Below are positions 1 to 64,000 of a stretch of DNA of 64,000 nt, one piece after another. The DNA is taken from assembly GCF_026210795.1 (NCBI RefSeq), contig NC_089440.1, positions 3,782,001-3,846,000 of the forward strand, read 5' to 3'. This DNA is from Rhizophagus irregularis (lineage: Eukaryota > Glomeromycota > Glomeromycetes > Glomerales > Glomeraceae). Position numbers and translations under genes: made by a program. Below the pieces are notes generated by a model. The model had not been told where the DNA came from and did not search any database. It saw only the letters and a program-made list of their open reading frames with translations. Numbering within the stretch: position 1 is the first letter of the stretch; every line of letters begins with the position of its first letter.

Positions 1-18
1 AGTAATAAAAAAAATTAT

Positions 19-1448
19 ATGACTATACGTATGGCCATTTTAGCGGTAAAACAAAACATTCCATGTAATGACAATAATTGTGAACATAATTGGTATTATG
101 AAGATTTACATGATGCAAAAGGCTTTAAAAGAGTTCGTCCATGTTCACAAAATCATTTATGGAATCCATATATGATGATAGATAAGCATAGACCTTCAAA
201 ACTTGGAATAGAAGGTTTAACATGTAGCGTTATTTTATGTTAGTTCCACATAATACAAACGTTAAGTAATCACCTTAAAGAGTGGCAAATTCCTCAAAAA
301 TTTAGGTAATTAAAAATTTAATTTTTTAAAAAAATTTTTTTGATTTAATAATTTAAAATTTCATTTTACTAGATATCCTATTGCAATAGTGTTCAAAATT
401 ATTAGAAGATATCGATCAGATAATATTTCACATAACATGTTTTTGCTTTTTTGTGATTATATACAAACTTTATCTATTAAAAATAACAAAAAAGATTTAA
501 TAATCAATAATATAAGAAATAATTGGATGTGTGATGAGTAGAGGTTAAATTTTATCAATGCTGGAAGAATTTTGTATAATTATTCAAGTAATTCAATACC
601 ATAGACAACAAATAATTTTACCAAAAGAATACATCGTACAATTGAATCTAATTATTCAGAAAAACAAACTGTTTTAAGTTTTCTTGAAAGATTGTATGGA
701 ATAAAATTATCAAGAAATAATTTAACAGAAAATAGCGGACAAAATAACTTTGAGGCTGGGCTTGTAACATTATTTAACACTCAATCAATTGAACAGGTAA
801 ATATAAATGCTTTTTTTTAAATACAAAAAATTGTATTTCATTTATTTAATTTTTATTTATTTATTTATTTTTTTTAAAAAAAAAATTTAGCAAAATCTAC
901 CAATTATTTTAACATCTGATCAACAAAGAAGATTGAATAAAGGAAGGCTTTATTTTTTATTGAATATGGTTGAATCTACAAACCATAATGATTATTATTA
1001 TGTTAAACAATCAAAGAATTCTGATATATTTATTTCACCTTATGATGATCAGATAGTGGAATTCACTGAAGAAACGATGAAAAATCTTTTTCCAATGATA
1101 AATAAACTGGCAGAAAATGCAATTCAGGAAGCTGGTGGTGTACGACCTAACTACTATATTGTAAATATAATTACAGGAGAGTGCCCTTTATGTTTGGATT
1201 ATATTTGGAATGGATCTTTACATGATGTTTGCAAACATGTGCATGCAGCTCGTATATATAATGATTACTTAAAATCACAAAATCATGATGAATTTATTGA
1301 AAATATAACATGTAAATTCGTTACTTATTTTAAAAATAAGCAACGTGTTTTACCAAGTTCCAGTAAAAATTTATTGATTTATAATGGAAATATTCAGGAA
1401 GCATATCAAGAAATAATCCAGTTATATAATTTACAAGGCATGTATTAA
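19..1448 (+). pseudogene. Decayed MULE-type transposase with SWIM zinc finger
   Basis: Remnant of a Mutator-like transposase gene. The first part (19-310) reads through a motif of the type FHIIQTLSNHLKEW and ends at a GT donor near 305; an AG acceptor near 371 resumes with an IAIVFKIIRRYR-like stretch. Bases 540-798 encode NFINAGRI and TTNNFTKRIHRTIESNYSEK, typical of the region after the catalytic core of these transposases. Bases 933-1446 encode a SWIM-type finger (CPLC followed by CKHVHAARIY). In-frame TAG codons occur at about 241, 538 and 604, each where the family usually has Trp, so this copy cannot make a full protein. The RTC4-like gene follows directly and may have been one chimeric gene with it. 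The family call rests on motif recognition; the N-terminal part lies outside the window. Confidence 0.6.
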
Positions 1449-1506
1449 TTATTAATAATTATTATATACTATATATACTTATTTTTAATTTATATATTTA
1501 GGAAAT

Positions 1507-2879
1507 TTGATTTTTAATCATGTTGAACATTCCATTTCAAATCATATGAATGATCCTTTCCGACCAGATGACTTAAATCATCATGCGTCAAGTAATTATG
1601 GTGTTCCATCCAAACCTCCAGCTAAACCAAGAAAAAGAAATCCATTACAAATGCAATTATCAAATATACCATCAAACCCTCTATCAAATGATTCTAATCT
1701 ACCATTAAGTTCATTACCACTACCATTTTCTGTGCAAAAAAGACAGACTAAAAGGATCAGACAAAATTTGCAAAAAAATAATGTACCAAATAGAAAGCAG
1801 TTTTAAAATGATTTTGATTGATTTATATTTTAATTATAACTATTTTAATCTTATTATTTTTTTATTTATTAGAATTTTCATAACAAAGAGAATATACAAA
1901 CATCAAGTTCAATTTCTAATAATACTCAATTTATTTTACCAAGTCCAAAAAATCAAAACTTACTGAATTTACTAAATATGATTTTGATGAATTTGATGGA
2001 TTAGAACCACTAGAAGACGAATTAAATATTGATCAAAGTAAGTATTATATATAAATATTTTACTTATACAAAAATTAATATTAATTTATTCAATAATGTA
2101 TAGTGAAAGAAACTTGTCCTTTTTGTGATGAAATATTACCCGACCTGATGTCTGATAAAATGAAACTAGCGTTAGATAGAATAAATAATAAACAAGGTAT
2201 TCAGTTGGAATTATTTATTATATATTAAAAAATTAATATTTCAATGATATTTATTAATTAAATATTTTATAGGAAAAATTGAAGAATCAGATCGTATAGA
2301 TTTTTGCCATACTCACTTTGCAGAACTATCAATCGTTCCAAGTGGCATTGCGAATAAATACCCCCTTAACATCAATTTTGATGAGTTACCCCATCGTATC
2401 CATAGATTTAAAGATGATCTCACAGAAATTATTAATGGTAACGCTTATAGTTATTATCTTAACCTTGCAAAACAAGTATATCAAGAAGTTGGACATAGGA
2501 AGGCTGCAACACCAATGATGTTAATGAGTCGATTTGAAAGCTTAAGAGTGAGTAATTTTTATACTAAAATTAATTTTAAATTAAATTCTGTAACATACTA
2601 ATTAAATCTACAAATTAGCCAGGATATTATGGATCTAAAGGCGCTGTTTTAATCGCAAATACTTTAATTGATTTATTCATAAATACTCGTATTCTTACGG
2701 CTGTAAAATCTTATCCGTTACAATCAATTAATTATATTCAGGAAGTCCTTGTTCCTGAAACAGCAATGAGATTAATATTTGAAGATATTGGTGGTAATAG
2801 TTCTTTGGAAACTGCACGGAACATAATGATAGCTAGTAGTGATTTTAGTGATTATGTGCATAATTGTGATAATGAATAA
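1507..2879 (+). CDS. RTC4-like domain protein
   Basis: The C-terminal half matches the RTC4-like domain (named after yeast 'restriction of telomere capping 4'). Exons consistent in frame and splice sites are 1873-2037, 2104-2196, 2273-2547 and 2619-2879, with GT-AG introns of 66-76 nt. Key stretches are CPFCDEILPD, FCHTHFAELSIVPSGIA, NINFDELPHRI, PGYYGSKGA and VLVPETAMRLIFEDIGG. An upstream low-complexity Pro/Ser/Lys/Arg-rich exon (about 1507-1805) contains KPPAKPRKR and KRQTKRIRQ, plausible nuclear-localisation patches. The exon from 1873 reads NFHNKENIQTSSSIS and then needs a one-base shift in an A run near 1950 to reach the next part, so the gene may be frameshifted or the exon boundary may differ. 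The biochemical role of the domain is not established. Confidence 0.6.
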
Positions 2880-3414
2880 AAAAATGATTATTTGCTAATA
2901 TAATTAGATAATAAACAAATAAACAACTAATAATAAAAAAACAATTTCATTAATATAGGTTTGTAATATTAAATATTAAATTTAATTTTTATACGCGAAT
3001 CAAAAAGTACAGCGATTGGTTACACAATTTGGTGAATCAAAAAAATCCGCTTTGTGAATCAAAAATGATATATTTGCGTAGAATAGTATTGATGGACGCG
3101 AAATATTGTCTGATCAATTCAATATTTCAAGCCTTAAGTATCTCATTTATAATCAGATAAAAAAAAAGATATTATTATTCATAATGATAATTATAATGAT
3201 CTGAACCTTTGGAAGATTGACATCGCTCTCAGTAATAAACTTGAAAATCTTACTGAAGAACAAATTTTTAAAAATGGCGAACGGTTGTCGTCTTAAGGAA
3301 TATTTTCCGGATCTAAATACGGTTAACAATAGTATTATCGTCATACAATTGGCCAGTAGATCAGATCGTCCGATCTGAATCAGATTTTTTTTTTTACAAA
3401 CCCTTTCCTGGACG
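2880..3414. other. Intergenic AT-rich segment
   Basis: I see no gene here. The short minus-strand reading frame across 3153-3434 runs into the tandem array and has no recognisable domain. Around 3360-3385 there is a GATCAGATC/GATCTGAATCAGAT motif like the one that repeats at 4090-4260, so the array at 3415-4090 seems to sit between related flanks. Confidence 0.4.
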
Positions 3415-4090
3415 AACGGACGCCGAACGACCAAGATTTAAAAGAACGAACTAGGTAAGTTCGTTTCTTTTTTTTTTGTTATTTTTACTTGAGGGAACGT
3501 AATTAACGGTTCCCTTCTTTTTTATTAGGAAGCCTGGACGAACGAAGCCTAACGACCAGGATTTAAAAAAAAAGAACGAACATATGGTAAGTTCGTTCCT
3601 TTTTTTTAAGGTTTTTTTTTATTTTTTATTTAAGGGAACGTAATTAACGTTCTCTTTCTTTTTTTTTAGGAAACCTGGACGTGGACGAAGTCGTTAACGA
3701 CCAGGATTTAAAAAAAGAACGAACTATGGTAAGTTCGTTTCTTTTTTTAAGTTTTTTTACTTAAGGGAACGTAATTAACGTTCCCTTTCTTTTTTTTTTT
3801 AGGAAACCTGGACGAACGAAGTCGTTAAGACGTTAACGACCAGGATTTAAAAAAAAGAACGAACTATGGTAAGTTCGTTTCTTTTTTTTAAGTTTTTTTT
3901 TTATTTTTACTTAAGGGAACGTAATTAACGTTCCCTTTCTTTTATTTTTAGGAAACCTGGACGTGAGACGAAGCTGAACGACCAGGATTTAAAAGAAAAA
4001 AACGGTATAGGTAAGTTCGTTTTTTTATTTTTATTTTTATTTTTTTACTTTAAGGAACGTAATTAACGTTCCCTTTCCTTTTTTTAGTAC
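3415..4090 (+). repeat. Five-unit hairpin-rich tandem array with intron-like signals
   Basis: About five units of roughly 115-145 bp, differing mainly in poly-T length. Each unit has three parts. First is a hairpin GAACGAACT/AGTTCGTTC whose loop carries GGTAAG (near 3454, 3592, 3728, 3866 and 4011). Second is a hairpin GGGAACGT/ACGTTCCC with loop AATTA. Third is a T run ending TTTTTTTAGG, followed by a CCTGG...CCAGG inverted repeat. Read on the plus strand, GGTAAGT and T-run-TAG mimic a splice donor and acceptor bracketing an exon-like stretch of about 58 nt. The design resembles the array at 14778-16205 although the sequence differs. Confidence 0.8.
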
Positions 4091-4270
4091 AAGGACCAGA
4101 TCCGAACCAGATTCGGATCAGATTCAAATCGGATTCAAATGGATCCGAACCAGATTCGGATCAAATTTAACCAGATCTGATCAGATTCAGATCAGATCAG
4201 ATCTATTAAAATAAAAATCAGATCGAATCAGATTTAAGCTGAATCCGGTCTGAACCGCCGATCTGTTAGG
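4090..4270. repeat. GATC-rich subterminal-type repeats
   Basis: A run of short imperfect repeats built on CAGATTCGGATC, GATCCGAACCAG and AGATCTGATCAG, directly after the tandem array. Similar ATCCGGTCAATC-type repeats flank the other array inside the hAT element at 14368-16564, where they lie just inside the terminal inverted repeats. By analogy this may be the subterminal region of a DNA transposon, but I found no matching inverted terminus on the left side. Confidence 0.5.
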
Positions 4271-4430
4271 AGCACTACCCACCACTGGTAAGTGTCTCTC
4301 AACGTTTTACCTCTCAAACAAGAAATGACATAAGTTTGTAATGGTTCACTAATTTAAATCATCTTGCTCGTACAGGTCTTAAACGGTCAGTTTTCAAACC
4401 CAATTTCAAGATACAAGGGTTCGTAAAATT

Positions 4431-6199
4431 GTGAAAACCAAAGGTTTCGTGGATATTGCAAAAAATTTTTATGTTCCACTTGAAGTTCTGGAGTCAACCC
4501 GTGAACTGGAGGAAGCTATAAATGAGAATGTGTGTGTACTCCTAGTGGGGCATTTCCAATCTGGAAAATTGTCAACTCTATTATTTGAAAAATATCAGAA
4601 AGAATTATTTTTATATACAATCATCAAGGTTAGCAATGGGATTCTTTCGTGGGTTATGTGACCTACTTTTCTTGAATTTATGTAAGAACATAATTGATTT
4701 TGATAAAAAAAATTGGGAGAAATACGGGGAAGAGATGATAGTAATCATGATTGATGAGTTTGACCAATTTTTACTTAACATTCACCACCAAAATGATACA
4801 GTCTATCAGATCGATAAGTTGCCACAAGAATTGTCACAAGAATCTCAATACATGAAACAGCCCCACTCCTGTCTTCAACAGCCAGTAGGAATCTTTCCGT
4901 CCCCATTAAATTCAGTAAAAATCATTGGTGTCAAATTTTACAAAAAAACAACACATAAAATTTTTTCATGATATCCAAGTAGATAGGAATCTTGATTTTA
5001 GTGAAAAGGTTGTTGATGATATTTACAGCTGTACTAATGGTTATGCTGGACTAGAAGGTCTTTTTGCATCTTTGTGTATTGAATATGCTAGCAATAAGGT
5101 AGTCCTTGACTTTAGTAAATGGAATGAACGCTTCACAGAATTTATTCGTAATCCTCCAAAAAGAAAGATTAGTGCAATTAAAGTCATTGAAAAATACCTC
5201 ACTGAAAATACTGATAATAATGATAATACTAATACTTATATCAAAGATGTGAGGTGTCTTTTAGAACATTTTTTACAAAGAGAATCTTTGCCATCATCAG
5301 AATTTAATGATAATGACATTTAAGGTTGGTTGCCATAAGTAACAATTACTATATATTGAATTACAACCTTTAGCAGTTGTAATATTATAAACATAAGTTG
5401 TAAATTGGCTGTAAATACTACACTATTGTGGTTAGCTAAAAGATGATAATTTTGATTTACAACCATTATATTTACTTGACTTTTGGATTTACAACTATTT
5501 ATGGAGACCAACATTAATAATATTGCCATTGTGCATTTGTGTGCAATTGGCATTATTAAGAATCAGGACAATGATTATGTGTTCACTTCTAATATTATTT
5601 TCGATCTATTGTCAAGTACTTATTATCCTTTCTATAATGAAGTAACTCTGCCAAAAATCACAGTTATTAACTCACCTCAAGACTTTTTGATGAAAGTTTT
5701 GGACCTTTTAAAACACATTTGTCATGATGTAATTTTTGATCCCTTAGCCACCAATCAGCACTCTTTTTCTAAAGCAGTTATTCAAGGAGAACTTTATATC
5801 TTATTATGTGTGGCTGTATCATATCCATTGTTTAAAGTTTTTTGTGAAACTGAAACTTTGAGGAAATCTGAAATAAAATGAGACATCTGGGTATGCAATA
5901 GCAATAAGTATGGAATTGAATGTAAAGTCAATAAGGTTTTTGATAATGAAATTAAAAGTGCAAATGAACAGGCTATTGGATACACAGAAGGACAAAAAAA
6001 AGTATGCTGTATGTTAGTCTTAAACTTTGTACTGCAAGATAGTAAGCCTCATGGTTATCAATTCACTTTTCTAAACATTGATAAGCCAAAAAAAGGAATT
6101 TACTTTGAAATGGTTCATATATTATATTCACAAGCAACTCGAAATGCAAAAATCCTTTGCAATGGTATGGAGGATGAGGAAATTCAAATTATTATTTAA
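4431..6199 (+). pseudogene. Broken P-loop NTPase / PD-(D/E)XK nuclease-like gene (Crinkler-type architecture)
   Basis: The sequence shows a Walker A-like motif VGHFQSGKLS near 4540-4570, a Walker B-like motif MIVIMIDEFDQF near 4735-4770, a helical lid-like stretch DDIYSCTNGYAGLEGLF near 5010-5065, and a C-terminal nuclease-like signature DIWVCNSNKYGIECKV (D...ExK) near 5882-5930. This order, AAA-like NTPase then restriction-nuclease fold, is known from Crinkler-related proteins that are numerous in arbuscular mycorrhizal fungi. The copy is dead: frame changes near 4630 and 4960, a stop at 5321 followed by about 160 bp of foreign-looking AT-rich sequence, and a TGA at 5879 just before the nuclease signature. 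From 4925 on the pieces share one frame. Function in the living parent gene is unknown. Confidence 0.6.
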
Positions 6200-7199
6200 A
6201 GATTTTAATAATTCCACATTATTTATTCCCTTTTTAAATAAACTAAAATATTCTTCATTTTATTCATTCTATTCAATCTTTAATGTGAACTTGCTAAATT
6301 TTTTTCATTTAATAATGTTCAATAACCAAATGATGTTATACTTAACATCAAGTAGTCATTTATATAGTGTTCATTTAATTCTTCTCAATTCACTTTTTAA
6401 ATAATGTATTACTATACAATATCCACAATGCTAAGAAAATTAATTATATCTAGGTATAATATATATTATTTTATTATAAATAAATTCTATATGTAGATGC
6501 AAACTACAATTTATAGTGCTGAAATAAATAATGTAACATGAGAATATTTCGCTATGTATTATACTGATCTTTTTATTTTTCTGATACTTATTACAGACGA
6601 AAAGCAAAATTTTATTAAAATAAATGACAAGTAAAAAGTTTCAATTTTAACTACTACTTCTGTAAAAAAACTTCACTAAGCAATTGAGTTAAATAAGTAT
6701 TAAAAAATTTACTGCATTGACGATGTACGTCGTGAAGTTAAGGTGCGAAATTGTATAATTAATGAATCATTTATTGTAAATCTTTAAAAATTTAATAATA
6801 TAATGATAGTTAACCACCACATCTGTCTAATAAAATTTAAAAATTAAATTTTATAAATTTTTGAGATTTATGTAATTTGTCAAATGATATGATTACATGA
6901 CATATGTTTAGACTATTTTTATACTACTACTCTTTCTCTTTCATTTACCTCTATTTACCACATTTATTCCATTTGTTTATTTCATTAATTCATTTATTTC
7001 ATTTACCCTTATAAAATTGCATGAAAAGAACATATGATACACTTTTTTTCTCTCATTTTATTCATTTTTTTTAAAATATTGCTATTATTCTTTAATATTA
7101 TAATTTATCAATAAAATATACATTCATTCTAAAATTAGCTTCTTTTCTTTTTAACAAACAATTCATTAAATAATCTATCAGTCTCTTCTACTCTATAAT
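6200..7199. other. AT-rich intergenic region
   Basis: Low-complexity AT-rich DNA. I see no convincing coding region, RNA gene or repeat family. A short stretch near 6720 (GACGATGTACGTCGTGAAG) is locally less AT-rich but has no identifiable role. Confidence 0.4.
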
Positions 7200-7376
7200 T
7201 ATACATGCCACCCAAATTATTTTGGACTGCCGTAATTATAAGTAAAATCCCAAATTCAATTATGGCATCCCAAATTATTTTGGCACTTTACATAGTAAAT
7301 TATATATAAACCGAATGAATTATGGCATCCCAAATTATAATTATAGCATCCCAAAATAATTTGGGCAGCATGTATA
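7200..7376. mobile_element. 177-bp MITE with inverted termini
   Basis: Left end TATACATGCCACCCAAATTA and right end, read inward on the other strand, TATACATGCTGCCCAAATTA, identical except two bases and continuing to TTTTGG. Flanks carry CTATAAT on both sides (7193-7199 and 7377-7383, possibly eight bases), a target duplication of the size hAT elements make. The interior repeats GCATCCCAAATTAT three times. No coding capacity. Confidence 0.7.
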
Positions 7377-7560
7377 CTATAATTTAAGCTATTATCTTCA
7401 TTAATATTCTCCATTCTTATTCTTTTTCTTTCTTCATGTAAATCTAATGTAATAAAAGATATATTTTTGGTATTTTCAAAAGCTAATTGAAGTTTGTTTT
7501 ATCTGTCATATTTGGATGACATTTTAAATCATATTTGTTGAATAATCCTTTAATTTGTTG

Positions 7561-8170
7561 TTAATATATAACAATATAGTAAATACAAGATTTAACAAAT
7601 TCATATAATAATGGAAATTCATATATTGGTAAATTAGGTGAATATGTAAAGTTTATAAATTTTTCTTTAAATAATAGATTATCCAATGGCATATGCAAGC
7701 CAAAGTTATTAAATACTTTTTGATTTTCTAAATCTAGTTTAAGTTGTTTTGCATAGCATAATTCTTTAAGACTTAAAATATATTTCCAAGGTAATCCTAT
7801 AATAGTATTTAAATAACTATATGCAAATTTATAACTTCTAATTTGCATATACTTAATGGTAAATGCAACCACATTTCCATCCATGTTTCCAATAGATTAA
7901 GTGTACCATCAATTCTATTTACTAATCCATTAACAAAATTCTCAAAGTCATCATCTTGTAAAATAGTTATAACCTTTTATATTTGAGTTGAAAAAAAGTC
8001 ATATGGATCAGATTTAATGGCTTTTAAAGATTAAATCCAATGTAGAACTATATTTAGTATCTTATGAACTTTTCTTTCTGGTAAAAGTCTTGAAATGTTA
8101 CTATTATTGTGTAATATTCGTGGTTATTCTTCAGATTTAACAAGAAAATCTATGATTAGTTCATAAATTT
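7561..8170 (-). pseudogene. Decayed protein-coding remnant of unknown family
   Basis: A 107-codon open stretch (7884-7561) reads SYKFAYSYLNTIIGLPWKYI, LSLKELCYAKQLKLDLENQ and FGLHMPLDNLLFKEKF, which looks like real protein rather than AT-rich noise. Upstream sense sequence to about 8170 continues in other frames with DPYDFFSTQI and VITILQDDDFENFVNGLV, separated by stops. Downstream traces (ENTKNISFITLDLHEE-like) reach about 7400, near the MITE at 7200-7376. I do not recognise the family. It is probably an old, multiply frameshifted gene copy. Confidence 0.4.
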
Positions 8171-9590
8171 TTTCACCAAATTTGCAATTTTAAAATTAGA
8201 TCTGCCAATGCGATTTTTTTTTATTTTGTAGAGCTCGATGAAAGATACAAAACAAAAAAAAATCGTACAAATTGGACCACTGGATACTGAGATAATCGCA
8301 AAAAACTGATTTTTTTTTTTGTGAAATTTAGGTCAATCTGCAAAAAAGTTGCCACTGAATTGTATATGTAATATCTGGGATTCTAGTAATGATAGACATC
8401 AAAATCAACCATTTTGCAAATGGCAATAATTTAAAGAAAAAATGTTGTAAAATATTTTTTTAAAGTAATTATAATTAAAAATGTTTTCGTAACATTTTTT
8501 AATTAATTTAATAAAAAAATATGTTTTTTTAAAATAAAAAATATTTTTGCAACATTTTTTAATTATAGGACCAGACTGGACCGAACTAAAATAATTGGTT
8601 CAGTCTGATCTGGTTTCAGATTCTCCTTTTAATATAAATTGGACTGGACTGAAATAAATTAATTTTTTCAGTTCAGTCTCAGATTACTTCCCAACTTGAA
8701 TCAATCTAGAACTTTAGTTGAAATTTTTAAAAAAAAGTAAAAAAAAGTTAGTATATGATCCCACTTATTTATAATAAAAGTTACTGTAAAAAATTGGCTT
8801 TTTACTAATAATTTTTACCTTACTTTTTTCTTAAATTCTATTGGTTAATTAGCTAAAAAAAAAAATTAACAATATAATATAAAATTAGTAAGATCTATGA
8901 AGAATTTTATACTATGATTTTTACTTTAGGCTTGAAAATGACCTATCTTATAAGTAAGTGGGATTCTGTTAGTACTGTTCTAAAAGAAAAAAATAAAAAA
9001 AAACAAAAATTTAAATCTTCTAAACATACTTTAAAAAAGATGGAAGAAAATAATTAATCTGTTCTTGTTAAAAAAAAAAACAAAATAGTTAAATACTATT
9101 CTTAAAATAAAATTATAATTTTTAATAATTTGTTCTAAATATATAACTATAAAAAAGTTAATTATAGTAAGTAAAAGTCTGATAGCAATATGCAAAAAAA
9201 GGCTTATAATTTTACTATATAAATAGATCAGAGTCTAAATATATGATTAATTTATTTAAAAATTTTATATATATTATAGAAATTAGATTAAAAGAAGCTC
9301 TATAAAAACTAAAATATACTTAAAATAAACTTAAAATTTTATTTTATACTTAAAATATATTGAAATAGGCAAAAATTAAAGTATAATTTAAGTATATAAT
9401 AATATACTTAAAATATTCTTATTTTAAATATCCTTAAAATATACTGAAATGGGCAAAATTTAAATGTAAATTAAATATATTTTAAGTATATATTAAATAC
9501 AATTTAATTCAAATTTTGCAAAAATTTAATTTTCAGTATATTTTAAGTATAAAATAAGAAAATTAAGTATATTTTAAAGAAAATTAAATA
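8171..9590. other. AT-rich intergenic region with low-complexity repeats
   Basis: No gene is visible. Bases 8573-8690 contain CAGACTGGACCGAACT and TTCAGTTCAGTCTCAG, a CAGTYY-rich segment resembling 57120-57235. Bases 9295-9590 are a patchwork of AATATACTTAAAATA-type repeats in both orientations. Confidence 0.4.
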
Positions 9591-9751
9591 TATGGAAGGT
9601 GGTCAGTAGAAAAGGGGGAAATCCAAATTTTAGTTAAAATTTTTTTTATCAGTTTACTTTGCCAATTATGATCATGGGAACAAAATTAGCTTAATAACCA
9701 AAAATCTTAAAATTTTTGAATTTCTCTCTTTTCTACTGACCGCCTCCCATA
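9591..9751. mobile_element. 161-bp MITE, TA-flanked
   Basis: Left terminus TGGAAGGTGGTCAGTAGAAA and right terminus, reverse-complemented, TGGGAGGCGGTCAGTAGAAA, differing at two positions and continuing for two or three more bases. Both ends are bordered by TA, the target of Tc1/mariner-type elements. There is no open reading frame of note. Confidence 0.6.
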
Positions 9752-10214
9752 TTTTAAATATATTTTAAGTAAAATTTTTTTTTATAGGGAAGTAGTATTA
9801 AAAATTGAAAAATTACAAATCCAATTTATATAAAACTTTATAATAGATACCTCAAAAATAATACAAAAGTTTTTTGGAATAATATAATAGTACAAGTGCT
9901 ATTTTTGAATTTGATGTAAATCATATAGTTTTAAGTAAAACAAGCATTCATAATAATTATTTATTATCCAATAATCAGAAAAATAAGTTAGTTAATTTTA
10001 AGCATTTTTTATTTATAAATTAAATAATTATAAATAAATAAAAAAATGTGAAAGATGTAATATGCAATGCATAATAAATATACATATAATGTAAATTTGT
10101 ATAATTATTTCATGTAATTGATTTTTATTTAATAAATGCTGTAAAGTAAATTTCTAACTGCAGTTCAATAAAAAAAGTTAAAATTAACCAGAATTTTCAT
10201 ATTTTTAATTAGAT
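9752..10214. other. AT-rich intergenic spacer
   Basis: Nothing recognisable between the small MITE and the left end of the pogo-like element; more than 80 percent A+T by eye. Confidence 0.4.
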
Positions 10215-13200
10215 TACAGTCAACTCTCTTTATAGTCACACATTTGGGACAGTCCATATTTGTTGATTATGAGCAAACAGTCTTATGACTTTATCTTTTA
10301 TTATAAATTTTTAAACGAAAAGTACAAAACTCAAATCGAACAATATTACAAATAAAATATAGAAAATTAAACATAAAAAATAAAAAGAACTAGCTTCACG
10401 ATTCATACAAGTAAAGAAATCTAAACAAAATAAAATTAAGTAAAGAAAAACTAAACTATTACAGAAACGCATACCCCAACTTTACCCGAAGGCCAGTGTG
10501 AGTCAACTATCCAGCATATCCGAAGATCCAATCCGTTATCAAAAAGAAATCCTAAGTAGAGGCTGAACTGTTAAGCGGCGCCAAAAATCTAAATGCGAAA
10601 TCCAAGATCCCCCATGGATTATATAAGAGAAAACCCAAGAAGTCCAGGAATCCAAGAAAGCTGTCGCCAAGAAAGGTGTCAAAATTGCAGGAGAAATTTG
10701 CGAGAAAGGATGAGAAATAGGAGAAGGTCCAATAGTGGACGATTTCATTTTATTGGTAATGCCTTGAGCTGATTCCCAATGATTAAAGAAAACGGAACGG
10801 CACAACCAGATTTGTACGTAGAGATCAAAACGAAAATCATGTAGCGCGTAAAAATCAAAAGAACAAATATGATTTGACGAAAAATATGTTCCAAGAAAAC
10901 TAGTAAGAGACATCGGTATAAGTCCACGTGCAAGTCGCAGACAAGAATTTGAAGGAGGGTCACAGTCCCAACAATCCATAGCCGTAAATTCCACAGTAAA
11001 GGTTAACTGGTAAAAATTTCAAAGGAGTTGCGGAGAGAAATTTTCCAAGACAAACAGTTCTAAGGTCCAGCAGAAGTGTTTTAAAAGTATTAAAAGGACT
11101 AAATTCAGGTAAAATATAAGGACAAGTCCATAAGTGGTCTAAAGTCTCAGGAGAGGAGTTGCACTGAGGACAGAGCCAACTCAGATCGATAGATATGAGG
11201 CTTTCGTCTTTGAAGAGTTGTGAGTGTCGGAAGCATATCCAATAAAATCTTGATACAGAAAGCACAAAATTCAGACCGGCCATTTCGATGGGAGGATTGT
11301 AATTATTTATTATTAAAACAAAATATGGTACAAGCCTAATCAATATCTGAAATAGAGGAATTAAGATTGAATCTTAGTAATAAAGCAAGAGTCAAAAGAC
11401 TCTTGGCGTCAAAAATATCTCCAATGAATTTCCGGATATTCATATCCACAGGTAAAGAATTAAATTGTAAAATGCAAGGAGCCAAAATTGCAGGTGAAAT
11501 AGAGGAAAGACGTGAGTCTGTATGAGCAGCTTTCGCTAAGTCATCAACATGGTTATTCAAAGAATCATCAGCGTGAGCAGGAACCTTGATTAAAGTAACT
11601 TCCAGATTCTTTCATGAGATAATAGCTCGTGCCGAAGACCATAGAAGGTGGTTGAATTCTTTAAGCATTTTAGGAATGAACGGAGCATTCACATACGTAG
11701 ACCATAAGGAAATTAATTGAGCACAATCAGTAGTGACAGTAATCTTGGAATACTGAGGAAGGAAGTCCAATCCATGCAATAAGGCAAAAATTTTGGAACG
11801 CAATGCAGAGGGAAAGAGGGAAGGAATGGTATTATAATGAGATTCAAGAATAAAACCATCAGAATCGATAGCAGTCCATGCATAAGCCATCGAAGGTGTC
11901 AGATGACTAGAAGGAGGAAGGAAGGATCCATCAATATACAGTGTAGACACTGAAGAAGGAAGTAGGATATCAGAAATCCTAGACCCTTGGTTAAGCATAG
12001 GAGGTAGCTGAACTGAAGCAAAAAGATAAAATAGTAAAAAAGATTTGGCATAGCCTAACGAAGCGGAAAGTGAGACTGAACGAGTATCTGCATGTATATA
12101 AGTACGAGGCTTCGTAGGGTAACGGATAAGATTTGATAAAGGCACATACGAGAAGCATTTTTCAGAGGGACATCATTTAATCAATGTCTTGGAGGTAGAG
12201 GATCGCGGAATAGCAGAAGCACTACCTTGGCATGCAGTGAAATCAGATAATAAGTCATCGGCAGATGATGCAATCCAATGTGAAATAAGAGCTTCATTTC
12301 GCGGAGCAGGATAGGTAATGATCACACGGCCAACAAGGAAAGAGTTAGTATCGTGATTAAAAAAAATAGCCCATTGTGGATTAAACAAATAATTTTGACT
12401 AATATCTATAGAACAGATAGAAGCAACAGTATAGGAATTAGGTATTCTAAATTGCGGTAAAAGAAAAAAAGAAGAAGAATTAGAAATAACAACTAAATTA
12501 AATAAATAAGTAAACCAAGCAGGCACAGATCCTTTATTCGAAACTCGTCTAAGAAAGCGTAAATCTTTCCATGGAAGAAACCGAGAGCCACACGGAGTAA
12601 CCAATTGGGCAAGAAAACGAGTACAAAAATTTTTCCGAACATTTTTCATGGAAGTGAATAAGTCTTTCGGTAAAATCGACCAGAGTGGAATTGCTGGACG
12701 TAGATCTTTTCTCGGAGGTCAGAACAATAAAGACCAAGTGATATTCAATCGAGAAGAGAATAATAAAGAATTAAACAAAGAATGTGTTCGCAAGGAAAAT
12801 GTATGGGACCATGGTTCCAAGTCAATAGTAGAAGGACAGGCATCACAATCTAGGAAGCTTTGGAGATAAGTAATCATATAATTGGCAAAGGTTTTATGTA
12901 AAGGGTGAGAAAAGATTTTTTTCCATGAAGCCACATGAGATGATAGAAATCGACCAAATGCTTGTTGAATAGAGAACGGCAACAATGTGAAAAGCGCGGA
13001 AAGAGGAGTGACTGATGCTAAACCAGCTTTTTGTCGAATAAGAGAAAGCATTGGAGAAACCATGCGCTTAATGGTGGATTCAGCAAATAATGTGGTTTGT
13101 AAGCGAAATTCTAGTCTTGGAAGTAAGACAACGTTATAAAGATAAGCCACATGTTGTGCCAAAAGTTTCTTAGGACTGAGTAAAGCAGCCATGTCTTTGA

Positions 13201-14367
13201 CCATGGAAGTACTTTGATCATGAACAAAGCGAGAAGAAGCTGAAAGGCAAAACCAGACACCTAAAAAGCGAAAAGACTTGGATAAAGCTAAAGCTTTTAA
13301 AGTAAGGGTACAAGGTTGGATTAAAGGAGATGGGAAAAAATCAAACACTATAGTTTGAGAAAATTGTTCAGAAGAAAGAAGGATATATTTTGCTGAATTT
13401 GCTTGAGTATTATTTAAAGTATAAAATTTAGCAGTAATGGAAAGGCGATCTTCAATTTCTCGTTTAGATGAAGCGATCAAAGTAGAATCATCCATAAATG
13501 TAATATGTGAAATAGGGAGATTGTGTTGTTCATATTCAATTGGAGAATAATCCAATAATGCAGAGGATTTCAAAATAAAAGGATTACTAGCTTCTCGATT
13601 AAGTGTTGTGAGCAAAGGATTTAAATAAATCACCCATAATAACGGAAAAATAATTTCACCCTGATCAATACCGATTCTAACTCTATATCCGGAAGTATCA
13701 CCATAATGAGTAATAATTTTGTTATTGCGTCTTGTGAAAAGATTGATAATAAATTTTATCAACAAGGGCGGGATATGTAAACGGATTAAAGCCAACTTGA
13801 ACATATTCAAATCAATCAAGTTAAAGGCCTTAGAAATGTCTTGGGAAACAATCCATAACTCTTGGTCATCAGTTTTATCAAAGTGGCGTTGATGAATAAT
13901 CGCGTCAAGCATTTTGATAGGAATGTCAGTGGAACCACCTGGTAATCCAGCAAAATTACCACCCTGAAGTATTTGGTTATCAGCTAGGATTTTTGAAAGA
14001 CGAGTTGTAACGACCTTGACCACACATTTCCGAACAGTTTCTAATAAAGTGATAGGTCGTGTATTCTTTAATTGAGCGTCAAATTCATGAGGCTTTGGAA
14101 TGGGATAAACAAGCGCTTCACGCCAATCTGCAGGAATATCACTATGAGTAAGGCAGGCATTGGCTAAAACAAGAGACAAATTGAAAGCTTCTCCAGTTAA
14201 ATGTTTGAGCATTTCATAAGAAATTTTAGAGGGGCCAGAGGCTTTGTTATTAGGCATAGACTGAAGAATAATCATCCATTCATCATCCAAAATAGGAGAC
14301 ATGACCGAGGTGTATAAAGACGAGTCAATGTCAGAAATAGGGGTATATGCTCTTTGCCAGCGTGGAG

Positions 14368-16564
14368 TAGAGGTATGCTCCAGTGGAATCCGTTCAATCT
14401 GTCATCCATTTTTTGATTGGATCGGATGATCCGGATTAAGAATGAACGGATTTCGAAAAATCCAGATGGATCCGTTGGATAATACCGGATTGATCGGATG
14501 TTACACGAATGATCGGATTGACCGAATTGATCAGATAATCTGGTCAAATCCGGTATTTTTTTTTGCTTTTTTTTTTTTTTAAAAAAAAAAAATATATAAA
14601 AATATAAAAAAAAATATAAAAATATAGAGCGTCTTCGCTTAGGACGTTCCCTTTACTTCGTTTTTCTAGGAAACACCTTCCTGGAACTGGATTTCGGCTT
14701 GAAGGTAAGTTAGAGGAGGTTTTTTTGTTTTTTTATTTATTTATTTTTCTAACGTTTTTCTTTATTCTTTTTTGTAGATTTCGGCTTTCCGAGTTCTTTG
14801 GGATAGTGGGTAAGTGTTTGTAAGCGCGTTCTCTTGGAATTTACTTTGAAGAAACGTACTAACGTTTCTTTTTTTATTCTTTTTTGTAGATTTCGGCTTC
14901 CGGGTTCTTTGGGATATTGGGTAAGTGTGCGGCAACGCATTCTCTTGGAATTTACTTTGAAGAAACGTATTAACGTTTCTTTTTTTTATTCTTTTTTGTA
15001 GATTTTGGCTTCCCAGGTTCTTTGGAATATTGGGTAAATGTGTGGGGGTGCGTTATTTACGAATTTACTTTGAAGAAACGTACTAACGTTTCTTTTTTTA
15101 TTCTTTTTTGTAGATTTCGGCTTTCCGGGTTCTTTGGGATATTGGGTAAGTGTGTGGGAACGCGTTCTCTTGGAATTTACTTTGAAGAAATGTACTAACG
15201 TTTCTTTTTTTATTCTTTTTTGTAGATTTCGGCTTCCCGGATTCTTTGGGATATTGGGTAAGTGTGCGGCAATGCGTTCTCTTGGAATTTACTTTGAAGA
15301 AACGTACTAACGTTTCTTTTTTTATTCTTTTTTGTAGATTTCGGCTTTCCGGGTTCTTTGGGATATTGGGTAAGTGTGCGGCAACGCGTTCTCTTGGAAT
15401 TTACTTTGAATAAATGTACTAACGTTTCTTTTTTTATTCTTTTTTGTAGATTTCGGCTTCCCGGGTTCTTTGGGATATTGGGTAAGTGTGCGGCAACGCG
15501 TTCTCTTGGAATTTACTTTGAAGAAACGTACTTAACGTTTCTTTTTTTATTCTTTTTTGTAGATTTTGGCTTCCCAGGTTCTTTGGAATATTGGGTAAGT
15601 GTGTGGGGTGCATTATTTACGAATTTACTTTGAAGAAACGTACTAATGTTTCTTTTTTTTATTCTTTTTTGTAGATTTCGGCTTCCCAGGTTCTTTGGGA
15701 TATTGGGTAAGTGTGTGGGAACGCGTTCTCTTGGAATTTACTTTGAAGAAATGTACTAACGTTTCTTTTTTTATTCTTTTTTGTAGATTTCGGCTTCCCG
15801 GGTTCTTTGGGATATTGGGTAAATGTGTGGAAGCGCGTTCTCTTTGAATTTACTTTGAAGAAACGTACTGACATTTCTTTTTTATTCTTTTTTTGTAGAT
15901 TTCGACTTCTGGGTTTTTTGGGATATTGGGTAAGTGTGTAGGGTGCGTTATTTACGAATTTACTTTGAAGAAACGTACTAACGTTTCTTTTTTTATTCTT
16001 TTTTGTAGATTTCGGCTTCCCGAGTTCTTTTGGATATTGGGTAAGTTTAAGTGTGTGGGAGCGCGTTCTTTTGGAATTTACTTTGAAGAAACGTATTAAC
16101 GTTTCTTTTTTTATTCTTTTTTGTAGATTTCGGCTTCCTGAGTTCTTTGGGATATTGAGTAAGTGTGTGGAATTCGTTCTTTTGGAATTTACTTTGAAGA
16201 AACGTACTAACGTTTCTTTTCTATTGTGATATGGGTAAGTGTGTGGGGTGGGTTTACTTTAAGCAATGTAATAATTTTATTTGGTTCAAATTAATAAATA
16301 AATTTACATTACTATATATTAAACTATAAACAATAAATATGAATTATGTTTTTAAGAAAAAAAAAATTGAACGGATTGAACAGATTGAACGGATATCTGG
16401 TGAACTATCCGGTCAATCTGGTCAAACCAGTGATACAAGGATTGAATGGATATCCATTGATCCATCCGGTCAATCCAGTGACACAACCAAATCAATCTGA
16501 ATCCGGTCAATTTTCGGATGGATGACTGGATATCCGGATTGATGGATTTCGGAGCATACCTCTA
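14368..16564. mobile_element. Non-autonomous hAT element, 2197 bp, inside LINE copy 1
   Basis: The termini are a perfect 14-bp inverted repeat, TAGAGGTATGCTCC at 14368-14381 and its complement at 16551-16564. They are flanked by an 8-bp target duplication GCGTGGAG (14360-14367 and 16565-16572). The uninterrupted sequence in copies 2 and 3 (GTGGAGGAAATG) confirms the insertion point. The 8-bp duplication and YARNG-type end identify the hAT superfamily. Subterminal regions hold many GGATATCC/ATCCGGTCAATC repeats. There is no transposase. The interior (14640-16250) is almost entirely a tandem array of intron-like units described separately. Confidence 0.9.
14778..16205 (+). repeat. 13-unit, 112-bp array of exon/intron-like modules
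   Basis: Units start at 14778, 14890, 15002, 15114, 15226, 15338, 15450, 15563, 15675, 15787, 15899, 16009 and 16127. Each has a 32-nt exon-like block beginning ATTTCGGCTTCCCGG and ending GATATTGG. An ~80-nt intron-like block follows with donor GTAAGTGTG, a branch-point match TACTAAC (variants TATTAAC, TACTGAC), a T-rich tract and acceptor TTTTTTGTAG. The branch-point match lies in the loop of a hairpin GAAACGT/ACGTTTC. A related leader at 14640-14715 has TTCGTTTTTCTAG, a 35-nt block and GTAAGT. Whether it is spliced is unknown. Confidence 0.85.
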
Positions 16565-18205
16565 GCGTGGAGGAAATTCATCAATAGAAGAATGCTGAAC
16601 TAATGGAGGAGTAACAACCGATTGGAAGTGTTTGATAGCAGCTTGTTTGATGTCTGAAGGTTCAGTAAGTAAAGTAGGCTTGGAGTCAATTACAACCAAA
16701 ACTCTATCAAGAACGATAGAACGATGTTCCACTGACAGGGCTGAAGAAATAAAGGAGCCTGGCGATATAGAGAAATGTTCGTCTCTAAGGGCAGTATAAT
16801 ATTCAATAGAATCCACATGATGTTGATAAAATTGCGTGGAAAGATAAGCAGAGACTAAAGCTTTTTGTGAACGCAAAAATTTTACAAAATCAGGAAGTGG
16901 TGTTGTATTATAAATAGGGATAGTATAATCCGTTAAAAGGGATTTCAATAGAATCAATTGTGTAGGTAAAGAATTAATCATCTGTGAAATTTGAGCAGAA
17001 CGACTAAGCTGAGACGTGATCAATTTGAACAATAATCTATCCAAGAATTTGTTGATAGCAATAAGCATCGTAAGCTCCAGAGAATATTTATGGTGATGAG
17101 TATTGGATACATGTTGAAATGGAAGAGAATCAATGGCACCACCAAGAATAGAACGTTTAAGAGCGTGCCAAAGTTTGTCTAAGGAAAGAGCTGAAAGTGA
17201 AGATATGGAAGGATGGTGTGTGGCTAAATACAACTTGAGACGTGAGTTTACTTCATTAGAAAATGTGTCCCAAGTGTCCTCTTTTAAATTCTTGTAGAGA
17301 AAAATGGTACGTTGTTCGCTTTTCTGTTTTAGTCTAGCTTTGGCTAAAGTAGCGAAACAAGAACTAAAGTCGAAGGCCGTAATGAGTACACGGTGATCAG
17401 TAAATTGGTTATCATTCAACTTAGGACAAGATTCAACATAAGAGAAAAGACCGGGAGCAGGAAAGCCAGGGGATGACCAAATATAATCAAGTCTTGAAGA
17501 ACCATTCTGATGATAAAAGGTAGGACTAGGACCTGAAATTGAAGAAATATGGGATTGATGATCCGTAAAGTAGCGAGAAGAAAGTGATCGTAAAATTTTT
17601 AAATGATGTTGAGGAAGATATGAATGTGAAATTTCATCTGCATTAAAATCACCAAGGATGACTACGTGATAGTTATTAGAGCGGGCTTTATCAAGCCATA
17701 AATTAAGTTGGGCAAAAACAGCATCACGTTCTTTATAATGAACAGAATGATAGGGAGGAATATAAACAGAAATGATAGAAATTTTTGTTTGATGAAAAAA
17801 AAGATCTAATTTTAAAAGGCGATCATTTCAAGGATCAATTTTCTGAACATGTTTATGTAAGGGATGGCGAAGTAAAAGACCAACACCATCATGAGGTCGT
17901 GAATTAAAAGGGGAAGGAGCTCAATAGGACTTAAAATTATGTTGGGAATGTTCAGTTTGATAAATAAATTTAGCACTAGAAGAAGTAAGACGAGTATCAT
18001 TTAAAGATAAAACGCCAAAAGAAGAATGGAGAAAACAATTTAACAAATGCAACTGACGAACAGGGGAGCACAAACCATTAACATTGATTTGTCTAAAATT
18101 AGTAAGAGGGAAAAGGAAGAAGGAGAGTTATTAGGACGATTAATATTAAGTAGCGCACTATCAGGGGGGTGAGATCCCTGTGAAGCACCCGATATAAATT
18201 GGTGT

Positions 18206-20265
18206 TCAATCATTAGAAGGGGAGGGTTTTGAGGGAGAGAAGGAGTCCAATTTTTCCATAATCGAACCAAGTTGGGCAGAAAGATTCTTTTGTGTATTGG
18301 TGACATTAGAAATCTCCGATTGCAAACGGGAAGTATTAGCATCAGGAGTAATAATAGTAGGTCAGGAGTTAGGTAACGAGACATGTCTTCTTGATAAGAC
18401 AGAGTTAGGATCCAGAGCTGAAAAAGAAGCATCAGGAGAAGTGTTCATGAGAAAAGGGGAAGTATGGGGAGGAAGATTGAATCCAGAATTCGTGTCTTGG
18501 GTTGGGGCATCATCCCATCCATTATCATAAGAATGATTTTGAATTTCATGGTCATCACGAGGCAGATACAAATCAGAGTCACCAGGGTTGTCATAATTCA
18601 TCATTGATTCAAGCTCAGATAGCCTATACTCATGGGACGTGATAGTATCATTCATCCAAGAGACAGTTTCCTCTAGAGTACGTAGGGTGTTAGCGATCTC
18701 TTTGATCTGCACCTTTAAATCATCAATAATATGTTGAGGTTTATGTGGAGGTTGAGTAGAACCGGAAGAATTTTCATTGTTCCTGTAATTATTAGTATTA
18801 TTGTTGGTCCAATTGTTACTGCGAGAAGTATTGGGACGAGAAGTGTTAGTATTATTGTTGCTGTTGTCGAAATGGGATGAAAAGAAATTATTATTGCGGG
18901 ATCTAGAATTGGATCGCGATCTTGAACAGGAATTGGAATTTTCACGTGATTGGCGTGAATCCTGACGACCACATCTAGGGCCAGCATTGAAGCGAGAATA
19001 AAGTTTATTAAGGCGATCATCCACTTTCCGTGTGGTACGAGGATTACATACAGAGGGAGAACAACCAGGACGTCCACAAACGTGGCATAAAGTTTGTGCT
19101 TCATTGGAAGGGTGCCATGTTAATCCTTTGCCGCGGAAAGCCACGGTCATTTCTTTGGCAGCTTCAAGAGATTCAAATGAGGAGAAATTCAAATATACAT
19201 AGGGTTTAGGCTTGTATGAACTGATAGATAGAGGAACGTTAAGGGCTTTAGCGTTAACTTGAGTAGCAATTTCCGACAGGTCAGCTTCTTTAATATTCTT
19301 TGGAATGCCAGAGAGGATAGCAACATGTTCTCTGCGACTATCGCGTTTGGATTTCAAAAAGGATGCCAGGCAGACACGCAAAGAATTACCAAGGCAAATG
19401 ATCGCCCAAATATCATTAAATTGGGTAACAGCATCTGCGGAGGAAAACTGGATATGTCCATTATAGTAATGCTTCCTAGGAGTAAGTTTGCAACTTGATT
19501 ACAGTGCCATATCGGGAAAATGCCTGACGGACTTGAGTCTCAGTTAGGAAAAGTGGGATATCAGTGACGAACAAAGACTTCATTTCATCACTGAGCTTGG
19601 CGTCTGCAGGGAGTAATGGCTGAAAACCAAATCAAGGAGATCGGCACGTGGAGAGTTGACACAATCGGTATAATCATCATGATTATTGAAGAAGACAAGG
19701 ATTTTCTTGTTATCGCCTGATCCTTCGCATCGTGCGCGAGCGCCATAGGAAGAATAATGGGAGAGTGAACAATCCACTTCGTCACACATAGAGCGATTGG
19801 TGGTGAATTTAGCTTTGAACGCGTCAGGTGCGTCGCGTAGGTAGGCCGCAGCGTGATAACGAAGGTGCAGATTTGATAGCGCGCATTCCCATCGGGGAGA
19901 TGGTCGTCGTTCTGGGATATCAAGGTGACAGCTTTGCCTTTACCACTGGTGGTGTTAAAGGGAGCATGGATAGAAGCGTCAACAGTTTCAACAGGAGTGG
20001 AAATATTTTGAGGAGATGTAATCACGTGGACTTTGTTGACAGGAAGACCAGAAGGAGCGGTAGAAATAAGGTTGGGAGCAGGAGCAAAAGGCGAAGTTAT
20101 ATCAACATTCATCGCGTCATCAGAGATAGTACATGTACGTTTATTAAATGCGCCAGTGGTACTAGTGGGAGATAAAGGTCAATTTCCAGAGGGAGTAGAA
20201 ATAACAGGACGCGGTGGCGGTGGAATATCCAGGTTAATAACAGAAGGAGCTGGAGGTGTAGTCAT
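18206..20265 (-). pseudogene. LINE copy 1 ORF1, broken
   Basis: Minus-strand ORF1 starting at the ATG at 20265 (MTTPPAPSVINP-type start as in copy 2) and ending at the TGA at 18206-18208. The longest intact part, 19381-18362, carries the second RRM-like region (REHVAILSGIPKNIKEADL, KPYVYLNFSSFESL), the zinc knuckle CHVCGRPGCSPSVC near 19090-19050, an Arg/Ser-rich tract (SRSRSNSRSRNN) and an Asn-rich linker. The first RRM region (19588-19440) and the N-terminus are split by frameshifts. ORF1 proteins of this kind bind the element RNA and form the RNP. Confidence 0.8.
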
Positions 20266-20690
20266 AGTTTAAAGCTCAGTAAAGAGGAAAACAACTGGGA
20301 AAATATTAGTATTTAGAACGAGCACTAAGAAATTTTCGAACGAAAATTTCAAAAATAAATTTTATTAGTATTTTCAAAAATTCAGGAAAGAGTTGCAATG
20401 ATCCTCCATATTTGTTGATTATGAGCAAACAGTCTTATGACTTTATCTTTTATTATAAATTTTTAAGTGAAAAGTACAAAACACAAATCGAACAATATTA
20501 CAAATAAAATATAGAAAATTAAACATAAAAAATAAAAAGAACTAGCTTCACGATTCATACAAGTAAAGAAATCTAAACAAAATAAAATTAAGTAAAGAAA
20601 AACTAAACTATTACAGAAACGCATACCCCAACTTTACCCGAAGGCCAGTGTGAGTCAACTATCCAGCATATCCGAAGATCCAATCCGTTA

Positions 20691-23600
20691 TCAAGAAGAA
20701 ATCCTAAGTAGAGGCTGAACTGTTAAGCGGCGCCAAAAATCCAAATGCGAAATCCAAGATCCCCCATGGATTATATAAGAGGAAACCCAAGAAACCCAGG
20801 AATCCAAGGAAGCTGTCGCCAAAGAAGGAGTCAAAATTGCAGGAGAAGTTTGCGAGAAAGGATAAGTAGTAGGAAAAGGCCCAATAGCGGACGATTTGAT
20901 TTTATTGGTAATGCCTTGAGCTGATTCCCAATGATGAAAGAAAACAGAACGGCACAACCAGATTTGTACGTAGAGATCAAAATGAAAATTATGTAGAGGT
21001 GTATCAAGAATAGAACAAATAGTGGATAATGAAAAATATGTTCCAAGAAAACTAGTAAGAGACATCGGTATAAGTCCTCGTGTAAGTCGCAGACAAGAAT
21101 TTGAAGGAGGATCACAGTCCCAACAATCCATAGCCGTGAATTCCACATCAAAGAAGTCCAGTAGAGATATCAAAGGAGTCGTGGAGAGAAATTTTCCAAA
21201 ACAAACAGTTCTAAGGTCCAGGAGAAGTGTTTTAAAAGTATTAAAAGGACCAAATTCAGGTAAAATATAAGGACAAGTCCATAAATGGTCTAAAGTCTCA
21301 AGAGAGGAGTTGCACTGAGGACAGAGCCAACTCGGATCATAAATATGAGGCTTTTGTCTTTGAAGAGTTGAGAGTGTCGGAAGCATATCCAATAAAATCT
21401 TGATACGGAAAGCACAAAAATCAGACCGGCCATTTCGATGGGAGAATTGTAGTTGTTTATTATTAAAACAGAATTTGGTACAAGCCCAATCAATATCTGA
21501 AATAGAGGAATTAAGATTGAATCTTGGTAGTAAAGCAAGAGTCAAAAGACTCTTGGCGTCAAAAATATCTCCAATGAATTTCTGGATATTCATATCCACA
21601 GGGAAAGAATTAAATTGTAAAATACAAGGAGCAAGTAATTCTGATGATGAATGGGAAGGAAGATGCAAATCAGTATGAGCGGCTTTAGCTAAGGCATCCA
21701 CATGATTATTCAAAAGGTCATCAGCGTGAGCGGGAACCTTGATCAAAGTAACATCCAGATTCTTTTGCGACATAATAGTTCGTATGGAGGACCACAAAAG
21801 GTGGTTAGATTCTTTAAGCATTCTGGGAATAAAAGGAGCATCCACATACAAAGACCATAAAGAAAGTAATTGGGCACAATCAGTGGCGACAGTAATCTTT
21901 GAATTCCGAGGGAGGGAGTCCAATCCGTGCAATAAAGCGAAAATTTCTGAACGTAAGGCAGAAGGAAAAGTGGAAGGAATGATATTGTAATGAGATTCCA
22001 AAATGAATCCATTAGGATCTATAGCAGTCCATGCATAAGTCATCGAAGATATCGGATGACTAGAAGGAGGGAGGAAGGAACCATCAATATACAGTGTAGA
22101 AGTCGACGAAGGGAGTTGGATATCAGAAACTCAAGACACTTGATTGTTAATAGGAGGTGATCGAACTAGAGCAAAAAGATGAAATAATAATAAAGATTTG
22201 GCATAGCCTAACGAAGCAGAAAGTGAGACCGATCGAGTGTCCGCATGTATATAAGTACGAGGCTTCGTAGGGTAACGGATGAGATTTGATAAAGGCACAT
22301 AAGAGAAGCACTTTTCAGAGGGACATCATTTAAGCAATGTTTTGGAAGTGGAGGATCGCGGAAGAGCAGAGACACATCATTGGCATGCAATAAAATCAGA
22401 TAATAAGTCATCGACAGATGACACAAGCCAATGTGAAATAAGAGCTTCATTACGTGGAGCTGGATATGTAGTAATCACACGGCCAACAAGAAAAGAGTTA
22501 GTATTACGATTAAAAGAAATAGCCCATTGAGGGTTAAACCAATAATTACGACTAATATCTATAGGAAAAATAGAAGCTACAGTATAGGAATTAGATATTT
22601 TAAATTGTGGTAAAACAAAAAAGGAAAAAGAATTAGGAATAACAACTAAATTAAACAAATAAGTAAACCAAGCAGGCACAGATCCTTTGTTCGATACTCG
22701 TTTAAGGAAGCAAAGATCTTTCCATGGGAGAAGTCGAGAACCACACGGAGTAATCAATTGAGCAAGAAAACGAGTGCAGAAGTTCTTCTGAACATTATCC
22801 ATGGAAGTAAATAAATCTTTTGGTAAGATAGACAAGAGTGGTATTGTCGGACGTAGATCTTTCCTCAGATAGAGGTCAGAATGTTAGAGACCACGTGATA
22901 TTCAATCGGGAAGAAAACAGTAAAGAATTATACAAAGAGTGTGTACGCAGGGAAAGTGTATGAGACCATGGTTCCAAGTCAATAATAGAAGGACAGGCAT
23001 CACAGTCCAAAAAACCTTGCAAATAAGTAATCATATAATTGGCAAAAATCTTATATGAAGGATGAGAAAAAATTTTCTGCCATGAGGCAACATGTGATAA
23101 TAAAATTCGGCCAAAAGCTTGCTGAATTGAGAACGGTAACAATGTGAAAAGCGCAGATAGAGGAGTGATGACTGAGGCAAGACCAGCCTTTTGTCGAATG
23201 AGGGAAAGCATCGGAGAGACCATGCGATTAGTGGTAGATTCAGCAAATAATGTGATTTGTAGGCGAAATTCTAGTCTCGGAAGCAAGATAATGTTGTAAA
23301 GATAAGCCACATGATGTGCCAAAAGTTTTTTTGGACTGAGTAAAGCAGCCATGTCTTTGACCATGGAAGTAGTTTGGTTGTGAACAAAACGAGAAGAAGC
23401 TGAAAGATTAAACCAAACACCTAAAAAACGGAAGGATGTAGATAAGGCTAACGCCTTTAAAATAAGGGAAGAATTAAAAATTAAAGGAGAAGGAAAAAGA
23501 TCAAACTCTATAGTTTGAGAAAATTGTTCAGAAGAAAGAAGGATATATTTTGCTGAATTTGCTTGAGTATTATTTAAAGTATAAAATTCAGCAGTAATGG

Positions 23601-26161
23601 AAAGGCGATCTTCAATTCCTCGTTTAGATGAAGCAATCAAAGTAGAGTCATCCATAAATGTAATATGTGAAACAGGAAGATTGTGTTGTTCATATTCAAT
23701 TGGAGAATAATCCAATAGTGCAGAAGATTTCAAAATAAAGGGATCACAAGCTTCTCGATTAAGTGTTGTAAGCAAAGGATCTAAATAAATTACCCATAAT
23801 AACGGAGAAATAATTTCACCCTGGTCTATACCAATTCTAACTCTGTATCCAGGAGTATCACCATGGCGAGTAATAATTTTATTATTACGTCTTGTAAAAA
23901 GGTTAATGATAAATTTAATCAACAAAGACGGTATATGCAGACGGAGTAAAGCCAATCTAAGCATGTTCAAATCGATTGAGTCAAAGGCCTTGGAAATGTC
24001 CTGAGAAACAATCCATAATTCTTGGTTATCAGTTTTGTCAAAGCGTCGTTGATGAATAATAGCATCAAGCATCTTAATAGGGATGTCAGTGGAACCGCCG
24101 GGCAATCCAGAAAAATTACCACCTTGAAGCACTTGATTATCAGCTAGGATTTTTGAAAGTCGAGTTGTAACGACCTTAATCACACATTTTCGTATAGTTT
24201 CCAACAAAGTGATAGGTCGCGTATTCTTTAATTGGGCGTCAAATTCATGAGGCTTTGGTATAGGATAAACAAGCGCTTCACACCAATCAGCAGGAATATC
24301 TCCATTAATAAGACAAGCATTAGCTAGAACAAGAGACAAATTAAAAGCTTCGCCAGTTAAATGTTTGAGCATCTCATAAGAGATCTTGGAAGGACCAAAG
24401 GCTTTATTATTAGGCATAGAATGGAGAATATTCTTTCATTCATCTTCCAGGATAGGAGACATGACCGAGTCGTATAATGATGAATCAAGATCAGAAAGAG
24501 GAGTATATGCTCTTTGCCATCGTGGAGGAAATGTATCCGTAGAAGAATACTGGACCAAAGGAGGAGTAACCACCGATTGGAAGTGTTTAATAGCAGCTTG
24601 TTTGATATCCAAAGGATCAGTAAGTAATGTGGGTTTGGAGTCAATAACAACCAAGACTCTATCAAGAACAATAGAACGATGTTCCACTGATAGGGCTGAA
24701 GAAATGAAAGAGCCTGAAGACGTAGAGAAATGTTCATCTCTAAGAGCAGTATAATATTCAATGGAATCTACACGATGTTGATGAAATTGCGTAGAAAGAT
24801 AGGCTGAGACCAAAGCTTTTTGTGAACGCAAGAATTTGACAAAAGTGGGAAGTGGTGTTATACTATAAGAAGGTATAGTATGATCTTTTAAAAGAGATTT
24901 AAGAAGAGTTAATTGGGTAGATAAGGAATTAATCATTTGTGAAAGTTGAGCGGAACGACTAGGCCTGGATGTGGTCAATTTAAACAATAATCGATCCAAG
25001 AATTTGTTAATAGCAATAAGCATCGTAAGCTCAGGAGGATATTTATGGTGATGGGTATTGGATACATGTTGGAATGGTAGAGAATCAATGGCACCACCAA
25101 GAATAGAACGTTTAAGAGCGTGCCAAAATTTGTCCAAAGAAAGAACTGAAAGTGAAGATATGGAAGGATGGTGTGTGGTCAAATACAACTCAAGACGTGA
25201 GTTTACTTCATTGGAAAATTTGTCCCAAGTATCTTCTTTTAAATTTTTATAGAGAAAAATAGTGCGTTGTTCGCTTTTTTGTTTTAATCTAGCTTTAGCT
25301 AGAGTAGCGAAACAAGAGCTAAAATCAAAGTCCGTTATAAATACACGGTGATCGAGTGAATTGATTATTATTCAACTTAGGACAAGATTCAACGTGAGAG
25401 AAAAGACCGGGAGCAGGAAATCCAGGGGATGACCAAATATAATCAAGTCTTGAAGAACCATTTTGATGATAAAAGGTAGGACTAGGACCTGAAATTGAAG
25501 AAATATGGGATTGATGATCCGTAAAATATCGAGAAGAAAGTGATCGTAAAATTTTTAAATGATGTTGAGGAAGATGTGAATGTGAAATTTCATCTGCATT
25601 AAAATCACTAAGGATGACCACGTGATAGTTATTAGAGCGGGCTTTATCAAGCCATAAATTAAGTTGGGCAAAAATAGCATCACGTTCTTTATAATGAATA
25701 GAGTGATAAGGAGGAATGTAAATAGAAATGATAGAAATTTTTGTTTGATGGAAAAAAAGATCTAATTTTAAAAGACGACCTTTCCAAGGATCAATTTTCT
25801 GAACATGTTTATGTAAGGGATGGCGAAGTAAAAGACCAACACCATCATGAGGTCGTGAATTAGAAGGGGAAGGAGCCCAATAGGACTTAAAATTATGTTG
25901 GAAATGTTCAGTTTGATAAATAAATTTAGCATTAGAAGAAGTAAGACGAGTATCATTTAAAGATAAAACGCCAAAAGAAAAATGAAGAAAATAATTTAAC
26001 AAATGCAACTGACGAACAGGGGAGCACAAGCCATTAACATTGATATGTCCAAAATTAATAAGAGGGGAAAAGGAAGAAGGAGAGTTATTAGGACTATTAA
26101 TATTAAGTAGTGCACTATCAGGGGGTGAGATCCCTGTGAAGCATCTGATATAAATTGGTGT
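20691..26161 (-). pseudogene. LINE copy 2 ORF2 (EN-RT-RNase H), broken
   Basis: ORF2 begins right after the ORF1 TGA, in the same frame, with a ~40-residue linker and then INVNGLCSPVRQL, the start of the APE endonuclease fold. Endonuclease motifs: LNDTRL, SDFNADEISH (copy 3 has the usual GDFNAD) and SRLDYIWSSPG. Frame is lost near 25360 by one extra base, regained at 25188-24436, and stopped by TGG to TGA at 24436. RT continues 24417-22876 with QDISKAFDSID (motif A), DQGEIISPLLW (motif B) and FMDDSTLIASS (motif C). More frameshifts follow near 22870, 22370 and 22050. The last stretch 22043-20691 holds most of RNase H (ATDCAQLLSLW, NNHVDALAKAAH) and a CPQCNSSLETLDHLWTC finger, ending LLRISS. 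Confidence 0.85.
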
Positions 26162-28276
26162 TCAATCATTGGAAGGGGAGGGTTTTGAGGGAGAGAAGGA
26201 GTCCAATTTTTCCATAATCGAACTAAGTTGGGCAGAAAGATTCTTTTGTGTAGTGGTGACATTAGAAATCTCCAATTGCAAACGGGAAGTATTAGCATCG
26301 GGAGCAATAATAGTAGGTCGGGAGTTAGGTAATGGGACATGTCTTCGTGATAAGACGGAGTTAGGATCCAGAGTTGAGAAAGAAGCATCAGGAGAGGTGT
26401 CCATGAGAGAAGGAGAAGTTTGGGGAGGAAGATTGAATCCAGAATTCGTGTCTTGGGTTGGGGCATCATCCCATCCATTATTATAAGAATGATATTGATT
26501 TTCATGATCATCACGGGGCGGATACAAATCAGAGTCACTAGGGTTGTCATAATTCATCATTGATTCAAGCTCAGATAGCCTATACTCATGGGACGTGATA
26601 GTATCATTCATCTAAGAGACAGTTTCCTCTAGAGTACGTAGGGTGTTAGCGATCTCTTTGATCTGTATCTTTAAATCCTCAATAATATGTTGAGGAAGTG
26701 TATGGGCAGGATTGTCAGATGGAGAATTAAGTGGTGTAAAACTGACAGAATGAGGTTTGTGTGGAGGTTGAGTAGAACCGGAAGAACTTTCATTGTTCCT
26801 GTGATTATTAATATTATTGTTGGTCCAGTTGTTACTACGAGAAGTATTAGGACGAGAAGTGTTAGTATTAATGTTGCTGTTGCCGGAACGGGATGAAGAG
26901 GAATTATTATTGCAGGATCTAGAATTGGATCGTGATCTTAAACGGGAATTAAAATTGTCATGTGATTGGCGCGAAACCTGACGGCCACGCTTGGGGCCAG
27001 CATTGAAACGTGAATAAAGTTTATTAAGGTGATCATCCACTTTGCGTGTAGGGTAAGGGTTGCATACAGAAGGGGAGCAACCTTGACGTCCGCATACATG
27101 ACACAAGGTATGAGCTTCGTTGGGAGGATGCCATGTTAAACCTTTGCCTCGGAAAGCCACGGATAATTCTTTAGCAGCCTCAAGGGTATCGAACGAGGAG
27201 AAATTTAAATAGACATAAGGTTTGGGCTTGTAAAAGTTGACAGAAAGAGGGACGTTAAGAGCTTTCGCGTTAACTTGGGAAGCGATTTCTAGAAGGTCAG
27301 CTTCTTTGATATTTTTTGGAATACCGGTGAGGATAGCGACATGTTCTCTTCAGCTATTACGTTGGGTTTTCGAAAAGGATGCCAGGCAGATACGTAAAGA
27401 ATTGCCTAGGCAGATAATCGCCCAGATATCATTAAATTGGGCAATTGCATTTGCGGAGAAAAATTGGATATGGCCATTGTAATAATGTTTCTTAGGGGTG
27501 AGTTTACACTTAATCACAGTGCCATATCGGGAAAATGCCTGGCGGACTTGCGTCTCGTTTAGGAAGAGTGGAATGTCAGTAACAAACAAAGACTTTGCTT
27601 CGTCATTGAGTTTGGCATCTGCAGGGGAATAATAAGTGAAGGCTAAATCGAGAAGATCGGCACGTGGGGAGCTGACACAATCGGTATAATCATGTTGATC
27701 ATAAAAGAAGACAAGGATCTTTTTATTATCGCCTGATCTATCGCAACGTGCACGGGCGCCATAAGAAGAATATCGGGAGAGTGAACAATCCACTTCGTCA
27801 CACATGGAGCGATTGGTGGTGAATTTAGCTTTGAACGCGTCAGGCGCGTCGCGTAGATAGGCCGCAGCATGATAACGAGTGGGTGCAGATTTGATAGCGG
27901 CAGCATTACCATCAGGGGAGGGTTGACGTTCCAGGATAGAGAAGGCGACAGCTTTGCCTTTACCATCGGTGTTAGAGGGAGCATGGATAGAAGCGTCAAC
28001 AGTTTCAGCAGGAGTAGTAATATTATGGTAAGAATCACGACTTTGTTGACAGGAAGACAGAAGGAACGGTGGCAGAAAGAAGAGTGGGAGGCCTGGAGGG
28101 GGCGAAGGTATATCAACATTCATCGCGTCATCAGAGACAGTACGTGTACGTTTATTAGGTGCGCCAGCGGTACTAGTGGGAGATAAAGGTCGGTCTCCAG
28201 AGGGAGTAGAAATAACAGGACGCGGTGGCGGTGGAATATCTGGGTTAATAACAGAAGGAGCTGGAGGTGTAGTCAT
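26162..28276 (-). pseudogene. LINE copy 2 ORF1, one frame with two nonsense codons
   Basis: A 705-codon frame from ATG 28276 to TGA 26162-26164. Order: Pro-rich N-terminus (PPPPRPV), an Ala/Asp region, RRM-like region 1 (KSLFVTDIPLFLNETQVRQAF, about residues 225-300), RRM-like region 2 (HVAILTGIPKNIKE), zinc knuckle CHVCGRQGCSPSVC, Arg/Ser-rich RNA-binding tract, Asn/Ser linker, predicted coiled coil (DLKIQIKEIANTLRTLEE) and a Ser/Pro tail ending SPSND. Two stops interrupt it: Arg CGA/CGC to TGA at 27350 and Trp TGG to TAG at 26612. The frame is otherwise intact, so these look like recent single-base losses. Presumed role is RNA binding in the retrotransposition particle. Confidence 0.85.
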
Positions 28277-28435
28277 AGTATAAAGCTCAGAAAAAGGAAA
28301 GCAACTGTGTGGAAATATTAGTATTTATGAACGAGCACTTAGAAATTTTCGAACGAAAATTTCAAAAATAAATTTTATTAGTATTTTCAAAAATTCAGGA
28401 AAGAGTTGCGATGATCCTCCATATTTGTTGATTAT

Positions 28436-29431
28436 TTTACAAGTGTATTGTACGTTTAGTGGCCACTACTTTCCGCACCCTCTATTGAAGGTTATGGAGG
28501 TAGGTCGTTCGTATCCTCGCCATCCTTGAATCACCAGATGTCATCAAGGCCACCTTTTTAACCAAGACAACTTATCCAGCACGTTCATTAATCAGGCATC
28601 CCTAGGGCCGAAGCCTTTGGATCGGAAGAACACCACCCTACTCGTCCTTTAATCCATTGCATGATACTGTAATAGGCTCTTATCTCCCTTCACACTCTTA
28701 CTGTCGCGGAGGACTTTCGTCAGATAACCTTCAAACATCTAGACCCCTTCCATACCACCATATTAGGTACTTAGGTCTCACTCAAAGGGCCATTACAGCC
28801 CGCGATTACCCACCACCGATAGTACAGTTGTAATCCCCAAGTGGTATACTTTGTAGTGACCACCTGGACAGTAAGCTTGTAGGTGTTACCCAGGATCATC
28901 CCTTATGGTGGGTATCAACCACCAGGAATCACCAACCAGGGCCCATCAGAGAAGGGAATCGAACCCAATCACCAAGTTATCTGTCTGTGCACGAACACCT
29001 TGGTTGGTCTAAGACCTAACAGAAGATCAAACTACCACTAAGACATTGCACCCTCAGCTTTACCATCTAGGACGACCATCTAGCCATTACTGACCCCAAG
29101 TGGTATCGTGGAGTGACCACCCGGACAGGAAGTCCCCCAAGGTATAGTAGTGACCTCAAGGACAGGACTGCGCACATACCAATGGCCTCATAGGGAACGT
29201 TAGAAGGACACCATGACCCTTAGTTGAAATGTGCGACCTAACCGTACACACTAATTCACCATGATGCAGTCCAACTATACTAATCCCTGTACCTTCACGC
29301 TATTGGTTGTAGCGTCCGCAGTAAAATTCTTTTTATTTCCGTGGTCATGAAAATCGAACCTGCGACCTCCACGCATCTCAGCTTAATGAAGGTCTCAGTG
29401 ACTAACCACTGAGATAGGGTGACCAACCCAT
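28436..29431 (-). mobile_element. SINE-like tRNA-derived unit 1 (996 bp)
   Basis: Minus-strand element between two 15-bp sites. Its sense 5' end is tRNA-like (29424-29343): GGTCACC...TGACC acceptor-like ends, A-box match TATCTCAGTGGTTAGTC and B-box GGTTCGAT. A second tRNA-like segment lies inside (about 29055-28940) with TCTTAGTGGTAGTTTGA and GGTTCGATTCC, spaced wider than in a normal tRNA. The motif GTGGTATnnnnnnnAGTGACCACC occurs twice about 240 bp apart, suggesting a dimeric or rearranged unit. No coding frame. Unusually long for a SINE; Pol III transcription is inferred from the boxes. Confidence 0.7.
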
Positions 29432-29446
29432 ATATTTGTTGATTAT

Positions 29447-30447
29447 TTTACAAGTGTTTTGTAAGTTTAGTGGCCACTACTTTCCGCACCCTCTATTGAA
29501 GGCTATGGAGGTAGGTCGTTCATTGCATCATCCTCACTAAGCCATGATGTAACCATCTTCGCCACCTTTTTAACAGGGACAATTCAACACCCCAACCGAA
29601 ACGCAAGGACTTATCCCAGGGACCCGAAGGCCTTCGAATCTGCTGAACACCACCCTACTCGTCCTTTAATCCGTTGCATGATACTGTAATGGCTACTATT
29701 ATAACCCCTCACCACTACTACTGTCACAGAGGACTTTCGTCAGATAACCTTCAAACATCTGACACCCTTCCATACCACCATATTAGGTAACAGGTCTCAC
29801 TCAAAGGCCACTACAGCCCGCGATTACCCACCACCGATAGTACAGTTGTAATCTCCAAGTGGTATACTTTGTAGTGACCACCTGGACAGTAAGCTTGTAG
29901 GTGTTACCCAGGATCATCCCTTATGGTGGGTATCAACCACCAGGAATCACCAACCAGGGCCCATTAGAGAATTGAATTGAACCCAATCACCAAGCTATCT
30001 GTCGCGCACGAACACCTTGGTTGGATCATGGACGCAACAGAAGGTCAAACTACCAGCTAAGACATTGCACCCTCAGCTTTACCATCTAGGACGACCATCT
30101 AGCCATTACTGACCCCAAGCGGTATCGTAGAGCGACCATCCGACAGGAAGTCCCCCCTAGGATAAGTAGCGACCCTCGCCACAAGGGACTGCGCACATGC
30201 CAATGGCCCCCCTTCAGTGAACGTTCGAAGGATACACGGACCCCTTAGTTGAAATGTGCGGCCACACTAATTCACCATGATGCAGTCCAACTACACTAAT
30301 CCCTGTACCTTCACGCTATTGGTTGTAGCGTCCGCAGTAAAATTCTTTTATTTCCACGGTCAGTGGAAATCGAACCTGCGACCTCACCATACTAGGCTTA
30401 ATGAAGGTGCTCAGTGACTAACCACTGAGATAGGGTGACCAACCCAT
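29447..30447 (-). mobile_element. SINE-like tRNA-derived unit 2 (1001 bp)
   Basis: Second copy of the same unit, same orientation, between identical 15-bp sites. The tRNA-like head is at 30440-30358 with B-box GGTTCGATTTCC. It differs from unit 1 by scattered substitutions and short indels, for example CCTTGGTTGGATCATGG in place of CCTTGGTTGGTCTAAGA near 30025, so it is a separate insertion or an older duplicate rather than an assembly repeat. Confidence 0.7.
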
Positions 30448-30462
30448 ATATTTGTTGATTAT

Positions 30463-31470
30463 TTTTACAAGTGTTTTGTAAGTTTAGTGGCGCTACTTTC
30501 CGCACCCTCTATTGAAGGCTATGGAGGTAGGTCGTTCATTGCATCATCCTTACTAAGCCATGATGTAACCATCCCTGCCACCTTTTAACAGAGACAATTC
30601 AACATCACAACCAGAACGCAAGGACTTATCCCAGGGACCCGAAGGCCTTCGAATCTGCTGAACACCACCCTACTCGTCCTTTAATCCGTTGCATGATACT
30701 GTAATGGCTACTATTATAAACCCCTCACCACTACTACTGTCACAGAGGGCTTTCACCATGATAACTTTCAAACATCTAGACCCCTTCCATACCACCATAT
30801 TAGGTACTGGGTCTCACTCCAAGGCCACTACAGCCCGTGATTACCCACCACCGATAGTACAGTTGTAATCCCCAAGTGGTATACTTTGTAGCCGACCACC
30901 TGAACAGTGTGTTTCGTAGGCGCTACAGATCATCCCTTACATGGGTATCAACCACCAGGAATCACCAACCAGGGCCCATCAGAGAAGGGAATCGAACCCA
31001 ATCACCAAGCTATCTGTCTGTGCACGAACACTGTGGTTGGTCTAAGACCTAACAGAAGGTCAAACTACCACTAAGACATTGCACCCTCAGCTTTACCATC
31101 TAGGACGACCATCTAGCCATTACTGACTCCAAGCGGTATCGTGGAGTGACCACCTGGACAGGAAGTCCCCCCACCCCCCAGGTATAGTAGTGACCTCAAG
31201 GACAGGACTGCGCACATACCAATGGCCTCATAGGAAACGTTAGAAGGACACCATGACCCTGGTTGAAATGTGCGGCCTAACCGTACACACTAATTCACCA
31301 TGATGCAGTCCAACTACACTAATCCCTGTACCTTCACGCTATTGGTTGTAGCGTCCGCAGTAAAATTCTTTTTATTTCCATGGTCATGGAAATCGAACCT
31401 GCGACCTCACCATACTCAGGCTTAATGAAGGTCTCAGTGACTAACCACTGAGATAGGGTGACCAACCCAT
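30463..31470 (-). mobile_element. SINE-like tRNA-derived unit 3 (1008 bp)
   Basis: Third copy. The tRNA-like head is at 31463-31382: A-box TATCTCAGTGG, B-box GGTTCGATTTCC and acceptor-like GGTCA/TGACC pairing. It is most like unit 4 at its sense 3' end (left side), sharing the sequence TTACTAAGCCATGATGTAAC. It carries a C-run (CCCCCCACCCCCCAGG near 31170) that the other units have in shorter form. Confidence 0.7.
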
Positions 31471-31485
31471 ATATTTGTTGATTAT

Positions 31486-32485
31486 TTTTACAAGTGTTTT
31501 GTAAGTTTAGTGGCCACTACTTTCCGCACCCTCTATTGAAGGCTATGGAGGTAGGTCGTTCATTGCATCATCCTTACTAAGCCATGATGTAACCATCCCT
31601 GCCACCTTTTAACAGAGACAATTCAACACCACAACCAGAACGCAAGGACTTATCCCCGGGACCCGAAGGCCTTCGAATCTGCGAACACCACCCTACTTGT
31701 CCTTTAATCCGTTGCATGATACTGTAATGGCTACTATTATAAACCCCTCACCACTACTACTGTCATAGAGGACTTTCGCCAGATAACTTTCAAACATCTA
31801 GACCCCTTCCATACCACCATATTATAGCATGGTGCCTCACCTGCCATCACTACATGCGTGACACCCATCACCGATAGTACAGTTGTAATCCCCAAGTGGT
31901 ATACTTTGTAGTGACCACCTGAACAGTAAGCTTGTAGGTGTTACCCAGATCATCCCTTATGGTGGGTATCAACCACCAGGAATCACCAAACTGCCGCCCA
32001 CAGTATGGGAATCGAACCTAATCACCAAGCTATCTGTCTGCGCACGAACACTGTGGTTGGTCTAAGACCTAACAGAAGGTCAAACTACCACTAAGACATT
32101 GCACCCTCAGCTTTACCATCTAGGACGACCATCTAGCCATTACTGACCCCCAGCGGTATCGTGGAGTGACCACCCGGACAGGAAGTCCCCCAAGGTATAG
32201 TAGTGACCTCGAGACAGGACTGCGCACATACCAATGGCCCCTCATAGGAAACGTTAGAAGGACACCATGACCCTTAGTTGAAATGTGCGACCTAACCGTA
32301 CGCACTAATTCACCGTGATGCAGTCCAACCACACTAATCCCTGTACCTTCACGCTATTGGTTGTAGCGTCCGCAGTAAAATTCTTTTTATTTCCGTGGTC
32401 ATGGGAATCGAACCTGCGACCTCACCATACTCAGGCTTAATGAGGGTCTCAGTGACTAACCACTAAGATAGGGTGACCAACCCAT
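31486..32485 (-). mobile_element. SINE-like tRNA-derived unit 4 (1000 bp)
   Basis: Fourth copy, adjoining LINE copy 3. The tRNA-like head at 32478-32397 has the best B-box of the four (GGTTCGATTCCC). A divergent patch at about 31825-31870 replaces the sequence shared by units 1-3 (GGTCTCACTCAAAGGCC), again showing that the units diverged independently. Confidence 0.7.
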
Positions 32486-32765
32486 ATATTTGTTGATTAT
32501 GAGCAAACAGTCTTATGACTTTATCTTTTATTATTAAATTTAAACGAAAAGTACAATAAACAGATCGAACAATATTACAAATATCAAATATAGAAAATAA
32601 ACATAAAAAATAAAAAGAACTAGCTTCACGATTCATACAAGTAAAGAAATCTAAACAAAATAAAATTAAGTAAAGAAAAACTAAACTATTACAGAAACGC
32701 ATACCCCATCTTTACCCGAAGGCCAGTGTGAGTCAACTATCCAGCATGTCCTAAGATCCAATCCG

Positions 32766-35700
32766 TTACCAAAAAGAAATCCTAAGTAGAGGCTGAACTG
32801 TTAAGCGGCGCCAAAAATCCAAATGCGAAATCCAAGATCCCCCACGGATTATAGAAGAGGAAACCCAAGAAACCCAGGAATCCAAGGAAGCTGTCGCCAA
32901 GGAAGGTGTCGAAGAGTCAAGAGGAATGTTAGAGGAAAGTCGAAGAATAGAAGAAGGCCCAAGAGCTGACGATTTCATTTTTTTTGTAATGCCTTGAGCT
33001 AATTCCCAATGATGAAAGAAAATGGATCGGCACAACCAGATTTGAACATAAAGGTCAAAATGAAAGTCATGCAAAGGTGTATCCAAGATAGACCATATGG
33101 TAGGTGAAGAAAAATAAGTTCCAAGAAATTCTGTCAAAGATTTCGGTATAAGTCCTCTTGTGAGTCGCAGGCAGGAAATTGAAGGAGGGTCACAATCCCA
33201 ACAATTAAGAGCCATAAATTCAGCAGCAAAAGAGTCCGGTAAAGGGATTAAAGATGACGCGGAAAGGAAATTATCAAGATAAGTAGTCCGAAGAGCCAAT
33301 AGTAATGTTTTAAAAGTTTGTAAAGGGCTAAATTCCGGTAAAATATAAGGACAAGTCCACAAGTGGTCTAAAGTCTCGGGAAAGGAATTACATTGAGGAC
33401 AAAGCCAACTTGGATTATAAAGATGAGGCTTTCGTCTCGAAGAGTTGTAAGCGTTGGAAGCATATCAAAAGTAGGCGATACGGAAACCACAAAACTCAGA
33501 ACGGCCATTCCGATGAGAGACAAAATGCTTATTGTTATTGAGACAAAATTTGGTGCAAGCCCAGTCAATATCAGAAGTTGAAGAATAGGAATTAAATCTT
33601 GGTAAGACAGCAAGAGTTAAAAGACTTTTGGCGTCAAAAATATTTCTAATAAATTTCCGGATATTCATATCCACAGGTAAGGAATTAAATTGTAAAATGC
33701 AAGGAGCCATCAAATCCAATGGTGGGCAAGAAGAAAGATGTGAGTCAGTATGAGCGGCTTTGGCTAATGCATCCACATGATTATTCAAGAGGTCGTCAGC
33801 ATGAGCAGGAACCTTGATCAAGGTAACATCCAGATTCTTTTGCAACATAATAGTGCGTATGGAGGACCACAAAAGGTGGTTGGATTCTTTAAGCATTCTG
33901 GGAATAAAAGGAGCATCCACATATAAAGACCATAAAGAAAGTAATTGAGCACAATCAGTGGCAACAGTAATCTTTGAATTCCGAGGAAGGGAGTCCAATC
34001 CGTGCAATAAAGCAAAAACTTCTGAACGTAAAGCAGAAGGAAAAATGGAAAAGATGATATTATAATGGGATTCCAAAATAAATCCATCAGGATCTATAGC
34101 AGTCCATGCATAAGCCATCGAGGATACCGGATGACTAGGAGGAGAAAGGAAGGAACCATCAATATAAAGGGTAAACACCGAAGAAGGAAGTTGGATACAT
34201 CAAATCCTAAGCACTAGTTCATTCGTAGGAGGTAAGCGAACCGGAGCAAAAAGATGAAATAGTAAAAGAGATTTGGCATAGCCTAACGAGGCAGAAAGTG
34301 AAACTGAACGAGTATCCGCATGTATATAAGTACGAGATTTCGTAGGATAACGGATCAAACTTGATAACAGAACATAAGAGAAACATCCTTCAGAGGGACA
34401 TCGTTTAATCAAAGTCTTAGAGGTAGAGGATCGCGGAATAGCAGAGGCACAGCCTTGGCATGCAGTAAATTCAGAAAGTAAATCATCAACCGATGACGCA
34501 ATCCAATGTGAAATAAGAGCTTCATTACGTGGAGCAGGATAGGTAGTAATCACACGGCCAACGAGGAAAGAGTTAGTATTGCGATTAAAAGAAATAGCCC
34601 ATTGAGGGTTAAACCAATAATTTCGACTAATATCTATAAAAGAAATAGAAGCTACGGTATGAGAACTAGGAATTCTAAATTGTTGTAAAATAAAAAAGGA
34701 AGGTGAATTAGGAATAACAATAAGATTAAACAAATAATTAAACCAAGCGAGGCACAGATCCTTTGTTTGATACTCGTTTAAGAAAGCGTAAATCTTTCCA
34801 TGAGAGAAGTCGAGAGCCACACGGTGTAATCAATTGAGCAAGAAATTGAGTGCAGAAATTTATCCGAACATTTTTCATGGAAGTAAATAAATCTTTTGGT
34901 AAAATAGACCAGAGTGGAATCGCCGGACGTAAATCTTTCCTCGGAGGTCGGAACAGTAAAGACCACGTGATATTTAAACGAAGAGAACAATAAAGAATTA
35001 AATAAAGAATGTGTTCGCAAAGAAAAGGTGTGGGACCATGGTTCCAGGTCAATAGTAGAGGGGCAGACATCGCAGTCCAAAAAACCTTGGAGATAAGTAA
35101 TCATATAATTAGCAAAGAGCTTATATGAAGGGTGAGAAAAAATTTTCTGCCGTGAAGCCACATGAGATGATAGAAATCGACCAAACGCTTGTTGAATAGA
35201 AAAAGGCAACAGTGTGAAGAGTGTGGAAAGAGGGGTGACTGAGGCCAAACCAGCCTTCTGACGAATAAGAGAAAGCATTGGAGAAACCATGCGATTAATG
35301 GTGGATTCTGCAAATAATGTGGTTTGTAGGCGAAATTCAAGCCTCGGAAGTAGGACAACATTATAAAGATAAGCTATATGTTGTGCTAAAAGCTTTTTAG
35401 GACTGAGTAGAGCGGCCATGTCTTTGACCATGGAAACAGTTTGGTTATGAACAAAACGAGAAGAAGCCGAAAGATTAAACCAAACACCTAAAAACCGAAA
35501 AGATGTAGATAAGGCTAACGCTTTTAAAGTAAGGGTATGAATCGTATTTAAAGAAGATGGAAATAGATCAAATACAATAGTGTGAGAAAATTGTTCAGAA
35601 GAAAGAAGGATATATTTTGCTGAATTTGCTTGAGTATTATTTAAGGTGTAAAATTCAGCAGTAATGGAAAGGCGATCCTCAATTCCTTGTTTAGATGAAG

Positions 35701-38232
35701 CAATCAAAGTAGAGTCATCCATAAATGTAATATGTGAAACAGGAAGATTATGTTGTTCATATTCAATTGGAGAATAATCCAATAATGCAGAAGATTTCAA
35801 AATAAAGGGATCACAAGCTTCTCGATTAAGTGTGGTAAGTAATGGATCCAAGTATATAACCCATAATAGTGGAGAGATGATTTCACCTTGGTCAATACCA
35901 ATTCTAACTCTATATCCAGAAGTATCACCATAATGTGTAATAATTTTATTATTACGCCTTGTAAAAAGGTTAATGATAAATTTGATCAATAAAGACGGAA
36001 TATGCAGACGGATTAAAGCCAGTCTAAGCATGTTCAAATCAATTGAGTCAAAGGCCTTAGAAATGTCCGAGAAACAACCCATAGTTCTTGGTCATCGCTT
36101 TTATCAAAGCGTCGTTGATGAATAATAGCATCAAGCATCTTAATAGGAATGTCGGTGGAGCCGCCTGGTAATCCAGCAAAATTACCACCTTGGAGCACTT
36201 GATTGTCAGCCAGGATTTTTGATAGTCGAGTTGTAACGACCTTAACCACACATTTTCGTACTGTTTCCAATAGAGTGATAGGTCGCGTATTCTTCAATTG
36301 GGCGTCAAATTCATGAGGCTTTGGAATGGGATAAACAAGCGCTTCACACCAATCGGCAGGAATATCTCCATGAATGAGACAAGCATTGGCTAATACAAGG
36401 GACAAATTGAAAGTTTCTCCAGTTAAATGTTTGAGCATCTCATAAGAGATCTTGGAAGGACCAGAGGCTTTATTATTAGGCATAGAATTAAGAGTGTTTT
36501 TCCATTCATCGGCCAGAATAGGAGACATAACCAAGTTATATAAGGACGAATCAATATCTGGAAGAGGAGTATAAGCTCGTTGCCATCGTGGAGGAAATGA
36601 ATCCGTAGAAGAATACTGGACCAAAGGAGGAGTGACAACCGATTGGAAGTGTTTAATAGCAGCTTGTTTGATATCTGAAGGATCAGTAAGTAATGTGGGT
36701 TTGGAGTCAATGACAACCAAAACTCTATCAAGGACAATAGAACGATGTTCTACTGATAGGGCTGAAGAAATAAAAGAGCCCGGGGATGTAGAGAAATGTT
36801 CATCTCTAAGAGCAGTATAATATTCAATGGAATCTACACGATGCTGATGAAATTGCGTGGAAAGATAAGCTGAGACCAAAGCTTTTTGTGAACGTAAAAA
36901 TTTGACAAAAGTTGGAAGCGGTGTTGTACTATAAGAAGGTATAGTATAATCTGTTAAAAGAGACTTAAGGAGGATTAATTGGGTTGGTAAAGAATTAATC
37001 ATTTGTAAAATTTGAGCAGGACGACCAGGCCGAGATGTGGTCAATTTAAACAATAATCTATCCAAGAATTTGTTGATAGCAATAAGCATGGTAAGCTCGG
37101 GAGGATATTTATGGTGATGAGTGTTGGATACATGTTGGAATGGTAAAGAATCAATGGCACCACCAAGAATAGAACGTTTAAGAGCGTGCCAAAGTTTGTC
37201 CAATGAAAGAGCTGAAAGTGAAGATACTGAAGGGTGGTGTGTGGTCAAATATAACTCAAGACGTGAGTTAACTTCATTGGAAAATTTATCCCAAGTGTCA
37301 TCTTTCAAATTTTTGTAAAGAAAGATGGTGCGTTGTTCGCTTTTCTGCTTTAATCGAGCTTTAGATAAAATAGCGAAACATGAGCTAAAATCAAAGGCCG
37401 TTATAAGTGCACGGTGATCAGTAAATTGATTATCATTCAGCTTAGGACAAGTTTCAACTTGAGAAAAAAGACCAGGAGCAGGGAATCCAGGGGATGACCA
37501 GATATAATCAAGTCTTGAAGAACCATTCTGGTGATAAAAGGTAGGACTAGGACCTGAAGTTGATGAAATATGGGATTGATGATCCGTGAAATATCGAGAA
37601 GAAAGTGATCGTAAAATTTTTAAATGATGTTGAGGAAGATGTGAATGTGAAATTTCATCTGCATTAAAATCACCAAGGATGACTACGTGATAGTTATTAG
37701 AACGGGCTTTATCAAGCCATAAATTAAGTTGTGCAAAAATAGCATCTCGTTCTTTATAATGAATAGAATGATAAGGAGGAATATAAATAGAGATAATAGA
37801 AATTTTTGTCTGATGAAAGAAAAGATCTAATTTTAAAAGACGACCTTTCCAGGGATCAATCTTCTGAACATGTTTATGTAAAGGATGACGAAGTAAGAGA
37901 CCAACACCATCATGTGGTCGGGAATTAGAAGGGGAAGGAGCCCAATAGGACTTAAAATTATATAAGGAATGTTCATTTTGATAAATAAATTTAGCACCAG
38001 AAGAAGTAAGGCGAGTATCGTTTAAAGATAAAACGCCAAAGGAAGAATGCAAAAAATAATTTAACAAATGCAATTGTCGGACGGGGGAACACAAACCATT
38101 AACATTGATTTGTCCAAAATTAATAAGAGGAGAAGAAAAAGAAGGAGAAGAAAATTTATTAGAACTATTATTATTAAGTATCGCACTATTAGGGGGTGAA
38201 ATCCCTGTAATACACCCGATACAGATTGGTGT
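32766..38232 (-). pseudogene. LINE copy 3 ORF2 (EN-RT-RNase H), broken
   Basis: Open in frame from just after the ORF1 TGA (38233-38235) to about 36070: INVNGLCSPVRQL, LNDTRLTSSGAK, ILGDFNADEISH, SRLDYIWSSPG, FTDHRALITAF (all APE-endonuclease motifs), a long linker, then RT motifs NKASGPSKISYEML and FAGLPGGSTDIPIKML. A one-base deletion near 36068 (CCGAG where copy 2 has CCTGAG) shifts the frame; RT resumes to 34778 with SKAFDSID, QGEIISPLLW and FMDDSTLIASS. Further shifts occur near 34800 and 34190. RNase H at 34178-33480 (LYIDGSF, SEVFALLHGLD, ATDCAQLLSLW, NNHVDALAKAAH) is intact, then the end is shifted again near 33470. It encodes the nicking and target-primed reverse-transcription machinery in its active parent. 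Confidence 0.88.
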
Positions 38233-40355
38233 TCAATCATTGGAAGGGGAGGGTTTTGAGGGAGAGAAGGAGTCCAATTTTTCCATAATCGAACCAAGTT
38301 GGGCAGAAAGATTCTTTTGTGTATTGGTGACATTAAAAATTTCCGATTGCAAACGAAGTGTCAGCGCCGGGGGCAACATTAGTAGGTCGGGAGATAGGTA
38401 AAGGGACGTGTCTTCTTGATAGAACAGAGTTAGGATCCAGAGCTGAGAAGGAAGCATCAGGGGAAACGTCCATAAGAGAAGAAGAGGTATTGGGAGGAAG
38501 ATTGAATCCAGAATTCATGACTCGGGTTGGAGCATCATCCCATCCATTATTATAAGAATGAGTATAATTTTCATGATCATCCTGAGGCGAATGCAATTCG
38601 GTAGTTCGCCAGGGCGTCGCATAATTCATCATTGATTCCAGCTCAGATAGTCTATATTCATGAGCCGTAATAGTGTCATTCATCCAAGAGACTGTTTCCT
38701 CTAGAGTGTGGAGGGTGGTAGCGATCTCTTTGATTTGCGCCTTTAATTCATCAACAACATGTTGAGGAAGCGTAGGGGCAGGATTGTCAGATGAAGAAGT
38801 AGGGTGTATAGAACTGATAGGATGAGGTCTGTGTGGAGGTTGGGCAGAACCAGAAGAATTATCATTGTCCTTGGAATTATTATTATTATTGTTGGTTCTG
38901 TTATTACTTCGTGAAGTGTTGGGACGAGAAGTGTTATTAATATTGTTGTTGTTGTCGGAACGGAATGAAGAGGAATTATTATAGCGGGATCTAGAGTTGG
39001 AACGCGATCTTGAACGGGAATTGGAATTGTCACGTGATTGGCGCGAATCCTGACGACCACGTTTAGGTCCAGCATTGAAACGAGAATAAAGCTTGTTGAG
39101 GCGATCGTCCACTTTCCGTGCGGGACGAGGATTGCATACAGAGGGAGAACATCCAGGACGCCCACAAACATGGCATAAAGTTTGTGCTTCATTGGGAGGA
39201 TGCCATGTTAATCCTTTGCCGCGGAAAGCCACAGTCATTTCTTTGGCAGCTTCAAGAGATTCGAACGAGGAGAAATTCAAATACACATAGGGTTTAGGCT
39301 TGTATGAGCTGATAGACAAAGGAACGTTAAGAGCCTTAGCGTTAACTTGCGTAGCAATTTCTATCAGATCAGCTTCTTTAATATTTTTGGGGATGCCGGC
39401 AAGGATAGCAACATGTTCTCTGCGGCTATCGCGTTGGGATTTCGAATAAGATGCCGGGCAGACGCGTAAAGAATTACCAAGGCAAATGATCGCCCAAATA
39501 TCATGAAATTGGGTAATTGCGTCCGCGGAGGAAAACTGGATATGTCCATTGTAGTAATGCTTACGAGGAGTAAGTTTGCACTTGATTACAGTGCCATATC
39601 GGGAAAAGGCCTGACGGACTTGAGTCTCGGTAAGGAAAAGTGGGATATCAGTAACGAAACAAAGAAGCTTCGTCAATTGAGTTTGGCATCTGCAGGGGAA
39701 TAATGAATAAAGGCTAAATTGAGAAGATCAACACGTGGTGAACTGACACAATCGGTATAATCGTGTTGATCATTAAAGAAGACAAGGATTTTTTTATTAT
39801 CGCCTGATCCATCGCAGCGTGCACGGGCGCCATAAGAGGAATAGCGGGAGAGTGAGCAATCCACCTTGTCACACGTGGAGCGATTGGTGGTGAATTTAGT
39901 TGTGAACGCGTCAGGCGCGTCGCGTAAATATGCCGCAGCATAATAACGAGAAGGAGCAGATTTAATAGCGGCAGCATTACCATCGGGAGATGGTCGCCGT
40001 TCAGGGACATCAAAGGCGACAGCTTTGCCTTTACCACTGGTGGTGTTAGAGGGAGCATGGATAGAAGCGTCAACAGTTTCAACAGGAGTGGTAGTATTTT
40101 GAGGAGATGTAAGCACTTGGATTTTGTTGATAGGAAGACCTGAGGGAGCGGTAGAAATAAGGTTGGGAGCCGAAGCAGAAGGTGAAGTTATATCACATTC
40201 GTGGCGTCATCAGAGACAACGCGTGAACGTTTGTTAGGCACGCCAGCGGTAGTCGTGGGAGACAAAGGTCGGTCTCCAGAGGGAGTAGAAGTAATAGGAC
40301 GCGGTGGCGGTGGAATATCCGGGTTAATAACAGAAGGAGCTGGAGGTGTAGTCAT
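38233..40355 (-). pseudogene. LINE copy 3 ORF1, frameshifted
   Basis: Starts at ATG 40355 and ends at TGA 38233-38235. Frame losses: a deletion near 40195 (TATCACATTCG versus ATCAACATTC in copy 2), one near 39665, and one near 38360. The main open part, 39676-38333, shows RRM-like region 1 (FVTDIPLFLTETQVRQAFSR), region 2 (REHVAILAGIPKNIKEADL), zinc knuckle CHVCGRPGCSPSVC, RS-rich tract, Asn-rich linker and coiled coil. The C-terminal tail (LRLQSEIFNVTNTQKNLSAQ to SPSND) continues in another frame to the TGA. Confidence 0.85.
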
Positions 40356-40616
40356 AGTTTAAAGCTCAGTAAAGAGGAAAGCAACTGTGGAAAAATTAGT
40401 ATTGTGAACGAGCACTTAGAAATTTTCGAACGAAAATTTCAAAAAATAAATTTTATTAGTATTTTCAAAATTTCAGGAAAGAGTTGCGATGATCCTCATA
40501 TTTGTTGATTATAAAGAGATGTGACTATATAAAAAATTTCTTATATTTGTATATCATAATTCCGGCCAAAAATTAACATAATTTTAGCCAGAATTATACT
40601 TAAAACTTTATTATAT

Positions 40617-41170
40617 CGTAACTTCGCCAATATTAATCATAGAGAGATGATCTTACCGCCATTCGATTCGTCTTGATGAGACGGTTCTAATGGTATAAAA
40701 TACGTCGAAATCCAATCACTAGATTAATTTCCGAAATTAAAAAAATATTAATGGTTTTTGTGTAATAACTCTGTCAATATTGATCCTAGAAAGACGATCT
40801 TACTACCATTCGATTCGTCTTGATGAGACGAATCTAATGGTATAAGATACATCGAAATCCAATCACTAGATCAATTTCCGAAATTAAAAAATATTAAATG
40901 GTTTTTAAGTAATAACTCCGTCAATGTTGATCACAGAGAGATGAGCTTACCACCATTCGATTCGTCTCGATGAGGCGATTCCAACGAGCTATAAATCGTC
41001 TTTTTACAATCACTAGGTACCGAAAACTCTAGCAAAATGTTAAATGGCGCAGTAAACGTAAATCAAGAAATATTATAATGCTGATGTTTAATATTTTGTT
41101 GAATAACTCGTCAGCCAGTGATCGGAAAAGGATAAAACTACCACCATTCGATTCGTCTCAGTGAGACGAT
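40617..41170. repeat. Tandem ~145-bp repeats with a GTCTnnnTGAGAC core
   Basis: Three to four imperfect units, each containing TTACnnCCATTCGATTCGTC, then TTGATGAGACG, TCTAATGGTATAA and TCCAATCACTAGAT. They lie inside the right half of the pogo-like element. The same core, an inverted repeat CGTCT/AGACG, recurs at 55000-55030 and 57300-58790 within the window. Confidence 0.75.
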
Positions 41171-41421
41171 TCTAACAAGCTATGATACAACTTTGTACGA
41201 TTATTAGATGCCAAGTTATTTAATATATTCTTTATATAACTGTGATTATAAACGGTTCTTTTTAATATAAGATTTTTGAGGATAGGTGTGATAGTGACTA
41301 TAGATAGATTGTGACTATATAGGATAGATTTTAATAATAAAGTGTTTTGAACATTCAACTGGTGTGACTATATAGTAGAATGTGACTATAACGAGAGTGA
41401 CTATAGAGAGAGTTGACTGTA

Positions 41422-41941
41422 ATATTAAATATTAAATATATAATCAGATTAATATTAACCAGTTGAGGGATAATATTAACAGAGTGTGAGATTTAGCAAT
41501 TTTGTAAAAATATATTTAATGTAAAAAAAAAAAAGCAAAAGTATAAATAAAAATTTAAAAAGTTATTTATTAAATAGAATAAAATATATTAAATAATTTA
41601 TTAAATAAAAATATCTATTAAAGATAAAATTATTTACAGTATATTTTTTACTTAATAATTTGCTATGATTTAAGGATTTAATATTTTGCCAATTTTTGCC
41701 AATTTTTTAATTCTCTAAATTCTCTATTTTTTTTGATCTTTTACATTTTTAGTGCAAACTTATTGTAACACTTTCAAAAGCCATATAGTATGCATATTTT
41801 TGCCTGCTTTACAATTTTACTTAATATATCAAGAAGGGTTTAGAATACTGTTTTTGACTTTATATGATATTTATTTTATAAGTATGATAAAAAACAAACC
41901 CCTAAATTTAAATATATTTATTATTAAAGAAAAAATTTTTT
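41422..41941. other. AT-rich spacer downstream of the OXLD1-like gene
   Basis: No gene is visible. It separates the retroelement block from the 3' end of the minus-strand oxidoreductase-like gene. Confidence 0.4.
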
Positions 41942-42656
41942 TTAATATATTAATTTTTTAGATTTTTCTGCTAATCTCTTTTCTAATTCCAAAAAGGCCT
42001 TCATTCCAGGATCAATATTATCATTTAATTGTGATTCAGAAGATTCTAAAAGAATATTAGGTAATGGTTTGCCCTCTTTTAATAATCTATTTTTAATATT
42101 ATTAATTTTATTTTTCCATTCATCAAGTTCTTCTTGGTAAATATCTAAAATGCTAATATTTTAAATTATTAGAATTGTTACCTATTTCATATTTTATTTA
42201 AAACAAACTTTACCAATGTGCGCAGCCACTATTAAAAAAAATTATATTAAATTCCTTTTATTTATTTTATTTATTATTTATATAATTATTTTTAATACTT
42301 ACCTCATACAACAATTATTAGGAAATTCAGGTTTATGAGGTATTACTTCTCCATCAATAGTATATATGGGCTCTTGAACATTAGGTACAGTTCCAATAGC
42401 TAAACTGGCTATATCTCCGATTTGTTCAGTTTGTTCATGTGATCCTGATTTGGGCTTTAATTAAGGATTTTTTTTTAATTTTTTAAATTATTTAAATGCA
42501 ATTAAATACAATTGATTATCGCACCTGTTCTAATATTAAATTCCAATATCCATCGAATTTATTTTTCTTACTCTGCTTATAATTTCTAAGCTGCTTATAT
42601 TGTCGAAATCCAATAAAGCTAATTTTGGAAGTTGACCGTTTAATTGTACCAAACAT
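41942..42656 (-). CDS. Oxidoreductase-like domain protein (OXLD1-type)
   Basis: Four exons on the minus strand: 42656-42525, 42454-42303, 42228-42214 and 42152-41942. They join in frame to 169 residues. The start MFGTIKRSTSKISFIGFRQY is basic and free of acidic residues, like a mitochondrial presequence. The diagnostic motif NNCCMSGCAHCILDIYQEEL spans three exons and matches the oxidoreductase-like N-terminal domain (CCxxGCxxCxxDxYxxEL) of small mitochondrial proteins. The third exon is only 15 nt and supplies the GCAH of that motif. The C-terminus is a charged helix (FLELEKRLAEKSKK). The exact function is unknown; the cysteines suggest metal or redox chemistry. It was assembled from splice signals, not from one ORF. 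Confidence 0.85.
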
Positions 42657-43483
42657 TTTTTTTTTAAAAAAAAAAATTTTAATTTTGTGTTAACATGGAT
42701 TATATACAAATCCAAATGCTTGATTACTAATCACAATTTTACGATGAAAATCTTGAATTATCGGTACTTACCATTGAATAGTTTTTGAATTGTTTTAAAT
42801 AGTTACAACATTTATTTATAATGAAATTACATTCAATTTATACATAGTAATCCAATACATAGTAATCCAATTGTTAAACTTCGAAATAACACTCAAAGAC
42901 ATTAAAGATTAATAAATAACGAAAATAGAAGTTAATTGTTATAATAGTGATATTATACTTATATAATTATGATGACTATATTAACATGCTTTTTCTTTTT
43001 TTTTCTTGTATGCCTTATTTTTTTTCATCGAACCTCTTGCATATTTGCATATACAGTACAAACCTGTAATACAACTTTTTTTTTAATTCTACATGTTTTT
43101 TTTTTCAGATTCTTTTTTTCTTTTTTACAACTAATTACATGTTTTTTATCCTCTTTTAATATATAAATGTTAAAAATAAGGTAGTCAAAAAAAAAGAAGA
43201 TATAAAGGGTTAAAGGGGGGATGAAACCTAAGCCAGTATAATGAAAGATAAAGTTATAGTGAGGTGTAGGGAGGGGAAACTATCTATGTGGTAAAGGTAA
43301 AATCAAATATAATAAAATAACTACATACTATTTCAGTATAGAAATTGTTACAGTGTTTGCTAAATTATGTAAATAAAATCATTAGATTCTTACTTAAAAA
43401 AAAGTTCGTAGCAATATTTCTAATTAATAAAATACCTGTAAAAACTGACGGAAAAAATTCTTTCGAAAAAGAAAAACTATACC
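42657..43483. other. Spacer between OXLD1-like gene and transportin 3' end
   Basis: Holds the upstream region of the OXLD1-like gene and the 3' flank of transportin. Pyrimidine-rich runs at 42985-43155 and an AT-rich remainder; no gene is supported. Confidence 0.4.
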
Positions 43484-46400
43484 TCAAAGTGCGTATCGTT
43501 CAAGGAGTCTTTGCCTTATATGAGGTGGGAAATTACTTGTATATGCTTCCCAGTTTGGGCCCATCATTTGTTTAAAGCCGGTCAGAATCTTCAAGCAAAA
43601 TTAGTGCACATTAATTAATTATTTAAATAATAAGTAATTAAAAAATTATATCGTAAATAATATTTAAAAGTTGAAATGTCTTACCTTACGGAATATTTCA
43701 TTTAGCTCTGGGGGTGGGTGCTGCCATTGCACAACAGCATCACAGAAATACAGAAAACTCTATAATATCATAAGTGAAAAAAACAAATTATATTAAAAAA
43801 TAATTTTTCTCAACATTTAATAAGATTGCTCAAGATAATTTTACCTTTGCGATGCCATTCGGGTTAACCTGAATCATTTCACATAAACCACGAAAAGCAG
43901 TATCTTTTTCATCGTTATCTCGAATTCCTCGTAAGGCTTTGCACCTGTCATAAAGAATATAAATATATTAAGGATAAATAAATTTAACAAACAATGTATC
44001 AATGTATCGAATATGTTTTTAAACATTACCAGGCTTCGGAGAAAACATCTAAATGTGGAGCGACCAATTGTGGGCAAACTAGTCCTAATCTACCGATGGT
44101 AATTCCTGCGTTTTCCAAAAGTGTTCGAGGAGTTGTTTCACTGGTTAAAAGTTGGATCAAACGATCCAACAAAGGAGGAATCCAAGGTTGCATGTCAGCA
44201 CCTGACAATTATTTAATTGTTCATTAATTATAAATTATTAATATCAAGAATAAATACTTTACTACTACTTACCACATTGCAAAGCAATTTCACCAGCTGC
44301 CCATGCAGCGTTGTTGCAAACACTAACATGTTCAGCTCTTGGATCAACCTGGTTAATTAATTCAACCATGAATTGGTTAAGGTAAGGTCTAATGTGTGAA
44401 AAGCAAGCGATAGAAAGATCGCCCAGAAGAGCATAGGCCGATTGTCGAACTTCAGCTACAGGATCCTATATTAATGATAATGATATTATCATTTATTAAT
44501 AAAATAAACAATAATAAATTAACAACAACTATCATTTAATACGTACTCTTAAACAAATACTCAACAAGGGCAATAATTGAGGTTGAGAATTTGCTACAAA
44601 TTTTTCAACCTCAGGACCCAATCCTTGTGTTAAGCCGCTCAATAAATCTAGAGCAACAATCATAAAATCCTTATCAGGCATGTCCAAAGAGGGATTATTT
44701 TGATGCATGTCATATTGTAATAAAGTGTTGTGGATCAGTTTAACACAACGCTCAAATACTGGAGGTGCGTATGGCAAGAAACCTAAACCAAGAGCTGTCG
44801 TGACAGATGACAAACACTATATTTATAAATTATAAGTATTAGTTAAAAATGATTAGAATGAAACGAATTGTGAAGTAATATAAAGTTCTTCGCATACCTC
44901 GAGCAATGGAAATAAATCCCTATCATCATCTTTTAATAAATGCCATTTTTCAATAAGTGGCGCCATTAATATCTCGATGTATTCTTTCTTATTAAGTGCT
45001 GAGCTGACCGAATCGGCAAGAGTACCAATAGCATCATATAGAATAAGTAAATTCTTGTGTTGATATTTAGAGAAAGCATATACAAGATTTCGAAGAATAG
45101 GATCTAGAAATGGTATAAGAAGTTCACAAGCTTCTTCTTCAAGAGTAGCGAATGCGCTACAAGCGGCTTCTTGTACACGTTTATTGTTATCAAGAACTTT
45201 ACGCAAGAGCTTTTATAAATAAAGGCACAATTTAAACTTTCTCCTTTAAATCTTAATCTATATTGGAAAAAAGAACATTAACAAACAATTACGAAAAATA
45301 AACTTACCCCCTCCAATAAAGGAACAAAATACTTTTGCCTATCTTGTGGTGGGTTAGGAGGATGGACACACCATCGAGAATAACGACCTAATGTCCAACA
45401 TGTAATTGAACGAACAAGGGGCTATGTATTTATAAAGAGAATTGGATAAGTTACGTCGGTAATAATTTATAAAATTGAAAGTTTACTTTATCTACCTTTG
45501 GATCGTCAAGTGTCTGAATAAGATATGGGACCAAATTTTGTAAATGTGGTTCTACTCCTTCCATGCAACCTTTCAAAAATTTTATGTAATTAAATTTTTT
45601 ATATAAAGATAAAAATATATATATAATATAAAAATCATTGATCTACCTTCCGATACAGCACCAAGTGCTAAAATACCGCATTCCCGATGTTTCCATTCTT
45701 GATGGAATAATTGTTCTCTTAGGAAAGGCAACAAAATTTCTAATAGTTCGTTACCAAAAACAGTTGCAAGCACATCTAATGCAGCTGCCGAACATTTTCT
45801 CAGATTCCATTCAGAATAAATATCGTCATCATCCAAATCCTCATCATCTTCTTCCTCCTCCTCTTCCTCACGATTAACATTTGCTGTTGAATCTCCATCA
45901 CTACCACCAGCACCACCATTAGACTCCGTGCGTTCAAAAGTATGAGTCTTAGCTCTGTGAAAACGAGGTTTAATATCTTGTTCACTATCTGGAACATTAG
46001 TATCATCCTCATCTCCCCCAAGGGTTAAAATGTCCATCTCACTATATACCATACATTTTAATAAGACAGGTACAATTCTTGGTAGGAAAGGGCGTAAATG
46101 CTCTCGAAGATCTTCTTGTTCAGCAAATGCCAACCAAAATTCACATGCCTCAAGAGCAACTTGTTCATCTTGATCTTGAGTAGAAAACAACATATATTCC
46201 ACAACATTTGCAATTTCGGGCAAAAGTTTATCTGGTCTTACTTCAAGCAACATTACCAGGGCCTGACATACATTTTTACGGACGTCAGGACTTTCGTCAC
46301 TGGCTCGTTTAAAAAGAGCCGCCACAAATGCATCAATATGAATGAACAAAGAGTTCGATCTCATAAGAATAAATTGATTTATACAGGATACTGCATATAC

Positions 46401-47422
46401 ACGAATTTTAACATGTTGAGAATCGAAGAACGTAATTATCTTTGGGATCATATAATTTAGAGGTCGTGTGCCTTCAATATCTTGGTCAAGTTCACGAGAA
46501 GAATCTTCACAAATCTTTTGTAAAGCGCCGAAAGCTCCCTAAATGATTCAAATTAATATATTTAAATTTAATAAAGCACTTTGTAATTAATAGAATAAAA
46601 AAAAATACACTAACCTCTACAACATTATAATCTTGAGAATCCAATAACTCCATTAAAGCAGGTAAAACCTGTGGCCAATCTGCTAACCCTCCTCTTGTAA
46701 CAATTGTAGTAATCACATTTCCAATAATACCTCGTACCATAACATCCTGATCGCCTAACCCTTTAATTGACAAAGCCTTTACATATGCGAGCACATCACG
46801 TTGAATTGTTGCGAAATATACACGGATAGTGTTTTTTAAAAGAAGGCCCGCAATCGCACGAGTGGATGGTTCTTCTTGTGGCATTTGGGTGAGAATGTAT
46901 ACAAGATAGTTGGGGTAATCAGGTATTTTATTAAATGAGTCCAATTTCTATAAAATGATATCAAAGTAAAAGATATTTGTTAAAGATTATAAAATTGGGA
47001 AGGTAAAAATAATTATCAAATAGAGGTTAAAAAAGATGGCTAAATCATAAAAAATTGACAAAATTTTTCACTTAAATAGTTTGTAAAATTCTTTTATTGC
47101 AAGATGGAAAAAGTCTATTTAATAGACCATCAAGTTATAGCTGACATATAGTAAATTAAAAATAAAAAAAGATCTAACACGCGCCAAAATCAAAGTAACC
47201 ACTAGCTGAAAACTAATAGTAACATAAGGGAATATAACTGAAAATTGCTACGACTTTAGCGCGTCGTCAATTTTAGTTTAGCGAAGTATAATGCATCAAG
47301 ATCCGATAAAAATGAAAGGATACCTGTTGAATCATGCTATGAATTTCATTATTAGTGGATACTGAATCTTTAAGCAGCTGCAAAAGCTGTGAAAGTCCCT
47401 CTGGTGTTGGTGCCCACTCCAT
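43484..47422 (-). CDS. Transportin (karyopherin beta-2), nuclear import receptor
   Basis: HEAT-repeat importin that carries PY-NLS cargo such as RNA-binding proteins through nuclear pores and releases it on RanGTP binding. Twelve exons: 47422-47324, 46947-46615, 46538-45647, 45569-45496, 45421-45308, 45209-44898, 44816-44547, 44465-44274 (one end may be off by one), 44201-44030, 43944-43845, 43759-43685, 43588-43484. Spliced length is about 912 residues, as in human TNPO1 and yeast Kap104. Start [20 protein letters not shown], then [20 protein letters not shown]. Conserved blocks: [37 protein letters not shown]-like, the acidic H8-loop ([16 protein letters not shown], about residue 370), [79 protein letters not shown] and [19 protein letters not shown]. 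All phases agree; no lesions. Confidence 0.96.
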
Positions 47423-47955
47423 GATGCTTTTCAATATAATCTGTTGATGAAAAAAATTATAACGTTACTATGAGGCAAGTTTAAGTTGGATTCTTAAAGA
47501 GCTCAACATGCAAAATTGGGAAGAGCACGTGCCTATGCTTAAATATTCCGTAAAGAAACAATTTTTTTACTTTGAGTTTGGCAAGTTTCACTGCAGTTTA
47601 TTCTTAAAGCCTGTTAGCTTTTAACAAAAAGGAAAGAGTTGCTTTAGTAAAAAGAACTTATGAAGGCTTGTTGAACAGAGTACAGTCAATAATTGGCTGG
47701 TTTTATAATCGATGATACGTCATATTTGAACTTTTCTTTCGCGTTTTACTTTTCACTCATTAAATGATTTGTTTTGTTTATCATTTTTCTTTATATAATA
47801 AAAATATTTTCACTAAAATTTGTAATTTCTTGTCAATTTATTTGTTACTTCTAAAAATGTAAAGAAACCCATGGAAAGAAAGTATAGATAGAAGAATAAT
47901 GTACATTTATATTTAAAATAAATTATATAAATTTTTTTTGTTTTAACTATATCGT
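47423..47955. other. Upstream region of transportin and 3' flank of ERV1
   Basis: About 530 bp between the transportin start codon and the ERV1 stop, both genes on the minus strand. It contains a mixed-composition stretch (47460-47760) likely to hold the transportin promoter and 5' UTR. No specific site could be identified. Confidence 0.4.
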
Positions 47956-48606
47956 TTAATAATCGCATCGACCATCTTTAGGACCATCTTTCCATCTCTC
48001 ATCAATTTTATTACAATCAAAAATTGGTTTACCCAAACGTTCATTAACAATATTATGCATATCACATAACCATTTACCCAACGACCTTTTACTTTCAACC
48101 TTAGGTGGCATTTTAGTCATTTCATCACGTAGATGTTCAGCACAATACCAACAAGGGTAAAATTGAGAAAAAGTATCTAAAAATTTACGCATATTTCTTT
48201 GTTGTTTATAAGAAGGTACTTCAGGATAATAAGCAGCCATTGTATGTAAGAATGTCCATGTGGCTTTTCCTAATTGTTCTGAATCTGGTGGACAACCCTC
48301 AGGTAATTCTTGCGAAGAATTGCTTTTAAATTCAGTTACTTCCATATTATTATTTATGTTGTCTGTATTATGTGATGTTTGTTGCTTCTTTTTTCCTCGC
48401 TTTGTCCAATCCTTGAATGCAGTACAAGCTCTACACGGTTTTCCATCTTTATCCAATATAATTCCAGTCGTTTTACTGTCACCTGAAGTTGTAGATTTCT
48501 GATCATTATACTGCGGTGATTCAGTAAAAGATGGTTCCGTTGTTTTTTTACCGTTTGACTGTAAGTTAGAAATGTCTTCGTTTTGTAAAGGAAGTAATTC
48601 CGTCAT
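47956..48606 (-). CDS. ERV1: FAD-linked sulfhydryl oxidase Erv1/ALR
   Basis: Mitochondrial intermembrane-space oxidase that reoxidises Mia40 during disulfide-driven protein import and passes electrons to cytochrome c or oxygen. It is a single-exon gene. I chose the start at 48606 (MTELLPLQNED), giving 216 residues; an upstream in-frame ATG at 48675 would add 23. Visible features: N-terminal shuttle pair CRAC (C58, C61), linker rich in Lys/Asn, then the Erv1 core CPPDSEQLGKATWTFLHTMA, active-site CWYC (C152, C155) followed by AEHLRDEM, and the FAD-binding/structural pair in CDMHNIVNERLGKPIFDC (C181, C198). The order and spacing match fungal Erv1. All key cysteines are present. Confidence 0.96.
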   Translation of the reverse strand: MTELLPLQNEDISNLQSNGKKTTEPSFTESPQYNDQKSTTSGDSKTTGIILDKDGKPCRACTAFKDWTKRGKKKQQTSHNTDNINNNMEVTEFKSNSSQELPEGCPPDSEQLGKATWTFLHTMAAYYPEVPSYKQQRNMRKFLDTFSQFYPCWYCAEHLRDEMTKMPPKVESKRSLGKWLCDMHNIVNERLGKPIFDCNKIDERWKDGPKDGRCDY

Positions 48607-49501
48607 AATAAAATAAAATTCAAAGGTAGAATTTCGATCTATTCTCCCTATATATGTAGAGATTTTGAGCCACACTATGACAGTTCGATACTAAATAAGG
48701 AGACGCGTCAATAAACGCTTTAGCCTAATTTAGCGATATGACTCCCATTTTTGAGGAACCAATTAGGAAGTTCTGTTCAACTATCTTTTTGGAATTGACC
48801 AATACTTAGAAAAAAAACAACATTCGACAACCCATTTTACTTTTTTTTCTCTCTTTAATTCAGGGAGATTACTTTTTTCATAGTAGAGGATAATTTTTTA
48901 GAATAAACATTTCTGAATATTTTCCCATAAAAATAGGAATATCGTCTTGAGTAATAAGAGTTGATGGTATTGAAACAAGAGAAAACATAACATTAATGGA
49001 TGTTTGTATTAATTATCTAATGATGATATGATGATATGATGCTAGACTTTAGATCTTTCTAAATTTTTCTTGTTAGTCAACAGCTCATTTGTGCATATAA
49101 AAAATGATCTGACCATCACGTACATCATGATTCACATGATTAGCAGATCACGAATTATAAGAGCAAACTTTTTATTGGTTCAAGATAATCATTTTGATAA
49201 AAAAAAAATTTTTTTTCTTAAATCACATGTGTATAATATGCTACGTACGCAAGAAGAACAATGAAAGTGTCCTTCAAAACAAAGATAAATTGTTGCGTAT
49301 TCGCGCATATTGAGTAACAGTCGTGCAACCTTTTTTTTTTAAAAAAATACTATTATGATTGCTTGTTTCGTATTACACTATTACCATATTAAACATCACA
49401 TGAAGCATTGAATAAAAGAATTTGGTTGATTACCCATTCATACAATTTTTTTTTTTTTTTGATTCATTATTTTAAATACATTTGTTATTTGGACGGATAT
49501 T
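48607..49501. promoter_or_regulatory. Divergent upstream region between ERV1 and aminoacylase-1
   Basis: ERV1 (minus) and the aminoacylase gene (plus) are transcribed away from each other, so this ~0.9-kb stretch must contain both promoters. A T-run (49445-49460) lies about 40 bp upstream of the aminoacylase ATG, and ACGTACATCATGATTCACAT near 49120 is a locally complex patch. No defined factor site can be called. Confidence 0.4.
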
Positions 49502-51224
49502 ATGGCAGACGGAGAAAACCCATCTGTTACGCGTTTTAGAGAATATTTACGCATAAAAACAGTTCAACCTAATCCAGACTATGAGTCTTGTAAAAAATGG
49601 CTTTTAAATCAAGCAAAAGATATAGGTTTAACTTCGCAAGTTTTTGAGGTATTTAACCTACTTTTTATATATTTATTTACTTAGAAAATTAACTTGGTTT
49701 TTATTTCGTCAGTATGTTAAGGGAAAACCAATAATTTTGCTAACTTGGACTGGTCGTGACCCAGAATTACCTGCTATACTTTTGAACTCTCATACTGACG
49801 TAGTGCCAGTATTTGAGGTATTCATCAATTAACGTTTAATCGATTTAATATTATTTTATCATTCTAAGATTTATTTATTTAGGATAAATGGTCATGTGAT
49901 CCATTTGAAGCTTATAAACGTGAAAATGGTGACATTATTGCAAGGGGAGCACAAGATATGAAATGTGTCGGAACAAGCTACCTCGAAGCTATTAGGTGTC
50001 TTAAGGATCAAGATAAACAGCCATGTCGAACAATTCACCTTTCTTATGTTCCTGGTAATTATATATTTTTATATTTATTAAAATTATTCTTTCTAGATTT
50101 ACAATTAATACTAATTTCTAAAATTTTAAGATGAGGAAATTGGAGGTCATGATGGAATGAAACTCTTTGTTAAATCAGAAGATTTTAAAAAGCTAAATAT
50201 TGGATTTGCATTAGATGAAGGAATCGCATGTCCTCATAATGCTTTAAAAGTATTTTATGGAGAGAGAACTACATGGTGGATTGATGTTATAACGAGAGGT
50301 AACACGGGTCATGGTTCACAGTTTATTAATGATACTGCCGTATCCAAATTGGTAAATAAAATGATTTATTATTTCTTAAAAAATTAATAAAGTTTTAACT
50401 AAAGAAAACTTGTACTTTTTTTTGAATACTATAGCATCGAATCATCAATAAACTTTTGAGTTTCCGTGAATCTCAAGAAATGCAATTAGAAATAGGAAGA
50501 GACAGAAGTGGAAGAAAATATACACTTGGAAATGTGACAAGTATCAATCTTACCATATTACAAGTATGTATAAATAATATTTTAATTTTAAACCTACCGA
50601 ATCTAACCATATTGCTATATTAGGCTGGTGCTCAATATAATATAATTCCACAAGAGGCAAAGGCTGGATTTGATATTCGTATATCACCAGATGTTAATTT
50701 GAAAGATTTTAAAGAATTATTAGAAAAACTTATTAAATCTGAATCCGAGTGAGTAACAAATTTAACTTTTTATAATCTATCTAATCTAATCTTATTGAAT
50801 TTAAAATCATATCCTTTTTTATATAGTACTACATTAGAATACGTTCATTATCATGGTGATAATAGTTGTACTCCGCTTGATGATAGTAATGTTTGGTGGG
50901 TTACATTCCGCGATTTTTGTGATGTGAGGTTGGTAATTAAAAAGTAAAAGTCTTCTTTATAATTTGGAAATACTTAATATTTGCTAATTTAAATATTTAA
51001 AATTATATAGAAATATTTCTATTGAACCAGAAATCTTCCCTGCTGCTACCGATTCACGTTATCTTCGTGAATTTGGTATTCCAGCTTTGGGAGTATCTTA
51101 TATTAAAAATACTCCTGTATTATTACATGACCATGATGAACGTATAAATGAAAATCTGTTTCTGGAAGGTATTGAATTTTATACCGACTTAATTACTCAT
51201 TTGGCAAATATTCAAACTATTTAA
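49502..51224 (+). CDS. ACY1: Aminoacylase-1 (M20 family N-acyl-L-amino-acid amidohydrolase)
   Basis: Zinc hydrolase that releases free amino acids from N-acyl-L-amino acids in the cytosol. Eight exons: 49502-49648, 49713-49817, 49883-50054, 50131-50351, 50435-50563, 50624-50748, 50827-50928, 51011-51224. They join in frame to 404 residues (human ACY1 has 408). Metal ligands and catalysis: NSHTDVVPV (H76, general-acid-support D78), ARGAQDMKC (bridging D109), DEEIGGHDG (catalytic E143, ligand E144), and the C-terminal LLHDHDE (H373). The dimerisation/lid part has [18 protein letters not shown] with the conserved His. Introns are 59-82 nt with GT-AG ends. The C-terminus (ANIQTI) has no peroxisomal tag. 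No lesions seen. Confidence 0.95.
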
Positions 51225-51413
51225 TTAAAATTATTATATAAATAAATTTGTATAAAGTTTTTGTTTAATGATTCTTTTTATGAAACAAAATTCATAATTG
51301 TGTGAAAATTCTATTCGTCACTCATTATCTGTCACATGTGCGTCACATTTTTGCAAAGATATGTGTAACATCTTTTTATAATTAACGCGGCATTTTTTTT
51401 GTGAAATTTAAAT

Positions 51414-52927
51414 ATGGAAGAAGTTCCGATTACCCTTACTCTTGATAGTTCTCTCAGATTCCCAGAATGTGAAATAGATAGTGAAACATTTGAGCACATT
51501 TCTGAAAATAAACCTTCAAGTGTATCGCTTTTGCAAGAAGAATCTCAAAGTGATAAATATATGCTACACTCTGAGCTCAATCCAAATGACATTATACAAG
51601 ACATTCCCATTTATTTATCACAACAACTTGCCAATCAACTTTACATCATACAATATCCTGTTAGACCACGTACAAACCCTTATGTCGGTAACAATGCACC
51701 CCGTGAAGCACGTTTCAAACAGCATTCACAAAAGCTTGAACTTGACATTCCATTACAAACAAATTCGCAATGGTACAATCGTGATAGAGGAGAGGAACTT
51801 GTTTTGGGTCTTAATGATAAAGAAGCTCGGACAATTTATGATCGATCATGGAGACGTGATAGAAATGATGGATTGTTAGACAAACAGACTTTGCAGTCAA
51901 CTATTGTACCACCTCAAGCGAATTATTGGATGGGTGTAATCAAGGATGGTAGGTAATATCCACTTTTTAATTTTATATTTTTAGTCAATTTATAATAGTT
52001 TGTTTATTTCTTTTGTGATTTCAGGTGGACTTCACATGACTCCAGTTCACACAACCCTGCAACTACGACCAGGACTAAAATATCTTGATAAAATTGATGA
52101 AAAATTAAAGAATGCTAGTAAAAAAGCACAAGCTATGGAAGAGGAAGAACTTGTTAGTGATTTAAAAAGTGTTAAATTAAACAAAGAAGATCCTGGAGTA
52201 GGTTCAAGTAAAGGAAAAGGCTCCGGAAGGGGAAGGCCTTCTCCGGTATTTAAACATTTGTTTATATAAATTTGTTTTTTTTGCCAACAATAAATGCAAT
52301 ATCAATTCTTTTCTCATTAAGGGTTTTACGAGTGAAGATAAAATCACAGATAAGTCTTCACTTAAAAAAAATACTCGCCCGACTTCTTCGCGTATGATGG
52401 AAGAAGAAAAATGGAAGAAAATGAAATATTTTGATGCGGATGTAAGGAAAAATCTTAGATAACTCTTGTACATATCATTTTAATATGTATTTTTTAAATT
52501 AATTTGTTTGTTTATTTAGTCTACGGAGACAGAAGATATTCTTATTAAGATGCACACTTTACAAACTGATCTCTTAGAATGTAAGACTAAGGATATTAAT
52601 GATTATATTGATGCCATCAGCACTTTCCCCAAGACAATTGATGAACCATTGTCAAATATTGAAGAAGGTCAACAATCTGAAATAAGTACATTACTTAGTC
52701 CTTTGAGGCCAGAAATAAATCAGACACATCCACTTTTTATTCCCCCAACTCCTGGTGTAATAAATTCTTCAGTAACTAAACCTTCATCTAATCTTTCTAC
52801 AAGATCAATTTCTTCTAGATCAAGAGGTTCAAATATTCCCAGCAAATCTGGAAAAGCAAGTACACTTCGTTCTAGTAGGGGAACAAGAGGGAAAAGAGGC
52901 CAAAATCCACGTGCTAAAAATTCTTAA
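51414..52927 (+). CDS. DNA-directed RNA polymerase III subunit RPC5 (Rpc37 / POLR3E)
   Basis: Subunit of the Pol III-specific RPC4-RPC5 (Rpc53-Rpc37) dimer that works in initiation and termination on tRNA and 5S genes. Exons 51414-51948, 52025-52245, 52322-52441 and 52520-52927 give 427 residues. The N-terminal dimerisation region carries IIQDIPIYLSQQLANQLYII and QYPVRPRTNPY, then LELDIPLQTNSQWYNRDRGE, LDKQTLQSTIVPPQANYWMG and GGLHMTPVHTTLQLRPGLKY, the family signature. The C-terminal half is acidic then basic, ending in a Gly/Arg/Lys tail (RGTRGKRGQNPRAKNS). It lies 189 bp downstream of the aminoacylase stop in the same direction, so its promoter must be short. Confidence 0.9.
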
Positions 52928-54110
52928 TATTATTAAACAGGAATGACATCTAATTTTTATTAACTAGTTATAATATATTTGTTACAAAATAAAATGTTTC
53001 TAAATTTATTTTAATACTTTATAGACCTAATTATAAATTAATATTAATTACTGATCCGTCTGAAATTTAACATTTGCAGTCAATTGGCAATAAATACACA
53101 AACATATAATTATTTATATTTTATAAAAATCATACCATATATGTAAAAAAAATCCCCAAGAAAAAAAAATACACAAAAAAACTGTATATTTATCATTATT
53201 ATAAAAAAGGAGCAAAATTGAAATTATTAAAATCTATTTATATCTCATAAAATAAATAATACATATGCAGAAGATTATAATAAAATATTATAATTGTGTA
53301 TAAAAATTATTAGTTATAATAATAAAGTATAAAAAAAAAAGTTTAATTAAATTATTATTGTATGAACTGCTTAATAATGATCTAATGTTTATACTTAATT
53401 ATTGCTTAATTAAAATTTTATATTTAATTTAGTAGTATTTTCTAATACTAACTGAATATATAGATAAAGTACATTAAACTGTATATTTTTAATGTTTTTA
53501 TTTGCAAAAATGTGTTAATAATTTTTTACAATTTTTTAATTTTATATTTTTGATTAAATGGAAAACTCTTTTTGGTAGATCTCTGATCTATAATTTCATA
53601 TGGAAAACAGAAGCAGTTTTTTGCAAGCCTTAAGACAAATTATTGATACCAATATAAAATACAATATCTTTTTAAAGAGCTTACCACCATACACAAATAA
53701 AAATGTTTACAGAACAGGATAAAAAAGTCTTTATAAGTTTTATTAAGACATAAGCGTTTAAACTTTTCTTCTTATTTTTAATAATGAACTTTATGTAGTA
53801 ATATACTTTGCAAATAAGATCCACTTCAAGTAATGTAAATAATAAAACCAATATTTATGCTACTTTTTTGATATTTTTCATTAATAAAGCTATAGAAACT
53901 TTTTTTGAGGCTTATAATAATTTTATAGATCAATTTGCTAAAACTTTTCACAAACTGCCAAAATAATAAAAACAGCCAATAGATGGTATAATTGGGATAA
54001 ACTTTATATTCATTGGAAAATTTTTTAAAATACAGAATTGCAAAGATTTGTAAAATTACTTTTTTTTGTGAATTTAATGGCCCACCATAAGTACAAAAAT
54101 AAATATACAA
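52928..54110. other. AT-rich intergenic region
   Basis: About 1.2 kb after RPC5 with no convincing gene. The short minus-strand frame at 53826-54110 is Lys/Ile/Tyr/Phe-rich and looks like AT-rich noise. Confidence 0.4.
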
Positions 54111-54640
54111 AAGTTATTATCTAATATACAAAAGTAATTATTTGAATATACAAAAGTTAACATTTAAATATACAAAAGTTATTATTTGAATATACAAAAG
54201 TTGTTATTGAATATATAAAAATTAACATTTAAATATACAAAAGTTATTATTTGAATATACAAAAGTTGTTATTGAATATATAAAAGTTATCATTTAAATA
54301 TACAAAATTCAATATGCTATCAATTTGGTCAAATCTAAAATTAAAAAAAAATTACTGCTTAATTTATATATTCAAATAATAACTTTTGTATATTTAAATG
54401 TTAACTTTCATATATTCATATATCAACTTTTATATATTCAAATATTGTCTTTTATATATTTGAATATTAACTTTATATTGTTTATTCAAATGATAATTTT
54501 TGTATATTTAAATAACCACTTTTATATATTCAAATAACTACTTTTATACAAGTGAATATATTAAAATGATTATTTGAATATACAAAAGTTAATATCTGAA
54601 TATACATTTTAGTATATTCAAATGATAATTTTTGTATATA
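54110..54640. repeat. Inverted pair of ~24-bp tandem arrays
   Basis: Bases 54110-54310 repeat AATATACAAAAGTTATTATT about nine times. Bases 54355-54640 hold mainly the reverse complement (ATATTCAAATAATAACTTTT and variants). The two arms can fold into a long hairpin. No coding capacity. Confidence 0.8.
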
Positions 54641-54756
54641 CTGTTTGTGCTTACAGTAAGCCATAAAAATCTGTAATTTTGCAGATTTTTGCTTTTTATT
54701 TTTTATAGAATTATGCAATAATCTGCAATTTTACATGTTTCTAATTTTTTATGTAC

Positions 54757-55085
54757 AGTTAACTCCCTCTATAATCACTCCCATTATAGTTATATTCTAC
54801 TACATAGCCACACCAGTTAAATGTTCAAAACACTTTATTATTAAAATCTATCCTATATAGTCACAATATATTTATAGACACTATTACACCTATCCTCAAA
54901 AATCTTATATTAAAAAGAACCGTTTATAATTACAGTTATATAAAGAATATATTAAATAACTTGGCATCTAATAATTGTACAAAGGTGTACTATAACTTGT
55001 TAGAATCGTCTCACTGAGACGAATTGAATAGTAGTGGTTTTATTCTTTTACTTTGTTAGTAGTTTACGGCTAGACTTCCCTCTAA
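54757..55085 (+). mobile_element. Truncated pogo-like element (same family as 10217-41419)
   Basis: Begins TA-CAGTTAACTCCCTCTATAA and follows the reverse complement of 41419-41100 base for base with few changes: ATGTTCAAAACACTTTATTA, AAAGAACCGTTTATAAT and CTTGGCATCTAATAAT, then the GTCTCACTGAGACGAATTGA core at 55010-55028. Similarity stops near 55060-55085, so the other terminus is missing. Confidence 0.75.
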
Positions 55086-55204
55086 GGATGGGTCTGCAAA
55101 TGATTTTCAAATTCCACAATATTGTGGATTTTGAAATTGAATTGTAGTTAGTAATCCGCAATTTCACAATTCTAATTAGCTGTCTATAACTGTCAGTTTT
55201 GCCA

Positions 55205-55755
55205 TTTTTATATATATAAAAAACACCAGAATTAATAGTTCTGGAGTTTTTTTATATAAAAATATCAGAACTATTGCTTCTAGCATATTTTTTTATAAAA
55301 ACGTTAGAACTGTAGGTTTAGTTCTGGTATTTTCTTTTAATTTTTTTATATAAAAACGCTAAAACTATGAGTTCTGGCGTTTTCTTTTAATTTTTTTTAT
55401 ATAAAAATGTCAGAATCATAGGTTTTAGCATTTTCTTTTAATTTTTTTATATAAAAACGTCAGAATCATAGGTTTTAGCATTTTCTTTTAATTTTTTTTA
55501 TATAAAAAATACTGGAACTATAATTCTGGCATTTTCTTTTAATTTTATTTTATATAAAAACACCAGAACTATATCTTAGCATTTTCTTTTAATTTTTTTT
55601 ATATAAAAATACCAGAACTATAGATTCTGGCATTTTTTTAATTTTTTTATATAAAAATGCTAGAACTATAAGTTCTGGCATTTTTTTAAATTTTTTTATA
55701 TAAAAATGCCAGATCTATGGGTTCTGGCATTTTTTTTAATTATTTTTTATATAAA
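55205..55755. repeat. ~55-bp tandem repeat with a hairpin in each unit
   Basis: About ten units, each TTTTTTTATATAAAAA followed by an imperfect palindrome of the type GCCAGAACTATAGTTCTGGC and ATTTTCTTTTAA. The palindrome halves vary in step across units (for example ACCAGAACTATAGATTCTGG), which keeps pairing. No gene. Confidence 0.8.
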
Positions 55756-56003
55756 ATGCCAGAATAATAAAGACCCCAGAAAATGCTTATATATGTAAAG
55801 TACCAAAGTGCTTAGCTAATATAGAAAAATTTTATAATGTAAGAATTTTATAATACTTAATTTTGAAAAAATTTTATACTATGTAAGATAATTAAATTGC
55901 ATATTTTTGGTATTATTTTAAAATACTAAGAGTTTTTAGTTGCTTATTTTTCATATTTATAGAACTTTTTAAAATATTATATATTGAATTTATAATTAAT
56001 TTT

Positions 56004-56434
56004 GGGTATTGCTAAATATCACCAGTAGTGATTGTCATTACATGTAAAATATTTTTTGAATTTTCAAAAATTTTTGACTGTGACATTATTCTAATTATAA
56101 TATAAATATCATTACTATATATAAATTTATGGGTAGAATAAGTTTGCCTTAGATTATAAAGGCTGTTGTTTAAATAGTTTTTAAGAAAAATAGGAAAGTT
56201 TGATTTTATAAGCAAAATATAATTTTTTTTTAAAAAAAGATTTTTTTTAGTCAAATTTTCAAAATTTTAGTGTGATTAGTATCTACTCAGGTTTGTTTTA
56301 CACATTTATTATTTAAATTGAAATTTTTGAAAAAAAAATTATGATGTGTTTTTTAACTCTAGCCAAAATTATAATTTTCGGTCAGAATTAAGTGATGTGG
56401 TGACGATCACCACTGGTGATATTTAGCAATACCC
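56004..56434. mobile_element. 431-bp MITE with 9-bp target duplication (MULE-like)
   Basis: Terminal inverted repeats of about 32 bp: GGGTATTGCTAAATATCACC at the left and its complement at the right, continuing AGTRGTGATYGTCA with two mismatches. The direct repeat ATTAATTTT lies immediately outside both ends (55995-56003 and 56435-56443). A 9-bp duplication is typical of Mutator-like elements. The short minus-strand frame inside is AT-rich noise. Confidence 0.8.
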
Positions 56435-56579
56435 ATTAATTTTTATTTTATTTTCACTAATGGTAAGTGTTAATTTTGTACTACATTTTACAATTTTATA
56501 TAAATACATAAACAAAAATTTTTTTTGATGAAATTATAAAATTACTGTAAATATGTTTTACTTTAAAATATAATTTCAC

Positions 56580-57130
56580 TACTCACCACTTTGGTTATAT
56601 CAAATTATCTTTTATGCTTAAGTAAGGTTGTTCAGCAAGTTAAATCTACTTGTATTTCAATTTTCATAAGGCTAAGTATGATATTTATATAAAAAAGCAT
56701 ATTTTTTATAATGGTACTAACTTCTGAATTTTTCATTTTTTTATTTACAACTTTAGAGCGTAATTACGCCACTTTGGTCAAATGAAATCGACTTTCTAAA
56801 TTAATTGAAAGTTGTTCGGCAAGGTCAAAACTACTTATATATTAATTTTCATGAGTGTGAATATAATACTTATGGAAAAAATGCATTTTTTATAACAGTA
56901 CTAACTTGAATTTTTTATTTTTTCATTTACAACTTTAGAGCATAATTACACCTCTTTTGTCAAATGAAATCGACTTTCTAAATTAATTGAAAATTGTTCA
57001 GCAAGGTTAAAACTACCTACATATTAATTTTATGGGTGCAAGTATAATACTTATAGAAAAATTTACATTTTTTGTAATAGTATTAATTTTGAATTTTTTT
57101 TTACTGTTTATTAACTTTAGAGCTTTTAAC
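56580..57130. repeat. Three tandem ~187-bp units
   Basis: Three diverged direct repeats, recognisable by ACTTTAGAGCGTAATTACGC, TCAAATGAAATCGACTTTCT, TTGTTCRGCAAGGT and TTTTTTATAAYRGTACTAA. The last unit runs into the CAGTTCAG-rich start of the palindrome at 57120. Confidence 0.75.
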
Positions 57131-58930
57131 GGTTCCAGTTTAAACCAGAAACTGATCCAAAACTGGCCAAAAATTTGGTTCAGTTCTCAGTTCAGTTTTG
57201 GAATCAGAACTGTTCAGTTCAGTTTGATTCTATTTTATTTTAAGAAAAAATGCAAAAATCAAAATAACTCAGCAACCAGTGATTGTATAAAGATATGCAA
57301 TAGCTCATTAGAATTGACTCATCAGGACGCGTCGAATGGTGGTAAGAACATCTCTCTAGCCTTGATGAGTGCTACAGAGATGAGTGGTGTAGGATTAAGT
57401 AAGGTTGCAGGCTAAACTGGTTTTTGAATTTGGCAAAACGTCTAAACCTCAGTTTCGTCAATTTTTTTATAAGAGTTTATTATAGTTTTGTCATTTCACA
57501 CACGTCAAATGACCAAAAACAGGCAAAAAAAATGGCTAGAATTGCATAAACTATTCGCAAATTTATATAAACTATTTACAAATAGTATAGGTTAATTCGC
57601 AAATAGCCAAAAATAGCCAAAAATAGCTAAGAATAGCCACTGCTTTTCGTGCCATTTTTTTTGCCGATTTTTAGCATTTCAACCTGTGTCATATGATTTT
57701 TATAGTCAAGTTTCGCCAAATTTTTATTAATATTTTAATATAGTTTTGTCAAGTTTTACGTTTACTATGGGGTTTCGCCTGCAACTTTAGGTCAAGGAGA
57801 TGTATAGTGTATGGTCTCCTATATAACAGTTTACATAGGTGATAAATAATATGACGGGTTAAACACGTGATTTGGAGTGAGTCAAAATGCTATTAATCAC
57901 CTGTGTATGGTTCACACCCCTTATTTTACACACTGTTACATACTGCTAAATATCACCATACACCATACAGGTGGTCGACCCTACACCACTGGTATTCGTC
58001 TTACCAAGCCTTAATATATCATGAGATAATCAACACTAAACATTTTTTATAAAACTAGCAATAGAATCATATATTGATTCTAGAGAAATGATTTTGGCAT
58101 CATTTGATAGGTCTTAATGTAATGAGACGAATCTAATGAGCCTTTTTTCATTTTTTTTATGATCACTACATAACAAGTTATCTTAATTTTCACATTTTTT
58201 TAAATTTTTGAACGTCAAAAAATAAAAATTCTGATCTAAGATATAACCCATCTTTTACTGATTATATTAGAATGATCTTTAACTCATTAGAACCGTCTTA
58301 GTGAGATGAGTTGAATGACAGCAAAATCATATCTTTAGCATTGATAGATACCTTTCTAATGCTGATTTTCTAAAATTGCTTAGCATGATTTATCTCATGA
58401 TATACCGATGCTAGAGACATGATCTTACTGTCATTCAACTCGTCTCACTGAGACGGTTCTAATGAGCTAAAGATCGTTCTAATACAATCAGTAGTAGATG
58501 GGTTATATCTTAGATCAGAATTTTATTTTTTGATGTTCGAAATGCGAAAATTAAGATAACTTGTTATGTAGTGATCATAAAAAAATGAAAAAAAGCTTAT
58601 TAGATTCGTCTCATTAAGACCTATCGAATGATGCCAAGATTATTTCCTTAGAATCAATAGATACGATTCTATTGCTCATTTCATAAAAAATGTTTAGCAT
58701 TAATTATCTCGTAATATATTAAGGCTAGAGAGATATTCTTATCACCATTCGACGCATCCTGATGAGACGATTCTAATGAGCTATTGCACGTCATTATACA
58801 ATCACTAGTTTCTGAGTTATTTTGATTTTCGCATTTTTTCTTAAAATCGGATAGAACTGAACTGAACTTGATGGTTCTGGTTTGGTTTTCATTTAGTTTC
58901 AGTTAAGATTGCTTGCCGAAACTAGAGGAT
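57120..58930. mobile_element. Foldback-type imperfect palindrome centred near 58385
   Basis: The left arm (57120-57363 plus 58013-58385) and right arm (58385-58930) are inverted copies of each other over more than 0.5 kb. Shared segments include AAATCAAAATAACTCAG, GAGATTnTAATGAGCTATTG, TAGATGGGTTATATCTTAGA and AAGATAACTTGTTATGTAGT. Outer edges carry GTTCAGTTCAGTTTGATTCT and its inverse. The left arm is interrupted at 57364-58006 by another element. CGTCTCACTGAGACGG-type cores recur within both arms. Confidence 0.75.
57364..58006. mobile_element. 643-bp insertion in the left arm of the palindrome
   Basis: The intact right arm has no counterpart to this segment. AGCCTT occurs on both sides (57358-57363 and 58007-58012). 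AGTGGTGTAGG near the left end is matched by CCTACACCACT near the right end. It includes GAATAGCCA/AAATAGCCAAAAATAGCC short repeats. Type unknown. Confidence 0.55.
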
Positions 58931-59095
58931 TTTGGCAGAATGGCATACGTGAAACTGCCAAAACTAGTTTTGCGAAATCATCAAGAAATGCCAAAACTGC
59001 GAAACCTATCAAAATCGCGAAACTGCCATAACTTGCCAAAACTGTTTCGGCGTTTCAGCAATACTTTCTATATGATTTAATTAGAGTTTCGGCAT
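58910..59095. repeat. Short GAAACTGCCAAAACT-type repeats
   Basis: A cluster of CGAAACTGCC, GCCAAAACTG and GTTTCGGC motifs in both orientations, resembling transposon subterminal repeats. It could belong to the hAT element whose transposase lies at 60485-62785, but no paired terminus was found. Confidence 0.45.
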
Positions 59096-59220
59096 TTAAA
59101 CAATTTATAAGAATAAAGACAATATAATTTTTTGTATGTAAATATTTATTTTATAATATTTAATATTAAACTAATAAAATATACAATTAAAAATATAATA
59201 AAAATTAAAATTTAATATCT

Positions 59221-59871
59221 TTATCTTCTATGTGGGGACCTGCTTCTACCTCTTCTTCTATCTCTACTTCTATCCCGTCTTCTATCTCTACTTCTGTCTT
59301 GTCTTCTATCTCTACTTCTATCTCTACTTCTTGATCGAGACCTAGATCATGACCTCCTTCTTTCCCTTTGCAATCTATATTCATATCGACGTCGATCATG
59401 TCCAGCATGCCGCCGTCGATACTCTCGTCTAAACAGATCTAAAATCCAATAAAAATATTAATGAATTGAATGAATTGCCTAAATAAAATTAATTTAAAAT
59501 AATAATTAATAATAATTACCGGTTTGTAGCCAAAATTCATCGTTCATATCAGTGAAACACGCTCTATCAAAACTATTTGGGCTTACAATAGGAATGTCGT
59601 CATCATTATTATTTATTATCCTACTGAGGTTTTCATAACCTCGTTTGAGGGCATTCCATTTTGTAGAGCATTGCCTAGATGTCACTGCAAATCCAGTTGC
59701 AGCGAACACCCTATTTGCTATTATTGTCCATGCACTTACATGGTGACGGTTTGAAATTCTTTCGAATTGCTGATGTATATTTCTTCGCTCGGCGATTAAT
59801 TGCCTAGTAGCGTTAATCGTCCATTGGAATACTGGTGGTGGCGGTGGAACAAAAGGTATTAATGCTGCCAT
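59221..59871 (-). pseudogene. Myb/SANT-like (trihelix-type) protein with RS-rich tail, truncated by a nonsense codon
   Basis: Exon 1 (59871-59520) encodes a Pro-rich start MAALIPFVPPPPPVF and a Myb/SANT-like DNA-binding domain: QLIAERRNIHQQFERI, SAWTIIANRVFAATGF, SRQCSTKWNALKRGYENL, about residues 18-95. An intron of about 80 nt leads to exon 2 from 59438: DLFRREYRRRHAGHDRRRYE and RLQRERRRS, then TGA at 59347-59349. Past it the frame continues as SRSRSRSRDRSRDRRQDRSR and similar to a TAA at 59221. The TGA sits where an Arg CGA would continue the SRSR pattern, so one C-to-T change may have removed the RS domain. It could still be a shorter working protein. Such SANT-like proteins are often transposon-associated. 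Confidence 0.6.
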
Positions 59872-60484
59872 TTTTTATTTTTATGATTTTTTCGTAACTT
59901 AAAAATTAAATACAATTTGAAAATTAAAATACAATTTGGTTTTGAATTGCGAAAAAAAATCCTATATATTTCAAATTTCATAATATTTATACTAATTTTA
60001 AAATTCGTTATAATGTTTAAAACATGAACTGATGAACATAATAACATTTTACATAATTAAAGTATTTGTAACAAAATAAACACAGTTTTGATTCTAATGT
60101 AATAAATTTAATTAATGCAGTTCTAAATTTTTTTTTGTAACGCAGTTCTTAAAATTTATTGATCTAATGTAATAAATTTAATTAACGAATTCCTTAAAAC
60201 TTATTGATTCTAATAAAATATACTTATCCTTATTCCTTAATTAAATTGCACTATTTTTAAAATATAATATGCTTATTCTTATTCCTTAATTAAATTGCAA
60301 TGTTTTAAAATATAATATAAAATTACAATTGCCTGCATAATTATATGTTAACTGGACTTTGATCGCGAATATTTTGCTCTGCATAATTACATCATTTATT
60401 TCCTAAATAGTATCATTATTTAAATCACATGATATTAGAATTAATTCTCATTGAATTAACTATTGTAATTATTTCTCATTATTA
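59872..60484. other. AT-rich spacer between Myb/SANT-like gene and hAT gene
   Basis: Contains a duplicated segment (AATGTAATAAATTTAATTAA near 60096 and again near 60157; TTATTCCTTAATTAAATTGC near 60230 and 60280). No gene. Confidence 0.5.
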
Positions 60485-62785
60485 TTATTCCTCATTATCA
60501 TCATAATTATCATCATTATTATCACCGTCATCCATACCTAATACATCATCTATATCATAATCATAATCACCTTCCCCAGCTCTCTTGTTATTACCACTAT
60601 CATCAACTTCATCATCTTCTGCATTATTTTCATCTGAATCATCCAATATATCTCTTGAAATATCGCCGATTTCACTAGTAATTGAATCATGCGATAAATT
60701 AACAAATTGATCAATCCATAGACTTTCGATTATTACACGGCAATTGTCTTCGGGTATTGTTTCGCCGCTTGTAGTTAATCTCTGAGTAGAAGCTTGCTCC
60801 TCATTATATTCCTCATCATTATCTTCTGCAAAAGCTTCTGCAATACGTATATTGATCTCATCATCACTAAGACGAGTATTCTTTTTTTGATCAATTCCAT
60901 AAAATCCAAGTTCAGTTTTTGAATTGGATTTCCAATACAAAATTAATTTGCACATAGATTCTAGTTTATCCACATTAAGATTTAAGCAATGTTTATGAAA
61001 TAGCCATCCTAAAGTCGAAAATCCACGTTCACAAGTTGCTGAGTTAGGACATATTGCAAATAGATAACTTGCAATTCTTGGCAGGACATCTGGTTCTAGT
61101 TCGGTATTAATATATTTCCACCAATTCACGGGATTATCTTTAGCAAAACCGATATCTAGGTCAAATGGTTCTTGCTCATTAATATATTTCTGTATTTGAT
61201 CACATAAAGTTTCAGCTTCGTAACGATCAAAACCTAAATTTTTTCCGATTGAAGCTGCACATTTGATAATTCTCATGAGGGCGCATTTTTTAAGTGGCGC
61301 GTTTTTAAATCTGGGATCCATAAAAAAACAAGTAATATACTTATCATCATCGAACTCATCAAATCTTTCATTTATTACTTTGATACAATGACTTCGGAAT
61401 GCAGGATTTAATGATTTGGGTAACTTTTTTAATGTAGCTGCAAGTCTTGCCAAGCTCAGGAAACAATCTGCAAGTGTAGCTCTTCTCGATTCTAATGAAA
61501 GTACCGCTTTTCTTAAAGGATCCAAAACAAATTCAAGAACTCGTAAATTTGAAAAAAAATTTCTCGATTAAATAATCGGTTTATTTTGTCATTTATTAGC
61601 ATTTTATCGTGATCGCTGGCCATTTCTTCTAGTGCTGATTCTAAATTTATTACTGAATTTACAGATTCACTAGCAGTAGTCCAGCATGTCTTGCAATATA
61701 ATTTTAATCCTCCTCTACTAATTCCTTTTTCTTTAATTACTTGAGCAAGTTTTGCATTAGCCTGATGAGAACTTCTAAAAAAGGTTGTCAAAATATTAAC
61801 ACGTTTTAATAAATGTTCCCTAAACTTCTCCTTGACGATGTCGCATGCAATTAAATTGATAGAATGTGCAACGTATCGCACATTCTCAATCATTGGATGA
61901 TTCTTATGTATAATTTTTTGTGCATTACGAACATTGGCCACATTATCGAAAACTACAGCACATATTCGATCTTCTCCAATACCTTCTATAACCTTTTCAA
62001 TTACCGTAACTAAATATTCTGCAGTGTGCGAATTTTTAGACAAATCAGAAAGTTGATAAAGATATTCTTTACGCGACGGAGTCATTACAATGAAGTTCCA
62101 AATTGAACGATGTGTACCAGATGTTTAACCATCAAAGGCTAAATTATAAATTAATATTATATAGTAAGTAAAATTAAATAAAAAATCACGTAACATAGTC
62201 TATTTAATTTAACAAACCTAACGTTAAATTCGTTTCCTTTTCAAGCTCAGAATTAACTTTGAAGTTCACTTGAGCTAATTCACGTTCAAGTAGTTGATTT
62301 ACTAATACTTCCCTTATTGGTGTATTGTACCTAGCATTAAGCTCTTTTATAAAATTGATGAAAAAGAGATGTTCCACTATTCTAGACGCAATTCCGCACG
62401 CAATAAAAAATTTAACTAATGCACGATTAATTTGTGTACATCTTTGTTCGTTAAGCTCTGTTGAATCATGGTAATCATTCATGTTACTTTGACCTTCAGA
62501 GTATTTTCTTTTTTTGGATGACTTGGACTTATTTTGCTGTTCCATTACTTTAGTCATATACCTTCTAACAACTGCTGCTGGCGCATCTGGACAATGGTTT
62601 GAAAGATGCTTTTCAAGCTTTGAAACTTCACTGTGTGACCATGTATTCTTACAGTACTTGCAGGAGGTGGCAAATTTGCCAGAACCAACAGCTTCTCCTT
62701 TATTAATATCTTCCCAAATGCTATTAGGTGGCTGACCTCCTCTATTTTTCTTTTTAATGGGTGAATCTTCTATGTGATCAGTCAT
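60485..62785 (-). pseudogene. hAT transposase with BED finger, broken by stop and frameshift
   Basis: Exon 1 (62785-62218) encodes a BED-type zinc finger near residues 20-70 (SIWEDINKGEAVGSGKFATS, CKYCKNTWSHSEVSKLEKHL, SNHC). After a ~79-nt intron, exon 2 starts at 62138 with AFDG, then a TAA at 62125-62127 where hAT proteins usually read an aromatic residue before TSGTHRSIW. The RNase H-like core follows (VVFDNVANVRNAQKIIHKNH, RYVAHSINLIACDIVKEKF, CKTCWTTASESV). In an A run near 61550 the frame shifts by one; the rest (61525-60485) carries the hAT C-terminal dimerisation motif PRIASYLFAICPNSATCERG, FSTLGWLFHKHC and a long acidic tail. It excises and integrates DNA in its active form; this copy is disabled. 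Confidence 0.88.
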
Positions 62786-64000
62786 TTGAAACAGTTTATT
62801 ATTAATTTTATTATTAAGAAAATGGAAGAAAGTAAAAGAAACTTTAGTTCAGTGTTAAAGGAAATGACGGAATTGGGTTTATTAAATGCATGTTACGCAT
62901 TTTCCTTTAATGAATATAAGCCCTTAAAAAAACTGCAAAAACGTGTGGGAGTTAGAAATGAAAATTCTAACACTAGATAAAGCTTAAAAGAACTAAGACG
63001 ACGGTAAAATATTGAAGTTTAATCTTTTATCTGTAGATTATTTGATCATCTAAATTATATTATTAATTGGTGTAACTTGGCGTAACTATATGCAAATCTT
63101 ATGATCAACTATGCCGAAACTACAGAGAAACCAGGACCCCGGATATCTCCAAAACAGGTCATAAGTCACACTTTCGGTTTAACAAAGCTGCGCTTGAATT
63201 TTATTAATTTTTGCCACAAGTTACTTTAGAGAATACCAGGTATTCAAAAAAGAACTGCAACAAAGTGCAGAACTAATCTAATACAAGAACAATAATCTTT
63301 CTAGAAAAATACATAAAAAGAAATGCAAGATTATAAACCCAACACCCTCTCTATATAAATAACTATGGCTACCCCCCGAATTATATCTCAAACCCGGTAG
63401 AATCGACTATGCTATACGTACCCAGCGAGACCCCTTGCTACATTTAAAGATCAAAGAATCCCATTGCCAAATACCATTAGCGCTATCAAAAATACACAAA
63501 ATTCAATTTCCCCTATTTGACTACATATTATGAATAACAAACCTATTTCACAAAGACCTCTGGGAACTTTTTAGTGTCGTGCAGTCCAGCCGATGGGGAA
63601 CTTTTTAGTGTCGTGCAATCCCCGAAGGGACACCCACCTCATTGCGAACAATCCCAAACGGAGGACACCCACCTCATTGCGAACGATCCTTCGACCTAAG
63701 ATCTACCTAGATAAGTCAATCCAATGATAGTCCAACATGTGACCACCATGATCAGCATACTACAAAAACTGCGGTACCCAACCTGTCACCCCCCTTATCA
63801 CCCGGATGATCATCGATTTTAAAAATTAGTAACACCAAGCCACCATGACGATCAAATTTTCCAGTATCCCCCACCCCCCAAAGAAAATAAGGTTACACTG
63901 AAAAAAGCGACCAAGAAAAACAAAAGCAAAAAATAAAAACATAAACCTCAGGAAAACTCGAAATGCAATGAGAAAAACCTGAGTAAAAAACACCAAACAT
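62786..64000. other. Unassigned right end, with short duplications
   Basis: No gene is recognised. From about 63110 the composition becomes less AT-rich (CCAGGACCCCGGATATCTCC). Two short direct duplications stand out: GGGAACTTTTTAGTGTCGTG near 63568 and 63596, and GGACACCCACCTCATTGCGA near 63629 and 63663. This could be the edge of another transposable element running past the window. Confidence 0.4.

Follow-up and report, generated by a model that had tools for sequence, protein, structure and literature searches.

A mixed array of LINEs and SINE-like units at a repeated 15-bp site within a DNA-transposon end of Rhizophagus irregularis

The window analysed here, a stretch of 64,000 nucleotides from the genome of Rhizophagus irregularis, contains an array of seven retroelements that lie head to tail in the order LINE, LINE, four SINE-like units, LINE, with the minus strand as the sense strand of all seven (Table 1). 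The units are separated and bordered by eight exact copies of the 15-bp word ATATTTGTTGATTAT, all on the plus strand. An earlier note made from the sequence had described three LINEs and four SINE-like units at eight identical 15-bp junctions in one orientation, and all eight copies were found again. LINE 1 is approximately 2.2 kb longer than LINEs 2 and 3 because it holds another insertion, which has the ends AGAGGTATGCTCC...GGAGCATACCTCT, carries 112-bp tandem repeats and looks like a nonautonomous DNA transposon. To the right of the array, positions 41126-41421 match positions 54754-55049 in inverted orientation (296 bp, 92%), the latter belonging to another copy of the transposon that hosts the array, or to a relative. 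Matches to hAT-dimerisation, HEAT-repeat and Erv1/Alr domains were found in minus-strand ORFs in 60485-61525, 45582-46451 and 47956-48675, respectively.

Table 1. Features of the array and of its host transposon (positions within the window)
Feature	Positions	Strand	Remarks
Host DNA transposon, outer left end up to target site	10215..10255	+	TA + CAGTCAACTCTCTTTATAGTCAC...; 98% match to TIR plus site; empty copies L069-L071 share this end
Target site copy 1, GTTG variant	10256..10270	+	exact 15-mer
LINE_A copy 1	10271..20407	-	10,137 bp; holds 2.2-kb foreign insertion at 14377-16565
Target site copy 2	20408..20422	+	exact 15-mer
LINE_A copy 2	20423..28420	-	7,998 bp
Target site copy 3	28421..28435	+	exact 15-mer
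SINE S1 copy 1	28436..29431	-	996 bp
Target site copy 4	29432..29446	+	exact 15-mer
SINE S1 copy 2	29447..30447	-	1001 bp
Target site copy 5	30448..30462	+	exact 15-mer
SINE S1 copy 3	30463..31470	-	1008 bp; extra A at 3' junction
Target site copy 6	31471..31485	+	exact 15-mer
SINE S1 copy 4	31486..32485	-	1000 bp; extra A at 3' junction
Target site copy 7	32486..32500	+	exact 15-mer
LINE_A copy 3	32501..40497	-	7,997 bp; ORF pieces 38333-39676 (RRM), 36034-38094 (endonuclease, RT start), 34778-36082 (RT), 33465-34178 (RNase H)
Target site copy 8	40498..40512	+	exact 15-mer
Host DNA transposon, remainder	40513..41421	+	ends ...GAGAGTTGACTG + TA

In the LINE of the window, LINE_A, ORF1 matches an RRM, and ORF2 matches an APE-type endonuclease, a reverse transcriptase (RT) and an RNase H (Pfam Exo_endo_phos, RVT_1 and RNase_H), with the frames of the window copies broken into several ORFs. 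Scoring was applied to the 8,000 candidates with the most words in common with the endonuclease/RT piece; 98 of 102 matches carried the name Rhizophagus irregularis, and among solved structures the endonuclease piece gave only a weak match to the LR1 endonuclease (E 0.25). The SINE-like unit, S1, behaves as a SINE in being short, in being flanked by target duplications and in having 5'-truncated copies; no minus-strand ORF of at least 200 aa was found within 28436-32485. As to the description of these units as tRNA-derived, A/B-box-like motifs can be read in them by eye, while ARAGORN and Rfam called no tRNA.

When they are joined at the site, the sequences bordering the array, TACAGTCAACTCTCTTTATAGTCACACATTTGGGACAGTCC on its left and AAAGAGATGTGACTATA... 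on its right, form one terminus of a DNA transposon that has inverted ends and is flanked by TA. The target lies approximately 40 bp inside one end of this high-copy, nonautonomous element, whose terminal inverted repeats (CAGT...ACTG) carry TA at both outer ends, both in the window and at a second locus (L070), a feature of the Tc1/mariner-pogo type. A complete empty copy at L070 measures 1,077 bp with both TA dinucleotides counted (TA-CAGT...ACTG-TA). Unoccupied targets are abundant, with 377 copies of the 61-bp end containing an intact site in the whole genome (up to 3 mismatches) and none for the reversed control. The target had been proposed to lie outside rDNA, which agrees with its position in a DNA-transposon end rather than in the 28S rDNA that is the target of R1 in the strict sense. 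In the search for an autonomous partner, 6 of the 163 genomic matches to DDE_1 (PF03184) were checked, and none of the six had the ends of the host transposon.

The genome (146.7 Mb, 32 contigs) was searched for the 15-mer of the window, which occurs 17 times, 8 of them in the window (reversed control pattern: 2 forward, 0 reverse). Six of the nine outside copies were inspected (L001-L006), and none of these was flanked by LINE or SINE units. The exact 15-mer was rejected as the genome-wide insertion site: the ordinary site is ATATTTGGTGATTAT, and the form in the window is a private GTTG variant of it. The tails of LINE_A and SINE S1 were located with patterns that excluded the site itself, and the counts cover copies with the exact tail. 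Of 108 exact LINE_A 3' ends, 104 are directly followed by the degenerate site; the other four also lie at the site and differ by 6 inserted nt or by a changed end base. Likewise, 71 of 75 exact S1 3' ends directly abut it, and the remaining four lie there as well, marked by an additional A, a doubled tail or a changed end base. A search from the LINE 3' end alone returned 34 rows (32 places), every one running into the site. The earlier proposal of a sequence-specific insertion that regenerates its site is thus borne out by 108/108 LINE and 75/75 SINE 3' ends at the site or a close variant, and unrelated flanks, looked for across the genome, were found for none of these exact ends. The target is fixed and its duplication constant at 15 bp, close to the approximately 14 bp of R1-type elements. 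In one SINE (L084, C23:377180-377380), the tail ACACTTGTAAA is doubled before the site, perhaps by slippage as reverse transcription starts. Another locus, L085, contained no junction.

A second set of elements uses the same host transposon. LINE_B, found at two loci (L071 and L076), is inserted at another position of the transposon, site A (GGAAAAGGATAAAACT), and is approximately 70% identical to LINE_A in DNA over the endonuclease-RT part; its ORF2 has an uninterrupted frame of 1,795 codons. Its tail is joined to site A in 141 junctions (up to 3 mismatches) and to a minor site B (TAAAAAGACGATTTATAG) in 2 exact junctions. Despite their different sites, LINE_A and LINE_B have 84% identity over their last 400 nt. 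A divergence of the endonuclease as a mark of the change of site was not seen, since the endonuclease domains (74% identical) differ about as much as the RT domains (78%). The accompanying SINE, S2, has the head and body in common with S1 (86%) but not the tail; of its 13 distinct places, 10 are at site A and 3 at site B. The sites used by each SINE are those of a single LINE. At one of the site B insertions of S2 (L069, C1:212700-217700), site 1 of the same transposon copy is empty.

Because LINEs and SINEs have their sites in common, most tellingly the minor site B, we posit that the SINEs use the enzyme of the LINEs, with S1 probably depending on LINE_A. The SINEs might instead have been moved by a different LINE, one ending in the S1 tail and directed at the same target. 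In favor of this are the unlike tails of S1 and LINE_A, given that the available portion of PMC3747384 describes tails common to both partners in classical stringent LINE/SINE pairs. In the fetched loci, however, compared through rows that reach the SINE 3' end, every copy of the S1 tail terminates a SINE body, with no LINE carrying it there, and the agreement of both the main and the minor site of S2 with those of LINE_B favors shared machinery; we therefore consider a different LINE an unlikely source of the S1 insertions. As the earlier note had stated, LINE and SINE 3' ends are unalike: no significant similarity was detected between the tails of S1 or S2 and those of LINE_A or LINE_B, and the best of the four comparisons, S1 with LINE_A, was reached by 9 of 300 shuffles. 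A LINE tail copied into the SINEs was rejected on this basis. The further remark that sharing would depend on the site itself, and not on the 3' end, is compatible with this difference between the tails. By eye, several 3' ends carry a hairpin and, after it, a short tail with TTGY at its end, a feature too short to serve as evidence. The use of LINE_A machinery by S1 also has a point against it, as R1-type elements are said in the text seen of PMC3414825 to recognize their own 3' UTR, which counts against our main reading given the unlike SINE tails.

Arrays are common in the genome. Of the 175 units mapped, which comprise the 75 SINE ends and the 100 LINE ends listed out of 108, 114 fall into 40 same-strand clusters of 2 to 7 units within 12.5 kb, 26 of them mixed, compared with approximately 1.3 pairs expected by chance. 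In the fetched loci, 95 junctions downstream of LINE or SINE 3' ends were classified: the transposon end follows in 30, a further LINE or SINE in 63, and 2 were unassigned. The unit-to-unit junctions lead into a LINE in 24 cases (4 truncated) and into a SINE in 39 (12 truncated), giving 16 5'-truncated units in all. This survey kept 114 of 121 site-like places, the rest having no recognized or long enough flank, and 5' truncation was recounted by hand because the S2 reference had included 30 nt of flank.

The site variants record how these arrays grew. The GTTG form is present in 8 of 8 window sites and absent from all other listed LINE and SINE junctions (100 of 104 LINE and 71 SINE junctions listed), which indicates that the site was copied in place. 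Other private variants occur at C27:1.36 Mb and C5:1.84 Mb (2/2 seen in each), a local variant of site A is present in three junctions at C27:1.89 Mb, and a solo SINE at C27:2.85 Mb has its own variant on both sides. As a point against this reading, neighboring junctions differ in their site at C27:3.15 Mb, C10:2.52 Mb and C16:1.69 Mb, by a single differing junction per array, so that mutation at a later time has to be assumed. Through its private variants, every array becomes a record of its own growth.

A private variant at every junction would also be produced if, following a single insertion or a small number of them, the array had expanded through tandem duplication or unequal crossing over, with the repeated site simply belonging to the duplicated unit. 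SINE copies 3 and 4 suit this explanation, as they are 93.5% similar and both have an extra A before the site. The relationships of the other units argue against it. In a tree of LINE copies that span the 560 nt at the 3' end (41 rows, with one place twice), LINE 1 is closest to a copy on C3 (97.4%), LINE 2 to one on C19 (96.8%) and LINE 3 to one on C13 (99.8%), while the window LINEs are 91-96% identical to one another and LINE 3 only 91% to LINEs 1 and 2. Because each is closest to a copy on another contig, the three LINEs are separate insertions. In a tree of 28 full-length SINEs (850-1150 bp), copies 1-3 are likewise closest to copies elsewhere, and only copy 4 is closest to its neighbor, copy 3, so that one of the two may be a local duplicate. 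The composition of arrays also varies from place to place, and 5'-truncated units stand at exact sites. Tandem duplication as the main cause is therefore rejected for the LINEs by the trees, with SINE copies 3 and 4 as the exception, and it is a very improbable account of the array as a whole. That the array is an assembly artefact, with repeats collapsed or chained at the shared 15-bp word, is hardly credible: the region is repetitive, but the junction structure recurs in approximately 40 clusters of differing composition, the units are several percent apart from each other, and the site variants are specific to their locus.

We posit, with a probability of about 90%, that the array arose by sequence-specific, R1-like, endonuclease-guided non-LTR retrotransposition into a DNA-transposon end, with the SINEs using the machinery of the LINEs. 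Fixed 3' ends, 15-bp duplications, 5' truncations and a single orientation, all read from the DNA sequence, point to target-primed reverse transcription at a sequence-specific nick. The LINE_A endonuclease would nick the transposon strand at 5'-GGACAGTCCATATTTGGTGATTAT^AAAGAG-3' (a first nick at GATTAT^AAAG of the strand given), and the freed 3' end would prime reverse transcription of the LINE RNA from its exact 3' terminus (...GACTGTTTGCTC). A staggered second cut would then yield the 15-bp duplication. With an intact site left on either side of each insertion, more LINEs could be added in the same orientation, and reverse transcription of SINE RNAs at this nick would contribute further units. 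LINE_B and SINE S2 would follow the same process at site A and, rarely for the LINE, at site B.

More tentatively, and with somewhat less than even confidence, these elements may form a guild of three tiers. One DNA transposon family would serve as the landing pad; at least two LINE lineages would divide its sites while keeping a common 3' tail; and SINEs with a common head and body would change target by exchanging the 3' part, their recruitment depending on a very short 3' motif or on the target and not on a copied LINE tail. LINE_A and LINE_B offer a natural system to study how the target of a LINE endonuclease can shift without a change in the RNA tail, and the SINEs one to study how such elements find a LINE without a common tail. 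The system also adds new fungal members, including LINE_B with its open ORF2, to the site-specific LINE proteins, which are of interest as tools for insertion. It may further help to account for a part of the unclassified repeats of this much-studied plant symbiont, an arbuscular mycorrhizal fungus.

R1-type LINEs are listed for R. irregularis in the available parts of PMC8647823 and PMC11075540, the latter also listing SINEs; in these parts, 'site-specific' (both papers) and 'target site' (PMC11075540) led to no mention of site specificity or arrays. We found no report of this LINE/SINE/transposon system in the literature searched, a search that could have missed papers. The closest parallel is the 28S rDNA of Drosophila, where, according to the text seen of PMC3414825, tandem R1 copies are separated by a 14-bp target duplication, with R2/R1 hybrid SIDEs interspersed. 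Both systems combine an APE-type site-specific LINE, tandem copies separated by the duplicated site, and nonautonomous units among them. They differ in that the Rhizophagus target is a DNA-transposon end and the host a fungus, and in that the fly SIDEs carry R1 3' UTR segments (PMC3414825, in part), whereas the SINE-like passengers have tails unlike that of the LINE. 'Transposons' are also named among LINE targets in the portion seen of PMC4640811. The array appears to work like those of R1, a likeness of operation that does not imply membership of the R1 clade. Arrays as such are known from R1 in fly rDNA; new against the literature searched appear to be the target, the host and the paired use of sites by LINEs and SINEs.

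A specific target inside another mobile element is also known from Xenopus, where the target of Tx1L, likewise an APE-type LINE, lies within the Tx1D transposon. To our knowledge, Tx1L/Tx1D has no SINE partner and forms no mixed arrays, while in Rhizophagus two LINE/SINE sets use one transposon. Stringent LINE/SINE pairs have a common 3' tail. The Rhizophagus SINEs resemble them in being short nonautonomous elements that apparently use LINE machinery, and differ from them in that no tail similarity was detected here and the pairing is visible as shared target sites.
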